A stretch of 64,000 nt of DNA, from the NCBI GenBank assembly GCA_964023275.1, contig OZ029928.1, positions 496,001 to 560,000 of the forward strand, in the 5' to 3' direction. The notes beneath the pieces were generated by a model. That model searched no databases and had not been told where the DNA came from. It saw nothing but the letters and a program-made list of their open reading frames with translations. Positions 1 through 64,000 of the stretch are shown one piece after another; the stretch's first letter is position 1; each line of letters begins with the position of its first letter. Source of the DNA: Norana najaformis. Its lineage: Eukaryota > Annelida > Clitellata > Crassiclitellata > Hormogastridae. Both the position numbers and the translations under genes were made by a program.

Positions 1-88
1 GCAAAATAACTGGATCAAACAGTAACATTGTCACCAAATATTCATATCTTAAGTACTAAGTAACAGATCAGTGTATATACCTGACACT

Positions 89-1887
89 CTACTGGCCACT
101 AAAAATCACAGCTTTATTTAATTTGGACCGCTTGGTTTGTTCATGAATGTGTCTTGTGAAGCACTTGCCCTGGTGGTGCAGACGACAGCAAAGATATACT
201 TCAACAACTGTCTTCATCAGCAGAACTCGGTGATCCCTAATTGGCTCAGTCCCAGATGAATGGTCCATTAGTGCAGAAAAATGTTGCTCCCAATGAAGGA
301 TCGAAGTACACATGTCGTTAGAACAGTTTTCAGACTTGCAGCAATTACTGGTTTGTCTTGTGGACCCATCTTACTTCTGAAGTGTGACTCGCTAGCTTTG
401 CAGAGCATTACAACATCATTTGAAGGTCGCAGGAGACCTCCACGGTCTTTGGTTTCCAGAAGTCCAAAACCACTAGGAAATGGCTCATCACCACTTTTGT
501 TCCAAAACAGGGCATCTCTACAATCGTTGCAAGCTAGACGTTTTGTTAACTTGCGAACAACGAAACCAGCAATATACACTACCACATTTTCTACAAAGTT
601 GGACAAAGTGCCAATTTCAATCTTTGGTCCATAAGCAACACGGTGTTTCGCAATGGGTGATGTGCGTACCCATTGGACTGTATGTTTCTTTGGCGGCAAA
701 TGAGCTGGAAAGTTGAACAGCGTTGGTTCAGCCCCTTAAAAGAAGAACAAGAATATTGTGCAGGATCAACCAAAAAATACTTTTAGCATTTATCTGTTAC
801 AGATATAGATATCTGACTTATTATATCACACCATGTCACAACATCGCAAACTTTGTCTCCTAGATTGACTTATTAAATGGATACACCTCCAGAATTACAA
901 CCGGACCATTAATGCAAGATTTCACAAGATCTCACAGCCATCACATTGAGCTATATCGGGATGTTGTTGTAGTATTTTGGTGCAGTGTTGCGGTAGTTTA
1001 TCTGAATTTGGACACTGCATAATTATTGATCGCAAGCTGGGCTGACATAATCTTAGTGCTAAAGCTTTAATGGGATTAAGTGAAAAAGCCACAAATTTCA
1101 TATAGGATATTCACATATTATTAAAGTCATAGTAGACAGGCAAACCTGGTAATAGCCTCTTGCGCATGCCACTGTTGTAGAAACATCCATCTTCGAAATG
1201 AACGGAACAGATACGTGAGTAATCAGTTGGTTCCCAGTTGTCGCGGTGCACACGGACTGCCCATTTCTTTCTCGTTTTAAGATCCTTTGGAAACCTATAA
1301 CAGATTGTGAAAACGTTATTCCCTTGCACCATGATTTGTTTGCTAGTAATAAATAGTCAGGCCCATGTTTGTTCCAAAATCGTAATCGTAATCCCCAGAT
1401 TTCTACAGGGCCCAACGAAAGCCATGTCACGGGGACCAGCTCATTCACAGGCGCTCAGTCAAAACAAAATCGATAGGCAAAAGGGTTCGGTTCCAGAAAC
1501 AAAACATGGAAACACAAATATGGAACAAAAACACTTTCTAGAATTATTGTTTTATTTGTTCCAATAGAAAACATGACAGACATTGCATAAACGAGACTGG
1601 ATTCCATTTCGAGGCTTATATATTAAACAAAAGTACTAAAACACACAAATAAAATTTAAAAAATATATCGCGGACGATAAAATTTGCCAACATGCGACCG
1701 ACCGACACACAGGCTTAAACGAGACTGTTTGCATTTCATTTCGAAGGTTACGCATTAAACAAAAGTACAAAAACACAAAAAAATAAACAACTTACCGATG
1801 AAATGATATTCCGGCGGCCTTGGTTTCGGGCATGAATAAATTGTTACATCCATATGCCACACAATTTAAAGTCGATCGTTTCGACAT
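89..1887 (-). CDS. THAP domain joined to P-element transposase C-terminus (spliced, frameshifted)
   Basis: Three minus-strand exons fit together. Exon 1 (1887-1796) starts at ATG, encodes the first half of a THAP zinc finger (C-x4-C spacing, ending G-I-S-F-H) and stops at a GTAAGT donor. Exon 2 (1294-1146) supplies the FPKD, the R-K-W and the ICSVHFE motif with the last C and H, ending RKRLLP at a donor in phase 1. Exon 3 starts at 734 after a pyrimidine-rich AG acceptor, also phase 1, and continues the THAP tail (AEPTLFNFPAHL). It then runs straight into sequence typical of the P-element/THAP9 C-terminus (YIAGFVVRKL, CNDC, GGLLRPSNDVV). The frame meets a stop at 268, while matching sequence continues in another frame (about 313-89, ending near VIFSGQ), so one indel is inferred near 300-313. 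The central catalytic region of P transposases is absent. THAP domains bind DNA; a domesticated or internally deleted transposase is the best reading. Confidence 0.72.
1379..1497 (-). mobile_element. LINE 3'-end fragment inside the THAP gene intron
   Basis: This stretch is the reverse complement of the 3' end of the LINE at 6430-8345. Both share the GATTAC-type tail, the 'tctacagggccc' core and the 'aatcgataggcaaaagggttcggttcc' stretch. It lies inside the intron between THAP exons 1 and 2 (1795-1295), so the insertion did not interrupt coding sequence. Confidence 0.75.
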
Positions 1888-3754
1888 TTTCACACAGCTA
1901 TTCAGTCGTCTAAACGATCGGTCAAGGCCGTTTCATACGGCGGCTTCAAGCAAATGACGTCATACTCCCTCTAGAGTAAGTAGTATAACCTCTTTGGATG
2001 GGATTATGCAATGAGGTGGAATATTACATCATTCTAGACTTATTTAGGATATTGTCGCAGTCCTACTGCATAAATTTACATGGTGAAACATAAAAAATGA
2101 ACTATATGAAATATTTTCAAAACGAGAGCCAATAAAAATTTTTTATGGTTATATTCGTGTTCAGCACACCAAGATGCTACACATTAGGGCCTTTTCCAGT
2201 CAGTAACGATTTCTATGTTGACCAGTGATATTGGAGACAATACCTGTCCTTAAAGAGCAATTTCTAAATCCGGGGATCGTTATGGCCTCAGTGGGAAATC
2301 TGGTAATATGATGGCTTATATAATCTAACCAGCTGCTTTAAGTGGATGATGTTCAATTGCGAGAAATATTATTTCCAAAGGTCATGTTAATTCAATTCCA
2401 TTGGACCAATGTTTGGGATGTTTTAAAGGATGTTCGAAAAACCTGACTGAATATTTACTGTCAATAATAGTCTGAGTACGTATAATCATTTATGAATTTA
2501 TTTATAAAGGTAACACTGGAGATTGTAACGATGTTAAGTGCTGAACTTTTCCTTCTGCACTCTAATCGACGAAGTCTCAAAAGCGCAGAGCACACGGTTC
2601 TAAATAAGCGCGCTTTAAGGCACTTCGAAAATGCATGCTGAACAAAGTCAAATGCAAAGGAAAACAGTTACAAGAGAAAGAAACGATGGGTATTAGCTAA
2701 CGTGTAACAAGTCCATGACTGAGCTGGCAGAAGTGTGCAAGTATGGCTGACCGTAGACTTGAACACAAGGGTTACTAATGTAATGCCTGGGCGGTGCAAA
2801 CACAGGAAGCTCGTCCCATGTAATATTTCGGCATTTCCGCTTAGTTTAAATATTGCGGCAGGGGTTACGTACACCAGAGTTACAGTATAACTCATTTTGT
2901 CTTTGTAATAAGTTTTTATCAAATAACTAACATTTTATAATCACCCAAAGAACGCACACGTGTATACGAAATCCGGCCGAAAGATGCATTCTAAGAATCT
3001 TGTATTCAGTCAAGTATTTCTATTGACTTGCCAATATTAGTCTATTTTGTAAGCCTAAGCGAATTATTCTACTTTATATCTTCATCAGGCAGAACATAGA
3101 GTTTCTTTTCTACATGTTTTTTCCATTCCGATTATATCCAAATACTTGAGCGAAGGCCAAGAGCGTAGACTGCATAATTATCTTATCGCAAACTCTACAA
3201 CGACACGTAGTTGAATGACAAAGGCGGTCGACTCAGTTGGTGAATTATCAGTCCCATACAACCTTGTTCAGTGGCGAGCTCCAGCGAACGTGGCGAAATT
3301 CACTCATTGAGATTTTTAGAACTTTCAACTTACATGCAGTTGGTTTTGCACGATTATTGTTAGGAAATAACTTATGCACTTGTAGTGTTTCCTTATCCAT
3401 CGTCATATATATTGCACAATTTAGTATATAGATACATATACATTTATATCTACTAATTTGCGTAAATGTTGGAGTATTATCGTGCATTAGTGTGGCATTT
3501 CGCCGTAATATACGTTTCAACATGAATTATTCACTCATTTAGGCCCATCTCATATTAAGCAGAGGAGAGAGGCAGTACTGCCAACATACTTACCTACCTA
3601 CGTAATTTACTAATAAACTAACCAACTAAAAGTAGCTGCATGAAATCCATTTAAAAACACATTGCCCGCATGCTTGAATATCCGTAGTCCATTAGGCCTA
3701 TATACTGTATGGTAACAATTCAGTCCAGTTCAAGTTGCTACAACCCTCGTGCAT
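1888..3754. other. No gene recognised
   Basis: The stretch is AT-rich. Open frames here (for example minus 2668-2922 and 3248-3523) show no motif, splice context or start signal. No repeat shared with the rest of the window was seen. Confidence 0.4.
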
Positions 3755-4150
3755 ACATTTAGGGTTGATTATTCGAATTCTGTTCATGATGACCTAACTC
3801 TTTTCAAAATTAATCAGCTAAAATCTGTTTTGAATGCTGCGGCTTGGCTGATTGGCTGTAGGCCCTATACCTAAGTTTGGGCATATGGGAACTTTCACAC
3901 TTGAGGAACTTTGATGGTTACCTATGCAGAGACCCACTGAGGTTAGTTTAGTTCTTATACGGAATTGTGTTGGAGATTGAGTTCCGTCATATCTTAGAGG
4001 CTATGCCTTTTGGTCTCATCCATACCTCATCCCAGATTCATCTGCTATGCTGCACAAGATAAGTTAGTTGTCCTGATATTTTCACAGTTCAACATAGAAG
4101 ATTTGTTGTCGTCGACCCGTCTTTCTGGAATAAGTTGCCATGCAACCTAC
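3755..4150 (+). mobile_element. Decayed CR1/L2-like LINE reverse transcriptase C-terminus
   Basis: Plus-strand translation, with frame changes, shows two blocks usual at the C-terminus of CR1/L2-like reverse transcriptases. The first is LKSVLNAAAWLIG near 3825-3860; the second is RRFVVVDPSFWNKLP near 4095-4140. Similar blocks occur in better preserved copies at 7624-8040 and 11740-12290. Many stops separate the blocks, so the copy is dead. Confidence 0.6.
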
Positions 4151-4697
4151 TTGTAAAATGTAATGCATTTATTCTGTGTGAGATTCGTCAGTTCTACGCA
4201 ATAATTATTGTACTGTATCTGTTTTTGAGTAAACATTTAACATTATGAGGACCATATAGTAAAATTTTATCATCCCACAACTTAATGATGAAACGATTGT
4301 AAATAGTTAATTGAAACTGAGGGAAACTAAAATTTTGTAATATATTATACTAATTTTTTAAATTAACGTTTCAAAGCGAAAGCATGAAAGACGAATCTCT
4401 ATAAAGAGTTAATTTGGCCCCATTCGCTGAATTAAGTTTCATAGTGATTATATAATTAAAACGTTGTATTATATACTTCGCTCATACTAAGAAAACCCCG
4501 AGTCGACCGTGTGAATCAATGAACTGTGTGTCGGTCAAAATACGCGATGCGATAATCATTATGTTGTTAGGTTTCGCTTAAGTGATTAAACATAATCGGA
4601 ATGTAAAAAACATTTAGAACAGGAACTTCATTTTCTGCCTGAAAAAACATACTATGTGGAATAACACACGCGCAGTAGACCAAAATTGACAAGTCAG

Positions 4698-4704
4698 TAT
4701 AAAT
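4698..4704 (+). promoter_or_regulatory. TATA box ahead of the signal-peptide exon
   Basis: TATAAAT lies 33 bases ahead of the first in-frame ATG (4731) and 51 bases ahead of the second (4749). The spacing would place a transcription start near 4728. That would suit the ATG at 4749 better unless the 5' leader is extremely short. Confidence 0.4.
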
Positions 4705-4730
4705 GCGTGACTTATCACAAGAAGCAACGA

Positions 4731-4788
4731 ATGTCTCTTTCATCCGGAATGCGTATACCTGTGTGTGTTTTCCTATTGATTATAAAAG
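4731..4788 (+). CDS. Candidate signal-peptide exon of the Ig/ITAM receptor
   Basis: An ATG at 4731, with a second in frame at 4749, opens a short exon. It encodes a few polar residues and then a hydrophobic run (VCVFLLII), ending at a GTTAGT donor after one base of a codon (phase 1). This is the form of a signal-peptide first exon, and its phase matches all later exons of the receptor. The next recognised exon is 14.7 kb away, so membership of the same transcript is inferred. A different downstream exon is possible. Confidence 0.4.
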
Positions 4789-7700
4789 GTTAGTATTTTT
4801 ATAAAAATTATTACAGAAACAAAATAAAATTATTAATCTGTTTATGTAAGCCCTGTCGCAATGTTCACACTGTGTATAGTGCAAGAACAAGCAGACGTAT
4901 AGTTCGAGCCTAAAACACTTATGAAATTCCTACGTGTAATTTTACCTGGACTACACGCTGAATGAAAGGTCTCGCAACTTAGATTTCTATTTTCAAGTGA
5001 TGGATTCTGACCAAAGAAAATATAGCCATTAGTAGAATTACTTCATTCATTGGCAGTCGACTTCTTTCAAAATAAAAGATATATCTGACTCTTCAGTGAC
5101 AAGAAAATTAATTGGTACTAGATAGGCCTACATTGTAAGCGTAATTTGCAGTTAGTGAGACAGCGTGATTTGGAAAACTGCAAGAGTGCATATTTATGGT
5201 GAACGTCGCTCTGCTGGTATCCAGACGTCGGTGATGTTTGGCTCGCGTGCTTTGCCAGAACATGTGGAAACAACAACAAAGATGTCGTGGGGGTCATCTA
5301 ATTGCTTAGACAAATTTCAAGACAGTACATTTAACATGTTACACGTTACATCAGTTTCTTGCGTGTAAGTGCACTGTTACATGAAAAAAATATCCTGTAC
5401 AATAAAAACACCCAAAGCGGCGAACAGTTAACACTAAACTTAATTATGTTGCAGAACAAATCATTTTTAGTGCACAAACTAAGAAACAGAGAGACGAAAT
5501 AAACACAAAAACAAAACAAAAAACATAAACATTGGTGCAATGTTTGTTTGCGCCAAAACTGCGTATTAATTAGAAGCTGTTGTATGCATTTTTTAAATTG
5601 TTGACTAGTGGGTACATGTTTAAGCGCAAGTGGTAGGGAATTCCATATGATTGGCCTAGCGTATAGCAGAGAAAATTGTCGTGTGTTAGTGCGAGCAAAT
5701 TCCTTACAAAAGTTTCCTGAGGATCTTGTGTAATGAGTATGGACATCTGATGCATGGATAAAGTAATCAATAAGGGGCGACGGAAGCAGTTTGCTAATAA
5801 ATCGGTACATAAACACACTAGTTCGCAGTTTAATAATACTATCAAGTGTCAATATTTCCAGGTTGCCAAAGGTTGACCCTGGTGTTAAGAGGTTTTTAGA
5901 TGTCATGTAATTGGTTAATCGATCACATACTATTTTTCAAAATGTTTTGGAAAATAGGGAAGAACAGATATTAAAATTATTTTTCTCACCATATTTGAAA
6001 ACAGGGGTTACCTAGGCAATTTTTAGTTCATCTGGTACTTTTTCTGTAAGAATTGAGCAGTTTATAATATTAGCAAGCGGCGCTGCAACTTCTATGGCTG
6101 CTTTGACCACTTCCGGATTGATATCATCAATGCCACTGGTATTTATATAATTAACACTGTTAGCACATAATTGGATCAATTACATACTACATTTAGAATT
6201 GATTTTACAACAAATATATGTACATAATTTAACTTTAAACATCAAGAAAAAAGAATTTTAGAGCTTGAATTAAATTTATTGGTCATATTGTTAGATCTAA
6301 AAATCTAAAAATGGAGCCAGATACGATGAAACATAAATTTTAATGGAAATAATTGTAATTGTAATTGTAGCCAGAAACTTATAAAGCGCCATTTCAAGAT
6401 AAAATTCATTAGAGGCGCTCTCGGCCCGATGTCTCAGAACTAACTCTAACAATCCTTGGTACAATTCCTATCTTCAGGCCCTCAAATCTTTCCGGCGACG
6501 CCTTGAACGTGCTTACAAACGCACTTGTGATCATCAGCTTCTCTCTGCCCTTAAATCTGCCACAAATAAATATCATCATCTTCTCGCTGCTGCTGTTAAA
6601 AAGAGATTTTACTCTTCGTTAGTTCGCTCCCAATCCTCTAATCATTGCCTTCTCTGGAAAACCATAAACCAACTCCTCCATCGGAACTCATCTAGCCCAT
6701 TTCCAAATTCTCCCACCTTCTTCAGTAGCTGACTGCTTCTGTTCTTTCTGTTCTGACAAAATTAGTACCATCTGTCTTTCTCTACATTCTCTCCTTTCCA
6801 AAACCACTAATTATTTTTCTGCTGATGCTTCCTTTCCCATTTATTATTGCCCACCATCCTCACCTCGATCTTCACTATCTTTCTTTCAACCCACATAGAG
6901 ACTGAAATACTGCCTCTTATCAACTCTCTTCCTAACAAACATTGTGAACTTGACCATATACCCACCTCCTTATTAAAAGGCCCAATCATTACCAAAATAG
7001 TTAACCTCTCCTTATCTACGGGTAATTTCCCCCTCCTATTCAAACACTCTTGTTACCCCTCTTCTCAAGAAAACATCTCTTGACAAGGAAATCCTTTCGA
7101 ACTACCGGCCTGTTTCTAACCTGACTTTCATCTCCAAATTAACTGAAAGGATTTTCCTCTCTCGGATCAATGATTATTTAGCTTCTAACTCACTCCTTAA
7201 CCCACGCCAGTCTATGCTGATGAAACCCAACTATTCATCTCTTTCTCTCAGAATTGTTTCAACGAGTCTATAGATCATCTTCTTCGCGTGGTTAAACAAA
7301 TCTCCTCCTGCATGACATCTAAACATCTAAATATCTTGTGCCTGAACCTATCTAAAACTGAATTCATACTCATTGGGCTACGCGATCAACTCAAGAAAAT
7401 TCCTGCCCCTCTATCTCCCTCAGCCTGGACTCTGCCTCCACCCACACCTTTAATACTAACTCCTCTGTCCGTAATTTAGGTGTTATTTTCGACCAGAACC
7501 TTACTTTTTCTGATCATATCACCCATCTTTCCCGCTCTTGCTTTATGCATATCCGCGACCTTCGCAGAATCCGTCCTATGTTTGACTTCAAAACCGCATC
7601 TATCATTGCCACATCCATAGTCCATGCAAAAACTTGACTACTGCAATTCACTTTTCCTCAATATTGACACAACCCAGATAAACCGCCTTCAAGCTATCCA

Positions 7701-10077
7701 GAATGCTCTCGCTTGTGCTGTCACCAAAATTCCCAAACACAATCACATCGCCCCTGTTCTAAAATCACTTCACGGGCTTAAAATACCTGAACGAATAGAG
7801 TACAAAGTCTTATCCCTTACCTACAACACACTTCAATCCTCCCAACCCTCCTATCTTCGTCAATTATTTACAATCCAACCACTCCGTTCAACCCGCTCCT
7901 CGTCTGTCCTAACACTTCTTCGCCCTCCCGTCAGCTTATCCTTAAAATTTGGAAATAGCTGCATAGCCATAGCTGCCTCACCCCTCTGGAATAAACTCCC
8001 GCCAGAATTACGACAATTATCTGATCCATCATACGAACTCACTCACGCTTCACCTCTCAGTTTCTGCGCTGGTCTTTCATTCAGGACTGAAAACATTTCT
8101 TTTCCAAAAATCTTATTCTGATTCTTCCTCTTCCCCTTATCTCTCTTCTCGCTTCAATTTCAAAAACCATCCACCCTATCCATCCGACTGTCTGACTGCC
8201 TGACTCCAGGATCTTGACCTGGAACCGAACCCTTTTGCCTATCGATTTTGTTTTGACTGAGCTCATGTGAATAAGCTGGTTCCCGCGACTTAGATTTCGA
8301 TGGGCGCTGTAGAATTCTTGAGATTACGATTACGATAGTGGGGAATAGTACTGTCTTCAAACGCTTGCGGAAAAGGGAGGGAGAGAAAAAGAGGAATTAC
8401 CCCTGAAGGTCGCCAGACAGGTTGTTCCATGAAGCAGGGTCAACAACGGCGAAACTTCGGTGCTGTGCTGTGGTAGTGCGAACCATAGTGACCACCAGAA
8501 ATACAGTAGAATGACAGGAGACAATGAATCATGCAGTCAAGTACTTCGAATGAAAGTGACAGAAACTGAATGTGACGGATGAGTAATATTTATTTGTATA
8601 TTGAAGAAAACGAGTGAACGCTAAATCCTTTCCTAGTTACTAACTCGGCTGCTGTCTCTTGTTGTTTTCTTGTGGAAACTGTCTCTTGTCTATATTTTTG
8701 TGTAAATCCGATCTGGATCTACTCTCCCAGCTCTACAGTTAGTACTCATATATTCCTGCTGGCCGATGTTAGAAGCTTCAAACCGCTTCCTGAAGATAAT
8801 GCAGTCTAATGTAGATCAAAAAACGTGTCCTGCATGAGATCTTAAAGGTGCAAGCTGTTAAGAAAGTTGATTTAATGTTATGACGACAATTTATATATCA
8901 TCTTAAGTAGCGAGCTATTTTTAGTGTGCTTTGCAATGTCAGATGTCAGTACAAGTAATTAAAAATTACATGAAAGATGGAATTTTGATTGTTTTTTGAA
9001 AGCGTGAACACTTTTCAGCCTTATGAGCAGATGCCGGAAAGCTGTTCCACGCACGCGGGTCACATACCCGAAAGGCCCGATAACCCGTTTAAGACTTAGT
9101 TGCTGGCAGGAAGACATCGAAAGACTTTGTAGATCGCAGCCGCGGTCGATTAAGGTTATCAGACAGCGGCTTGTTGCAGTCTGAGATATGACGTAGACCG
9201 CAGTTATGCAGACACTTGTAGGGGCCTACACGAGAAGGCAAAATTTGAACTTGGCATTACGTGAATAGCCCTAACAATGCCTGTGTACCTTCGCAATATA
9301 TGACTAGTAGTCGTGACGTGACGTCCAACAGATGCCACTGGCCCTGAGAGTAGCCTACATGAAATTGTTTTTGAAATGTCAAAACACTATCTTCAAGTTT
9401 TGTTTTTTACGTATATTAGCCTGTTTGTGATATAAATGCCATTTGCGATGACAATGCAGTTGATGCTTTCCAGAAGTCAATAGTGATGGCTGAGAAAGAT
9501 ATATTTCGTTTATTAGTCAAAAGCAAGCACCAAGACAAAGGGAAGCTATTAAAACTATCAAGAATAAAGCCTTTTTATGGTATGAGAGTTGGTAAACTAA
9601 AAAACACTATTTCAGGTTCATATAAATTTTTTTGTATAGCGATCGTAATCTACTGACATATTTGTCTGTTAATATGCCTATATCTCCGAAGCTTGTCAGA
9701 TATTTTATGAAGTTACATGCTTTTGATCTCGAAATGAGATATTGTAAGTGCGAATTGAGCATACTGGCAGAATACCTTTCACATTTCTAATTGTTTCTTT
9801 TGTAGCTTAGGTTATTTTTTGTGAACATAATGTTCTGTGTTTGAGAATTTATTGCGTAATATTGCATTATGTTTGCGGTTTACTTGGACATGGAGATAAC
9901 GTGAGCGGAATTCTCGGCTGATGACTCCGGGGTTTTGCTGCCGTATATAATCTCATAAAATGACTTCTATAGCGCCGTTTTCGTAATGCTCATGGCATCA
10001 ATCGATGGTTGCTTCAGGTAAAATTGTAATCAAGAGTAAATAATCGTAATCCGTTGGAGAAGCGCAGTCTTGAAGGA

Positions 10078-10168
<91 letters not shown>

Positions 10169-13100
10169 ATGGGTGCACATAGAGGGATGGGCCAACGGAC
10201 GGAGCGCGGCAGTCGAGGCGGACCACGGTGGCAGCGGTAAAAGTTTGACGAACTGCGTATATGTTTTAATGTAAGAGTTCAGATTTCTAACGCGAATTCA
10301 AACAATGGCGCATTCTGGATTTTGTCACCTAGAACCTTTTAACTTTTGCAAACCGGCGGAATGGTTGAACTGGGCCAGACCTTTCGAGCGCTTTCGCGTT
10401 GCCTCCGGACTTGATAAGAAAGACCAGAGACAACAGGTGGATTCATAGCTTTACTGTATGGGAAAAGAAGCAGAGGATATACTGACTACCTTCACTTTGA
10501 CGGCAGAACAACTCCAAGACTACGACGGAGTAAGAAATTGTTTCGATACTTACTTTATAGTCAGGAAATATGTAATTTATGAACGTGCCAAGTTTAACAG
10601 CCTTGTATAGCGAGAGGGAGTGGCGGTCGAAGCAATCGTGACTGCGTTTCACGTTTTAGCTAAGACTTGTGAATTCGGAGGACTCTGGGAGGAACTGATA
10701 CGCAATTGAATAGTGGTGGGAATTTTCGAAGGTGAATTGTCCGAAGAAGTGCAAATGATGCCTAGTCTTGATCTCAAGAGAGCTTCGGATATGGCACGCG
10801 AAAGCGAGGAAATAAAGAGACAGCAGCAGGAACTGCGGAGAGCAGATACGCTGGAAAATAGTAATACTGACTCTGTAAGACCCGGGCGTGTGGTACGCCG
10901 AAATTACAAAGGATCGGGCTCTCATCGCAGGAGTGAATTACCATCATGATTACGTTGCGCTGGGAAACATGAAGAGGATAATTGTCCTGCGAAGAATGCG
11001 AATTGTTATCGATGTGGGGCCAAGGATCACTTCCGGACGGCCTGTGGTTTCCTTTACTCGTTGACTGAAATACCGTTGTGTGAGAGGGAGGAGCAATTTC
11101 AAGATCTAGATAACATTTCCAGTGATCAGGAGCCGCCCTGGTTCACTTATTTAACTATCGCCAGAACACGTGTCAAGTTCAATATTGACAGCAGTGCCGA
11201 CGTCTCCGTAATTTCCAGTATTGCATTCGAATAACTGACGGACAAACTGAAGCTGTCAGGGTGTTTCACAAGCCTTTCTCGCCGGGAGGCGAGGTACATG
11301 TTGTTGGACAGTTTTGGGCGTCAGTGGAGGACAGAGATGGGGGTCAGCAGTCGTTCCGTGTGGTGGTTGTTTCGGACGGCTGTGCTTAATCGAATCTATT
11401 AAGCCGCTACGCAGCCGCGAAGCTCGATCTGATTCAGACTGGGTAATGTCGATGATGTCGAGGATAGCCTATTTGGAGATCGGGAAAATTGAGAGCCCCG
11501 CCGGTTCGCATTGAGCTAAAGGAAGGTACGATACCCTACTCCATATCCGTTCCAAGAAGAATTCCCTTTGTGTTGTTGCCAAAGGTGGAGAAGGAATTAC
11601 AAAGGATGACAGACCTGGACATAATCGAGCTGGTGACGGAGCCTTCCGAATGGTGCGCTCCGATGGTTCCGATGATAAAGAAATCCGGTAATTGTAATTT
11701 GAGATTTATAAAGCGCCTGTTAGAGAATAAACTCAAAAGAGGTGCTTCCGACCCGAAGGAGTAAAATCACTGTTGAACAGTACAGTCTTCAGGCGCCTGC
11801 GTAACACTGAGAGGGGGAGAGAAAGGGGCTCAAGTCGCAATTCTTGAGGGAGACGATTCCAGCAAGTGGGACCAACGTAGGCGAAGCTCCTGGACTGGGC
11901 AGTAGCGGTGCGCATTCGAGGGACAAACTTGAGATCCTGAGTGGCCGAACGAAGGCTGCTACGGCCCGGCAACGAGGAGAACAAAGTGCAGAAGTGAATG
12001 AGGTAAAGGGGAGCAGAGCCAAGAACACAATTGCGCATGAGGGAGAGGATCTTAAAGTGGACACGCTGCTGGACGGGGAGCCAGTGAAGAGTGTCACTTT
12101 GGAATGCCCCTAATGAGACGAGCAGCAGAGTTAAGCACAGATTGCAGCTTAGCAGTGTTGGCTAGCGATAGGCCGGTAAAGATGGCGTTACCAAAGTCAA
12201 CCCTAATGCAAATGAGGGCATGGACCAGAGTGGAGATAGCGTGGAATAAAAGAGTACGGCGAATGGTGCGAAGCTGACGAAGGTGGAAAAACAAGAGCGA
12301 AAAACGCTGTTAACATGAGCAGACAGGGCATGCTTCTGATCCAGTACAACCCCGAGATCCCGGACCGTAGTAGAGAAAGAGATATCTGGAAATCTCTGGC
12401 GTAAGGAGGAAAGATCAATCTTGGCGAGCTGCAAGTGGCCACCAAGCCAGATGAACTGGGTCTTATTACAGTTCAAACGGAGGCGATTGGAGGACATCCA
12501 TAGATCAAGGACAGAGGTGGCATCGAGAATCCTCTGGACAAGGGCAGAGAGCGTCTCCGCCGGACCATGGACATAAGCCTGGGTGTAATCTGCATACTGA
12601 AGGACGGCAACACTCAGTGCGAAGAGGGTTCGAGCTAGATCAGAGGTATATAAAATATAGAGGTGAAGTGAGGATTTGCGTCAATTTGACAAAGCTGAAT
12701 AAGGCGGTGAAACGAGAGAGGTTCCTTATTCCCACTTTAGAGGATGTTCTGCCTCAGCTGAAGGATGCTCGAGTTTTCTCTAAGCTGGACGCAGCATCGG
12801 GATTTCATCAGTTGGAGTTGGAACAAAGAAAGCCGTCAGTTGACAACATTTACAACACCGTTATAACACGATTTCGGTTTAGGCAGTTGTGCTTCGGGAT
12901 TACAAGTGCACCGGAAATATTCCAGAGAGAGATGTCTAAGGTTTTGACTGGTCTTAGTTGGTTTGGTTATAATGGACGATGTTCTTATCTTTGGCCGATA
13001 TATGAGGTCACATGACGTCGCCTTCGATGCGGTGAATCTGGACTGAAACTGAATCAAAGTAAGTGCTTATTTCGACTGCCGTCAATTAAATACTTTGGTC

Positions 13101-16100
13101 ATGTGATAGGTGCAAATGGAGTAGAACCGGATATGGAGAGAGCACAGGCCATTCGGAATATGAAGATACCAGCTAACATATCAGAGCTTCGAAGAATGCT
13201 GGGCATGGTGCAGTACCTGGGACGTTTCTTACCCAATCTAACGAGTATAATCTTTCCACTGACGAAACTCTTGAGTCGCGACGCGTCATGGATCTGGCAT
13301 GAGCCACAACAGGAGGCTTATGATGACGTCATGAGGATGCTTACCGAGGCGCCAATTCTAGCCTTTCACTAACGTCGCAGACCTACCGTTGTCATGGCGG
13401 ATGCATCTTCATGCGGGCTGGGAGGAGCCTTGTGTCAGCTAGACGGTTCCAACCTCAAAGTCATCGCTTATTGCTCCCAGAGTTTGACTTCGGCAGAGCG
13501 AAATTACGCTCAGATTGAGAAGGAACTCTTCGCGGCGGTACGGGCGTGCGAGTAGTTCGCACGATACCTAATTGGGCTCGAGAAATTCGAGCTACAGACT
13601 GACCATCGACCACTGGTGCCATTAATCAATAAGATTGACATTGACAGAGCTCCATTACGTTGTCAACGTCTTCTGATGAGAATGATGCGGTTTTCACGCC
13701 AGGGGTCAGATATGTTCCTGGGAAGGAGATGGTTATTGCTGATGGGCTGTCGCGCAGTCCTGGTCCGGAGGCAATGGAGATCGCTGACGTGGAATCGCTG
13801 GAGGACATCGACGCTTTGGCTGAGTTTGTGGAGATTGGAGCTGCATTGTGGGTGGGGGACAGTGTGGGCCGAATACGGGCAGAATCGCTTAACATCCCGG
13901 AGCTCACTGCGGTCATTAAATGCACGAGCGATGGGTGACCTAGATATTTGCAACATATTCCAGTACAATTACAAGAGTACTTCAAAGAAAGACAAATTTT
14001 TGGTATCAAATGGACTATTATTGCATGCACAGCGTATTGTAGTGCCGTCATCGAGGAGGAGAGACGTTCTGAATCTACTGCATGAGGGTCATAAGGGAAT
14101 CGATCGTTGCATGGAGCGTGCAAAGATGAGCGTCTAGCGGCCGACGATACATTCGGATCTGCGGCGCGAGATTGAGCGCTGCCAGTTTTGTGAACAAAAC
14201 GGCCCTAATCAGCGAAGAGAACCGCTTATTCCTAGTGTTATGCCGGACAGGCCCTGGCAGAGGCTGTCTGCGGACTTTGGTGAGGTTGAAGGAAAACATT
14301 ATTTGGTTGTATACGATGTTTTCACGACGGCTGGAAATTATCCCGGTTAGCAGAATCGATAGTGCCACGACAACAGAGAAATTTAAGGGTTTGGGTGCAC
14401 AGTTTGGAATCCCGGAGTCGATTTGTACTGACAATGGACCAGCGTTCGCTTCATATACATTTAAGGAATTCGCCAGCTGTTTTGGGTTCCAACATGTGAC
14501 GTCGAGCCCATATTCTGCTCAGTCGAATGGGTTTGCAGAAAGAGCGGTGGCCACAGCAAAGAGAATCCTACAGCAGGAAGATATGTATTCGGCTCTGTTT
14601 GAATATAGAACCACTCCCCACGTCGCGACAGGAGAAACTCCTGCGAGACTGCTGATGGGTTGGGAACTGAGAATGCGGTTGCCGATTGTACCGGCAACGC
14701 TTGGGCCCGAATGACCAGATTTCGTTCCGGTGCACAGGAAAGATAACGCTACAAGCGTCGAGCAAAGTTCTTTTACGATCGTCGCCATGGAGTCCGTACC
14801 CTTTCGCCGCTCAAGAAGAATGAGGATGTGCAAGTCAAAGTTACGAATATGAGTGGATGGCGTCAACCCGCTCGAGTCCTGGGACCATCTATACACCCAA
14901 GATCGTATTGGATCGAGACGGGTTGAGGGAGGGTAAGGAGAAATCGCTTTCGTCTTCGCCGCTATTCCACGGGAGTCCCAGAGAAACGCGCCGAGCATTC
15001 GGCTTCGCCGGAGTCTTCATCGCAGCCAATGGAAGAGCTTGAACCGGGCCATCAACCGGGGACTGCCCAGGGGTTATGGCGGAGTGTCAGACCGTCCAAA
15101 CCAGTAGAACGATACCAGGCCGGATTCCTGTGATTTTCATTATATTTTCTAGTTGGGGTTTTAGTTGAAGTTTGAGTTATTTGTGGGTTTTGATCGTTAA
15201 CATTGAACGGTTGCTGCACTAGTCAGTTGCTTATAAAAGGGGGAAGATGTTATATATATATATATATTGTTAGAGTCGGCCCATGTGAAAGACCCGGATA
15301 TAAGGAGTGGTTGAAGAATGAGCCTTCTCTTTAGGGGGCGTAACCCCAGACTCTAGCAATATATATTTATATTGTTACGTGCTATTCAAAGTATATAACT
15401 CGCTTGGGTTGTGATAAATGTATATTTACACTTGCAAGAGGTTATAACACGTAGAACAGAATACCTGACATCAGCCAAAACGACGACGACTGTTTTGAAA
15501 CCAAAAGTCGAAGTCTTTTCATCAGAGAACAACTAGAACACAAAAACCCCAGGTTCCTCCAACAGACGGAGGACCTTTACATAAACTCGATAAACGGAGT
15601 CTTGGCAACTAACAGAAAACAGAGCCTGGTAGGACTCGGCCTATCTTAACTAGCCAAACTCGGCAATCTGAAGGAAACTTTTCCTTTTATAGGGTTTCTG
15701 GGGTTACGCCCCCCAAAGAGACGGCTCATCCTTCAACCACTCCTTACATCCGGGACTTCCACATGGGCCGACTCTAACATACCTCCACACCACGAAGAGA
15801 GGAAATCCGTGGATTTCCGACCAAAGAAAATGCAACGGTAAAAACATGAACTACAACTACAGAAATGTAAGAGAAAACTCTAATACAAAAACAATAACTT
15901 AACTACACACAATGTATACTCCATTGCAAACAGAAGCAAAACATCAGAACAATAAAACGTCATTATACAATAGTTCATTGCCCAGTCAATTCACAGAAGG
16001 CCGACTCAAAAGATCGGGCAACAGGTTAAAACGTCCTGGTCGATGGACAATGTTCAGGGAGTATTGTTGCAACTCAAAACTCCAGCGAAGCAACTTTTGA

Positions 16101-19100
16101 TTGGAATTGGCCAAAGTATTGATGAACTGTAAGGGACTATGGTCCGTGGAAACAGTGACATGCGCCGAACCGAAGTAAATGCTGAACGCTCTGACGATCA
16201 CCACCAAAGCGAGAGCCTCTTTCTCCACCGTCGAGTAGTTGATGTCGTGAACTTTTAGTTTCCTGCTGAGGTAACACACCGGATGTTCCATCTCATCAGT
16301 AATCTGAAACAGACAGGCTCCCACACGAAAATGAGAAGCGTCAACGGCCATCAAAAACGGTTTACTGAAATCCGGTGGCTTTAAAATTGGACTGGACACC
16401 AATCTAGACTTCAGTTCCACAAAAGCTCTTTCCGCATCCTGCGACCACTCAAAAATCCTGTTCTTTTTTAATAAAGCAGTCAGTGGTTAAGTGATTTCCG
16501 AAAAATGTGGTAAATATCGACGATAATACCCAGCAAGACCTAATAAAGATTGTACTTGTTTTTTTAATTTCTGGGCCTGGGAAAGTTCAGCAACACCTCC
16601 ACCTTCTGCGTTCTTGGCCGAATCCCATTTAACCCTATGTGATGACCCAGAAAGTTGATTTCAGCATTAGCAAAGACATGCTTCTTTAAAATTAAAGTCA
16701 AACCAGAGTTCTTAACCACATATAACACCTTTCGCACATGCAGTAAATGATCACGCCATGATTTACTAAAAATGATCGTATCATCCAAATAAGCAGCACA
16801 AAAAACTTTCCAAATCAGACTGGGTATTATCGTCGATATTTACCACATTATTCGGAAATTACTTTGCCAGTAACCCTGGCCCAAAGTAGTAATACCTAGA
16901 AAAAAGAACTGCAGATCTGTAGGCCTTAATTTGCTATGTCGGTACATTTGCGCCATAAGCGAACTCAAAATATGCGTTGTTATTACAAAATAAGTATTTT
17001 GGATTTATCAAGGATATCTAGGCTTGCCTACATATAGGTGGGCATTTTTAGCTGGGCCCATTCTTCAATATGTCAATATTTAGCTCATGCCGTGAATGTC
17101 AGCAACACGGTTTTGAGGCGTGCTCATTGTTGGGGCACATTTGTTGATTCAACTGGTTCAACTGGTTTGGCTAGCTGACATGACATATGAGTTTTCTGTC
17201 TGTAAAAGGTCGATTTTTTATTGCTTGATGTTCGCTCAGCTTGATGTGCTGATCTGCTTGCAGTGAAGTAATTTTTAAAATCTTTTTATTGACAACAAAA
17301 CTGGAAAGTTCAAATGCAGAATAATGTGTCAAAAAGATTCGATAAAGTCCAACGTATCAGCTATTTGACCGCATGTGACAAGTATCTCGGATCAAAACAA
17401 AACATCTTTTCGTGAGGCAGTTCGGCTGATTGTCCCTTTTAGTGCATTTCACAATAGGTTGTTTGCGTAGTTTATAATAAACTATGTAGAATGTAGATAT
17501 CCATTAATAAATTTGCCAGCATCTCTATATGCCAGCATCTTAGGGCCTACTGTAAAGTAACGAATATTAGGCTTTAGAAAACTTTCACTGTGCATCATAA
17601 AAACAGAGCTAAAGAAGTTTTAAATAACAGTCGACTTATGTTCGTCTGGTTTGAAATTGATGAACCTTGCAAAGCGCAGCTAGGAGCTAACACAGTCATT
17701 ACAGTTGAACAGGAAACTTCGGACTCGTTAGACATTGCGAGAGTTCGAGCCGTTCACTCCAGATGTGGCCGAGAAATGACTCCAAGGTCAATGATTCTAA
17801 TAAAGACATTCAGTCTGAAAAGATTGATCTATCACTTATGGTGCTTGGAACTGATAGTCGAACGATTACGAAGGTTTGCGACTTCGAGTGCGATCCATGC
17901 TTACGGATAGGAGGCAAATAAACTCTAAGGAGCTTATGTCGTAGGCTATTGGGCAACTTATTCGGAAAGGTGGATCAAACAAGCAAAGCTTATAAAATGC
18001 GCCGTGGAATTTTGAGCCAGCGGGAAAACCAGGTCACCTTTCGTGGCAAAACGAGGGAAACTGCAGCAAGAAATGGATGAGACTTAAATGCATTCCTCCT
18101 TGAGATAAGATGAAGCACAGTCTGCAAAACGACTACGTATTAGCTTTAAGATCATGAACTCAGCCTGTTTTCACATAGATAAACAGTCTAGTTCCTCCAA
18201 CATGAAACTCCATATATACCCAAATCTACAGTAGGTGTCGACGATCTTTCCGAGTTGACACTGATCAGGTTTCAAACCATCGACTCGCTCGCGTAGAATT
18301 GCTGTAGCTCGAATGCAGACACGGCACGGGTGTCGATTTGGGGACTGTTACCGAATGTCATCAAACTTTACCTGGTGATAGTTACGAACATAAGTAGTCG
18401 AAAGCGCCTGTTTTCGTCTTTCGAAAACAATACGATGTCGTTTGTGCTATGATTACTGCTGACATGAGTTCGCCTGCCTACAGAAAGTCACCAGCCAATC
18501 ACACCAACCCACCGCGTGTTCAACGCGTGCCAGCCAGCACGTGATCCGCACGTGCAAAAACAAATCAAATAACCCGATGATTCATAAAAATTCACTAAAC
18601 AAACGATGGCCCAAAATTTTGCTGACCGCAGCTTAATATTACGTTCACACTAGGTATGCCGCCATTTTGGCGTCTACATCATTCAATACATATTGCTATT
18701 GGTTGGTTGCGAGAAAGGTTTAGGCCTGATCTACTGAGCCGCAGCAGTTAAACAACGCATATTCTAACTGCTGACTGAAGAGACGTCCGACGCTACGTCA
18801 TCTACCAGCAGGAACTGCCAAACGGCAAGCCATCCTGCTGACGTTGCTCCTCATCGTCAATGTAATGCGTTCCAGGAACTCTCAACCTGGTCTTAACTTG
18901 ACTATCAACTGTGGATGAGATTGTATAAGTTTGGCCCTGCGTGTGCGCGGAAGCCAACAACCACTGGTGACTGTTTAATTTTTTTTATTTATCTGAACAT
19001 TGTTTACTCACTGATGAACTTTCTGTCCTAAATGACACTTAACATCGTTTGGCTAGAGCATGGGGCACCTTTGATTAGTTTCTCTGGAAGCGGCGTTGCA

Positions 19101-22100
19101 GTATATCAGTTTATCAGAAAAATTACAATAACAACCCCCACTTAGAATAAGGCAGCCTGATATCGGACTACCGCCATGCAATGTATACACCTTCTTTGGT
19201 TGTTTTGTACTTTCTTCTATAAACAACCTGCAGCTCACATACATGAGTAATTATACGCGTTGCGGCTCATTTGACTCCAACACCCAAGTAGCTGGATTAA
19301 AAGGGCACGCCATGAATCCCAGCGATCGTCTGTTCGCACTAAGCGTGGCATATAGGCAGTTTTGAGCTGAAGATTAATGTGTGCTAGAATAGATAATTTG
19401 AAAAGTATTGATGTCGTTGCCTAAGCCTGGGATTTGATTTCTTACATTTGATATTTCGATGGCATAGCTATTAGCACTTATTTTAAACTGAGAAGAATTT
19501 TCATTAGTTTTATGAACGAAGCTATGAATAGTTTTTTACAGATTCCTCTCCAGTTATTACATTCAACAGTACGACGCCAGCAGCGGAAAACGAGAGCGTA
19601 CAATTTGCATGCACTATGAAACATAATGGATCAGTTGAACCAGCTCCAACATTACGACCGTACTTCTATTGGACGGATTACAATGGACAAAATGTCTCAA
19701 GTTCATACGATTCGACGACAGAGAACACAACTGTTTCTCAGTTAACAGTCACAGCTGGTCGACAAGATATTCTGCCATATACATGTCATGTCTATTTACA
19801 ACTGATACCACCAACCAATCCAAGTTACGCTAATAATACTCCTATTATCAACAATGCGGCTAGTTCTCCGACTATTTCAGTGCACTGTAAGTATATATTT
19901 TACTGTTTTGTAAATAATGAGATACTGGCTTATAGATTTTTCCTTTGTTTGCTAGTGACGCACCTAGAAGTCTGAACTATACTCAGCATTGATAGATTTT
20001 TAGAATATCTTTGAGCTAAGCTTTGTATTAGCACTCATTTCTTATAGACCTCGTGATCTCTAAGACTAGGTCCGTCAATAATTCAATGTATATTTGCAAT
20101 AAAATGTAAAAAACAAGTTCAAAGTTTAAGAATAAGTATAAATTGCATTACAGTGAAAATTACACACGAAACAGATTATGTAAAGTGCAAATACTGTTTA
20201 AACTTTATTGTTGGTTATCTGGCTGAAATTACATTCAAAAATGAATAACCAACGCAACGCAACGCTTCCATGTCGCTTTAAGTGCTTTGCCATTGCGCAG
20301 GTTCATATATCCAATTAGCCATCATCGGTGGGCTAACTTTCTCGTTCTATGCATCCAGTTCAGCGTCATTATATTGGACCTCACTCTTGTTTTCTTTCTA
20401 TGGTTAAAGTCTATCTAATAATTTTTTGAGGATTGTAGCGATTCCCCTAATATTCGCATTGTATCTGTGTTAAACAGGCGACTAGAGTGTACGTAGTTAC
20501 ATTAAATATTTGTTCCAGCACATTAAGTATTAATAATTATTAGACTATGGGGAACGGCTGAACACTGTCCACTGGAGTAGACCAAAAACAGGGATCCAGC
20601 GACAAAATTTTAAACTCTACAGTTGAGCGGAAATCGTCTGGCGGAGCAGACGACTTTTGGCGCTTATGCGGCATAGCGCAACGCTCAGTCTTGAGTTGTG
20701 CAGAAATTGTCGTCATCGGTAGACGTATAAAGGGTGAACTCTGACAACTCCCAGTCGGTCGTAAACTGTCGTGCGATCGACGGCTGTCCGACTAATGAAA
20801 GATTCGAAGAGGAATTTATCGTACGAGTCATATATTAGTTCGTGCGAAATTCGTTTACGGATTGTGAAGATTCTTAACGAGGAGCTCGCTTCCATAGCCA
20901 TTAGTTGCTCTGAAGTGCGTTAGGTTTGGACGACGTATATACTCGAATCTACATCTACGGTCGACATCAAGTTCGACAATGCAAAGCTAGCCGAAGTGGA
21001 GCTAATCAGGAAGAGAGCGTTCTCGGTTTCGGTGAGACTAGACTGCAAGACGTATACCACGGCTCCGTGAAGGACATCTTTGCGAATAAGAGAAGTGACT
21101 ACACTGGCCAACACATAATTTGTTGCCTCAAATGTTAGAACTGTTTCTGGGTATATTTGACCTGCTGATTCCAGAAAAGGCACCAGTTTTCTCCCAGCAG
21201 GTCTAGTTTTCGAGATATAGAACATTATGCCATATACCAGTCCTTGCCTCTGCTCGCCCATAAGACATAAGGCTATAGCTATAATTATGTAGTGCTCAAT
21301 TTATTATGTGATACACTAAATAAACATAATAATACAAATACTTAAAAGAAAATGGTAGCACCTGAAACTGTACTTATATGATACCAAACAGAACAAGTTT
21401 GTTATAAAAATTTCAAGTCATTCGACACCGAAGAAGCTCCTTTTGTACGATTTCCGAGTGTGGCATCTGCCGGAACAATCGCGCATAATATTCCAGCAAT
21501 AGTCTGCCATCATGTGTGCATCCCATCTTCCGTGATATCGATTTTCCATTGTTTTGATGTCTTGGTGAAATCTTTCACCTTGCTCTTCGCTGAAGTCACC
21601 AAGATTCTCTGGAAAGCGATCTAAGTGACTGTGGAGATAATGGACTTTAATGCTCATGTTGCAGCCAAGCTTGTTGAAATGAAGAAGCATATCCTCTACT
21701 AGTTGTGCATAATTGTCTGCCTTCTTGTTGCCAAGAAAATTTTTAGTTACAAGAACAAAGGAAGACCAGGCACAAGATTCGATTTCATTCACTGATGGTA
21801 TGAAAAGTGGGTCATTCATAAGTTGCCTGATCTGTGGACCATCGAAGATTCCAGCCTTCAATTTTTCCATTGTAATTCCTGGTAACTTGTGTACTATGTA
21901 TTCGAAGCACGAACCTTCTTTATTCAAAGCCCTGACAAATTGTTTCATCAGGCCTAGCTTTATATGTAGTGGTGGCAGTATGATCCTATCTCGTGCCACC
22001 AAAGATTCCTTGATTACATTTTGAGCTCCAACCACCATGTCTTTCCTCGAAGGCCAATCTTTTCTAGTCCAATGTTCATGCTTGGCTCTACTGTCCCAAA

Positions 22101-25100
22101 GACACAAAAAGCAGGGATACTTTGTGTAGCCACTTTGTTGACCAAGGAGGAAATTTACCATCTTCAAGTCTACACAAATTACCCATTGATGTTCTTTGTA
22201 TTTGATCTTTTCCAGTACTAAAGAGATGGCATTGTACTCTTCTTTCATCCTGGTCGAGTGACCGATTGGAATAGAACCAAATTTGTTGCCGTTATTTAAA
22301 AGCACACATTTCAGACTACGTTTTGAACTGTCGATAAAACTCATCTGGGCTGTAATCCGACAGACCAATTTTCTTCAATAAGTTGCTGATGTCATTACAG
22401 AATACTAGGTTGTTGTCTTCGGTAAAGAATGGCAGCAAATCCTTTTCTCTGTTTCTATAAATTGTAATTTTCGTTCCAGGCTGAAGTGCATTCTTTTCCT
22501 TTAGTCTGGACGCAAGCAATTCAGAGGACTCTTTGGAAAGATTTAAGTCCCTGATCAGATCACTCAACTCTTTTTGGTCAAAACGTTCACTGTGTGAAGT
22601 TGATTGGAAATCACTGTCACTGCCCCCACTTTCTTCACTTTCGTCATCTTGTCCGATATTGGACATGCAAGTGTCATCGTCTGAGAGCTGAGGTAGTTCG
22701 CGAAAAGGTGGAACTGGTACAATATCCGAATGCGGAACAGGTCTCCTGGCTGAAGGTATATCAGGGTAAGACAACTTGTGACGATTATTTCGATTGATGC
22801 CTATGATATTAACCATACAAAAGTAACAGTCGTCGAAGTGGTTTATCTGTTCCCTCCAAACCATCGGTACACCAAATTTCAGGCAGCTTCTCTTTCCAAT
22901 TGTCCAGTGGCGCAATTGTTCAATACAAGTTTTGCATACTGTATGAGGAGCCCATTGCTTATCTTGATCTCCAAGTTTGACACCAAAATAACCTACATAT
23001 GCTCTTTTTACAAACTCAGAAATCGGTTTCCTGTTTGCTTTTAGTGTGTATTCCCCACAAATGTAGCAGAATATGTCTGGATGGTTAATGCAGCTCCGTC
23101 TGGAAGTAGCCATAACCTTAAGGATGTTCGCATCTGAGGAATTAAATGACTAACCTAAAAAATAGTAAGAACATGTAGTTATTTAATGCTCACATTCACA
23201 GATTGTTCTTGCGACCAACTCTTAATATGCCCTAAGACGACTGCGGCTGCTCTAGCTTTCAGGAGGCGGTTTATATAGGCTATAAATGCTGACTTCAGCA
23301 TAATCTATTTACATAGTTCGAAACCATGAAACGCTGTATAAGCACAAATAAATTCTAAATGAGGCCATGAATTTAGTGCTGAGTAAGCTGTAGGCTACGG
23401 AATAGTTATTTCGTTGAATCAGCAATATCTCAGCACGCGGCAAGATATGCTGATTTTACATTATAAGGATGTAGGCATTATATGAATCAGCAAGAATTAT
23501 AATTAGCCATAAATAAAGCTTATTATGACATTTTAGTTTTGTCAAAGACATCGTTTAAAGAGTGGACTGGGTTTTCTTTACAAAATCGACGATATCTCAG
23601 AAACTAGACCTGATGCACTCAATCCAATGACATTTTCTGAATCAGCGCCCAAAATTACTCCAAGAACAGGTCTAAAACCGAAGGCAACAAGAAAAAAATT
23701 TTTTTCTGTTGGCCAGTGCTATCAATCGACGAGAAGATTTATCATCCAAACATCTACCAAGTCAGAAAGAAGTGAGGTAAAGCGAGCATGCCAACGAGGG
23801 AGGTTCCTAACTAAGTAATATAAAGTTAACTTAGTAAATAAGCTGGTCCACGTAATTAGGTAGGAATCTGTGATAGATTAGAAAAGTAAAGGTTAATTGA
23901 TCTTACTGACTGCATGAACTGTGGTTTAACTATTATTAAATCTTCATATACTTAAAACTGAAAGAGGTAGCCTTGTGCGTTACCCATTTATTATTAGACA
24001 CTATGCTCTACGCTGATCATCTTCTGTGCATTTAAAAATTGACGTACAGAGGATCCACTGGTAGTCTGTCAAGGATTTCCATCTCAGTATAACATTACAT
24101 ATATATACATATACATGTGTGCATCAAGACACTTAATATCCCGCCATTTAGTACTTCACAAAAACGCTGCACACATGGGTATCTAAACGACATATAGTGT
24201 TTTAGCACACAGTTTGCAAATGTTTGCTGCATCGAGTAAAATGCAACGTAACATAAATGTGATGGCGAACTGTTCCAGGAGGACGGTCCAATGTGTGAGA
24301 AGGCACGATGGGCTCGATTTGCATATCTTCACGAGTAGCAGAGGGCGACGATCGCCGGTGTCATGCGAAATTTCATCCGGCAACAAATTCCTTCCGGCCA
24401 CGCCCACTGCCGTTGCCAGGATGAAATTTTGCATTGCATACGTGCGAAATCTCTTCCGTTGACAAATACCTTCCGGATGGTTATAGGCGAATTTCTAAAT
24501 AATTGGTCTGTTGAGGAAGCAGATTACTCTCCATGCAAAGAAATATTGTAATTAGTGCGTGTAAGTGGGATACTGGCCTAATCACATTAGGATCATGCAA
24601 TTAAATTTAGGACAAAATGTGATTCTGACGGACGAAGCGGTGTTAAGTTGATCGTAGGAGCGTAGTTCTATTTTTGGAAAGAAATTTCCGCGACCGAAAA
24701 GTAAACCCTTATCGCACGAGGAGTCGATGCTAAAAGATTGTGCTGAGTTTGGTAAATTAGGTCGAAATGAGTGAAATCTTATATGAGTGCATCGATAGCA
24801 TATAATTACTGTATAGATAAACCATTTGAAAGTGCTAAATGATAAAGTCGTTCTGTTTTTAGAAACAATTTTCTGCGTCATCCAACAAGCATGTTACATG
24901 CAGTGATAGCCTATATCTCAGTGGTGGAATCGCAATCGTAATCTCGAGATTTCTACAGCGCCCAACGAAAGCCGCGCCGGGGGAACATCTTATTCAAAGG
25001 CGCTCAGTCAAAACATAATCGATAGGCAAAAGGGTTCGGTTCCAGGTCAAGATCCAAAAGTCAGACGGAGAGACAGCGTGGCAGCTAAGGGTGGTGGTGG

Positions 25101-28100
25101 TGTTTGGGGTTGGAGAGGAGAGAGATAACAGGAAGAAGGGGTGTCAGAGTACGATCTGTGAAAAATGAATGTTTTGAGTAAAACGCCGAAGCAGAAATTG
25201 CAAGCGGTGGAGCATCGATGAGTTGATATGATGGGTCAGAAAACTGTCGCAGTTCTGAGGGAGTTTATTACAGAGTGGTGGGGCAGCTTTGGCTATGGAG
25301 CGATTACCAAATTTTAAGGATGACGATTACCAAATTTTAAGGATGAGGTGACGGGAGGGCGGAGAAGTGTTAGGGCAGAAGAGGAGCTGGTTGAGCGACG
25401 GGGGGCGGTGTTTGGGATTGGAGATATATATCAATGGTGGAATGTGAGAAGTCCACCGAAACTTAATGACAGTTAATTCAACATAAAAATACTGTTGATG
25501 TAAAGGGTAGTCGACGAATTCTTCTGGACAGTTGTAGAATGTCTGAGCAAACTTGCTGAATTACTACTTGATGGCATTCTCAGGCTGAACCATGACAACA
25601 GCATGACTAGTCCACCACTGTGATTTGTTCATTTGTTGCTTTTCAGAGGATCCTAAGTAACAGACCTAAAATATTTTAACCTGTGTGTGCGTGTAGCTCC
25701 AGGCCATAGGCTGCAGGTATAGAAGTATAAAATCGACTTCATTATTTATGTCATAATGTCGCAATAGAAGTTGTTCCTATTTGCTTCTTCCTGTCGTCAG
25801 CATGCCAAGGTTTAAAGTTGTTCCTTTTAAAATTATTGGTTTTCCAGGGTTCCTGCAGCACAAATTTTGCATCTCGTGCATCACTCCCAATCACGTGTTG
25901 CAGTTTTCTTCATGTTGCCTTCCACCTGAGCCAAGCTAGTTCACCGGACTCAGGTCCATGATTTAAGTCAGTTTGTGGTTGTATAACGAGGAGTTAAGGT
26001 AAGTTTGTCACTTATTTGTAATGCCTCTGAAAAGGAGTCTTGTGAAGTCGAGTTTACGTGTAAACAACAACAGCAATCCAGCAGCTGAATGACCTTTCCC
26101 ACAGCTAGATTTGGGTAAAAAAAATGGCTTACAGTAAAACCAAAAACTATCAAGAACGGGTTCATTGTTTTTATGTTCCTTTTATTTACTGTTACCCTCA
26201 ACAAAGACTCAGTACAGTTGTAATTCAGTATGATAATTAAACTGCAAATGGAATGTTTGCAATCTGGCTTAGAAGCAACGAGAGGACAAGAACAAAACTG
26301 CAGGTAGCCTACGGTAATGCAGACCTATGCGACATCATTTCCTGAAATACACCACGATTCACTTTGTTCTGGGAGGTCATAACCATTTAGGTGACACAAG
26401 ATATGTATTATGTAGTACAGAACAGCAGAATCCGAATAAACATGTTTAATCCTCCGAGAGTGGAACATGATTTGTAAACAATTGTTCTGCTTCGTCACGT
26501 GTAACACCACCCGCTTGCTGAATGGCAAAGATGACTGCCTAAAAAGAAAGCACAATACAATTAACCTGTTCTGTGATACATGTATTTTCTGTAAAATTGA
26601 CGGAAATTGTGTGTTCATAACCTTTCTGGATGCTGTCACAAGGACACATTTCAGTGTCCTTTGTAAAACGCTCATGTCCAAGAAAATGGATACATATATA
26701 TCTGACAAATTGCATGCTGTCACAAGAGCTTCGTCAGCTAGTTGATACGTGGGGTGCTGAATACAGAACTCAAATATAGCTGGCTGCAAGTTGTCCATTG
26801 TGGTTGAACCGTTTCTGTTATTATTAGTGAATATCATAAGTGTTTCACCTTGTGATACTTACTTATACCACTAATATGCAACTACTTATGCAGAAGTAAA
26901 AGCACATACTTATTTACACGTCTCTATGTGAATACCTTAGAGGCATGGGCTTGGTGTTGAAAGATCACTCAGTGATCCAACTTGCTTTGGTAATTATTCA
27001 TAAACATAAATACAAAGATCACATACCTCAGGAAACCAGACATCAGTTATGTAGTAGATATCACTGTGTGCTTTTTGCGGTGCAGGGCTTCACACAGGTA
27101 CCCCTCGAGGATCCTGGTTATAGCGATAACCTGCAAAATACACCAGCAAAGTTACTAGCTGATTACCTTTCACTGCAACAGATGCTGCAGTTACAGGTAA
27201 TCTCATTGTAAATGTCATGTTACATTTATCTGGGTCTTCAGTGTTAGGAACCTTGGAACTGTGCTCTATGGTCCATGCTCAACCGTCATACCTACAAATA
27301 TTGCACTCGATCAATGGACGCTACAACTCTTGTTGTCCCTCTAGCAGGACAGCGTTGGGTTCCAGAGTGTTCAGGGTTGCTGGTCCACGTCCTGGCGTCT
27401 GCTTTCTGCGATCCATCGGAATTCGACCCAGCATCTGCAACGGTATATGATTTCTGACTGCATTTTGACTTGAAGCGATCATCGACTGATGCCTCAAGCA
27501 TTATGAGAACAGTGTTACAGAAGGTTAGATCAACGTTCCCACTCCTTTTCATTTAGTTTTTTATACATCACATAGCAAATTGCCGCAAAATGAGCAACTG
27601 TCACTAACATCAGCATCATTTTCAATGGGTCCAAACCCCTGTAGCATCAGGCACTTTGCTCTCTCCATGTCTTCTTTTTCTTCATGAGCAACATGTGGAT
27701 CGATGACTGTTTTCTTTCTAGTACCACTGCTACTAGATGTTCCTGAAACACAACAAGTTGCTTACAAATGAAATTTGCCAATACAATGGCACGAAAGAAC
27801 TGTTGCAGTTACTGTAGAGGGAAGCATATGTGATAGGCATCCAAAAACATGTGCTTTCTGACCTGTAATGTAATGTCATGTTACAAGAACTGTAATATGA
27901 ACTATGCCCCTGCAATATGTGACTGATAACACAAGCATTGCACTTTCGGGCAACAGATGCTAAATGAATATCTTCATACATGCATACAGTTGTGTATTCA
28001 ATTTCATGTCAGAAACACAGATTTAGGTTACACTCACTTTAACCTCAGTCGATGTAAGAATGAAATCCACCAGTTTTCTTTGATGCGTCATCTGCTGTTC

Positions 28101-31100
28101 AGAGCTACATAAGAAAATAATAACAAAAAGGCACTGATGGTCAGTTAAGCAGCAGCAAATCAGTGCCTGATTGAGCATGTCAAAATCGCAACATTCCAGT
28201 AGAAAATGAAACATGGAAAATACTGAAACAGCATACCCGTTAACCTTCCTCGTTGTTATTGTACACAATTCCCAAGCCAAAAGGGATTCATTGGTGATTT
28301 GGTACGTGATAATTGTTGTTTCTTACATTCGAACCATCAGGACTACCATCTGTGCCTAAACGAGACTGCTATTTTGATAAAGGCTGTTGGCTTTATGTTG
28401 CTTACTGCATGTGCTCATATTACCTACATCAAGGTTACACTGATATCAAGCATCAGGCCATTTACATCAAGCAATCGTCCTACCTTGTTTCTCCACTTCT
28501 GATGGTCTGTTGTTCTTGCACCAAACCAGCATCATGTTCACCTTCGTTAGGTGACAGTTGTGAACTGCTGTGGGTCAATGCCAGTTCATTCACAATCTGA
28601 CTGACATATGGCTTCATCAAAGAGACGTTGTGGCCGGTTGCCAGCTCGACACCTGCACTGTTCACAAGTGTAGCCTGTCCACTAGAAGTGATGGCTTTAA
28701 CGGTGTATGGTCCTGTAAAGTTGGGCTGTAGACGACCACCCTGGCGTGTCTGTTCCCGTGCGTTCTTCTTCAGAACCTGGTCTCCAGGAGCAATAGTGAC
28801 AGAACGCTTCCCCTTTCTCTTGCGTGCATTATAATAAATTGCTTGTTTGTCTTGTGCAGACTTCATTTTGGCCCTCACCTTTTCCTCAACTGAGCAGGTC
28901 TGCTGCATAGTTTCAGTAATTGCAGCTACAGGAACAACGGTCTCTAACTGATCGCTATCTGTAACTGGCCTGTCCACTGCAGATGTATCCTGATTCATGG
29001 CATCAACACTCTTTGGCTGTTGCATGAACATTAGGAAGAATGGGCTATAACAAGTGGAACATTGTTGATACCATATGCTGTCACACCAAGGTATCTGCAG
29101 CACAAAGTACATGTAAACTGGTCTAAGCATAATAAACTAGTATACGTTCACTGCATGTACACATATTACCTACATCAAGGTTACACTGAAATCAAGCATC
29201 TGGCTACTTACATCTACATATATGCAATAAAGTCAGGATTAGTATTAGTGAAAAAGTCTACTGTAAGTAATAGTAACGACTGCAATGTGAGTACAACATA
29301 TGACATGGATATAAGGATTTTTCCCATATTAGCAAGAAGATACATGAGAGAAAGCCAGAAAACAGCTCTTGAGCAGCATCATGGGTCAATTGGAAACAGT
29401 GGAAGGTGAAAAATTTCCCTTGATTTACAGGAAAGACATATGCTGCATAAGAACTAGTCAAGCGTTCTTTCACGCGATTTTTGCTGAAACTGTCATTAAA
29501 CATACATCATGGTATCTATGGTATTTCGAAGGAAATAAAATGTAATTTTGCTGATAGCTACTCACTTATCCCAGTTATCCTGTTGTTCATTCACATATTT
29601 TGCCAGAGCCGTTTTAACAGTCTGATTTGTCCGTTCCGCTTGTCCATTACATTGCGGATGATAAGCAGACGTTATTGAATGTCGAACACCAAAACTACGA
29701 AAGAGTTCTGTGTTCACCTAGAAAACAAACACACAGGCACAACATAACTGAAACCCCAGACTATGAACCTAACTCCAACTGCACGACAAACCAAGTATAA
29801 CTTATGAACATAACGACTTGTTTTATCCATAGCACACCATAGTTAGTTCGCATTTTTCCTAAGCTGCAGGCATGAAATCTATAGATCTTTGCAGAACTAT
29901 GAGAGCACTCTCGGGTTGCAAAGTTTAACATTTGGTTATGTCAATGATAACCAGCCAGCATATTCTATGGCAACAGTAAGAGGAAGAAACTGTCAAAACA
30001 ACCTTTTCTACTCACTGCATTTACAAATTCTCTTCCTTGATCGGTGATTATCCGCTGTGGAGGTCCAAATGTGCAGAACAGATCCAAAACAGCCTCACCG
30101 ACAGAAGCAGCCGATTTATCTCGCAGTGTCCGGAGAAATATATATTTGCTGAACAGTTCGGTAACAGTGAGCAAATATCGATTTCCTGAAGGTGTTTCCG
30201 GGAGAGCAACCAAATCCATTCCAAGGAACTCCCAACTTCCATTTGTCCGAATGGACTTTAGAGGTGGTGGCATCACTGTGATGTAGCTATTCCTCTGACA
30301 TTCCGGACATCTTTTCACCTGCAGCACACATCTCAAACTAGAAACTGTTCACTTCATTTTAAAAGCTTTACAATGTTAGGCACCCACAAAGCATCACTGC
30401 CTATAAGCCACAAACTTTCTGTTTGGCACCTTTCACTGCATATGAAATAAAGTAGCAAACACTACTGCAAACTCCCTGAAATCAGTCTCAGTTTCATAAT
30501 AGAATGTTTTGCACACTAAAGAGTATATTCGGGTATACATTCACCCATTCATTAATGTCATGTGTCATAGTTGGCCAATAGTAGTGCAGTGAAATCTTTT
30601 GTTGTGTTCTCCTTGACCTCTGATGTGCAGAGTTGTCATGACACTCCCTGAGCACTCGACCACGTCAGACCCTGAGCGAAGCACGTCTCCTGCTTCCTTT
30701 GGCCGTGAAAAATAAATCTCCACCTGCCGAAATGTTTCAGACACAGCACATGACTTAATGAAGTCAAAAAAATCAAGTGCATTGAATCAGCATCTAGGTC
30801 GAGTGTTCATTTCGTAACAATACCAAATATTGTTTATTGCCTGTGTGTTCATTCAGTCTACGGTATTCTTAGCGAAAGCCGCTAGGCCACCGTGCATCTT
30901 CGTACATAGGGTATGGTTATCTGTTATAGCTGTTAGTAAAGCTAATGACTAGCCAAAACGATTAGATAAACGTCCAGACTAAAAGACTTGGTCTCTGGTT
31001 GGTAGGTAGGTAGGGCTAATTGTTTAGCGACATCTTATGTCAGCCAAGGCCGTTGAGGTCGACATTATCTCACCCTACCTCTCTGGGTGGTGACTTTGTA

Positions 31101-34100
31101 TTAGATTTGTACATTTTAAAAATCAATATCTGAATCGCTTGGTTCTGTTCCGCGAGCTACTTTGGAGTCGAAATACAATGCCGTGTACTTTAAAACATAA
31201 CGAGGTCAGATCTGCTTACCTTCGATTGCAAATCCCTTTGCCAACAGTCGTATCCCTCTTTTCTCGTTCTCGTTTTTATTACTATCATATTTCCCCGTTC
31301 TTAAGTACATCTCAACATCTTGAAATCGACCGCTCTTAAGTTTATCGGCCATATTTCTTGAAGCAACTTGGACAGTTCAATGGTCAAAAAGAGGCTGGCT
31401 CGCTTCAGTCTTTCGCCCTAAGATATAGGAAAGTGGGTCACCGGTGGAATGATTTACTTATATCTGTGGAAGAAACTTGGACAGTTCAAAGGTCAAAAAG
31501 AGGCAGGCTCGCATCAGCCTTTCCACCTATGATATAGGAAAGTGGGCCACCAGCGGAATGATATACTTATAGCTCGTATCAGGTAACATACCCGGAAAAT
31601 ATCTGGCGATGAAGACGAGGCTCAGGCGTCTACGTTGCTATCTGACATCATATGTCACGTGAACCAATGACACAAGTTTTCGGAAGGAATTTGTTGCCGG
31701 AAGAAATTTCGCAGTACACCTGCCAACTGAGCTATATATATATAACCAGTATAACCAGTGCTGAACGACAGATTGCGCCGTATGAACGTATCTGGCGCAA
31801 CTGGCAGAAGCAGGACCGGCGAAGAAAGGAAAGTTCAAGTGATCAGCCATCGATGAGCTTCCGTCCAGAAGCACACCCAGGTTGTGGTCGATGAGCTGTC
31901 GATTCCAACCAGAAAATTGCAACTTAATCGCACCTTGTCAATGTTTGACAGCGCCTGGCATGTGCCGAGCCAAATGTCGCATTCAGTCGACATCTATTTC
32001 TGTACTTACGCCGCAATGGTCTGCGCAGCAGAAGAGCATCAGATGGGTGACTTGCAGAGTACAATATAGTCACTATAATGTTGAATCCGCGCTCCTATTC
32101 TAATGAACAAAACAACGCAGTTTAAGAACGGATGATGCCGGCTAAACAGTTGAAATGATAGATGTACAAGTATACTTTTCAAACCTTTGTCCTGGTAATG
32201 ATATATTAATAACACATTTGCAACCTAGTGATGCATTTACATTCACTTTTGATCTCAGTGTTTCAGCATTCTCTATTCTAAATGAACCTCGTCGCAGTGG
32301 TGGGATATGCTTTCCTTTTCAAGTCATATATCCTACTGTCAAAGTTCACTTTACCTATTCTTGCACCTGCTGCTACTGTCAGCTGGCAACAAGCAGGTGT
32401 TGTTGGGAAACATTTATTTCGGACCATCGCTCTCTTTGTCTGACTTTTTGATTGAATTTCAATCACTACTTGAATTTTTCATTACTTCTTCTTCTGAAAT
32501 AGTTATTACGGGTGAATTTAATATTACTTGTTATGTAGCTAATCATTGCTCTATATCATTTCTTGATGTGTTGAAAGGGGGTTGACCTGAAACACTCATT
32601 ACAATTCCTTTTCATAACAAAGGCCATCCTCTGAATTTTCTGAAAGCTTGTTCTGGTCCACAATCGCATCATTCTGTTACTCCTGTCTTGTTGCAGCTTT
32701 CAGATTATAATTATTGTCATCTCAAAATCCAATTTAGACTGCTCCAAATTATGAACTGTTAAATATCGACCTTGGCATAGCATTTTTTCAAATAAATTAA
32801 AGCATGTTATTCTGGTTATCTGCAGCAAATCAGTTACTTAGCTAGCTGTGCAGTTTCAGTATACTTAAACTGAGCACCTTGATAGTTTTTCAGAACTAAA
32901 ACTGAGCGCGAATCTTGGTTTCTTTCTGTCATTTCTGAAGCTATACACCGCATAAGTCAGTTGTTATGTTGGTGGCTCCATTCTCGTCTTCACTCTAGCC
33001 ATACTAGATTAAACAACAATACAAACTTGTACGAAAACTGATTTCATCTACCAAGTCTGCAATTGCAATTGTAATTAGTAATTCCGTCGCGCCAGTCTCT
33101 ATTGCACAAGGCGTCAACCACTGGCGCACCAAAGCCAAACCGCAATTAAGTAGTACATGTAAAATGGGGGTTTGACTCCACTCAATGACCCCTTTGCATT
33201 CGGAAGATGCTTCGACAGAGTAGTCTGTAGTAACCTTCTTCGAATTTAGGACGGCTTCGAGGAATGGAGTTTTATCAATTAGAAAAATGAAGAGGTTGTG
33301 AATATAAGAAAAAATCTTTGACGAATTTCTGAAAAATCTAATTGAAAAAACTGCGAGGTGGTGAATAACGATAGCCGAGTTTTTTCGTAATTGAATCGAT
33401 GAAAAACATTCGTCAGATGTTCAGTCTTCCATTTAGACAAATGCAGAGTTTGTGTATATCTAATACATCTTACCTCCAGAATGGTTGGAAGAAATAAGTA
33501 CGCAAAATATCAATGTGCATGGCTCTTAGTTGGAGAGACGAGAACATGTGGCAAGCAATGCGTATACGAAGAACACAAACAACCGCTGTTTCGATTGGGC
33601 CATATTATCGGCATTGTATCCGGCAGAAAGGCACCCCGAACGCCCAACTAAGTATCGAGCCCATCTCGGTGAGCTGGACTTCACAAAAATCGCCTTCCCA
33701 GTGAAGGTGACGGATATCGACCGTTTCGAATCCAACTATAGCCGTAAGCTTTTTTGGGTAGGAGTGGAAAAGCGGACCGTATCCAATCCGCGTCTATAAC
33801 AAGACTAGAGTGCACAACGTCGATCTTCTGCTTATGACTAAAAATATGACTTAAAAAGAAGAAGACAACGTTAAGGAAGAAGACAACGATGATGAAGAAG
33901 ATGAAGACAACGATGAAGAGAAAGACAACGATGATGAAGAAGAAGACAACGATGAAGAAGAAGAAGACAACGATGAAAACTAGCATTATGCCTTGGTCAA
34001 GGATCTTGCCCGCATGCTATATAAAAGCAGCGGTCATAAAAGCAAAAAGTATCCATGCTGTCGCTCCCTACACGTCTTCTCCACCGAAGTTCTTTAGGCT

Positions 34101-37100
34101 AGTCACATCATAAACTGTCAGGGCATTACTTGTGATGCCTCAAGAGGGTTAAAACATCCTCAAATTCCAAAACCACTTCAAGCACATGCGCGTTCCATAC
34201 ATCATCTACGCCGATTTCGAAGCGCTGAAGAGTGCCGGTGGAAGGTGCGACCATGAATCCCAGCAAAAGTAACACCAGACTCATCGCCAAGCAGGAACCG
34301 TGTAGTTTCTGCTATGTAGTAGTTCGCTGCGACAGTCGCGCAAATGCGCCTGTACTCTACCGGGGGTGAGAATGCCTTAGAAGAGTTCTTGCGACGTTTG
34401 CAAGGAGAACCAACCAGGAAAAAATCGTTATGACATCGGTCGACTGTCCAGCTCTCCAAGCGGCGACCACGTGCCACATCTGTGGTAAGACGATAGACGA
34501 CAACGATTAGGTTCGCGACCACTGCCACATCACCTGTAAGTATCGTGGGGCTGCCCACAACAATGCAACCTCAAGCTGCGCATATACCCAGACAAGTGCA
34601 AAGTGTCCGTTGTCTTCCACAACCTACGAGGCTATCAATCACCTCAACATGCATGCGCTAGGCAGCTGTGAGGCAGTGCAGAACCATGAAATCAGCTGCA
34701 TCCCAAACAACATGGAGAAGTGCATGACGTTCGGCCTGGGGCAGCTACAGTTCATCGACAGCCTCCAGTTCCTAAACAGCTCGTTGGACAAGCTAGCGGG
34801 AAATATATCATCGGCAAGACCTGCAGATTACTAACAGCTCCATCGACGATGTGGTAAAGCTAGGGCTGTTACAGCGCAAAGGCATCTACCCATACGAGTA
34901 CATAGACGACTACCATCGGTTCGACGAGGAACAACTCCCGCCACCGGAGGCCTTCTACAGCCCGCTCGCTCGCGAAAGTATCAGCAATGCGGATTACCAA
35001 CGTCCCAGCGAGTGTGGGAGGTATTCAATTGCAAGACTTTGGGCGACTACCACGACCTGTATCTCCGTACTAATGTACTCCTCCTAGCAGATGTTTTCGA
35101 GACTTTTCGAGGAACAGCGATAAAGCACTACGGCCTCGACCCAGCGAACAACTTTAGCTTGCCAGGGATGGCCTGGGATGCCTTGCTGAAAAAACCAAGA
35201 TCATCCCAGCGCACTGGGGTCATCGAGTGCAAACTGGTCTCAACCGGCGCTAAAAATGCTGAGGCAGCACTGATGGCGCTCGGTGAGTCACCGACTGTGC
35301 TCAAAACCCGGTGTGATCATAAGACGATCACGTAACGATCACGTGACTGGCGTCAAACGGGCGGTGTGCAATGAGTCATCGGCGCAGGGGTCACCCGAGT
35401 GCACTGGGGTCATAGAAAGTGCAAACTGGGCTCAAACCGGCCTGGCTACTGGCGGCGGGGTCATCGTGTGTAGAGTACACTCGATAAGCGCGCGAGCTTT
35501 ACAGCGGACTGCAGTCGGGGTCAACTGAATGCAAAGTGGGCTCGAACCGGCCTTTTACATCTACTGAAGGTTCATGTGCATCTCCGGTAGAGGTAGAGCA
35601 TTGATTGCGCTGTTAAGCAATCCGCCACCCGTCTCCTCTTTTTCAGCCACATTCTTGCTCTTCTTAGTACCGCAGACGACGCAGGTTCCCTTCATAGTAG
35701 GTCGACCATTTGGAATCACTACACGCGTCACATTTAAAGTTTCCGTACGTTTTTTTACATCGGAGGCAATACATTCTGGCATATAAAACCTGACGCTTAA
35801 CTCTATATGGTGTTGTAAGGCACGTGTAGAAGGCAGATTGGGTTAGGTCTGTGGGTGACACGTACCCATGCAACATTCTGTTAGGAACACGTGATCATGC
35901 ACCTGTGTTGAAGGAGTGTTTGAGGGAGTGGTTAAAGGAGTGGTTTTCTCGTTGGTTGAGGAGAGGGTATAAAAGAGGGAGCTTAAACTGTTGTAAAGGA
36001 AGTTCTTTGAGTCGACGTTGTTACCGTCTGATATTGCCGTTTTGGAGTCGAGTGTTCGAAAATACAGATTTTAAACCAAAGAACGTTGTATGCTGGGTCG
36101 GCCCTATACGACTACGAGCCTAATCGTTTCTAGCATGCAACAGATGGGGGCTCGTCCGAAAGAAATTCATCCGAATGTCGTTCGTCTGGAGCAAATTCAT
36201 CCGAGTGAGGCTCGTCCGAAAGAAATTCATCCGAAAGAGATTCGTCCGAAGCAAATTCGTTCGACAGAGGGTCGTCATGACGGTCAGCCCATTAAAGTGC
36301 AGCAAAGGGGATGGTACAATCGGATGAGGACTCGCAGGAACCTGATGGTCGTGCGAGGCAATCTTCCGCCGAGTCGGAATCTACGGTTTCGGGGATGGTG
36401 CAGTGCAGTTCATCAGTCGTATGCCGTTGGTATGATCGGTCGGAGCCAGGCAGTCATCCTGTCGGTCTGTCGGTAGACAGCCGTGTCATTCAGCTGGTGA
36501 GCCAAGCAGTCAACCGTGTCGGCCATTTTGTCCAGTTGGTTATCCAAGCAGTCATCCGTGTTGTTCAGCTAATCACGACTTCAGTTCGAGTGATGCGTTT
36601 CAGTCTGCGGAGCTGGTGGTTGCTTCCAATCGTGTGACGGGTCAAAGTCTACGTCCGGTCTATCACGTTCGGCCGGGTGTGATGATGCCGAGGACATTTC
36701 AATCAAGTCGGGATTTTCCGCCAACTGTCAAGTTTGTACATAATCCTTGATATAGGTTTACAGGTGTTAACGCTGATCTTTGGTCCAGGATACCGTTTGT
36801 ATGGGTTGATCCTAGAGTAAGAGGAGCTTTGCGGTTTAGGTTAAGTAATTCGAGGGGTATTGGCATTTGAGGTTCGAATAGGCTAGTGTATTTTAGATGT
36901 TTAGGTTGGACTGTTTTCAAGTTCACGTTTTTCTTTGAAAGGAAAACAAATGTGGCATTGACTATAGTTTATAAGAGAATTATTTATGATAACTTATGAA
37001 TTTTGCTTAAAATGTTATTTGGTAGTTGTGTTGAGGGAAAGTAGTTGCTTAAATCCTGATTGTTTTGCGATATATAAGTTGAAGTAGTAGGATGGTCCTT

Positions 37101-40100
37101 GGGGTCGTCGGGTAAAACTGTTATTGTTAAGAGTTATTTAGTGGAGTATTTTGACAGCCTTTTGGTACCTTATTGAGGTCTGGCCTTGTCTTGTGATGTA
37201 GAGTGTATATTGGTCTGTAAGATCTGTGCTTTTGTATATTGTGGGGACTTTGTGGTGCATCGTTGCGTTTTTGGTGTTTTGTGTATAGTGAGGTGACTTT
37301 GTGGTGCCTCGTTGCGATTTGATGAGTTTTGTATGATTTTTATAGTGATTCTTGATTATTGTTTCGACCGGAGGTCCTAAGCTCCAATTGCCATCTGTCT
37401 GGCTTGTGTGTGGATGTGTTTTGTAGATATTTAGGGATGAGTTGGTTGGTTTGACTGTTGTAGTCATTTATTACCTGTGTTTGTGTCGTTGAGAGTGTGT
37501 CTGGTACACTTTATTCGTCTTGATGGCTGTGTTGTGTTTGATAAGGTATTGGGTTTCTTGTGTGCAGTTCGTGTTTTTTCATGATTCGTTAGGTTGTTTG
37601 ATGTGGTTGTATTTGTTCTATCGGGATGATTTATTGGGAGTATGTTGTTGTTGGATGAGAATGGAGTTGATATTGTGGTGGGTTTGGTGCGAATAATATT
37701 GATTTGTGTATTTTTCTGGTTTCGTTAAAGTCTCGGACTTTGTTTCGTCCATACCTGTGTTTTGGGGGTGTCACGGACTCTCCGCTCTAGCGTGGCGTCC
37801 AGAATCGTTACGCTGATCTAACTCGAGCCGAAAGGGAAGTTCCTGAGATTTAATGAAAACTACCACGGAATTAAGTACAACCTCCAGAATCATTCTAACC
37901 AGTCCTTATTTACAGTTCCTCTTCACCGTCTACATAAGTTTATGACTTTTATGGCATATAACAGATGCCTCTATTAAAGTTCTATTCATAGGGCGCCGAT
38001 CGTTCATTAGGGCGTCGAGCACCGTTCGTGTCGGTCGGCGGGTGACCACCAGATGGCCACCGCATCGTTTACCCATTTCCGTTCGACGTTCGTTCCGGAA
38101 GGTTCGTCGAGTGCGTGACGAAAGGCGTCCATTTACATTGCGGTCGCCAGGTGTCGCCGTCCTTCCGGGGGTTCTCCGTATCGTCATCGTCTGGCCTGGC
38201 TGCTGCAAGAGTTGTGAATCGAGGGAAATCTGACACGGCCGTGACAGGGGGTGTTGTGTACACGTACCCTAGTCTGCATGGCTGTTTTTGATCAGATATT
38301 GGATTTTTGCGGTTGTGTGTGTGATTTAGACTGTTTGTTGCATTTGTATGTTCCGAGATTTCTAATGACCAGTAGAGGTAACAGACTGTTAGCAGTTTGA
38401 TTGAAGTTTGCTATGTAGTTGATGACGGAAAGAATTGTGCGATTATATTGTTGTGTTATTAGTAATTGATTGTGTCTTGAAGTATTGTTGTGGTTATGTT
38501 TCGTATTAGGATTGATTTTGTTCTGAATTTGATAAGCATGATATGGATTATCTTGCAATTACGTTCATAATTATGTTTTCTGGTGAGGATTTGTATCGGT
38601 CACCCGTTGGGTGCCCTTTTCTGTTGATCGGGGGTATACTGCAGGGGCACGTGTGGAAGGCAGGTTGGGTTATGTCTGAAGGTGACACGTGCCCATGCAA
38701 CATTCTGTTAGGAACACGTGATCATGCACCTGTGTTGAAGGAGTGTTTGAGGGAGTGGTTAAAGGAGTGGTTTTCTCGTTGGTTGAGGAGAGGGTATAAA
38801 AGAGGGAGCTTAAACTGTTGTAAAGGAAGTTCTTTGAGTCGACGTTGTTACCGTCTGATATTGCCGTTTTGGAGTCGAGTGTTCGAAAATACAGATTTTA
38901 AACCAAAGAACGTTGTATGCTGGGTCGGCCCTATACGACTACGAGCCTAATCGTTTCTAGCATGCAACATTGAAGATAACCAACTTTGATCTCGAAACAA
39001 AGGATAAGTCGAATCACCACTGGTTGCTTCGTCCAGCATACGCTGTATAATTTACGGACCCAGCGGTTGTGGTAAAACAAAACTATTGCTCAGCCTTCTT
39101 CTCAAGAAGGGATACCTGAAGTTTGACAGCCTACACCTTTCCTCAAAGTCCTTAGGGCAGGAGAAGTATCAGTTTCTTCGAGACTGGGCAATAGAGCTTG
39201 AGAGGGTGGCTGGGAAGAAAGTAGCGTCATTTAAATCCTCGTCTGATGATATCTTCCCGGTTGAGTGTCTCGACAAAACGAGCGGAGCATCATGCTCTTC
39301 AACGATGTGATGCTCGAGAAGCAGGGACCAATCGAGAAGTATTTCACCACGGGACGCCGCGGTGGTGCAGACTGCTTCTACCTGACTCAGAATTACTTTC
39401 GCATCCACAAGCAGGCAATCCGCGATAATGCTAACCTCATCATCCTCTTCAACCAGGATAGTAAGAATCTGCGAGCAATCCAAGATACGTTCATAGGCGG
39501 TGATATTCCATCCGACGAGTTTCACGCTTTCTTCGGTGAATGTGTTGCCCAGCCGTATGGGTTCGCAGCCATCGACCTCACGACCAAGCCCTACGACGGT
39601 AAGTATCGGTTTGACCGTTTCTGCATACCCATGTCATGTATTTAAACATGTTTTTAAACGTGGTTTGACCGCTTCTATATCCATATGTCATGTATTTAAA
39701 CAGAGTTTGACCACTTCTATATGCCCAGGTCATGTATTTAAACCGATTGTGGTGAATACATAAAAATGTGGACGAAAGTGGCAACGAAACAAGAGCGTGC
39801 CTCTTTGATCCAGGACTATCTAGCGCGCAGGAATCAACTCCAGAGACGATTCGAAGCAGAAATGCTCGGAGAAGCCGACTTGTTGTTTGACGCGGCAAAA
39901 CGTTTGAAGCCATTAACCCCAGCAACGAGCGAATTGGCTGAGATGACGAAGAAGCAGCGAGATAAAGTCACTAACGCTATACAGCGCCTACCAGCGGAGA
40001 TTGCAGCTGAAGCTAATTTTAATCCGGTTGCCGCATTGTTTGGAAATACTGCACCGGCATTGCCAGCATACACCGCCGGACCAATCGCGATTGTAGACCC

Positions 40101-43100
40101 CGATCACGATCTGGACATCGAGACAATCAAGAATCACAATTTTAAACCGGCAAGCGAGATTCCCCAAGCCGATATAAGCGAAGTTATTGACAAAGTATAA
40201 CCGGTATACGCTTGGACCCATAATAGAGAAAGGCAACCCCTACAGACCTAGTAGCGATCGATCGATAAATAGATGCGCTTCGCGCATACAAAACCCGACT
40301 TTGACTTATAGAAGACGTATGGCGTCTCGTGCCGCATACGGGAAAGGGTATCGCGACGCCTCTGAAAATGCAAGGACGTCGGTTTGGTGAACTCTCCATC
40401 GACCCTGTGGCACTGATGGCTGGCAACTTAAGGGCATTTTACGGTGAAAACCTCGTACTCGAAGCTCCTGCCGACGAATCGTTGTACAGCCTCCTAAAGA
40501 AGCGTTTCGTTAAGACTAAACGGTACACACAACAGGCGATAGAGACTTTCAAGAAACTGGTCAAACTGGCCAGACTACCCATTCGCGGGCTGACAAGCAA
40601 AAAACACCAGTTGATCAGGGGTGAAGGTTTACAGTACTTCAGCGACCCAGACACCCTTGTAGGCCGGTTGCAACTTCCAGTGGCTTCTAAGGCGGCAGGC
40701 AACACTGGACTGGATAACGAGATATCTGTGATCCTGGACGAACTGATGCGTTCGGGTGCGGTTCCTAAAGAGTTAGCACTCCAGTTGAACAGAAGTCTGC
40801 TCGTGGTATAAACTTGGAAAAATGTCTCGAGGCCATTCGAGATCTGGCGTTGCTGCTCACCCAGCGGGAGAATCCCAGCGTGATAGTCACCTCAAACACC
40901 AAAGACTGGACCAGATTTTTCAATTTACAGCTGTACCTCGACTCAAAAAGGTGTTTCGAGTTGGCCTTTTAAACCTGAAGACCTACAATTCCATCCCCAA
41001 CATCTCCCGCAACAACAACAAGTTCCACAATAGTTGGAATGGTGGCGAATCGTGGAGGATAATTAGGTTGCCTGAAGGGAGCTATGAGATCACGCAAATC
41101 AACGCCGAGATTCAGCGGCAGCTTGCGGCGAGTGGTCACTGGGATGCTGCGAACAAATCCCACTACATTACCGTAGGGGCTAACGTCTCGACCCAACGAG
41201 CCTAGGGGAAAATATCCAGCCCCAATTATCAGGTAAATATGGCCACATCCACCATCCGGGCCACGCTCGTTTTTAACCCCACAACGCTTGTGGGTGCGAC
41301 TAGCTATCACGAGGCAGCAAACATTCTTTCGGTTAGCAGCATCTTGGTGAACTGCGACATAATCGGTGGTTCATATCGCAGTGATGACCAGCTACCAATA
41401 ATCTACAGCTTCTTTCCGAACGTATTGCCAGGCTACAAGATAGTCGAGGCCCCGAATAACCTTGTGTACCTAACTGTATTACCGGCAGGTAATACAGCGA
41501 ATGCGAGTATGGCTAATAGATCAGAACGGTGTGCAATTAAACTTCCGCGATGAAACTGTTACTGTACGGTGTCACATTCGCAGCTTGTAGCAACAACAAT
41601 GTTCATCTTTACCAGTCGTAACCACACCACCCATGTGAGGCGTTATGTCGTGAGTGGTGGGTTTATCGACTGGATAAGCGGCGCTGTGCGTATCCTCGGT
41701 TCGGCTGGTCGATCCACCGCTTTCTTCATCTTGGCGAACAAGGACACGATGTGGTTGGTAGTGTAGCGAAATCTGGTGCTACAACAGCCGCTGCGGTTAA
41801 GCAGATTGTCGATGTAGTAAAAGCAAAACGTGCTGCTACAGCAGCCGACAAGGTAAAAAAGCCCCCTGCCCCTCTAGAGAAAGTGCTAAACGAGAAAAAT
41901 ATAAAGTTCCTGAAGCAGCTAGCGACTACTGAGAGTCCTCTTGTACCGGCGACTCAAGACATTAATAGTCGTTTTGCCGGATCTGGGTTTAAGACGCTAC
42001 AAGCGGTCCCCGGAAAATGTCGTCGAGGGTGCAGGGGTTTGTTTCTTGGTCCTCAGTAATCTTTCAACTTCACCGAACGGTGCCCATGTTGTATTGAAGA
42101 CTGACATTTTGTCTGCTATATATTGGCGACCGTAAACGTTGCGAGTGATATGTTAGACATCGCGGAATCGGTGCCGGTCGACGAGAGCATCGAATCTTTC
42201 GAATACCGCGAGTATGAATCGTAGAATCATGATGCCATCAACAATGGACAAGCAATACAAATCGATATTCAAAATCAAAACGTTTTCACACAACCGTCCA
42301 AGAGCTACCTTCTTGTGGAGGGTAGGCTCGTATCCACAGGTGCGGCCTGTGTAGTCGGAACGCTGATCGCACTCATCAACAATGCCATCCCGTACATGAT
42401 CTCCCAGATTCGGTACTTGATTAACAACACCGAAATAGAAAATGTGATGTCCTCTGGGCAAACCACGACGATGAGGGGTATTTTGATTTATGGCGATGAT
42501 TTCATCAAGGCGGAAGGCTTAAACATGTGTTGGCAAAAAGATACGACTGCAGCAGCCGCTCAAATGAATCTCGGTTTTGAAGCGCGACGACAGCTGATTA
42601 TTGCTAGGCCAGACCCAATCGGTTCATTGTCTTTTGTCGTCCCGCTGAGACACCTGTTTGGCTTTTGCGACGACTACCACAAGGTTGTCTATGGAATCAA
42701 ACTCTACTGCTTAGTCGGCAAGCCGACGCTGATGCTATCTTCCGAGATCAGGCACCGCTGAATGGGCGAATTGAGCTGATAAAACTTTCGTGGTTCATGC
42801 CGCACGTTATTCCCGCACTGGAGTATAAGAACGCTGATAAAGCGGATCGAGAACAAGGTCAAGATACCCGTGGCATTCCGCGCTATGCAGTGCGACAACA
42901 TTGCAGTACCACAAGCAACAACTTTCTCATGGAGGCTGAGCGTGAAATCTGGCACCGAAAAGCCGCGTTGGATTCTGGTCGCATTCCAGACGGGTAAAGC
43001 CGCGAATCAGCAGCAGGATCCTGGATTATTCGACCACGTTCGAGTTCGCAATATCTATGCCATGCTGAACAGCTATCGATATCCGGTTGTAGACATGAAC

Positions 43101-46100
43101 TTAAGCTTTACACAGCTAAGGACTTCTCGCGCGTATAACGCTCTGCGAGACTTTAAGGAGGAATTCTATGATATAGACGCGCGCGAATCTTCATCCCAAG
43201 TGACACCCACCGATTTCGTTGACTTTTTTCTGATCTTCGTCCTGGACGTGCGTAGACAGTCCGAGCTTCTAAAGACCTCCGCACAGGACATCCAAATCAA
43301 GGTGGACTTTGACGCCGCAGTTAAACCAATACGACGGCCTTTGCAGTCTTGATCAGCGATCGTCTGTTGTACCTCGATACTGATGGCAGCAAGTTCAACG
43401 CCGTTTACTAGCATTTAGAAAAGACCTCCCCTTTCAATTCGTTCTGAATTGGCTTCCGAGTATATTGCCTTCGGCCTTACGTTGACCGAGGGGCAAAAAG
43501 TAGTACTGGCTAAGGCCGCCCGCGATGGCACTGGGACCACGATCCGGCTTGCCTTTAACCAGCTTCATGGGGAGGACAAACTGGGCCTGACAAAGCGACA
43601 GATTGCGCACATCCAGAAAAAGAAGGCAAATGCTCCTAGTGCCGAATTGAGGTTCACCAAAACGCAGCTGAAAAATATGACGAAGATGGGTGGATTTCTC
43701 CCACTGTTGGGTCTCCTCCTCGGCGGACTTGGTGCGGCCGGTGCGTTGGCTGGTGGGTCACCTGGGGTGGCAAGAGCAGTACATTCTAAACAGGCCAACA
43801 ATGCGGCTCTAGCAGAGGCTGAGCGTCATAATGGTGAAGGTGAGGCTCAACTGCGAGGTGCTGCTGGTTCTGGATTGTTTCTCGGGCGTGAGACTCGTGG
43901 TGGTTGTTGTCCGCTGTGTAGAGGATCTGGCTTATATCTTTCAAAAAAAACTAGAACCGCTAAGCAACCTAGATACCGAGAGGGCTGCTAAAGCCCTATC
44001 ATACTTTCGTGGTGTGTTTTTTGCGGGATGGTCTTCCTTCAACGGTGCATAACAAGGAATGTGAAGTGGTCAATCTAGACTCCAGTTCTGGCAACGGCAC
44101 TCAATGGGTTGCTTACCATAAACTCTACTGCCTACTATTTCGACAGTTATGGACTAGATCCACCTTGCAAACTCTCTCGATTAGGACGCAGACATTCCAG
44201 CTCCAGGGTCCCGATGATGTGATATGCGGTCATCTCTGTCTGCTTGTACTCAGAGAGCTTGCTGTAGGCCGAAAATTTGAAGACATCGTACTCGAACTAT
44301 GTAACTAAGTACATTTAATCTGTGCGCTCTTTTTTCGCAAACAAAAAATGCCGGTTGATAAGTTTGGAGGAGGAAGCTGTGTGTCAACGGGAGAAGTGGG
44401 GCAGTTTAACCCTGCTAGCCTCGTCCGCAGGACAGGCGATACCATGTCGTGGATTCTCTCGGCTGGTGGGTTTCGGCTGACAGACATCGGAATGCCTCTG
44501 GTGGGTACGGATGCCGCGACGAAGTGCTACGCTGATACCATTGACCAGAATAACCTGCAGCTTGCTGGTGGGACAATGTCTGGCAACCTCGACAAGGGAG
44601 GCCACAGAGTGACCAGGCTTCCAACAGACGCACCAACATATGACAGCGATGCGGCAAGCGTGAGGCAAGTGATGAAGGTGGTCACCGACGCCATAACAAA
44701 GAACGATAGAGCCGTTGCATATGACCAACAAGCGGTCTGTTGACACCCGAAACGCTGTCATTAGGAAGTACGTTAACGATCAGGTTGCTGTCGTTAAAGG
44801 TACGCGGATGAGAAGGCCATCGCTGTCAGGCAATATGCCGACGAGAAGGATGTAGTCGTTAAAAGGTACGCAGACGAGAAGGATGCTATCGTTAAGAGAT
44901 ATGCGGACGAGAAGGCCACCGCCACCAGGCAGTATGCCGACGAGAAGGATGCTATAGTCTGAGACGCACACGTAGCCAAGACCGGCGATACCATGTCAGG
45001 TGATCTTTTTTGTGCCTCAACTCGCCATTAATATGGACGTTGGGGGACCTGAGATCGAGATAAAGCTTGGAGGTACCTCATCCGCGACTGCGCTGAACTA
45101 TGGTGTACGGATACATAGGGTGGACAATACAGCCTGCTGGCAAGCCACATGGAACGCTGAAGGGTTTACAATCTACCGTTGTGATGGAAATCTGCACTTT
45201 CGCAAATTCGAGGCTGACGGGACTGCAGGGTCCCGAAAATACTCAAGAAGCAGCCACTAAAAGCTATGTTGACAACGTGATTATTCAAAGCAATGATGGG
45301 TACATACCACCCTTGAGTCAAAATAATTCAAAATCTGACTTTATAGTATACGCAAGTTTGTTCTACGATGTTACACCAGCCGTATATGGCATTTAACCCA
45401 CTTGCTGAGAGTGAGTGCGTAACTGCTGACCAGGCGGCTGGAGCTTGGATCCAGATTCAGTGTCCTACAGCTGTATGCATTTGAAAAGTGCGCCTCGCCG
45501 GTCGGAGATCTAACAGAGAACGGATTAAGCGGCGGGAACTCGAAGGCTTCAGCGGTAGAAGATTCGCAACTCTTCATAGATCTACCGTCGTGTTGGGTGA
45601 ACTGGCGCAGGAGTTTGTCGTTACAACAACTTCACCATATAGTATATACCGGTTAAGCGTAGTGACCGCGGAATCAACCAAAACAGGGCTTTCACACTTC
45701 CAAATCTTCATGCGGGCACATCCGTGGAGATGGCAATCGACCTCCCCAATTAAAAAACTTACCATCGGAACAGTTAGTGTTACATTGTCTCTAATTATTA
45801 TCTCGACGAACTAAATGGCGACCGACATGCACTTCAAAATCCTGGCGTACCTAAGGCAGAAGAGGGAGACCGACATGACTAAATATCATCTGAACTGTTA
45901 GTTTCACTATTAGCCCGGAAGGACTAACTAGTATTCATTTCATAAGCAATACTATCAATGGAAGTTTTGATTTTAGCTGTATATTTAACACGTCCAGACG
46001 TCGAGATGTTAAAGTCTTGGTACGCTTGATGCACAGTTATACTGGTGGATTTCCTACTGAATCAGATGTCATCCTAGTAATAGAGAAACTATAGCCATGC

Positions 46101-49100
46101 CACAGTATCCGCCTCTTACCGATCCTATCTTTTCAACCGAGATGACGTCGTCCACATTCCGCCTGCAGGAAATCGGAGAACTCGAAACCTTCCTGAGATA
46201 TGAGGTAGAAGCCCGCGATCGTCTTCACAAGAAGTATCGTAGAGCAGTGAATGCGGCCGATGGTGCGTCTGCCGCCCTTGCATTTATCAGTCTTGGGATT
46301 GGTGTTGGAGGTGCAGCCGTGTTGGCGACTGGGGTTGGACTCATATCCGGTCTAATCCTTGAGGGTTTCACCGCGATGGCTAGCCTGCTTGATGTCGCTG
46401 GCGTCACTATCAGCCAGAAATATTCTGAAAAAGCGGCAAAGCACGAAGCAGTTCGTGTGCTTTGCTAGTAGCAAACTTGGCACCGTCCACAGCCACATTT
46501 CGGAAGCGCTGGAAGACGATGGTAAGTACAGGCTGATCCTCGACGACATTGAAAAATGTCGGGCTATGAAGCCTTCCTGAAATCGAAGGAGGATACTACA
46601 GACTACTCTGTCGAAGCCTCCTCCGAGTCCAAAGGGGTCATTGAGTGACTGAAGTCAAACCCCCATTTTAATCTACTTAAGTCAATATCCAGAAGGTCAG
46701 TTCACTAAGTCAAACGTCATCCTATGGTGGATGAGCAATTTGGAAATGGCAAGTCTTAAGCTGAGAACGAAATAACACAAGCGATTGAGCAGAACCAACA
46801 CGTGCAGGGACAGAGTGAAAGCAGATGGGAAGGATCCAGGATGCAATGAGAATTACATGAGGAAAATTTTGCAAATGTAAGCCATGTGTGTAAATGATTG
46901 TTCGTGTATCTTTGAAGATCCTCCATCATTACCGGAAATTGTGGCCACATCTTCAGGATTTGTTGCCTGTGAAGCAAAGAATCTAACGTGTTACTCGGAT
47001 GCAAATCCTCCACCAGATTACAGTTGGGTGGATCTAACATCTGGAAATGTAACAAATGCACAGAAGATCATTGCAGAATACGGAGTTAGCTACACCTGTT
47101 TTGCATCCAACGCAATCAGAAATGTCGTCTACATCAATTCATCGATGCACTATGAAGCCGCGACTGCGAATAGTACATGCAGTAAGAATTCGTATCATGC
47201 TCTTAATTAAAAGCGATAGTTTCAAGACGCTAGATGAGAGTTTCTACTGCGTTGCTTACAGCATAGCAAGCTATAAGTCTCTCTCATTAAGCCTTGACTT
47301 ACCGGCAGTAATTAACAATGACTTACTTTGGGAAAAGGATGAAATGAGACTAAATCTGCAACAGTTATGTGTTTTTCTTTTACTCATGAACATTTACCTA
47401 GTATATGCATGTCCTTTGCAGGACTGCATTATAGCGATTTCTTCATATTACAACTTAATGTCTCTGTGTCGGTGTTGATTACTTACTAAAGATTACTTAC
47501 TAACTTAAATTAGGTTCCTAGGGTTCACTATATACTCGTTTGAGTCCGCTATGTGATACAGACATTGATCATATGCTATTGTTCACCTTACTCAAGTATT
47601 GACAGTTATCATTAGTTTATAAATAGATTATGGCTCGTTAAAAGTCTATTTTAAAAGTTTGATTAAAGACAGAACAATGTATTATATCCAATAGTCCAAT
47701 TTACACTTATGCGATGAAAGAATCTAATTACCTTACTTAGAAGGCCAGCAATTATTTATGCTAAAGGTAATATATATATTTTAGCTTCCCCAAGATGAGC
47801 TTCTCATGACCGATTCTCCAGAGCCCTTCCGCAGAAGCATGGATCCATTTTCACCTTTTGCGTGGCAGTGCGATTTTCCACAGAGTCCTTGAACGTATAG
47901 TGGCAATATGGCGACTCCTCTATAACTCGCAGGATTATTACTTGATAGACAAGCAATCACTATTCTTTCGATGATTTGTTGATCGAAAGTTCCTTAATAC
48001 GACGACCTAACTCGATGGTGAGTTAGTCCAAAGTTCACGAACAAAGATATGCTCAAATACGACGCTGTAAGTTCCCTCGATTAGCTAACACTCGCTACGA
48101 ATTGACGTCGTCAGATTTAGCTTCAAGTTCGATACTCTTCGAACGGTAAGTCTTTAAAGACTGCTCCTTGCAGCTAAGACTTGGATTAAACAAGTCTTAA
48201 ACGGTGACTTGGTATCATCAAGTCGACCGAATAAACCACAAGATCGAGAAATACGAGGCTTCCACAACGACCATCGCGTCTGCTACCTTTCGTATTTCAA
48301 CCGTTTTCACGATTACATCCTTTGCAGAAGATCGTCTGCTGATGATGTCAGATTATTCAAATTCTTTACTATCATGCTTGGCCTTGCAGTTTCAACGGTT
48401 AGACCGATCGTTTGGTGAGTTATGGCTACCGCTCAAATTCGCCTCGTCATGGTTAAACAGTTTATGTTGAACAACGGATCTCCTTGGCGTGCTTAGTCAA
48501 GATCCAGCAAACCCCCCAGTAAAACCTATTTATTATTCATTAATTAGCTAAACTGGCCTTCTTCATTTAACTATTTATTTACAATATTGCTGGCCGGCTT
48601 AAGCTAATACTAAAACTAATCATTCTTAACTGATTTCTAAACAAATTATGATAACTAGTCAGTTAGAGATAAAACTGGTCAAGTAAGTATGTACAGAATT
48701 AAAAATCAAATGCGAATTAAAGAGGACGACTAGCTACATGCATACAGTGAATTCTCTAATTGGCAATACATAACAATAGGCTTAAACATACAAGGAGCTA
48801 AAAATTATCGACATTCACTCGATACTGCAGCCCGTAAGGATCTTCTGATCTCACACAGAAGACTTGAACTACAGTAGAGACAGCTCAAGGAGCATTATCA
48901 GCTTCTTCTTCTTCTTGTGGTTCTCTGCCCTCTAGACAGGTTCATACGTCCAATGGCGCCACTCTTCACGGTGCTGAGCATCTCTTTTCATTCCGCTGTA
49001 TCCATCCGTGATCACCCAGTCCAGCAACATCTGTCTAGGTCTTCCTCTTGTTTTTCGTCCCTCCATTCTTCCCTCGATAATAGTTCTTACGAGTGAGTCC

Positions 49101-52093
49101 CCTCTCATTATGTGGCCAATCCATTTCCTCTGTCGACTTCTAATTGTTCCCACCAAAGATCTTTCTTCTTCCACTCTTTGCAGTATCTCCTCATTGGTAA
49201 TGTGCTCCGTCCAGCTGACTCTCTCCATCCTGCGCCATATCCACATCTCAAATGCTTCCAATCTTCTGATGTCTTCCTTTCTCAGAGTCCATGTTTCTGA
49301 TCCATACATAACCACGCTCCAAACCAAGGTTTTCACCAGTCGTTTCTTCAGGTCCCGATTTAGTTGCCCTCTCATCAGTTCCCTCCTTTTACAGAATGCG
49401 TCTTTTCCCATAGCTATTCTTCTCTTTATTTCAGCATGGCATTTCGCATCTTGTGTAACCACACTTCCCAGGTAGCAGAATTCCCCGACCTGTTCTATTT
49501 CTTCACCATTTATAGTGATCCTGACTGTCGTTACCTCTCTTTTACTTATCTTCATAACCTTTGTCTTTTTGATGTTTATTTTCATTTCATATTCTGTGGA
49601 GACACTATTCAGACGGTCCATCATTCTCTGTAAACCCTCCAGACTGCCCGCCAACATCGCCTGATCGTCTGCAAACCTCAGAGCATTCAGCAACCTGCCT
49701 CCCACCTTTATTCCCTCTGTCATGTCCTCCAATGCCTCTCTTATAAGTTCTTCAATGTATGTGTTGAAAAGCAGTGGTGAAAGTGGACAACCTTGTCTCA
49801 CTCCTCTACCTATTTTTCCAGGCTCCGAGTATTCTCCTTCGATTCTTATCCTTACTTTCTGGCCCATGTACAGGTTTCCAATAAGCCTTCTGTCTTTCCA
49901 GTCCACACCCAGTCGTGTAAGTGCATGCATTAACTTCCTCCAATCTACTCGATCGAATGCCTTCTCGTAATCTACCAAGCATACGTAAATGTCCTGACCA
50001 TGTTGGAGATTTCTTTCTGCTAGTACCCTCAAGGCTCCAATTGCATCTCTTGTTCCTCTACCCTTCATGAACCCAAATTGATCCTCTCCTAGAAAGCCAG
50101 TTGCTTCTGTCTTAGCTTGTATCCTTTTTGTGAGAATTCGTAAAATGATCTTGGATACATGAGTGAGAAGGCTGATAGTTCGATGGTCCTCGCATGCTGG
50201 TGCATTTGGTTTCTTTTTGAGCGGGATCAAAATGGTCTGCAAGAAATCCTCTGGCCATGCTCCAGTGTTGTAGATGTCCTGACATATTCTTACCAATTCT
50301 GCCCTTGCCTTTTCTCCTAGGTTCTTAAGCAACTCAATCGGTATGTTATCAATCCCCTCAGCTTTATTGTTTTTCATTTCGTTAATGGCCGCCAGTACCT
50401 CCTCCTTCATCACATCAAGTCCAGTAACATCATCCCTGTTATCTGGTGTGCACTCTACCTGGAGAGCCCCGTGGTTGCAGTTGCCCATATATAATTCTTC
50501 CACATAATCTTTTCAACGACTCCTGATGTCATTGGGATCCTGTAGTATCTTGCCACACTTGTCCCTGACTGCAATTCCTCCACCAATATTCGGTTTCTTT
50601 GCTAACGTTTTAACCTTTTCGTATACTAGATCATGTCTTCCAAGCTCCTGTAGTGCCTCTAGGTCATCACATTGCTCTTCCCACCACTTTTCTCTTGCCT
50701 TGTCCGTTGTTCTCCTTAGTTTATTGTTGAGTCTTTTATATTCCCTTCTTGCTTCTTCTGTACTTTGGTGTTTCCATTTTCTTCTTCCTTCCATATCCTG
50801 GAGCATTTCTGTTGTGACCCATGGTTTTCGAGGGGCCACCCCCACCTGGAATCCCACCGTCTCCACTGCCTCTCTAAGCACTGTCTGCTTAAGTCTCCTC
50901 CATCTTTCTTCTGTTGATGCCATGTTTCCTGTTTCCATGCGTTCCTCTATCCTATTTGATAGTTCTTGACTCTTCATTTGCAGTTTTTCCTTATTCCACT
51001 TCTGTCTTTTTATCCTCTTCTTCTTGAGGAATTTTAGTTGGAGGCAGAACGTCATGGCAACCAAGTTATGGTCCGTGTCCGCATCAGCTCCGGGTAGGGC
51101 TTTAGAGTTCTTTACACTATTCCTATATCTTTGTCTAACCATGATATAGTCCAGCTGGTAACGTGCCTCATCACCTGGCGACTTCCAAGTGTATCTGCGC
51201 CGTTTTTCTTGCTGAAACCAGGTATTTGTTACCACTAAATCTTGACGTCGGCAGAACTCCACAAGCTTCTCCCCTCTGTCATTTCTCTTCCCCAACCCAT
51301 ATTTACCTACACATTTTTCTTGCTCTCCCTCTCCAACCGATGCATTCCAATCTCCCATGACAATTATGTAATTGCTTCCCTTGATGTCAGCAAGTTTTTC
51401 TTCTATTATCTCGTAAATACCGTCAACCTCCTCTTCCTCATGTGCTGTGGTGGGCATATAAATTTGCATGATCACAATGTCTACTGGATTAGCCCGTAAC
51501 GTCACCATGATCAACCTATCTCCATGCTTCTCCACTCTGTATATACACTTTGCGAGCGTTTCCTCCAACAAGATGGCCACACCATTTTGACTCTCCCTTC
51601 CGCCGGTGTAGATAACCCTAATTCCCCATCCTCCCTCATCTGACCTCGGATAGGCCCAATATGTCCAAACCTGCCCTTCTCATCTCTCCAATAACATTGG
51701 CCAACTTTCCTGGTCTCAGCATCGTTCTCACATTCCATGTCCCTACTCTTATCTTCTCCTTACAAGGATTTCGCTTGTTGACGACCTTAGAGGCCTTGTT
51801 CCCTCTCCTGCCGAACGCGACTCTTTCCGAAAACTGGATTGAATCGTTGACGTTGTTGACTGGCTTCTTTTTTGGCGTCATCTTCAGTTTAACTCGGGAT
51901 AATTAGGGAGGTGGTCTCCCGTCGCCTTCCTCCCGGTGTTTTTTAACGAGACACCATCTCCATGCGTCGATGAATTCCAGTGTCCGTCCTTCAGGCTCTT
52001 CGCCCTTGGGCACTCGCATATACCGGCGAGTGCCCCAGCTTATAAATCTTATATTTCAGATTCGTTAGATATGATTATTATGTTATTGTTATC

Positions 52094-52134
<41 letters not shown>

Positions 52135-55100
52135 GCGACAATATTGCAACATTGTGACGTTTTATGGATTAGTCCAAACTGGCTATTATCATTAGTTTAT
52201 TATTATTACACTGGATCACACGAAAAATGTTTTCGCCTGCTACTAGGCATATGTTATGTGTACTGCACTAAATCGAATCTACTGATTCCAAATCTGAAGT
52301 CAGATTTTGTGTAGCACGTCAGGATCTTAAGATCAGCAGCATACATGCTAATAATTATGCAAACTCTTTACAGAACTAGTATTTCCTTATAACTGTGTAA
52401 TTTTGCAAACTCAGAGTATTCATAACAAGAAACAAAATGTTATTCTTTTATAACTTGAAATTAAAATATGTTTTAAAATGTAACATAAATATATGTATGT
52501 TACTCAGATGAAAGCATACATTTCGAAATTTTGTCTCTAGCTTAACTCTATACGAGTTCAAAAGTGCTTTAGACACTTGCTCTTGCGCTTGTGAGTGGCC
52601 GCTGTTGCCCGCTGCAGAAACCAGCAGTAATCGCCCATCATGTTGGAATTGCAGTGGCCCTGATATCTTGCTTCAAAGGTGGAGATGTCTTGATGGAATC
52701 TCTCTCCATGCTCATCGCTTACACCACCCAAGTTTGGTGGGAAAAAATCCAGATGGGAATGTAAGAAATGTATTTTTAGTGACATCCGGCAGCCGAGTTG
52801 CTTATATGCTGTTAGCATGTTGCTAACGAGTTCAGCAGAGTTCTCAGCTCGGTGATTCCCAAGGAAGTTTTGCACCACCACCGTACATGCATCCCAAACG
52901 GCAAATTCCAGTGGGTTGAGCTTGGTTCTAAATACAGTATCACGCATTAGTTCGTGGATTTCTGGCCCAATAAAAATTCCAGCCTTGAGCTTAGCATCAG
53001 TTTTGACGGCTCCAAATTTATCTCTCAGATACTGGAAGCCTTGTCCAGTACGATCCATTGCCACTACGAAATTCCTCATGAGGCCCAGTTTAATGTGAAA
53101 TGGTGGTAAGTACACTTTCAATGGATCAACCAATGGTTCGTGTTGCACGTTGTGCCGACCAACAATGTGCTCAGATCTAGGAGGCCACAGTTTCACTTTG
53201 TAATGGTTGCTGTCATCACGACTGTTCCACAAGCACAAAAAGCACATATGTTTTGTGTACTCCAGCTGTAGGCCTAGAATAAGTGCTACCACTTTGAGGT
53301 CCGCACAGATGTTCCATTTGTGGTCTGAGTAGTTGATCACTTTCAAAATGAGTTTCATTGAATCATATGTCTCTTTGTGGCCTACAGCGTGGGCTATAGG
53401 AACAGACGGCTTTTTGTTACCATTGTGCACCAACACAGCTTTCAAGCTCGCTTGGTTGGAATCTATGAACAGTCTCCACTGATCAGGAACGTATTCGCAA
53501 CCTAAATTCAGCATGAGACCGTTCACGTCAGTACAGAAACAGATATCATTTTCCAGTTTGTAATATGTAGCTAACTGTTTGTGACGATAACGGAAGTGTG
53601 ATGTTGTGGTACCTTTTTGAAGCAAGTTCCACTCCCCTAGTCTGGAGGCTAACAGTTCAGATTTCTCCTTTGACAAAGATAGGTCCCTCACCAGATCATC
53701 TAACTTACCTTGCCTTATCAAATGCGGCCTACCCTCTTCCAAATCTTGATCACTGGATTCATAAACAGTAACGTCATCTTCTGTATTACCATCAGAACTG
53801 TCCGTTTCATCAGCACCCGCAGCAGGCGGAAATGGTACTGGATTCTCTTCACCATGCGGCACTGGCTTTAGAGCGGACTCGCAATCAGGATAAACGATTT
53901 TAGACTTATTTTTCTTTGAAAATCCAGCAATTATAGTAATGCAGAAATAACAGTCTGCATGATGATTTCTTGGCTCGCGCCACACCATAGGCACAGCAAA
54001 CGGCATTGAATTCCTTTTGCCATTCAGCCACTGTGTAAGCCCAGAGTAGCACACGGTGCAGCAGACATGAGGTGACAAACTTTTATCCTGGTCTCCGATT
54101 TGACATCCAAAATAATACTTGTCAGTAATCATCACTCTCTTAGTTAACTTCTTGCGCTGGTCACAAAGAGTATATTTACCACAAACATAGCAAAAATTGT
54201 CTGGATGGTTAACACAGCCTCGCCTATTCATTTCAAAATTAAATCTCAGACACTAACTACAGCTATATAAGAAAACTTCACCTTTGTTCTACGCAATCTC
54301 GCCTTATATACTGGTATTGATGCTGACGTCAGTTCGCTGACATGCCCAATCATGTCTAGCGGCTGCTGCAGGCTTGCTGTTAGGAATATTTCAGGCGACA
54401 CTTGCAGGCATGCACGTATCACTGGCAGCAATCGTGGAGACACATACAACAGAATGTACAGACATAACCGAAAACGAGTCCTTACGTCATTACTTGAATG
54501 CATGCATAACTTAAAATCTAGACGTGCTGGGGAGATTCTGACTTCATATTTGGAATCAGCACATTTGAATCAATATAAAGCACATGCATTACTTTCAGTA
54601 GCAAAATCGTTGTGATCCAGTGTTATTATTATTATTACTACTACTACTAATACCACTTCCACTACTACTACTACTACTACTACCACTACCACTACTACTA
54701 CTACTACTATAATAATAATAATATTAATAAGAAGAAGATGCACAAAGGACTGTAACCCCCTTTCTAAATGCTCCTTTGTCTAGATCTAGTGACTATAGAT
54801 GGCAGTCACTTTACATTACCTCATGGTACCTACACAGCTTGTTTATGCTGTAGGTAGATATACATGTTAATTGGGGTTTAGTCTCCTGATATGATAATTA
54901 TAGGTCAGACTCAAATCAACATGTAATATCTAGCGGAAATTGTAATGATATTACAATAGCTCGTATCTTTCCACTACCATCTTGTATTATAATGTCTGAT
55001 TGAATAAGAATGAACAAAGTCAATTGTTGCAAATCAATCAATGTACTATATATAGTTCAATGACTTAATTAATGCTTAATTAAGGCCAGCTTCTTATCAA

Positions 55101-58100
55101 GCCTAGATCTTTAACACTACCCACCCACAAGCTTGGATGGCCATTTTCCCTTGTGTACTGATTCTGATGAAGTCTGAACAGTTTCACTGTAAGTTGCAGT
55201 GAGTTGGCATCGACGTAGTAGGATAAGATTGTCACTCACCACTAGCTGTCTCTGCACAAACGATTCTTTTCACCACGCCGACATACCATTGGATAAAAGT
55301 CTTTCGTAGAAGGTATTTTGAGCGAAATCCTTGCTGTTCAAGGATGAGAATCCACGCGATTCGATCGTGATCGTCCGAAGGAATGTTCCGTGACGAGATG
55401 TGGTCGCACTGTAGAGTCGAAGACTTTTAACTCGCGCCGCTAAGTCCGTTTCGAAGCAATTACATGGAACTAATCCACACTTCCAGACGTTAGTTTCTTG
55501 AAGAATACTTTGTCAGTTCGCAACCGAAACACAGGTGAAGAACCTGTAATACATGAGCCTTTATATGCTCAGTATTCGAGAACACAGTTCGACTTGGCAA
55601 GTCCGCAACTGATCACTGATTTCTCGGAGTCACGCTGAATTGTAACTAGGACCTTCCTGCCCAAAATCCAGCCGTGAACTGAACTTCTTCAACGGTTTTC
55701 ACCGCGAATCGACATCGTCAAACGGTTGGCCGAAAGTGTCGTCTGCATCTTTCACCCACATTCGCAGTCATTTCAGCGTCCTTCGTTGAGATAGTCGTCT
55801 GCTCCTTGTTTACTAATGATAAGGAGTTACGTCCACTGCGCCCCCTTATTGGCTGGCTACTTCCAATGGCAACGTGCCGCCATTGGCCGAAAATCCCCCA
55901 AGTAAAATCCCGATTGGCTGGCAATCGAAACATCGGTTTGAAATCTCCTTCGAAATGACTCGCAAACTTTGGCAGATTGCGAATAAAACAATCTATCAAC
56001 ATCCGCGTTGATCCCCCGTAAAAATGGTTCAGAAACCCATTCATTGTTCCCCGTAATTAGGATATTTTTAGAGCCTATGCTGGCCTTGCTATTTTGGTTA
56101 GTTTACACGCCCTAAGCCGGCCATGTATCTTAAGTGAGTAATCACGTTAGTCAACACAAACGCTTATTCTAACATACGCAAAACCATGTCAATTATATGC
56201 ATAGTTCATACAATAGCAAAATCAACTGAAATTGATTAACATAGCGAGAACATATATAGATTCAGTCTACAAGGACTAGTGGTGTTTTATAGTTGTTGAG
56301 AAATTCTAGATACATGAATCTGTTCCTTCAATGTCACATGTTCGGAAGCAATCTCTATGCATAAAATCAGTTTGGAATTCTATTAACCACATCGTCATAA
56401 ATTACTACTTGACAATCGGGTTCAAATACACAAATCATATCACGACTGGACTATTCTCTGCATCAATATAACGCATTCACTTTAAGTTATAGCTTATTAT
56501 ATATTTAGATGTCCTAAAAGACTTAGTTCACCAAAAGCCTGCGCTAACTTCTAAATAATAGGTCTGCGTTAATTTTCAGTTGTTTGAAATACGTGGACTT
56601 TAAAGCCCTATCTTCTTGCTCTAATGTAACCCTAACCACAGACCAAACGCATAATTTCTTCTATTTATTTCTCTCTCTTCATCGTGGTGAAGGAGCCTGA
56701 TAAATATGGAATTTGGTTCTTATAGTTTTGCAGATACTTTTCATTCATTCAGAACATTCATTCATTTTATAGAATTTCCTCGTGCAGAAAATATGCGCAT
56801 TTCTGGACAGACCTGCAAGGAAGATTTTTGCGGATGCGAATGCAACACTGCAATTATTCTATGCTATGTGGATGCCTATCCGCTGCCATCATACGAATGG
56901 CTCCTTCCAGATGGTAGCCGTATTGAAGGTCAAACTATTGAAGCGAATATCAATGGAATATTCGTCTGCAGGTCATACAACTTAATAGACGGATGGCATC
57001 TGGTGGAAGCCTACAAAAGTGTCAATGTATCAGGTTGCTGTAAGTATTAAAGAAGGGCTTCAAAGATTTCTACACATTGAAATGGAATCTTCATTGTTAC
57101 CTTTTGCTCACTACTAGCTTACACTACAGGTTTGTAACGCAGTTTGGAAAACCGAGTAGAATATGATCAGAAAAGGTAATCGCACAAGAAGCATGCTCAC
57201 CTTAAGCGTAGGAAAAAACTGTTAATGAGACAGTAGGGGCCTAAACATAACAAATTTGCTGACTGAGAGCAGTTGCAAGTGAATAAAACATATACGTCAA
57301 TAAAGTTGAATGAAAATTAGGCATAAGGTCGGTTGCATCAACTGTACCATGCCGAAGGACAACTAGCGATTTATCAGAGTTAAGACCAATTAGAATTGGT
57401 GCCGTAACTACACAATTCAAAAAACCCGTGTCATTTAAGGTAAACTGTAAGACTTCTGATATATTTTACTCTATCCTAATTTCAAAATTTGTATAACGCA
57501 GTTATATTAGTGTACAAGACCGTCAGATTAAGTATGCGTGCATGCTACTAACAATACAGGAGAACCTTATTGGAAAAAAGAATCAGATAACAAATTCATT
57601 TCAACGGTTCTTTGATGGAAATATTTCGAATATTTAGCAAACCGTTCAGCAGTCGAATCATGAAAAATTCCTAAAATTCCAAAGTAAATAACAATTCTTA
57701 AACGTATTGTAGAAGATACTGCATTAGAGTTAAACTCTGAGGCGCATAGAGTGTCCATAAAATCTTTCTGTCAAACTAGCCTTCGACTGATTTGGCATTA
57801 TTATTTCTGAAAATTAACAGATAGGCAGACTTCTATGTTGCTTTATCTGTTAACTGGAGATTTCTAGTTAAAGGTTAGTGCTGTTTTTCTTGACAGTTTA
57901 CTCTCCCATAGTAACAACGTATGCTACGGAGAACAATTTACGTAAGTTACTTTGCTGCACTTTCTACCTAATCAACTGCACGAGCTCTTTCACGTCTTTT
58001 CCTATAATAGTCCATTTCCATAGATTTCGCTACATTCAATTTCATGGCGACTTCTCTCTTTCTGTTATCTGATTTACATACAAGTGCAGACCTTTCGTGT

Positions 58101-59300
58101 TTTGAGAGCCACGCTTTTAGGTGAGTTTATGATTTGTTGCGATATATCGATGTCAGTTAATAATAATAATATTAACAACATGAACAATGTCGACTACCTT
58201 CGACGTTGTAGGTTGTTCGGGTTTCGAATCGTAAACTCGTCCGCTTGTAGCAAAGTGTTAAATCTAGAAAACACAAACAGTATTGACGATTTTCTAACGT
58301 TTAACTAATTAAAATTGACAATTCAATCACGACAGTACTTCGATCACCCACATGAAACTTTGCATTCACTAATACATAACTTTCTGTCGTTAGCAATAAT
58401 AATTTACTTTTGCAACTTAATCACCTGAGTAAATGACGAACTGTTTCTGCAATATCTTTTCACGCTCGCCCTTAAAATTCATTCGCGACCGCCAAAAATG
58501 CTATTAAGGTTTTTCCACCCGCATCAACAGACAGCTCTAAACATGCCTGACATGAGATGACGCATTACTGACGAGATGATACGCGCGAGCGCCAGAGTGA
58601 TAAATTGAGCGCCGACCGACGCCACACCAAACCTAGCTCCCATTCGACGCTTGGCAGTTAGAGGCATCCAGCTGTCAGAGGCGAGTGATAAATGCATGGT
58701 TTATGAAATCATTCAGACATTGTATTTTCCTACTGTCATTACTTGACTGCAAGAAGGAATTTATTATGTTGTTTTCTTTTTAATTCAGAATGCTCGTCTT
58801 CTGAAACTTCTGTGACTGCGGCAATCGTGTTGGGCGTCCTACTCGCAATCTCCATAACAGCCAATATAATCAGCCTTGTTCTGTTTTATCGCAAGGGTAA
58901 CTTTTTGCTTTGCGTTACTCAAATTCTGAATGTGTTGAGGCAACGGATGTACTGATATGGGACACATTTTCTCTCTGCAGTGCCTTGTTACCGTGTACTG
59001 AAATGTACAAAGCACGAAAGTGTGTTTTATTACATTAATAATTGCTTTTAAAATATTAAAATTATTTCTTTATAGACTTTTAGTATAGATTGGAAATAAA
59101 GTTTACGTTTATATTTACATTCTAAGGTTTTATTTATAGTATCTTACGCAATAACATTTTTATTGAAAGGTTTTGTCAACCGAAAAGAATCCAGTGAACC
59201 CGAAGTAGCACAGCCAACAAGTAATTCAGAAGAACCGCACTATCAGGACCTTTTCAAAGAAACTTTGGCAATACCTGAATACGAAGAACTTCATCGTTAG
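4731..59300 (+). CDS. Ig-domain type I receptor with ITAM-like tail (seven-exon model)
   Basis: The exons are 4731-4788 (signal), 19542-19886, 46918-47181 and 56773-57039 (Ig-like), 57897-57941 (stalk), 58789-58896 (membrane) and 59170-59300 (tail). All have AG acceptors and GT donors, and every junction is phase 1, the classic arrangement for Ig genes. Split codons join to D, Y, K, F, Q and G, never to a stop. The total is 1218 nt, or 405 residues plus stop. The product would be a cell-surface protein with three Ig-like domains, one membrane span and a short cytoplasmic tail with YQDL and YEEL. Such motifs recruit SH2 proteins in ITAM or ITIM receptors. The introns are swollen by the Polinton, the RTE LINE, DNA transposons and the antisense integrase gene. 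The last four exons (56773-59300) are the firmest; the signal exon and the link across 27 kb from Ig1 to Ig2 are the weakest points. Confidence 0.6.
5380..6190 (-). mobile_element. CR1-like LINE fragment, internally deleted
   Basis: The 186-residue frame at 5906-5346 carries the C-terminal part of a LINE reverse transcriptase ([41 protein letters not shown]). Upstream on the same strand, 6180-5900 encodes an earlier part ([13 protein letters not shown]-like, then [13 protein letters not shown]). The central part with the YADD box is missing between the two blocks. The family differs from the LINE at 6430. Confidence 0.7.
6351..6428 (-). repeat. LINE 3'-tail fragment (TAATTG repeats plus 'ataaagcgcc' core)
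   Basis: The stretch starts with repeats of 'taattg', followed by a 'cttataaagcgcc' core and 'agaggcgctctcggcccg'. It resembles the 3' end of the minus-strand LINE at 11689-11760, which reads 'gagatttataaagcgcc' and 'agaggtgcttccgaccc'. It is probably another 3'-end remnant of that family. Confidence 0.5.
6430..8345 (+). mobile_element. CR1/L2-like LINE, degraded, with 3' tail
   Basis: Translation in shifting frames gives a reverse transcriptase. Early residues are [10 protein letters not shown] and [12 protein letters not shown] (6500-6650). A finger region is near 6900-7030 ([12 protein letters not shown]), '[13 protein letters not shown]' at about 7100, and a YADD-box remnant (YADETQLF) near 7215. 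The C-terminus [29 protein letters not shown] lies at 7624-8010. A segment between the fingers and YADD is missing. The 3' end has the 'tcgataggcaaaagggttcggttcc' block (reverse strand) and finishes with GATTACGATTACGAT at about 8323-8337. The same 3' end recurs at 1379 and 24931, so this is a local multi-copy family. Confidence 0.8.
8395..8560 (-). mobile_element. Short LINE reverse transcriptase fragment
   Basis: Minus-strand translation gives [19 protein letters not shown], the C-terminal signature of CR1/L2-like reverse transcriptases. No intact frame is present. Confidence 0.5.
8990..9260 (-). mobile_element. LINE reverse transcriptase fragment
   Basis: Minus-strand translation includes [15 protein letters not shown] and [17 protein letters not shown], again a CR1/L2-type C-terminus. 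It is distinct in sequence from the fragment at 8395. Everything 5' of this block is missing. Confidence 0.6.
9261..10081. other. No gene recognised
   Basis: AT-rich sequence without a coding frame that shows any recognisable motif. Confidence 0.4.
10082..10166. repeat. (TA)n microsatellite, about 85 bp
   Basis: Uninterrupted TA dinucleotides. It lies just 5' of the Gypsy element, whose 3' LTR remnant also begins with TGTTATATATATA (15250). The microsatellite may therefore be an expanded TA tract of the lost 5' LTR, but no other LTR sequence is recognisable. Confidence 0.95.
10305..11085 (+). pseudogene. Gypsy gag with two CCHC zinc knuckles, broken
   Basis: Gag begins at ATG 10305 ([14 protein letters not shown]) and runs through several in-frame stops to a charged region near 10750-10945. 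It then reaches two zinc knuckles near 10955-11045, the second reading C-x2-C-x4-H-x4-C ([14 protein letters not shown]). The family role is to package element RNA. Stops at about 10446, 10607 and 10708 show it is dead. Confidence 0.75.
11140..11240 (+). pseudogene. Gypsy aspartic protease remnant
   Basis: The active-site region reads [15 protein letters not shown]. Retropepsins of this class normally have D-[ST]-G-A here, so the glycine has been lost. A stop follows within a few residues. Confidence 0.6.
11489..13372 (+). pseudogene. Gypsy reverse transcriptase, split by a LINE
   Basis: The first part (11489-11690) carries the fingers ([18 protein letters not shown], then [14 protein letters not shown]). 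After the LINE insertion the frame resumes at about 12640 with [19 protein letters not shown], then the [16 protein letters not shown] and [19 protein letters not shown] blocks. The YxDD region near 12965-13000 is degraded (GYNGRCSYL / MDDVLIFG in another frame). The connection region ([24 protein letters not shown]) runs to 13372. Confidence 0.85.
11693..12640 (-). mobile_element. CR1/L2-like LINE nested in the Gypsy reverse transcriptase
   Basis: Minus-strand translation gives the 3' half of a LINE reverse transcriptase. The YADD-box remnant (QYADYTQAY) is near 12590, followed by [20 protein letters not shown] and [10 protein letters not shown] (12500-12330). [17 protein letters not shown] is near 12150, and [13 protein letters not shown] near 11850-11890. 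The 3' end (11760-11693) has the 'ataaagcgcc' core and a TAATTG-type tail. It splits the Gypsy frame between SGN and RGEVRIC, so it is younger than the Gypsy copy. It is 5'-truncated. I could not define a clean target duplication. Confidence 0.85.
13380..13935 (+). pseudogene. Gypsy RNase H and start of integrase, broken
   Basis: RNase H motifs are in order: [18 protein letters not shown] (13391-13445), [17 protein letters not shown] (13490-13540) and [10 protein letters not shown] (13595-13630). An in-frame stop sits at about 13553. The frame then changes near 13650 into the linker ([17 protein letters not shown]), the usual RNase H-integrase boundary. Confidence 0.8.
13955..15135 (+). pseudogene. 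Gypsy integrase and C-terminal tail
   Basis: The zinc region starts with LLNLLHEGH-type sequence near 14075; the CxxC partner is CQFCEQN at about 14185. The core has D in [18 protein letters not shown] in [14 protein letters not shown] and E in [14 protein letters not shown], so the DDE triad is visible. There is an in-frame stop at about 14136. The C-terminus continues in other frames to about 15132. Confidence 0.82.
15268..15358. repeat. 90-bp LTR-derived fragment with inverted ends
   Basis: TGTTAGAGTC at the left and GACTCTAGCA at the right form inverted ends, extended outward by AT runs (atatatattg / caatatatat). The interior matches, in inverted orientation, the first ~80 bp of the LTR at 15779-15698. 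The two copies face each other across about 340 bp and could form a hairpin. Confidence 0.7.
15373..15779 (-). mobile_element. 3' LTR of the second Gypsy element
   Basis: Read on the minus strand, the 407-bp LTR starts TGTTAGAGTC and ends GCACGTAACA, with the usual TG..CA ends. A TATA box (ctataaaagg) lies near 15695-15686. Immediately upstream on the same strand is a purine-rich tract (ggtgtggaggta, 15791-15780) of the kind that primes plus-strand synthesis. The other LTR of this copy is not in the window. Confidence 0.78.
15986..16800 (-). pseudogene. Second Gypsy pol remnant (reverse transcriptase end plus RNase H)
   Basis: From 16788 downwards, [21 protein letters not shown] and [14 protein letters not shown] are the reverse transcriptase palm end and connection. 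[17 protein letters not shown] and [18 protein letters not shown] follow near 16540-16440. RNase H runs 16420-15986 ([52 protein letters not shown]). Integrase is absent and the frame ends in a stop before the LTR. The lineage is different from the Gypsy at 10305. Confidence 0.85.
16820..16905 (+). repeat. Inverted copy of part of the second Gypsy pol
   Basis: The plus strand reads 'ctgggtattatcgtcgatat' and on to 'ttaccacattattcggaaat'. This is the reverse complement of 16492-16540, which encodes [12 protein letters not shown] on the minus strand. The element therefore continues in the opposite orientation beyond its break at about 16800, so an inversion or palindromic rearrangement occurred here. 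Confidence 0.75.
16906..19541. other. No gene recognised
   Basis: A 106-residue open frame at 17590-17910 has no motif and no splice context. The rest shows no coding or repeat signal I can support. It lies in the long first intron of the receptor model. Confidence 0.4.
19542..19886 (+). CDS. Ig-like exon 1 of the receptor
   Basis: The exon follows 'gttttttacag' and ends at GTAAGT. It is 345 nt, phase 1-1. It encodes an Ig-like domain with C in QFACTMKH, W in YFYWTDYNG and the Y-x-C of [10 protein letters not shown]. Several N-x-S/T sites are present (NST, NES, NGS, NVS, NTT), so the domain is probably extracellular and glycosylated. The V/C2 type cannot be decided. Confidence 0.72.
19887..21101. 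other. Intron sequence, nothing recognised
   Basis: The open frames at minus 20713-20901 and minus 20920-21261 show no domain or splice support. I see no repeat here other than the left end of the transposon that follows. Confidence 0.4.
21418..23113 (-). pseudogene. Transposase-like multi-zinc protein of transposon 1, one frameshift
   Basis: Two overlapping minus-strand frames, 23113-22316 and 22368-21418, match the N- and C-terminal parts of the intact relative at 54231-52558. They meet near 22330-22345, where a single indel is inferred. The N-terminus has the C-x2-H-x4-C-x2-C cluster ([16 protein letters not shown]), then HTVCKTC and CYFCMV. An acidic linker and [13 protein letters not shown] follow. 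The C-terminal half carries D in [12 protein letters not shown] in [12 protein letters not shown], the CFLCLWDSR pair, [11 protein letters not shown] and E in [11 protein letters not shown]. It is a probable RNase H-fold transposase. No name is assigned. Confidence 0.8.
23245..23300 (-). promoter_or_regulatory. Promoter of transposon 1: CRE-like site plus TATA
   Basis: Read on the minus strand, TGAAGTCA (23296-23289) is followed after about 12 bases by TATATAAA (near 23277-23270). The intact relative has TGACGTCA and TATATAAG in the same order and almost the same spacing. A possible short intron in the leader (gtgaat donor near 23183, tttttag acceptor near 23158) precedes the start codon at 23113. 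Confidence 0.5.
23722..24911. repeat. Intergenic stretch with repeated GAAATTTC..CTTCCGG motif
   Basis: No gene is recognised. Near 24369-24397 and 24446-24478 two related stretches read 'gaaatttcatccggcaacaa' / 'gaaatctcttccgttgacaa', each followed by 'at.ccttccgg'. A reverse-complement relative lies at about 31678-31712 in a LINE fragment. It is therefore a dispersed repeat, probably LINE-derived. Confidence 0.45.
24931..25424 (-). mobile_element. 5'-truncated LINE insertion with target duplication
   Basis: This is a minus-strand copy of the 3' end of the LINE at 7860-8345. It has the same tail ('gcaatcgtaatctcgagatt'), the TCGATAGGCAAAAGGGTTCGG block and the reverse transcriptase C-terminus. 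It is flanked by 19-bp direct repeats, 24912-24930 (tatatctcagtggtggaat) and 25425-25443 (tatatatcaatggtggaat), differing at two positions. This is a clear target-primed insertion scar. A 22-bp internal tandem duplication ('gattaccaaattttaaggat' plus two bases) is at about 25301-25346. Confidence 0.87.
25444..26329. other. No gene recognised
   Basis: No coding or repeat signal I can support. It is the 3' side of the integrase-like gene on the minus strand and may hold its terminator region. Confidence 0.4.
26330..30647 (-). CDS. Intron-containing integrase of Gypsy/Ginger type
   Basis: Coding blocks on the minus strand carry proper splice signals. Exon 30647-30545 has the HH half of the zinc finger (CHDNSAH, then [13 protein letters not shown]). 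Exon 30318-30016 has the CC half (KRCPECQ), the first catalytic D ([11 protein letters not shown]) and the second ([13 protein letters not shown]). Exon 29717-29566 has the E ([13 protein letters not shown]). Exon about 29090-28484 has YSPFFLMF and a GPY-type domain ([13 protein letters not shown]). The junctions 30545/30318 and 30016/29717 are phase 0 and join cleanly. Retroviral-type elements do not keep introns. Ginger DNA transposons and the GIN1-like genes derived from them do, so this is one or the other. Further downstream exon candidates are listed separately. At least one has an in-frame stop, so the gene may be decaying. The segment linking 29566 to 29090 is unresolved. Confidence 0.7.
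26448..26541 (-). CDS. Possible last exon of the integrase-like gene
   Basis: After a 'ctttttag' acceptor the frame reads [20 protein letters not shown] and ends with VPLSED and a TAA. It is helical, acidic and unrecognised. It is the last coding-like block on this strand. Confidence 0.35.
27031..27132 (-). CDS. Downstream exon candidate with an in-frame stop
   Basis: The acceptor is 'tattttgcag' and the donor is GTATGTG. One frame reads [12 protein letters not shown], a TGA, then [20 protein letters not shown]. The single stop in otherwise protein-like sequence suggests recent decay. Confidence 0.35.
27570..27742 (-). CDS. Downstream exon candidate with CxxC
   Basis: It follows 'tgtttcag'. 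The best frame reads [20 protein letters not shown], then [15 protein letters not shown] and [12 protein letters not shown]. The C-x2-C suggests a small zinc site. The frame does not match the phase of the previous exon candidate, so a junction or base is missing. Confidence 0.35.
28038..28104 (-). CDS. Small downstream exon candidate
   Basis: The acceptor is 'tcttatgtag' and the donor is GTGAGTG. The incoming phase matches the donor at 28484. It encodes [20 protein letters not shown]. No domain is recognised. Confidence 0.45.
28484..29090 (-). CDS. Integrase C-terminal exon with GPY-type domain
   Basis: The frame is open from about 29090. It reads [16 protein letters not shown], then an acidic/Thr-rich linker, a basic helix ([20 protein letters not shown]), and [32 protein letters not shown] follows, then NVSLMKPYV, the end of a GPY/F module. 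The donor is GTAGGA after 28484. Either 'gtgctgcag' or 'gtgacag' could be the acceptor. Confidence 0.72.
29566..29717 (-). CDS. Integrase exon: catalytic E
   Basis: The acceptor is 'tgttttctag' and the donor is GTGAGTAG. It starts with [19 protein letters not shown] and carries [13 protein letters not shown], the catalytic glutamate block. The exon ends after two bases of a codon. Spacing from the second aspartate is normal for this fold. Confidence 0.8.
30016..30318 (-). CDS. Integrase exon: catalytic D and D
   Basis: The acceptor is 'tgtgctgcag' and the donor is GTGAGT. The exon is exactly 101 codons, phase 0-0. It carries CPEC, GMDLV with the first catalytic aspartate, and TDQGREF with the second. 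The frame is open throughout. Confidence 0.82.
30545..30647 (-). CDS. Integrase exon: HH part of the zinc finger
   Basis: The acceptor is '..gtgctcag' and the donor is GTGAATG. It begins with one base of a split codon and ends in phase 0. It encodes [13 protein letters not shown] and [14 protein letters not shown], the H-x4-H half of an HHCC integrase finger. An exon further upstream must exist but was not identified. Confidence 0.72.
30648..31359. other. Upstream region of the integrase gene
   Basis: At 30700-30780 a minus-strand frame ([19 protein letters not shown]) may be part of another exon, but no clear splice pair was found. The remainder shows nothing recognisable. Confidence 0.3.
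31360..31579. repeat. Tandem duplication, 110-bp unit, two copies
   Basis: 31360-31469 and 31470-31579 align along their whole length with about ten differences. Both start 'gaag.aacttggacagttca' and pass through 'gatataggaaagtgggccac'-type sequence. No coding meaning is apparent. Confidence 0.85.
31640..31930 (-). mobile_element. LINE reverse transcriptase fragment
   Basis: The minus strand reads [20 protein letters not shown] and then AQSVVQHWL. This is the 'LGVxLDxxLSM' block that follows the catalytic box in CR1/L2-like elements. It is short and frameshifted. Confidence 0.65.
32150..32800 (+). mobile_element. LINE endonuclease-domain fragment
   Basis: Plus-strand translation in shifting frames shows [10 protein letters not shown] and an ITGEFNI block (the GDFN motif of apurinic endonucleases) near 32510. 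FLDVLKGG, then [15 protein letters not shown]-like sequence, follows near 32680. This order is that of a CR1/L2-type endonuclease domain. The copy is heavily decayed. Confidence 0.6.
33149..33255 (+). repeat. Left terminal inverted repeat of the Polinton
   Basis: The repeat starts AGTAG and pairs with 46677-46568, with good identity over the first ~85 bp and weaker identity after that. Termini starting with AG are usual for Polintons. Confidence 0.88.
33520..35215 (+). pseudogene. Polinton protein-primed type B DNA polymerase, N-terminal half only
   Basis: The N-terminal region near 33560-33680 reads [19 protein letters not shown]. The exonuclease I block [11 protein letters not shown] is at about 34192-34224. 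A zinc/HNH-like segment ([28 protein letters not shown]) lies near 34475-34590. The exonuclease II block VVFHNLRGY is near 34610-34636, and exonuclease III ([18 protein letters not shown]) at 35050-35103. Matching sequence stops just after AWDALLKK at about 35195. The palm and thumb are therefore gone and replication function is lost. At least five frame changes are needed to follow it. An acidic repeat interrupts it at 33858-33985. Confidence 0.88.
33858..33985 (+). repeat. Acidic GAAGAAGACAACGATGA repeat within the polymerase
   Basis: About 128 bp of degenerate 15- to 21-bp units built from 'gaagaagacaacgatga' encode alternating Glu/Asp/Asn. The repeat lies exactly where the polymerase frame passes from its N-terminal block to [12 protein letters not shown]. 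The apparent hydrophobic minus-strand frame over this stretch is only its shadow. Confidence 0.85.
35205..35550 (+). repeat. Degenerate repeats resembling the Polinton inverted repeat
   Basis: Three related units begin near 35216, 35408 and 35516. They read roughly GGGGTCATCGAGTGCAAACT followed by GG.CTCAAACCGG. The order GGGGTCAT, GAGTG, TCAAACC also occurs in the outer part of the Polinton terminal repeat at 46635-46662. This block replaces the lost polymerase palm. Confidence 0.55.
35561..35790 (-). pseudogene. Small Polinton zinc protein, truncated
   Basis: On the minus strand a frame reads MYCLRCKK near 35781. After a frame change it continues [16 protein letters not shown], then [10 protein letters not shown] and [18 protein letters not shown] before a stop at 35561. 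Two C-x2-C pairs suggest a zinc ribbon. Similar small zinc proteins are encoded by other Polintons. The C-terminus is cut at the repeat block, and the 5' LTR begins just upstream of its start. Confidence 0.6.
35814..36142 (+). repeat. 5' LTR of the nested element
   Basis: Ends TG..CA. The TATA box is 'agggtataaaagag' near 35965-35978. It differs from the 3' LTR at several positions within the first ~50 bp only. Confidence 0.85.
36145..36158 (+). promoter_or_regulatory. tRNA-Pro primer-binding site
   Basis: TGGGGGCTCGTCCG would pair with the 3' end of tRNA-Pro. It is placed two bases after the LTR end, as expected. Pairing stops after 14 bases because 'aaag' follows. Confidence 0.75.
36151..36285 (+). 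repeat. Short tandem repeats derived from the primer site
   Basis: About nine units of 14-16 bp vary on 'tcgtccgaaagaaattcatc'. In one frame they give RPKEIHP-like repeats. The first unit overlaps the primer-binding site, so the array appears to have grown from it. Confidence 0.8.
36286..38639 (+). other. Interior of the nested LTR element, no gene recognised
   Basis: Only short frames without retroviral motifs occur. 36311-36637 shows Val/Gln-rich low-order repeats ('cagctggt', 'caagcagtca'). From 36900 to 38640 the sequence is T/G-rich. Confidence 0.6.
38640..38969 (+). repeat. 3' LTR of the nested element
   Basis: Partner of 35814-36142. It ends GCATGCAACA, immediately followed by Polinton ATPase sequence. 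Confidence 0.85.
38970..39645 (+). pseudogene. Polinton packaging ATPase (A32/FtsK-HerA type), frameshifted
   Basis: The N-terminus ([14 protein letters not shown]) is in one frame. Walker A, GPSGCGKT (39056-39079), is in a second, followed by [20 protein letters not shown]. After a further frame change near 39285, the Walker B region ([12 protein letters not shown]) and the [15 protein letters not shown] and [12 protein letters not shown] blocks follow to about 39520. Such ATPases drive genome packaging into Polinton capsids. Two indels disrupt it. Confidence 0.88.
39608..39750 (+). repeat. Three direct repeats at the ATPase 3' end
   Basis: Units near 39609, 39662 and 39705 read 'gtttgaccg.ttctatat..c' followed by 'catgtcatgtatttaaac'. 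The first holds the end of the ATPase frame. The later two lie between it and the next gene. Confidence 0.85.
39766..40811 (+). pseudogene. Conserved Polinton protein of unknown function, broken in the middle
   Basis: An open frame 39766-40200 starts [20 protein letters not shown], is helical and charged, and ends with DISEVIDKV. After a degraded middle the frame 40311-40811 follows. It reads [11 protein letters not shown], then [20 protein letters not shown], a basic segment ([17 protein letters not shown]) and [15 protein letters not shown]. Proteins with this two-part layout lie between the ATPase and capsid genes of other Polintons. A single ancestral gene is inferred. No activity can be assigned. 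Confidence 0.6.
40822..41591 (+). pseudogene. Polinton penton (minor capsid, single jelly roll), frameshifted
   Basis: The middle (40965-41150) reads [20 protein letters not shown] and [16 protein letters not shown]. The C-terminal half (41239-41591) has [30 protein letters not shown] and DQNGVQLNF, ending RCHIRSL and a stop at 41589-41591. These blocks are typical of the Polinton penton protein, which forms the capsid vertices. At least two frame changes occur, near 41200 and 41510. Confidence 0.8.
41570..42058 (+). pseudogene. Small Polinton protein with hydrophobic start
   Basis: It starts at about ATG 41571 just before the penton stop. After frame changes it reads [20 protein letters not shown], a Lys/Ala-rich helix, then [20 protein letters not shown] and [10 protein letters not shown]. 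Position before the major capsid gene suggests a minor virion protein. Function is unknown. Confidence 0.45.
42150..43410 (+). pseudogene. Polinton major capsid protein (double jelly roll), frameshifted
   Basis: ATG at 42150. An in-frame stop follows at about 42222. Then [20 protein letters not shown] (42255-42315) and [16 protein letters not shown] (42455-42505) follow. Next come [20 protein letters not shown] (42630-42695), [19 protein letters not shown] (42785-42840) and [13 protein letters not shown] near 43035. The end is [15 protein letters not shown], then after a frame change SKFNAVY and a stop at 43410. Content and order fit a Polinton major capsid of usual length. Frame changes lie near 42700, 42870 and 43330. 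Confidence 0.85.
43449..43995 (+). pseudogene. Polinton core/minor capsid protein with glycine-rich membrane-active helix
   Basis: The N-terminal half is helical and basic ([50 protein letters not shown]). A hydrophobic Gly/Leu/Ala segment follows ([20 protein letters not shown]). It ends with [20 protein letters not shown] before the frame breaks near 43885. This layout resembles adenovirus-like minor proteins that disrupt membranes, but the assignment is by position and composition. Confidence 0.6.
43925..44308 (+). pseudogene. Polinton adenain-like cysteine protease, catalytic His replaced
   Basis: After frame changes the sequence reads [12 protein letters not shown] / [20 protein letters not shown] (43990-44065). 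[13 protein letters not shown] follows at 44092-44130. The nucleophile region [19 protein letters not shown] has its Cys codon at 44225-44227. In the adenain/Ulp1 fold the residue before W is the catalytic His; here codon 44102-44104 is CAA (Gln). The protease would mature the capsid. With Gln it should be inactive. Confidence 0.7.
44348..45815 (+). pseudogene. Fibre-like protein with coiled 11-residue repeats
   Basis: The N-terminal frame (44348-44743) holds two modules of the phage tail-fibre style: [20 protein letters not shown] and [20 protein letters not shown]. After a frame change a run of 11-residue units follows (44769-44962: [11 protein letters not shown] and variants), then a third module ([11 protein letters not shown], 44976-45010). 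A beta-rich region follows ([20 protein letters not shown]) and a C-terminal domain ([14 protein letters not shown], 45438; [29 protein letters not shown], 45640). The layout of anchor, rod and distal head suggests a receptor-binding fibre. The distal part might be a discoidin-like fold, but that is a guess. Several indels break it. Confidence 0.6.
44769..44962 (+). repeat. Exact 33-bp coding repeat (hendecad)
   Basis: TAY codons opening each unit fall at 44801, 44834, 44867, 44900 and 44933, a strict 33-bp period. A sixth, diverged unit starts at 44769 and is one base short. Each unit encodes Y-A-D-E-K followed by six residues. The last ends in a TGA (44963). Confidence 0.9.
45814..46094 (+). 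pseudogene. Small Polinton protein, unknown
   Basis: ATG 45814 opens [20 protein letters not shown] and stops at 45901. In another frame the sequence continues [20 protein letters not shown] to VILVIEKL and a TAG near 46094. Beta-rich composition with no recognised domain. Confidence 0.4.
46097..46647 (+). pseudogene. Polinton membrane protein near the right end, frameshifted
   Basis: It starts [20 protein letters not shown] with a charged helix ([20 protein letters not shown]). A long hydrophobic Gly/Ala segment follows (46270-46400: [20 protein letters not shown], then [12 protein letters not shown]). It is broken near 46465 (VRVLC stop; [20 protein letters not shown] in another frame). 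The C-terminus overlaps the right inverted repeat. It is probably membrane-inserted. Function is unknown. Confidence 0.55.
46568..46677 (-). repeat. Right terminal inverted repeat of the Polinton
   Basis: Reverse complement of 33149-33255. It ends AATCTACT, the complement of AGTAG plus three. Confidence 0.88.
46918..47181 (+). CDS. Ig-like exon 2 of the receptor
   Basis: The acceptor is 'tatctttgaag' and the donor is GTAAGA; 264 nt, phase 1-1. It encodes [12 protein letters not shown], a C-rich strand ([19 protein letters not shown]), W in DYSWVDL and Y-x-C in [11 protein letters not shown], with N-x-S/T sites. The polypyrimidine tract is weak. It lies only 240 bp beyond the Polinton's right end. 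Confidence 0.7.
47182..48890. other. Intron, nothing recognised
   Basis: Open frames (47056-47478, 48204-48470) show no domain. The stretch 47800-48480 has a faint compositional likeness to 55100-55720 but no alignment I could hold. Confidence 0.4.
48898..52030 (-). mobile_element. RTE-like non-LTR retrotransposon, nearly full length
   Basis: Minus-strand frames 51881-51636, 51738-51511, 51580-50513 and 50503-48932 together give endonuclease plus reverse transcriptase. The endonuclease has [48 protein letters not shown] and the final TDHNLV. The reverse transcriptase has [39 protein letters not shown] and the catalytic FADD in [12 protein letters not shown]. The C-terminal region ends WTYEPV. 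Lesions are few: a frameshift near 51640 and one TGA near 50511. The element ends about 20 bases after the stop in (AAG)n (48905-48918), the short-repeat tail typical of RTE-like LINEs. The leader extends to about 52030. Confidence 0.92.
48932..50503 (-). CDS. RTE-like reverse transcriptase domain, 523-codon open frame
   Basis: The frame is open from [14 protein letters not shown] to WRHWTYEPV. All the palm motifs are present, including AFDRVDW and FADDQAML (F replaces Y in the YxDD box, as is common in these elements). It is separated from the upstream endonuclease frame by a single TGA (about 50513-50511), so the ancestral product was one polyprotein. The C-terminal region includes [11 protein letters not shown], shared by many animal RTE/CR1-like proteins. 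Confidence 0.9.
52087..52134. repeat. (ATT)n microsatellite
   Basis: About 15 ATT units between the LINE leader and the second DNA transposon. TTA runs also flank the transposon at 52200-52208 and 54623. Confidence 0.95.
52558..54231 (-). CDS. Transposase-like multi-zinc protein, 557 residues, intact
   Basis: The start [18 protein letters not shown] is shared with the relative at 23113. N-terminal zinc-binding residues are C6, H9, C14, C17, then C57/C58/C61 and C94/C97. An acidic linker spans about 137-170, followed by [17 protein letters not shown]. The C-terminal half fits an RNase H-fold DDE enzyme: D257 ([12 protein letters not shown]), D311 ([15 protein letters not shown]), a C-x2-C pair at 330/333 ([10 protein letters not shown]) and a conserved [29 protein letters not shown] follows, then E507/E510 and H513 in [11 protein letters not shown]. 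Its place between inverted ends supports a transposase. C-x2-C between the second D and the E recalls the CMC group. The catalytic residues are inferred, not proven. Confidence 0.82.
   Translation of the reverse strand: MNRRGCVNHPDNFCYVCGKYTLCDQRKKLTKRVMITDKYYFGCQIGDQDKSLSPHVCCTVCYSGLTQWLNGKRNSMPFAVPMVWREPRNHHADCYFCITIIAGFSKKNKSKIVYPDCESALKPVPHGEENPVPFPPAAGADETDSSDGNTEDDVTVYESSDQDLEEGRPHLIRQGKLDDLVRDLSLSKEKSELLASRLGEWNLLQKGTTTSHFRYRHKQLATYYKLENDICFCTDVNGLMLNLGCEYVPDQWRLFIDSNQASLKAVLVHNGNKKPSVPIAHAVGHKETYDSMKLILKVINYSDHKWNICADLKVVALILGLQLEYTKHMCFLCLWNSRDDSNHYKVKLWPPRSEHIVGRHNVQHEPLVDPLKVYLPPFHIKLGLMRNFVVAMDRTGQGFQYLRDKFGAVKTDAKLKAGIFIGPEIHELMRDTVFRTKLNPLEFAVWDACTVVVQNFLGNHRAENSAELVSNMLTAYKQLGCRMSLKIHFLHSHLDFFPPNLGGVSDEHGERFHQDISTFEARYQGHCNSNMMGDYCWFLQRATAATHKRKSKCLKHF
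54300..54335 (-). promoter_or_regulatory. Promoter of transposon 2: TGACGTCA plus TATA
   Basis: On the minus strand a perfect CRE (TGACGTCA, 54331-54324) is followed by GCATCAATACCAG and TATATAAG (54310-54303). The start codon at 54231 is about 75 bases downstream, leaving a short leader. Transposon 1 keeps the same layout. Confidence 0.6.
54623..54730. repeat. Compound ATT/ACT/ATA microsatellite
   Basis: TTA, then ACT and CCACT, then ATA triplets in sequence, starting directly at the transposon's right end. Confidence 0.92.
54731..56772. other. Intron, nothing recognised
   Basis: The minus frame 56044-55718 (108 residues) has no motif. There is no other coding or repeat signal I can support. 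Confidence 0.4.
56773..57039 (+). CDS. Ig-like exon 3 of the receptor
   Basis: A pyrimidine-rich stretch ends in 'ttttatag' at 56772. A second in-phase acceptor ('cgtgcag') would start the exon at 56788. The donor is GTAAGT after 57039; 267 nt, phase 1-1. The domain has a C cluster ([18 protein letters not shown]), W in [10 protein letters not shown] and a final Y/F-x-C in GIFVCRSYN. It is short for an Ig fold, like exon 2. Confidence 0.75.
57897..57941 (+). CDS. 45-bp stalk exon
   Basis: The acceptor is 'tttttcttgacag' and the donor is GTAAGTTA. It is fifteen codons, phase 1-1 ([14 protein letters not shown]). Ser/Thr-rich sequence just outside the membrane is usual for a stalk. Confidence 0.65.
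58789..58896 (+). CDS. Transmembrane exon
   Basis: The acceptor is 'ttctttttaattcag' and the donor is GTAACT; 108 nt, phase 1-1. After CSSSETSVT comes a hydrophobic span of about 24 residues ([20 protein letters not shown], then VLF) and the stop-transfer YRK. No acidic or basic residue lies within the span, so pairing with an adaptor through charges is not expected. Confidence 0.82.
59170..59300 (+). CDS. Cytoplasmic tail exon with two YxxL motifs
   Basis: The acceptor is 'ttttattgaaag', and the exon ends with TAG at 59298-59300. The tail is 43 residues including [14 protein letters not shown]. It has YQDL and YEEL separated by nine residues. The ITAM pattern is YxxL/I-x(6-12)-YxxL/I. Position -2 is Pro in both, so neither is a strict ITIM. 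Signalling through SH2 proteins is inferred. Confidence 0.78.
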
Positions 59301-62300
59301 ATCCATTCAGTAGAGTTTAGCAATTCATGGTGAATTCAGGATCAGCGTTTAAAACTTAGACGGTGACATGAAAATATTTTTATTTAGTCGACTGTGCAAT
59401 TTTAATAATCTTGTAATTAGGTTTCGTAAGTGTCTTGAACGAAGTATTTTTCACAAGTCTGTATATTGTGCTAATGGTCACTTTAATTGGAAGTGGCGCA
59501 TTAGAAATAAGTTATTGTTGTATCATTCTGCGTTTGTTTGGTTTTCACTTTCATAACTTAGGCCTAAGTTGTTTTTTGTTATATTGGCACAAATTTCATA
59601 ATCAATAACTGATCGAACATATTGAGAAGGTTTCTGGAACCTAATTGTTGAAGTATATATTGGCAGATCATTTATAATCCTATAATTTCCTGATTCCCAC
59701 CTAACTTCGTTAAGTGCGTGTAAAATCGAATTCCTGAAGTGTTTAATTAAATTTGATACAATTTGAGTGTTTCGAATTTTAATTTAGCATTTTAATTTGT
59801 CGCTGCAGGCATCTACCTAAATCAAGATTTGAAACAAAGCAATGCTAGGCAAATGCAGTTACAATCCTCATAGACTGTGTTTGTGGATCAGAGAAACTGG
59901 ACATTAAAGGACATGTTGTCCGAGGCATATTCACACACAGACAGGCATGTATAATGTGTGCTGACTTAAACGAAAAGCCACATGATCAAAAATACTTCGG
60001 AGTATGAAAGTAAGATGTCTTGAAAAATAGTGAATATATAAACAAACATTTAGAATCTACTCAAATAGCATCTACAGCGGTCCTGTGATAGATTTAATAC
60101 ACACTGCAAATGCTAAACTGATGTTTTTGAAAAATCCTTGTTCCCGGTGATAAAATTGGTGGTCGATTGTGTGATGTGCTATTAACGATCAGACCAATTT
60201 TTTATAGTCTTCATTGGGTCTTGAATATTGTGTCACATCATGTGCAGAGCTGTGGCTTAAACGTTAACTGCAAATCAGCATAAATCCGCTACTGTAGTAT
60301 CATCACGAATTGAATAAGTGTTACAGGGATGTTTAGGTTTATAGCCACATCGATTCATCGTTTGTTGAAGAGTCGAATATTGTCTGTCTGATAAAATGTA
60401 TTGTGGACTTTAATATGCAACATGCTTATCTGCCAGGCTATTCATAACTCTAATCAGAAAACTAACTTCCTCATTAATAGCTGTAGTGGCACGTTGCCAG
60501 CAACATAATGAAGGACACCTTGTTACTGCTATTATGTTGATTGTAGGCTATCAGTCCACTCTATAGTTGTACCGCTGGTTATTCAATATTGCTGTTAGAC
60601 CTATCTTGGAAAATAATAGTACATTGCCCTGCTTTTGCCCTTTGCCCGATAAAGTGATGAAGCTAAACTGTCAACGACCAAAGTGATTAATCTACATTAC
60701 TCCAATGCAATCTTAATCAGACAAATAGCGATGACTCGAAACGAAAAGAACTGTTGCGTCCGACTGAACATCGTTTGTAGCCTTTGATATTTGCTTGTTC
60801 CATCAACCTTTCTATAATGCTGATTCATGCCTTCTAGAAACGTTACGATTTTTAACATAGAGGACACCGGGAGCCATAGCGTCCAAGGCAGCTACAGCCG
60901 TCTTATGGTGAACGAAGATTTTGTCAGTTTAAGCAGGATTAGTAAAAACCTATGGTTGGGACAGACTGGCCGATTGCCTTTAATTCTGCGGCATTCGATC
61001 GAGTAAGGTTACATTTTTTAACAGTGTTAAATTTTTATTGGTATCATGGGTAAATTAATAAGATGCACTGTAATGTTCGCTGTGAAACGCCGTCGGTATT
61101 CGCCAGATGGCAGATCACGCTTCCGTATAATAACTGACGACGAATTATACACTCATATTCGCCAGGTGACAGATCAATTCGCGACAATCTGCATTTTATG
61201 TACCACAAACAAATGCAATAAACTCTAATTCGCCAGGTGAGAGACCAAGGTAATTACACATTAGGCAATGCAATGCACAAGCGGACAACCATTATTGAAC
61301 CGCGTTATTCGTTATTTATTTAATTTTAATATGGACGAGAAAAGGTTATTGCAGAATTACACATGAAAACCAGATTTAACCCAAAGATCAGATCATTTAG
61401 TATTCTAACGTTTAAGTCTTGTAAACTTATCGGCCATGCGAATTTATTACACGTCACCGTATCCATGTACACAGTTTCAAAATTGTATGATGGCCTGTGG
61501 TACAACCTTTCATTTGCTTCAGACCTTGTCATTTGTCTTGATACAGCTGTAAGCCTAAATGGTTCCATTGCAGCATATAATAGGCATAGCCCTTCAATAC
61601 TACAACATAGTATTATTAGTAGACCAATAATCAAGCGCACTTGATTATTTCGATAAGTTATTTTATTATGCATGTCTGTATCTGGTTTTCGTACAGCGCA
61701 GCGCTGTTATGCACATCATTAGCATAATTTATGCATTCTCGCGTGTTTACACTACAGTGATTCCATTGGCCCTTACTAGAGCAGAAAAACACCGAGACAT
61801 GCATGGCCTCTTGTGCCCCAGGCCTACGATCGGCTGTGACTCTCACTCTGATACAAGAACAAAGTGGTTTGTATGCTGTTTGAGCTGTAAGGTCGTCTCC
61901 CCCTTTTGATGGTCACGATGCATAAAAACAGGGGAGTTTGTTGGTTATATTAAGATTATACGCAGCTTTACTTCCTTGTTCAGATCAGTAATGTTTGCAC
62001 ACGAATTTCCTGCACTCGACTTAATTTGCAAACATCCTCAAAGCTACTTCACTTCGAAAAATAAACCCAACTTCCTGTATCGTCAACTGCGTAAGAATGC
62101 AAATCTTCGAAAATTTTCTTAGCGCCACAATAAAGCCGCGTCAGAAAGACCAGCTTAATCGCCGGAGTTATATGAAGTCAAGTCCGCAAGAGAAAATCAT
62201 TTGATCACCTCCGGTGCCAGATCAAGCGAGGGAGACAAAGTGCTACTGGGGAAATCGTTCGTGATAGTGGTCATGACGTGATGCAGGGGCGGAAGCAAGA

Positions 62301-62920
62301 TAGGATCGGATACGTGAAGATCTATCTTTATAAAGTGTTCCCACCTTAAATCTACAAGTTGTGAATAGTAACAAAACACAATCACTTTCATTTGTCCATA
62401 AAGAAGAGTAAACGCTTGGAACTTTCTAGATCATTAGCAAAGTTATGACAGGAAACAGGATTCATGAATGCTTCTGTTAATGTTTACACACTAAAATTAG
62501 AAATGTATCTTCAGTGGGAGATAGCCTGAACCAGTCCGCCCTTCCACCTCTACATCCCGCAACGTGTATATGCCATGTACAATAGGTAACATTTCTAAAG
62601 CTAAAGGTGAGATATCTCAACGTCTGAAAAGGAGCAAATATCCATCGACGTCAAAGGCCCTGTTCGCGTAGCTTTGCTCCCTCCCTCTGTTGTATTTTTA
62701 CCAAATGGCTGACGATGGTTTCGCAAACTTTCAAAGATTTTAAGACTCATGTTCATCCTCTTTCATATGTTCTATCGCTGGGAATTTAATGGAGAACACA
62801 GCTCAGTGCTGATGACGCTTGATGACTTTGCGATAAAACCCTTCTTTTCTTATAATAGCCAAAGTTCTCTCCATCCTGCATTCGAAATCACAATCGTCAT
62901 TGGTATGTGAAACTTGCACT
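59301..62920. other. 3' region of the receptor and intergenic, no gene recognised
   Basis: No canonical AATAAA was seen in the first ~500 bases after the stop; variants such as ATTAAA occur near 59746. Open frames at 61046 and minus 61326-61673 have no support. A small repeat family at 61098-61247 is listed separately. Confidence 0.4.
61098..61247 (+). repeat. Three copies of ATTCGCCAGRTGRCAGATCA
   Basis: Copies at 61098-61117, 61157-61176 and 61228-61247, with a fourth at 63946-63965. Each holds a CANNTG (CAGATG or CAGGTG) core. Spacing between the first three is 59 and 71 bases. Confidence 0.75.
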
Positions 62921-63492
62921 CAGTGGCTTACATAGCCGGGAGGTCCGGCATGGGGTGCCGGGCCCCCTCTGAGGTCTAAACCATGAACCTTTGTATTCTT
63001 GTAGATCCGGGGAGATGTTTTAGTTGTATTCCCTGAACGTTGACTCCTGATTTTGCTCTGTCGATGGATACAAGTGCTATATAACAAAGAGTATTTTCCA
63101 GGCCGATTGCACGCATTCGATTCCTTGCCTGTTTCATTTTGGCAAAATGCATTTGCATCTGGATGCCGCAGGTTTACGATGCTTCTAAGATTCCTATTGA
63201 TCGTTACGGGTTTCGTTTCTAAGACGCTCGTTGTCTTAGACCCCCTAAAATTTCATCCAGGTATTAGGCTCTGGCTAAATGCGATTAATCTCATAACTAT
63301 GTAGCCCAAATGAGCTCAGTTTAATTCTAGATGCTTCAAATGCGTTGGCTTCCCGGGCGGAGCCCAGGACCGCGCTGGAGGAACTTACGACACTCCCCAG
63401 GCCCATAGTTGTTAGGGGATTCGCAGTCCCAGACCCTCTCAATTTTCAACCACGTAACAAATCCTCTGACCAAAAAGTTGCGTACGCCACTG
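62921..63492. mobile_element. Non-autonomous hAT element with 8-bp target duplication
   Basis: It starts CAGTGGCTTACATAG and ends with the complement of CAGTGGCGTACGCAA, imperfect inverted repeats with the CAGTGGC start common in hAT elements. The flanks are a perfect 8-bp direct repeat CTTGCACT (62913-62920 and 63493-63500), the hallmark length for hAT. The 572-bp interior has no transposase motif. Confidence 0.88.
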
Positions 63493-63500
63493 CTTGCACT

Positions 63501-64000
63501 GCGCAGAGTATGCAATTAAGCAGAGCTAACAGCGATCAGCAAGTGATCAGGATTAAGTTTACTGATTATTTCGTGTTTAGGCAGAACACTGATCAATCTG
63601 TAATTCTAATCAGCTTCTATGCTTTCGAGGTTTCTGAATCGTGAATTGGACAGTTCTCAATTGGAGCTAAATTTCTTTTGTCACAGTCATGCTTTCTAAT
63701 TGAAATTGGTGGAACTCATGCAAAGCGTACATTCAAATAGACTCACGTTCCACTGAGCGCCGGCGATTAGCTTACTCCTAGAGCAGTAGGTCGAAATCGT
63801 TGCACACTGATTCGATGTTAGACACACACTTAAATTTCCGAAGCTTTGAATTTATTAGCTCACAATAGGAATAATTAAGGCAATAATTTTTTGTCGAACA
63901 ATAATTAGTTGTTTGGCTTTCCATAGAGCAAAATGAGGCAACGTCATTCGCCAGATGGCAGCAGTAAGACATTCTGCGTGGACGGTTAACAGCTGATGGT
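63501..64000. other. No gene recognised
   Basis: Contains the fourth copy of the ATTCGCCAG repeat (63946-63965) and nothing else I can support. Confidence 0.4.

Follow-up and report, generated by a model that had tools for sequence, protein, structure and literature searches.

The window, a stretch of 64,000 nucleotides belonging to a 608-Mb genome in 17 contigs, carries two elements that are very probably (roughly 0.93) cut-and-paste DNA transposons of the Chapaev3 group in the CMC superfamily, each with one DDE transposase gene. Their ends, 3-bp target duplications, empty sites, copy number and protein conservation were all demonstrated directly, and the assignment to Chapaev3, for which named families are matched by description only, would follow from published accounts of termini, target, size and motifs. 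This kind of transposon is already described and is not new; the analysis adds two recently amplified families. Copies 1 and 2 belong to separate, deeply split families, each of which was amplified independently.

The original prediction had called both elements DNA transposons and their protein a transposase candidate near CMC. The first part is borne out by the ends, flanks, genomic copies and empty sites, and the second agrees with the placement of Chapaev3 as an animal group in that superfamily (PMC4079192; PMC4411706). The same prediction had described the protein as uncharacterised, which does not apply to the group as such, as its termini, target, size and motifs match those published for Chapaev3.

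Ends and anatomy of the two elements

The predicted coordinates of both elements are exact, and both copies bear perfect 12-bp inverted ends (CACTGGCCAACA at the left of copy 1 and CACTGGATCACA at the left of copy 2), with the perfection stopping after 12 bp. Among the 208 CACTG/CAGTG pairs in the window that are spaced 500-4000 bp apart, two match at 12 of 12 positions, and both are bounded by identical 3-bp flanks; 200 dinucleotide-shuffled windows yielded three 12/12 pairs in total, none with identical flanks. Imperfect subterminal inverted repeats had been anticipated past the first 12 bp, and alignment of the left and right regions confirms them in each copy, with scores of 77 and 85 versus shuffle maxima of 33 and 45 (reached by 0 of 300 shuffles in each case). 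Comparison of ends between the copies gave one pairing of four, copy 1 left with copy 2 right, that beats all 300 shuffles. A third copy was searched for within the window and none was found.

Features of copy 1:
21102..23718, minus strand (reading frames): probable Chapaev3-type DNA transposon, 2617 bp (ends, flanks, genomic relatives)
21099..21101, no strand: target duplication CTA, left (flank identity)
21102..21113, plus strand: left terminal inverted repeat (end alignment)
21165..21171, plus strand: left subterminal CTGATTC, putative transposase site (repeat alignment)
21418..22368, minus strand: transposase C part, 316 aa, DDE/zinc motifs, in a different frame from the N part (ORF, alignment)
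22316..23113, minus strand: transposase N part, 265 aa, Cys-rich N-terminal domain (ORF, alignment)
23271..23277, minus strand: TATATAA, 164 nt upstream of the ATG, putative promoter element (upstream comparison)
23639..23645, minus strand: right subterminal CTGATTC, putative transposase site (repeat alignment)
23707..23718, minus strand: right terminal inverted repeat (end alignment)
23719..23721, no strand: target duplication CTA, right, in the context A-CTA-T (flank identity)

Copy 1 is bordered by GACTA on the left and CTATC on the right. Its reading frame is broken into two ORFs, and 8 bp are absent at 22338 when it is compared with two intact relatives. The idea that this deletion had itself been amplified was rejected, since nine same-frame matches measure 957 nt as against 948 in the window; one of these, D1, when read inside, has one extra homopolymer base rather than the 8-bp loss.

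Features of copy 2:
52209..54622, minus strand (reading frame): probable Chapaev3-type DNA transposon, 2414 bp, open frame (ends, flanks, genomic copies)
52206..52208, no strand: target duplication TTA, left, within an ATT microsatellite (flank identity)
52209..52220, plus strand: left terminal inverted repeat (end alignment)
52282..52288, plus strand: left subterminal CTGATTC, putative function as in copy 1 (repeat alignment)
52558..54231, minus strand: transposase, 557 aa, single open frame, with D257, D311, C330/C333, H379, H488/H493 and E510 (ORF, alignment)
54304..54310, minus strand: TATATAA, 79 nt upstream of the ATG, putative promoter element (upstream comparison)
54553..54559, minus strand: right subterminal CTGATTC, putative function as in copy 1 (repeat alignment)
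54611..54622, minus strand: right terminal inverted repeat (end alignment)
54623..54625, no strand: target duplication TTA, right (flank identity)

Copy 2, flanked by TATTA and TTATT, sits inside an ATT/ACT microsatellite, and thus the window alone does not show how long its own TTA duplication is; that the duplication of its family is 3 bp is settled by the other genomic copies. Past TATATAA, a likeness between the upstream regions of the two copies is at best weak, its score being reached by 7 of 500 mononucleotide shuffles.

Genomic copies, target duplications and empty sites

At least 78 genomic copies of the copy-2 family are present, counting that of the window. The pair of terminal inverted repeats occurs in 53 of the 58 copies that were read (window copy included), with both 12-bp ends exact in 42 of the 53. 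Identical 3-bp flanks border 36 of the 53 (TTA in 22, TAA in 13 and TTG in one), such that TWA accounts for 35 of the 36 duplications, and A and T lie on either side in 33. When control flanks were displaced by 1, 2, 3, 4, 6, 9, 15 or 30 bases, a match was seen in only 0-7 of the 53, and identical 5-bp flanks were found in three copies, compared with 36 for the 3-bp reading. Two loci, L007 and L030, are reciprocal empty sites for this family, in which the 3-bp duplication is directly visible. The predicted 3-bp duplications are therefore upheld by both the flanks and the empty sites. The expectation that other genomic copies would end at CACTGG with matching flanks holds for most copies, but the flanks differ in 17 of the 53. 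The proposed YTA target did not survive: (A)TWA(T) predominates, and the CTA of copy 1 is an exception.

The copy-1 family numbers at least 126 genomic copies, again counting that of the window. Ten relatives were sampled at their ends, and in the eight for which both ends were located the 3-bp flanks are identical without exception (TAA in four, TTA in two, and TAT and TTT in one each). TWA is thus found in six of eight and the A/T context in five of eight, which is looser than in the copy-2 family.

Both families hold many near-identical copies in the genome and have therefore jumped recently. Across 51 copies of the copy-2 family, mean identity is 97.8% and the tree is star-like. Over about 2617 bp, 22 and 15 substitutions separate the window copy from two intact copy-1 relatives that were read end to end, and this identity of more than 99% makes recent, perhaps current, activity likely for the copy-1 type.

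The transposase

As predicted, the two elements encode the same type of protein, of about 560 aa; between copies 1 and 2, identity is 50% in the C part (298 alignment columns) and 44% in the N part (257). Searches recovered from 1389 to 2392 related proteins each. Among the aligned proteins, D257 is conserved in 231 of 231, D311 in 230 of 231 and E510 in 229 of 230, and the zinc-type motifs are comparably stable: C(2)C in 231 of 231, LH in 229 of 231, and the two histidines of H(4)H in 230 and 231 of 231. The C-x2-C pair expected between catalytic D and E is accordingly present, as D-D-[C(2)C-LH-H(4)H]-E is kept in nearly all 231 proteins, while of the two candidates offered for the catalytic glutamate, E507 and E510, the latter is the likelier. 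Copy 2 of the window carries FH where nearly all others have LH. Conserved residues in the N-terminal region, where a Chapaev3 protein would be expected to carry a Chapa-type zinc domain, are C6, C14/C17, C58/C61, H90 and C94/C97.

No Pfam family matched the window proteins or 10 relatives above the cut-off. Searches of NCBIfam and PHROGs with the copy-2 protein (P0001), of plasmids, and of Rfam at gathering thresholds gave nothing useful, and no relative was found in viral contigs or prokaryote genome contigs. Among the relatives listed, none is named Chapaev3, and a literature search combining CACTGG, transposase and target site duplication found no paper in the library searched.

Relationship to Chapaev3 and other transposon groups

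Chapaev3 elements are described as having 5'-CAC/GTG-3' termini, a TWA target lying between A and T in all members examined, a 2289-bp consensus and a 556-aa transposase with C(2)C, LH and H(4)H motifs (PMC4079192). The window elements share the CAC..GTG termini, the 3-bp duplication and the mainly A-TWA-T target, and at 2.3-2.6 kb encode a DDE transposase of 556-557 aa with the same three motifs. Their gene occupies one exon, as in most Chapaev3 elements, whose members include Garfield, Merrow and Conan; Garfield and Merrow differ in having two exons (PMC4079192). The elements depart from the published pattern in the CTA of copy 1 and in the TAT or TTT of two of its eight sampled relatives.

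CACTA elements make 2-3-bp duplications, and Chapaev proper makes 4-bp ones. The nearest competing assignment, to which we give only a slight chance, is another lineage of the same clan (an animal CACTA/EnSpm, Lanisha or an unnamed Chapaev3 sister) whose ends and target have converged on those of Chapaev3. CA..TG-type ends, duplications of 2-5 bp, C(2)C and H(3-4)H are common across the CMCT clan (PMC12730594), and the Chapaev3 reference used here consists of published descriptions rather than a direct comparison with named proteins. CACTA/EnSpm is indeed similar in its CACT-type termini, 3-bp duplication and C(2)C, but the window elements show a marked TWA preference, and Transposase_21 gave no match to the proteins of the window at E up to 1 and is missing from the family listing for 85 members, which covers 25 of 47 families. 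Moreover, the mainly A-TWA-T target, LH, 557-aa single frame and element size all coincide with the published Chapaev3 set (PMC4079192). Chapaev as a whole is credited with duplications of 3 to 4 bp, and Chapaev sensu stricto, which is alike in clan, termini and motifs, carries DUF1280 (PF06918) (PMC3985635). The window elements differ from the latter in their 3-bp duplication; PF06918 had no match in P0001 and does not appear among the same 25 of 47 listed families.

Membership in the Transib/RAG line proper is much less probable still, although distant kinship inside the clan is likely, and Chapaev3 has been described as a distant relative of Transib and the RAG recombinase (PMC4411706). The order D, C(2)C, H(4)H, E is common to both; the 19 residues from D311 to C330 in copy 2 equal those from D708 to C727 in RAG1 (PMC4914335); and the N-terminal domain has three C-x2-C pairs, like the RAG1 CND. 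RAG1_imp_bd gave weak, sub-threshold matches in four of 85 members, one spanning residues 54-110, and the N part compared weakly with a RAG1 CND profile, at a score that shuffles attained 4 and 2 times in 200. A RAG1 core profile match that pairs D311, C330/C333 and H379 with D708, C727/C730 and the RAG1 LH was rejected as not significant, since shuffles attained its score 18 and 22 times in 100. Furthermore, the termini are different and the duplications are 3 bp rather than 5 bp. In the PDB, a single-sequence search was empty at E up to 1, and profile searches gave one and two unrelated weak matches, with neither RAG1 nor Transib among them at E up to 10. Finally, a host gene family lying between chance inverted repeats, an idea that the solely hypothetical or uncharacterised names of relatives listed with an organism (P0026, P0046, P0169) might invite, is refuted by the empty sites and by dozens of dispersed copies sharing ends and target duplications.

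Proposed mechanism and implications

For a Chapaev3-type transposase, we infer protein-DNA contacts, chemistry and fold, the catalytic domain of a DDE transposase being expected to adopt an RNase H fold. The cysteine/histidine domain at the N-terminus, together with the subterminal repeats that contain CTGATTC, would dock the protein onto DNA. Catalysis would lie with D257-D311-E510, supported by the C330/C333 and H488/H493 zinc pairs; this site would cut at CACTGG, and the element would be joined into A-TWA-T with a 3-bp stagger that host repair may convert into the TWA duplication. The two copies come from old, separate families, each amplified recently in this genome, with the frame of copy 1 lost and that of copy 2 kept.

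Conceivably, though we consider it unlikely, the copy-1 family is currently active with a loosened target (TWA but also CTA, TAT and TTT), and some copy-2-family insertions arose through a variant reaction in which one end is left with an additional TA or a 5-bp stagger. If so, that variant reaction would offer a natural glimpse of how the 3-bp cutting of Chapaev3 and the 5-bp cutting of Transib/RAG relate. For the Chapaev3 reading itself, the results strongly indicate that Chapaev3 elements encode, as their transposase, an abundant animal protein type for which the proteins scanned gave no Pfam match above cut-off, and a family this young is a handy subject for studying how the Chapaev3/Transib/RAG clan cuts DNA.

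Ends of the two elements

The window contains two DNA transposons that are very probably of the Chapaev3 kind, and the coordinates proposed for both in the original prediction proved correct:

21102-23718, open frames on the minus strand: copy 1, 2617 bp, perfect 12-bp terminal inverted repeat
52209-54622, open frame on the minus strand: copy 2, 2414 bp, perfect 12-bp terminal inverted repeat

In both elements the perfect repeat is no longer than 12 bp, and imperfect inverted repeats reside inside the termini, with a left-to-right arm score that none of 300 shuffles reached. There are 208 CACTG/CAGTG pairs at 500-4000 bp spacing in the window, exactly two of which match over 12 bases, and both of these have identical 3-bp flanks. 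By comparison, three 12-base pairs arose across 200 shuffled windows, and none of them had identical flanks. Because copy 2 is flanked by an ATT/ACT microsatellite, its duplication cannot be sized from its own flanks.

Several other features lie in the same window:

7885-8336 and 24929-25397: dispersed repeat of about 470 bp, present as two inverted copies that share 74% identity; related fragments lie at 1378-1496
13616-14711, plus strand: adjacent frames matching an integrase core (rve, above cut-off) and a zinc-binding domain (below cut-off), probably a remnant of a retroelement or similar
35819-36142 and 38646-38969: two direct copies of a 324-bp repeat (98% identity), separated by 2.8 kb, which may be the LTRs of an element that is short or non-autonomous
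42315-43349, plus strand: matches to both parts of a double jelly roll-like domain (PF21738), split over two frames; tandem repeats with a 33-bp unit lie nearby, at 44798-44951
48935-51580, minus strand: non-LTR retrotransposon, separated from copy 2 by about 630 bp, that matches RVT_1 (E 1.2e-34) and, below the cut-off, an endonuclease

Genomic copies and target site

The host genome (608,420,607 bases in 17 contigs, with the window at C16:496001-560000) holds at least 78 scored matches to the copy-2 family (78 scored out of 6429 first-look candidates) and at least 126 to the copy-1 family (of 5256 first-look candidates), each count including the window copy. Among the 58 of 78 copy-2-family matches that were read, 53 have terminal repeats paired at a spacing of 2.0-3.2 kb (doubtful for L028, at 3061 bp), and 42 of the 53 carry exact 12-mers at both ends. 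The expectation that genomic copies would have matching flanks at CACTGG is borne out by 36 of the 53, which have identical 3-bp flanks (TTA in 22, TAA in 13, TTG in 1), and not by the other 17. Flanks identical over 2 bp occur in one of the 53 copies, over 4 bp in none and over 5 bp in three, and control flanks at eight offsets between 1 and 30 bases match in 0-7 copies. In 33 of the 36, the duplication is preceded by A and followed by T.

The 3-bp duplication is also seen directly in reciprocal empty sites, a check that the original prediction had proposed. Elements L007 and L030 have inserted into different copies of another repeat, and at the point where one of these repeat copies is interrupted the other is intact. 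The filled site of L030 reads ATGATAA-element-TAATCC and its empty counterpart GTGATAATCC; that of L007 reads TTACAA-element-TAATTAGG, with one base differing in the left duplication copy, and the empty site is TCATAATTAGG.

Some flanks in this family are irregular. In five of 51 copies (L017, L035, L036, L052 and L054), which do not group as one clade, an extra TA lies between one end and TWA, and three of these also read as exact 5-bp duplications. Four further copies (L010, L038, L043 and L055), perhaps chimeric, are flanked by TAA at one end and by TTA at the opposite end. These oddities could have arisen by imprecise cutting that took along two bases of the previous flank, by a 5-bp stagger or by recombination between copies.

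Of ten copy-1 relatives sampled at their ends, two lack the right end at the expected place. In all eight with both ends the 3-bp flanks are identical (TAA 4, TTA 2, TAT 1, TTT 1), and five of these duplications are preceded by A and followed by T. The duplication of window copy 1 is CTA.

The encoded protein

The frame of copy 2 is open over 557 aa, and the residue numbers used here are those of its protein (P0001). Copy 1 has overlapping frames of 265 and 316 aa, respectively 44% (N part) and 50% (C part) identical to copy 2, and lacks 8 bp at 22338 relative to two intact relatives.

Three protein searches found 1389, 2135 and 2392 relatives in overlapping sets, with the best 120 of each listed. 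Among the matches listed, three have a named organism, the leech Helobdella robusta, the moth Mythimna loreyi and the tunicate Clavelina lepadiformis, and are annotated only as "hypothetical" or "uncharacterized". Within the best 120 of one search, source contigs measure 2000-2999 nt, approximately one element, in 94 of the 119 with size shown, as would be expected if assemblies break at repeats. Pfam gave no match at cut-off for the window proteins or ten relatives. Across 85 relatives, the best E-value was 0.0015 (zf-AD), among 25 of 47 families listed, and zf-AD matched weakly in 35 of the 85. NCBIfam and PHROGs, searched with P0001, gave no match.

The candidate catalytic and zinc-binding residues are strongly conserved in a motif alignment of 232 proteins, the window's included, of which 231 have letters at most C-part columns. 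D257 (231/231), D311 (230/231), C330 and C333 (both 231/231), H379 (231/231, preceded by L in 229 and by F in window copy 2), H488 (230/231) and H493 (231/231) can be set beside D600, D708, C727/C730, H937/H942 and E962 of RAG1 (PMC4914335). Both proteins have 19 residues from D to C(2)C, and the interval from the second H to E is 20 in RAG1, compared with 17 here for E510 or 14 for E507. The original prediction had left the glutamate as E507 or E510, present in 227/231 and 229/230, respectively. As E510 is invariant and E507 only nearly so in a broader second alignment (85 proteins), and as the spacing of E510 lies nearer that of RAG1, E510 is the likelier catalytic residue.

In the N-terminal domain, C6, C14/C17, C58/C61, H90 and C94/C97 are near invariant. 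Published accounts describe cysteine pairs C110/113, C175/178 and C210/213 in the RAG1 CND (PMC3124419) and a "Chapa" zinc domain common to RAG1, Chapaev and Chapaev3 (PMC4411706). Four of 85 members show a weak RAG1_imp_bd match, which in one maps to residues 54-110 under the cut-off, and the RAG1 CND profile score was also reached by 4/200 and 2/200 shuffles. These matches are no more than suggestive of kinship with Chapa and the RAG1 CND.

Proposed working

Ends, target, duplication and amplification are observed here. The single gene, with TATATAA 164 nt (copy 1) and 79 nt (copy 2) upstream of ATG, would encode the transposase. By analogy with the clan, this protein may bind the subterminal repeats, cleave at CACTGG and join the element to a 3-bp stagger in ATWAT. 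A candidate binding site in these repeats is the CTGATTC motif, which occurs about 60-80 bp inward of each of the four window-copy ends and, in the copy-2 family, 61-74 bp inside 46/51 left and 49/51 right ends.

Divergence and amplification

Differences between copies 1 and 2 at codon positions 1/2/3 are 0.43/0.28/0.66 over 296 codons and 0.43/0.37/0.66 over a second stretch of 250, and 4-fold sites are near random (equal at 14/33 and 9/28). Therefore, the split is probably old, with the protein under selection since. A tree of 251 proteins places the two copies in separate clades, and the distance between them is at the 96th percentile of 1500 sampled pairs.

Each family appears to have spread within the host genome much later. 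The 51 oriented copy-2-family copies have a mean identity of 97.8% (range 96.4-99.7%), and terminal branches of their tree sum to 0.504 versus 0.035 for internal ones, which points to a burst from one source; 27 of the 78 matches contain an internal stop. The copy-1 family looks younger. None of its 126 matches has an internal stop in the matched part, 98 share a score of 720.3 bits, and 86 lie in a 579-codon open frame. Over about 2617 bp, window copy 1 is separated from the two intact relatives by 22 and 15 substitutions, respectively, while 17 separate those two relatives. D1, a relative without its right end in place, differs from one intact relative at 50 of 2624 aligned bases, an unrelated tail included.

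The shifted frame of window copy 1 recurs in nine relatives. Ten matches, window copy included, cover query 1-316 with a frame of 318-321 codons. D1, the sole one read inside, has one extra homopolymer base where window copy 1 lacks 8 bp. Among five of the nine sampled at their ends, four have both ends, and all four have identical 3-bp flanks. Slippage, trans-mobilised variants or assembly error could each account for these frames.

Probable assignment to Chapaev3

The original prediction, a transposon near the CMC group, was sound as an observation and a good guess at kind; its "uncharacterised" label does not hold, as termini, target, size and motifs match the known kind Chapaev3. The published description (PMC4079192) gives CAC..GTG termini, a duplicated TWA that A precedes and T follows, a 2289-bp consensus, one exon in most cases, and a transposase of 556 aa that carries C(2)C, LH and H(4)H; it also reports non-autonomous derivatives, repeated horizontal transfer and one copy in a bracovirus. 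The features tested in the two elements fit this description, with some exceptions. Copy 2 has FH for LH, and the copy-1 family has CTA, TAT and TTT duplications besides TWA, so that its target looks less strict than reported. EnSpm and Lanisha, of the same clan, are set apart only by the target, by the motifs as a set, by size and by Pfam domains absent among the families listed. The kind itself being known, what is added here is proof at genome scale and the apparent youth of both families.
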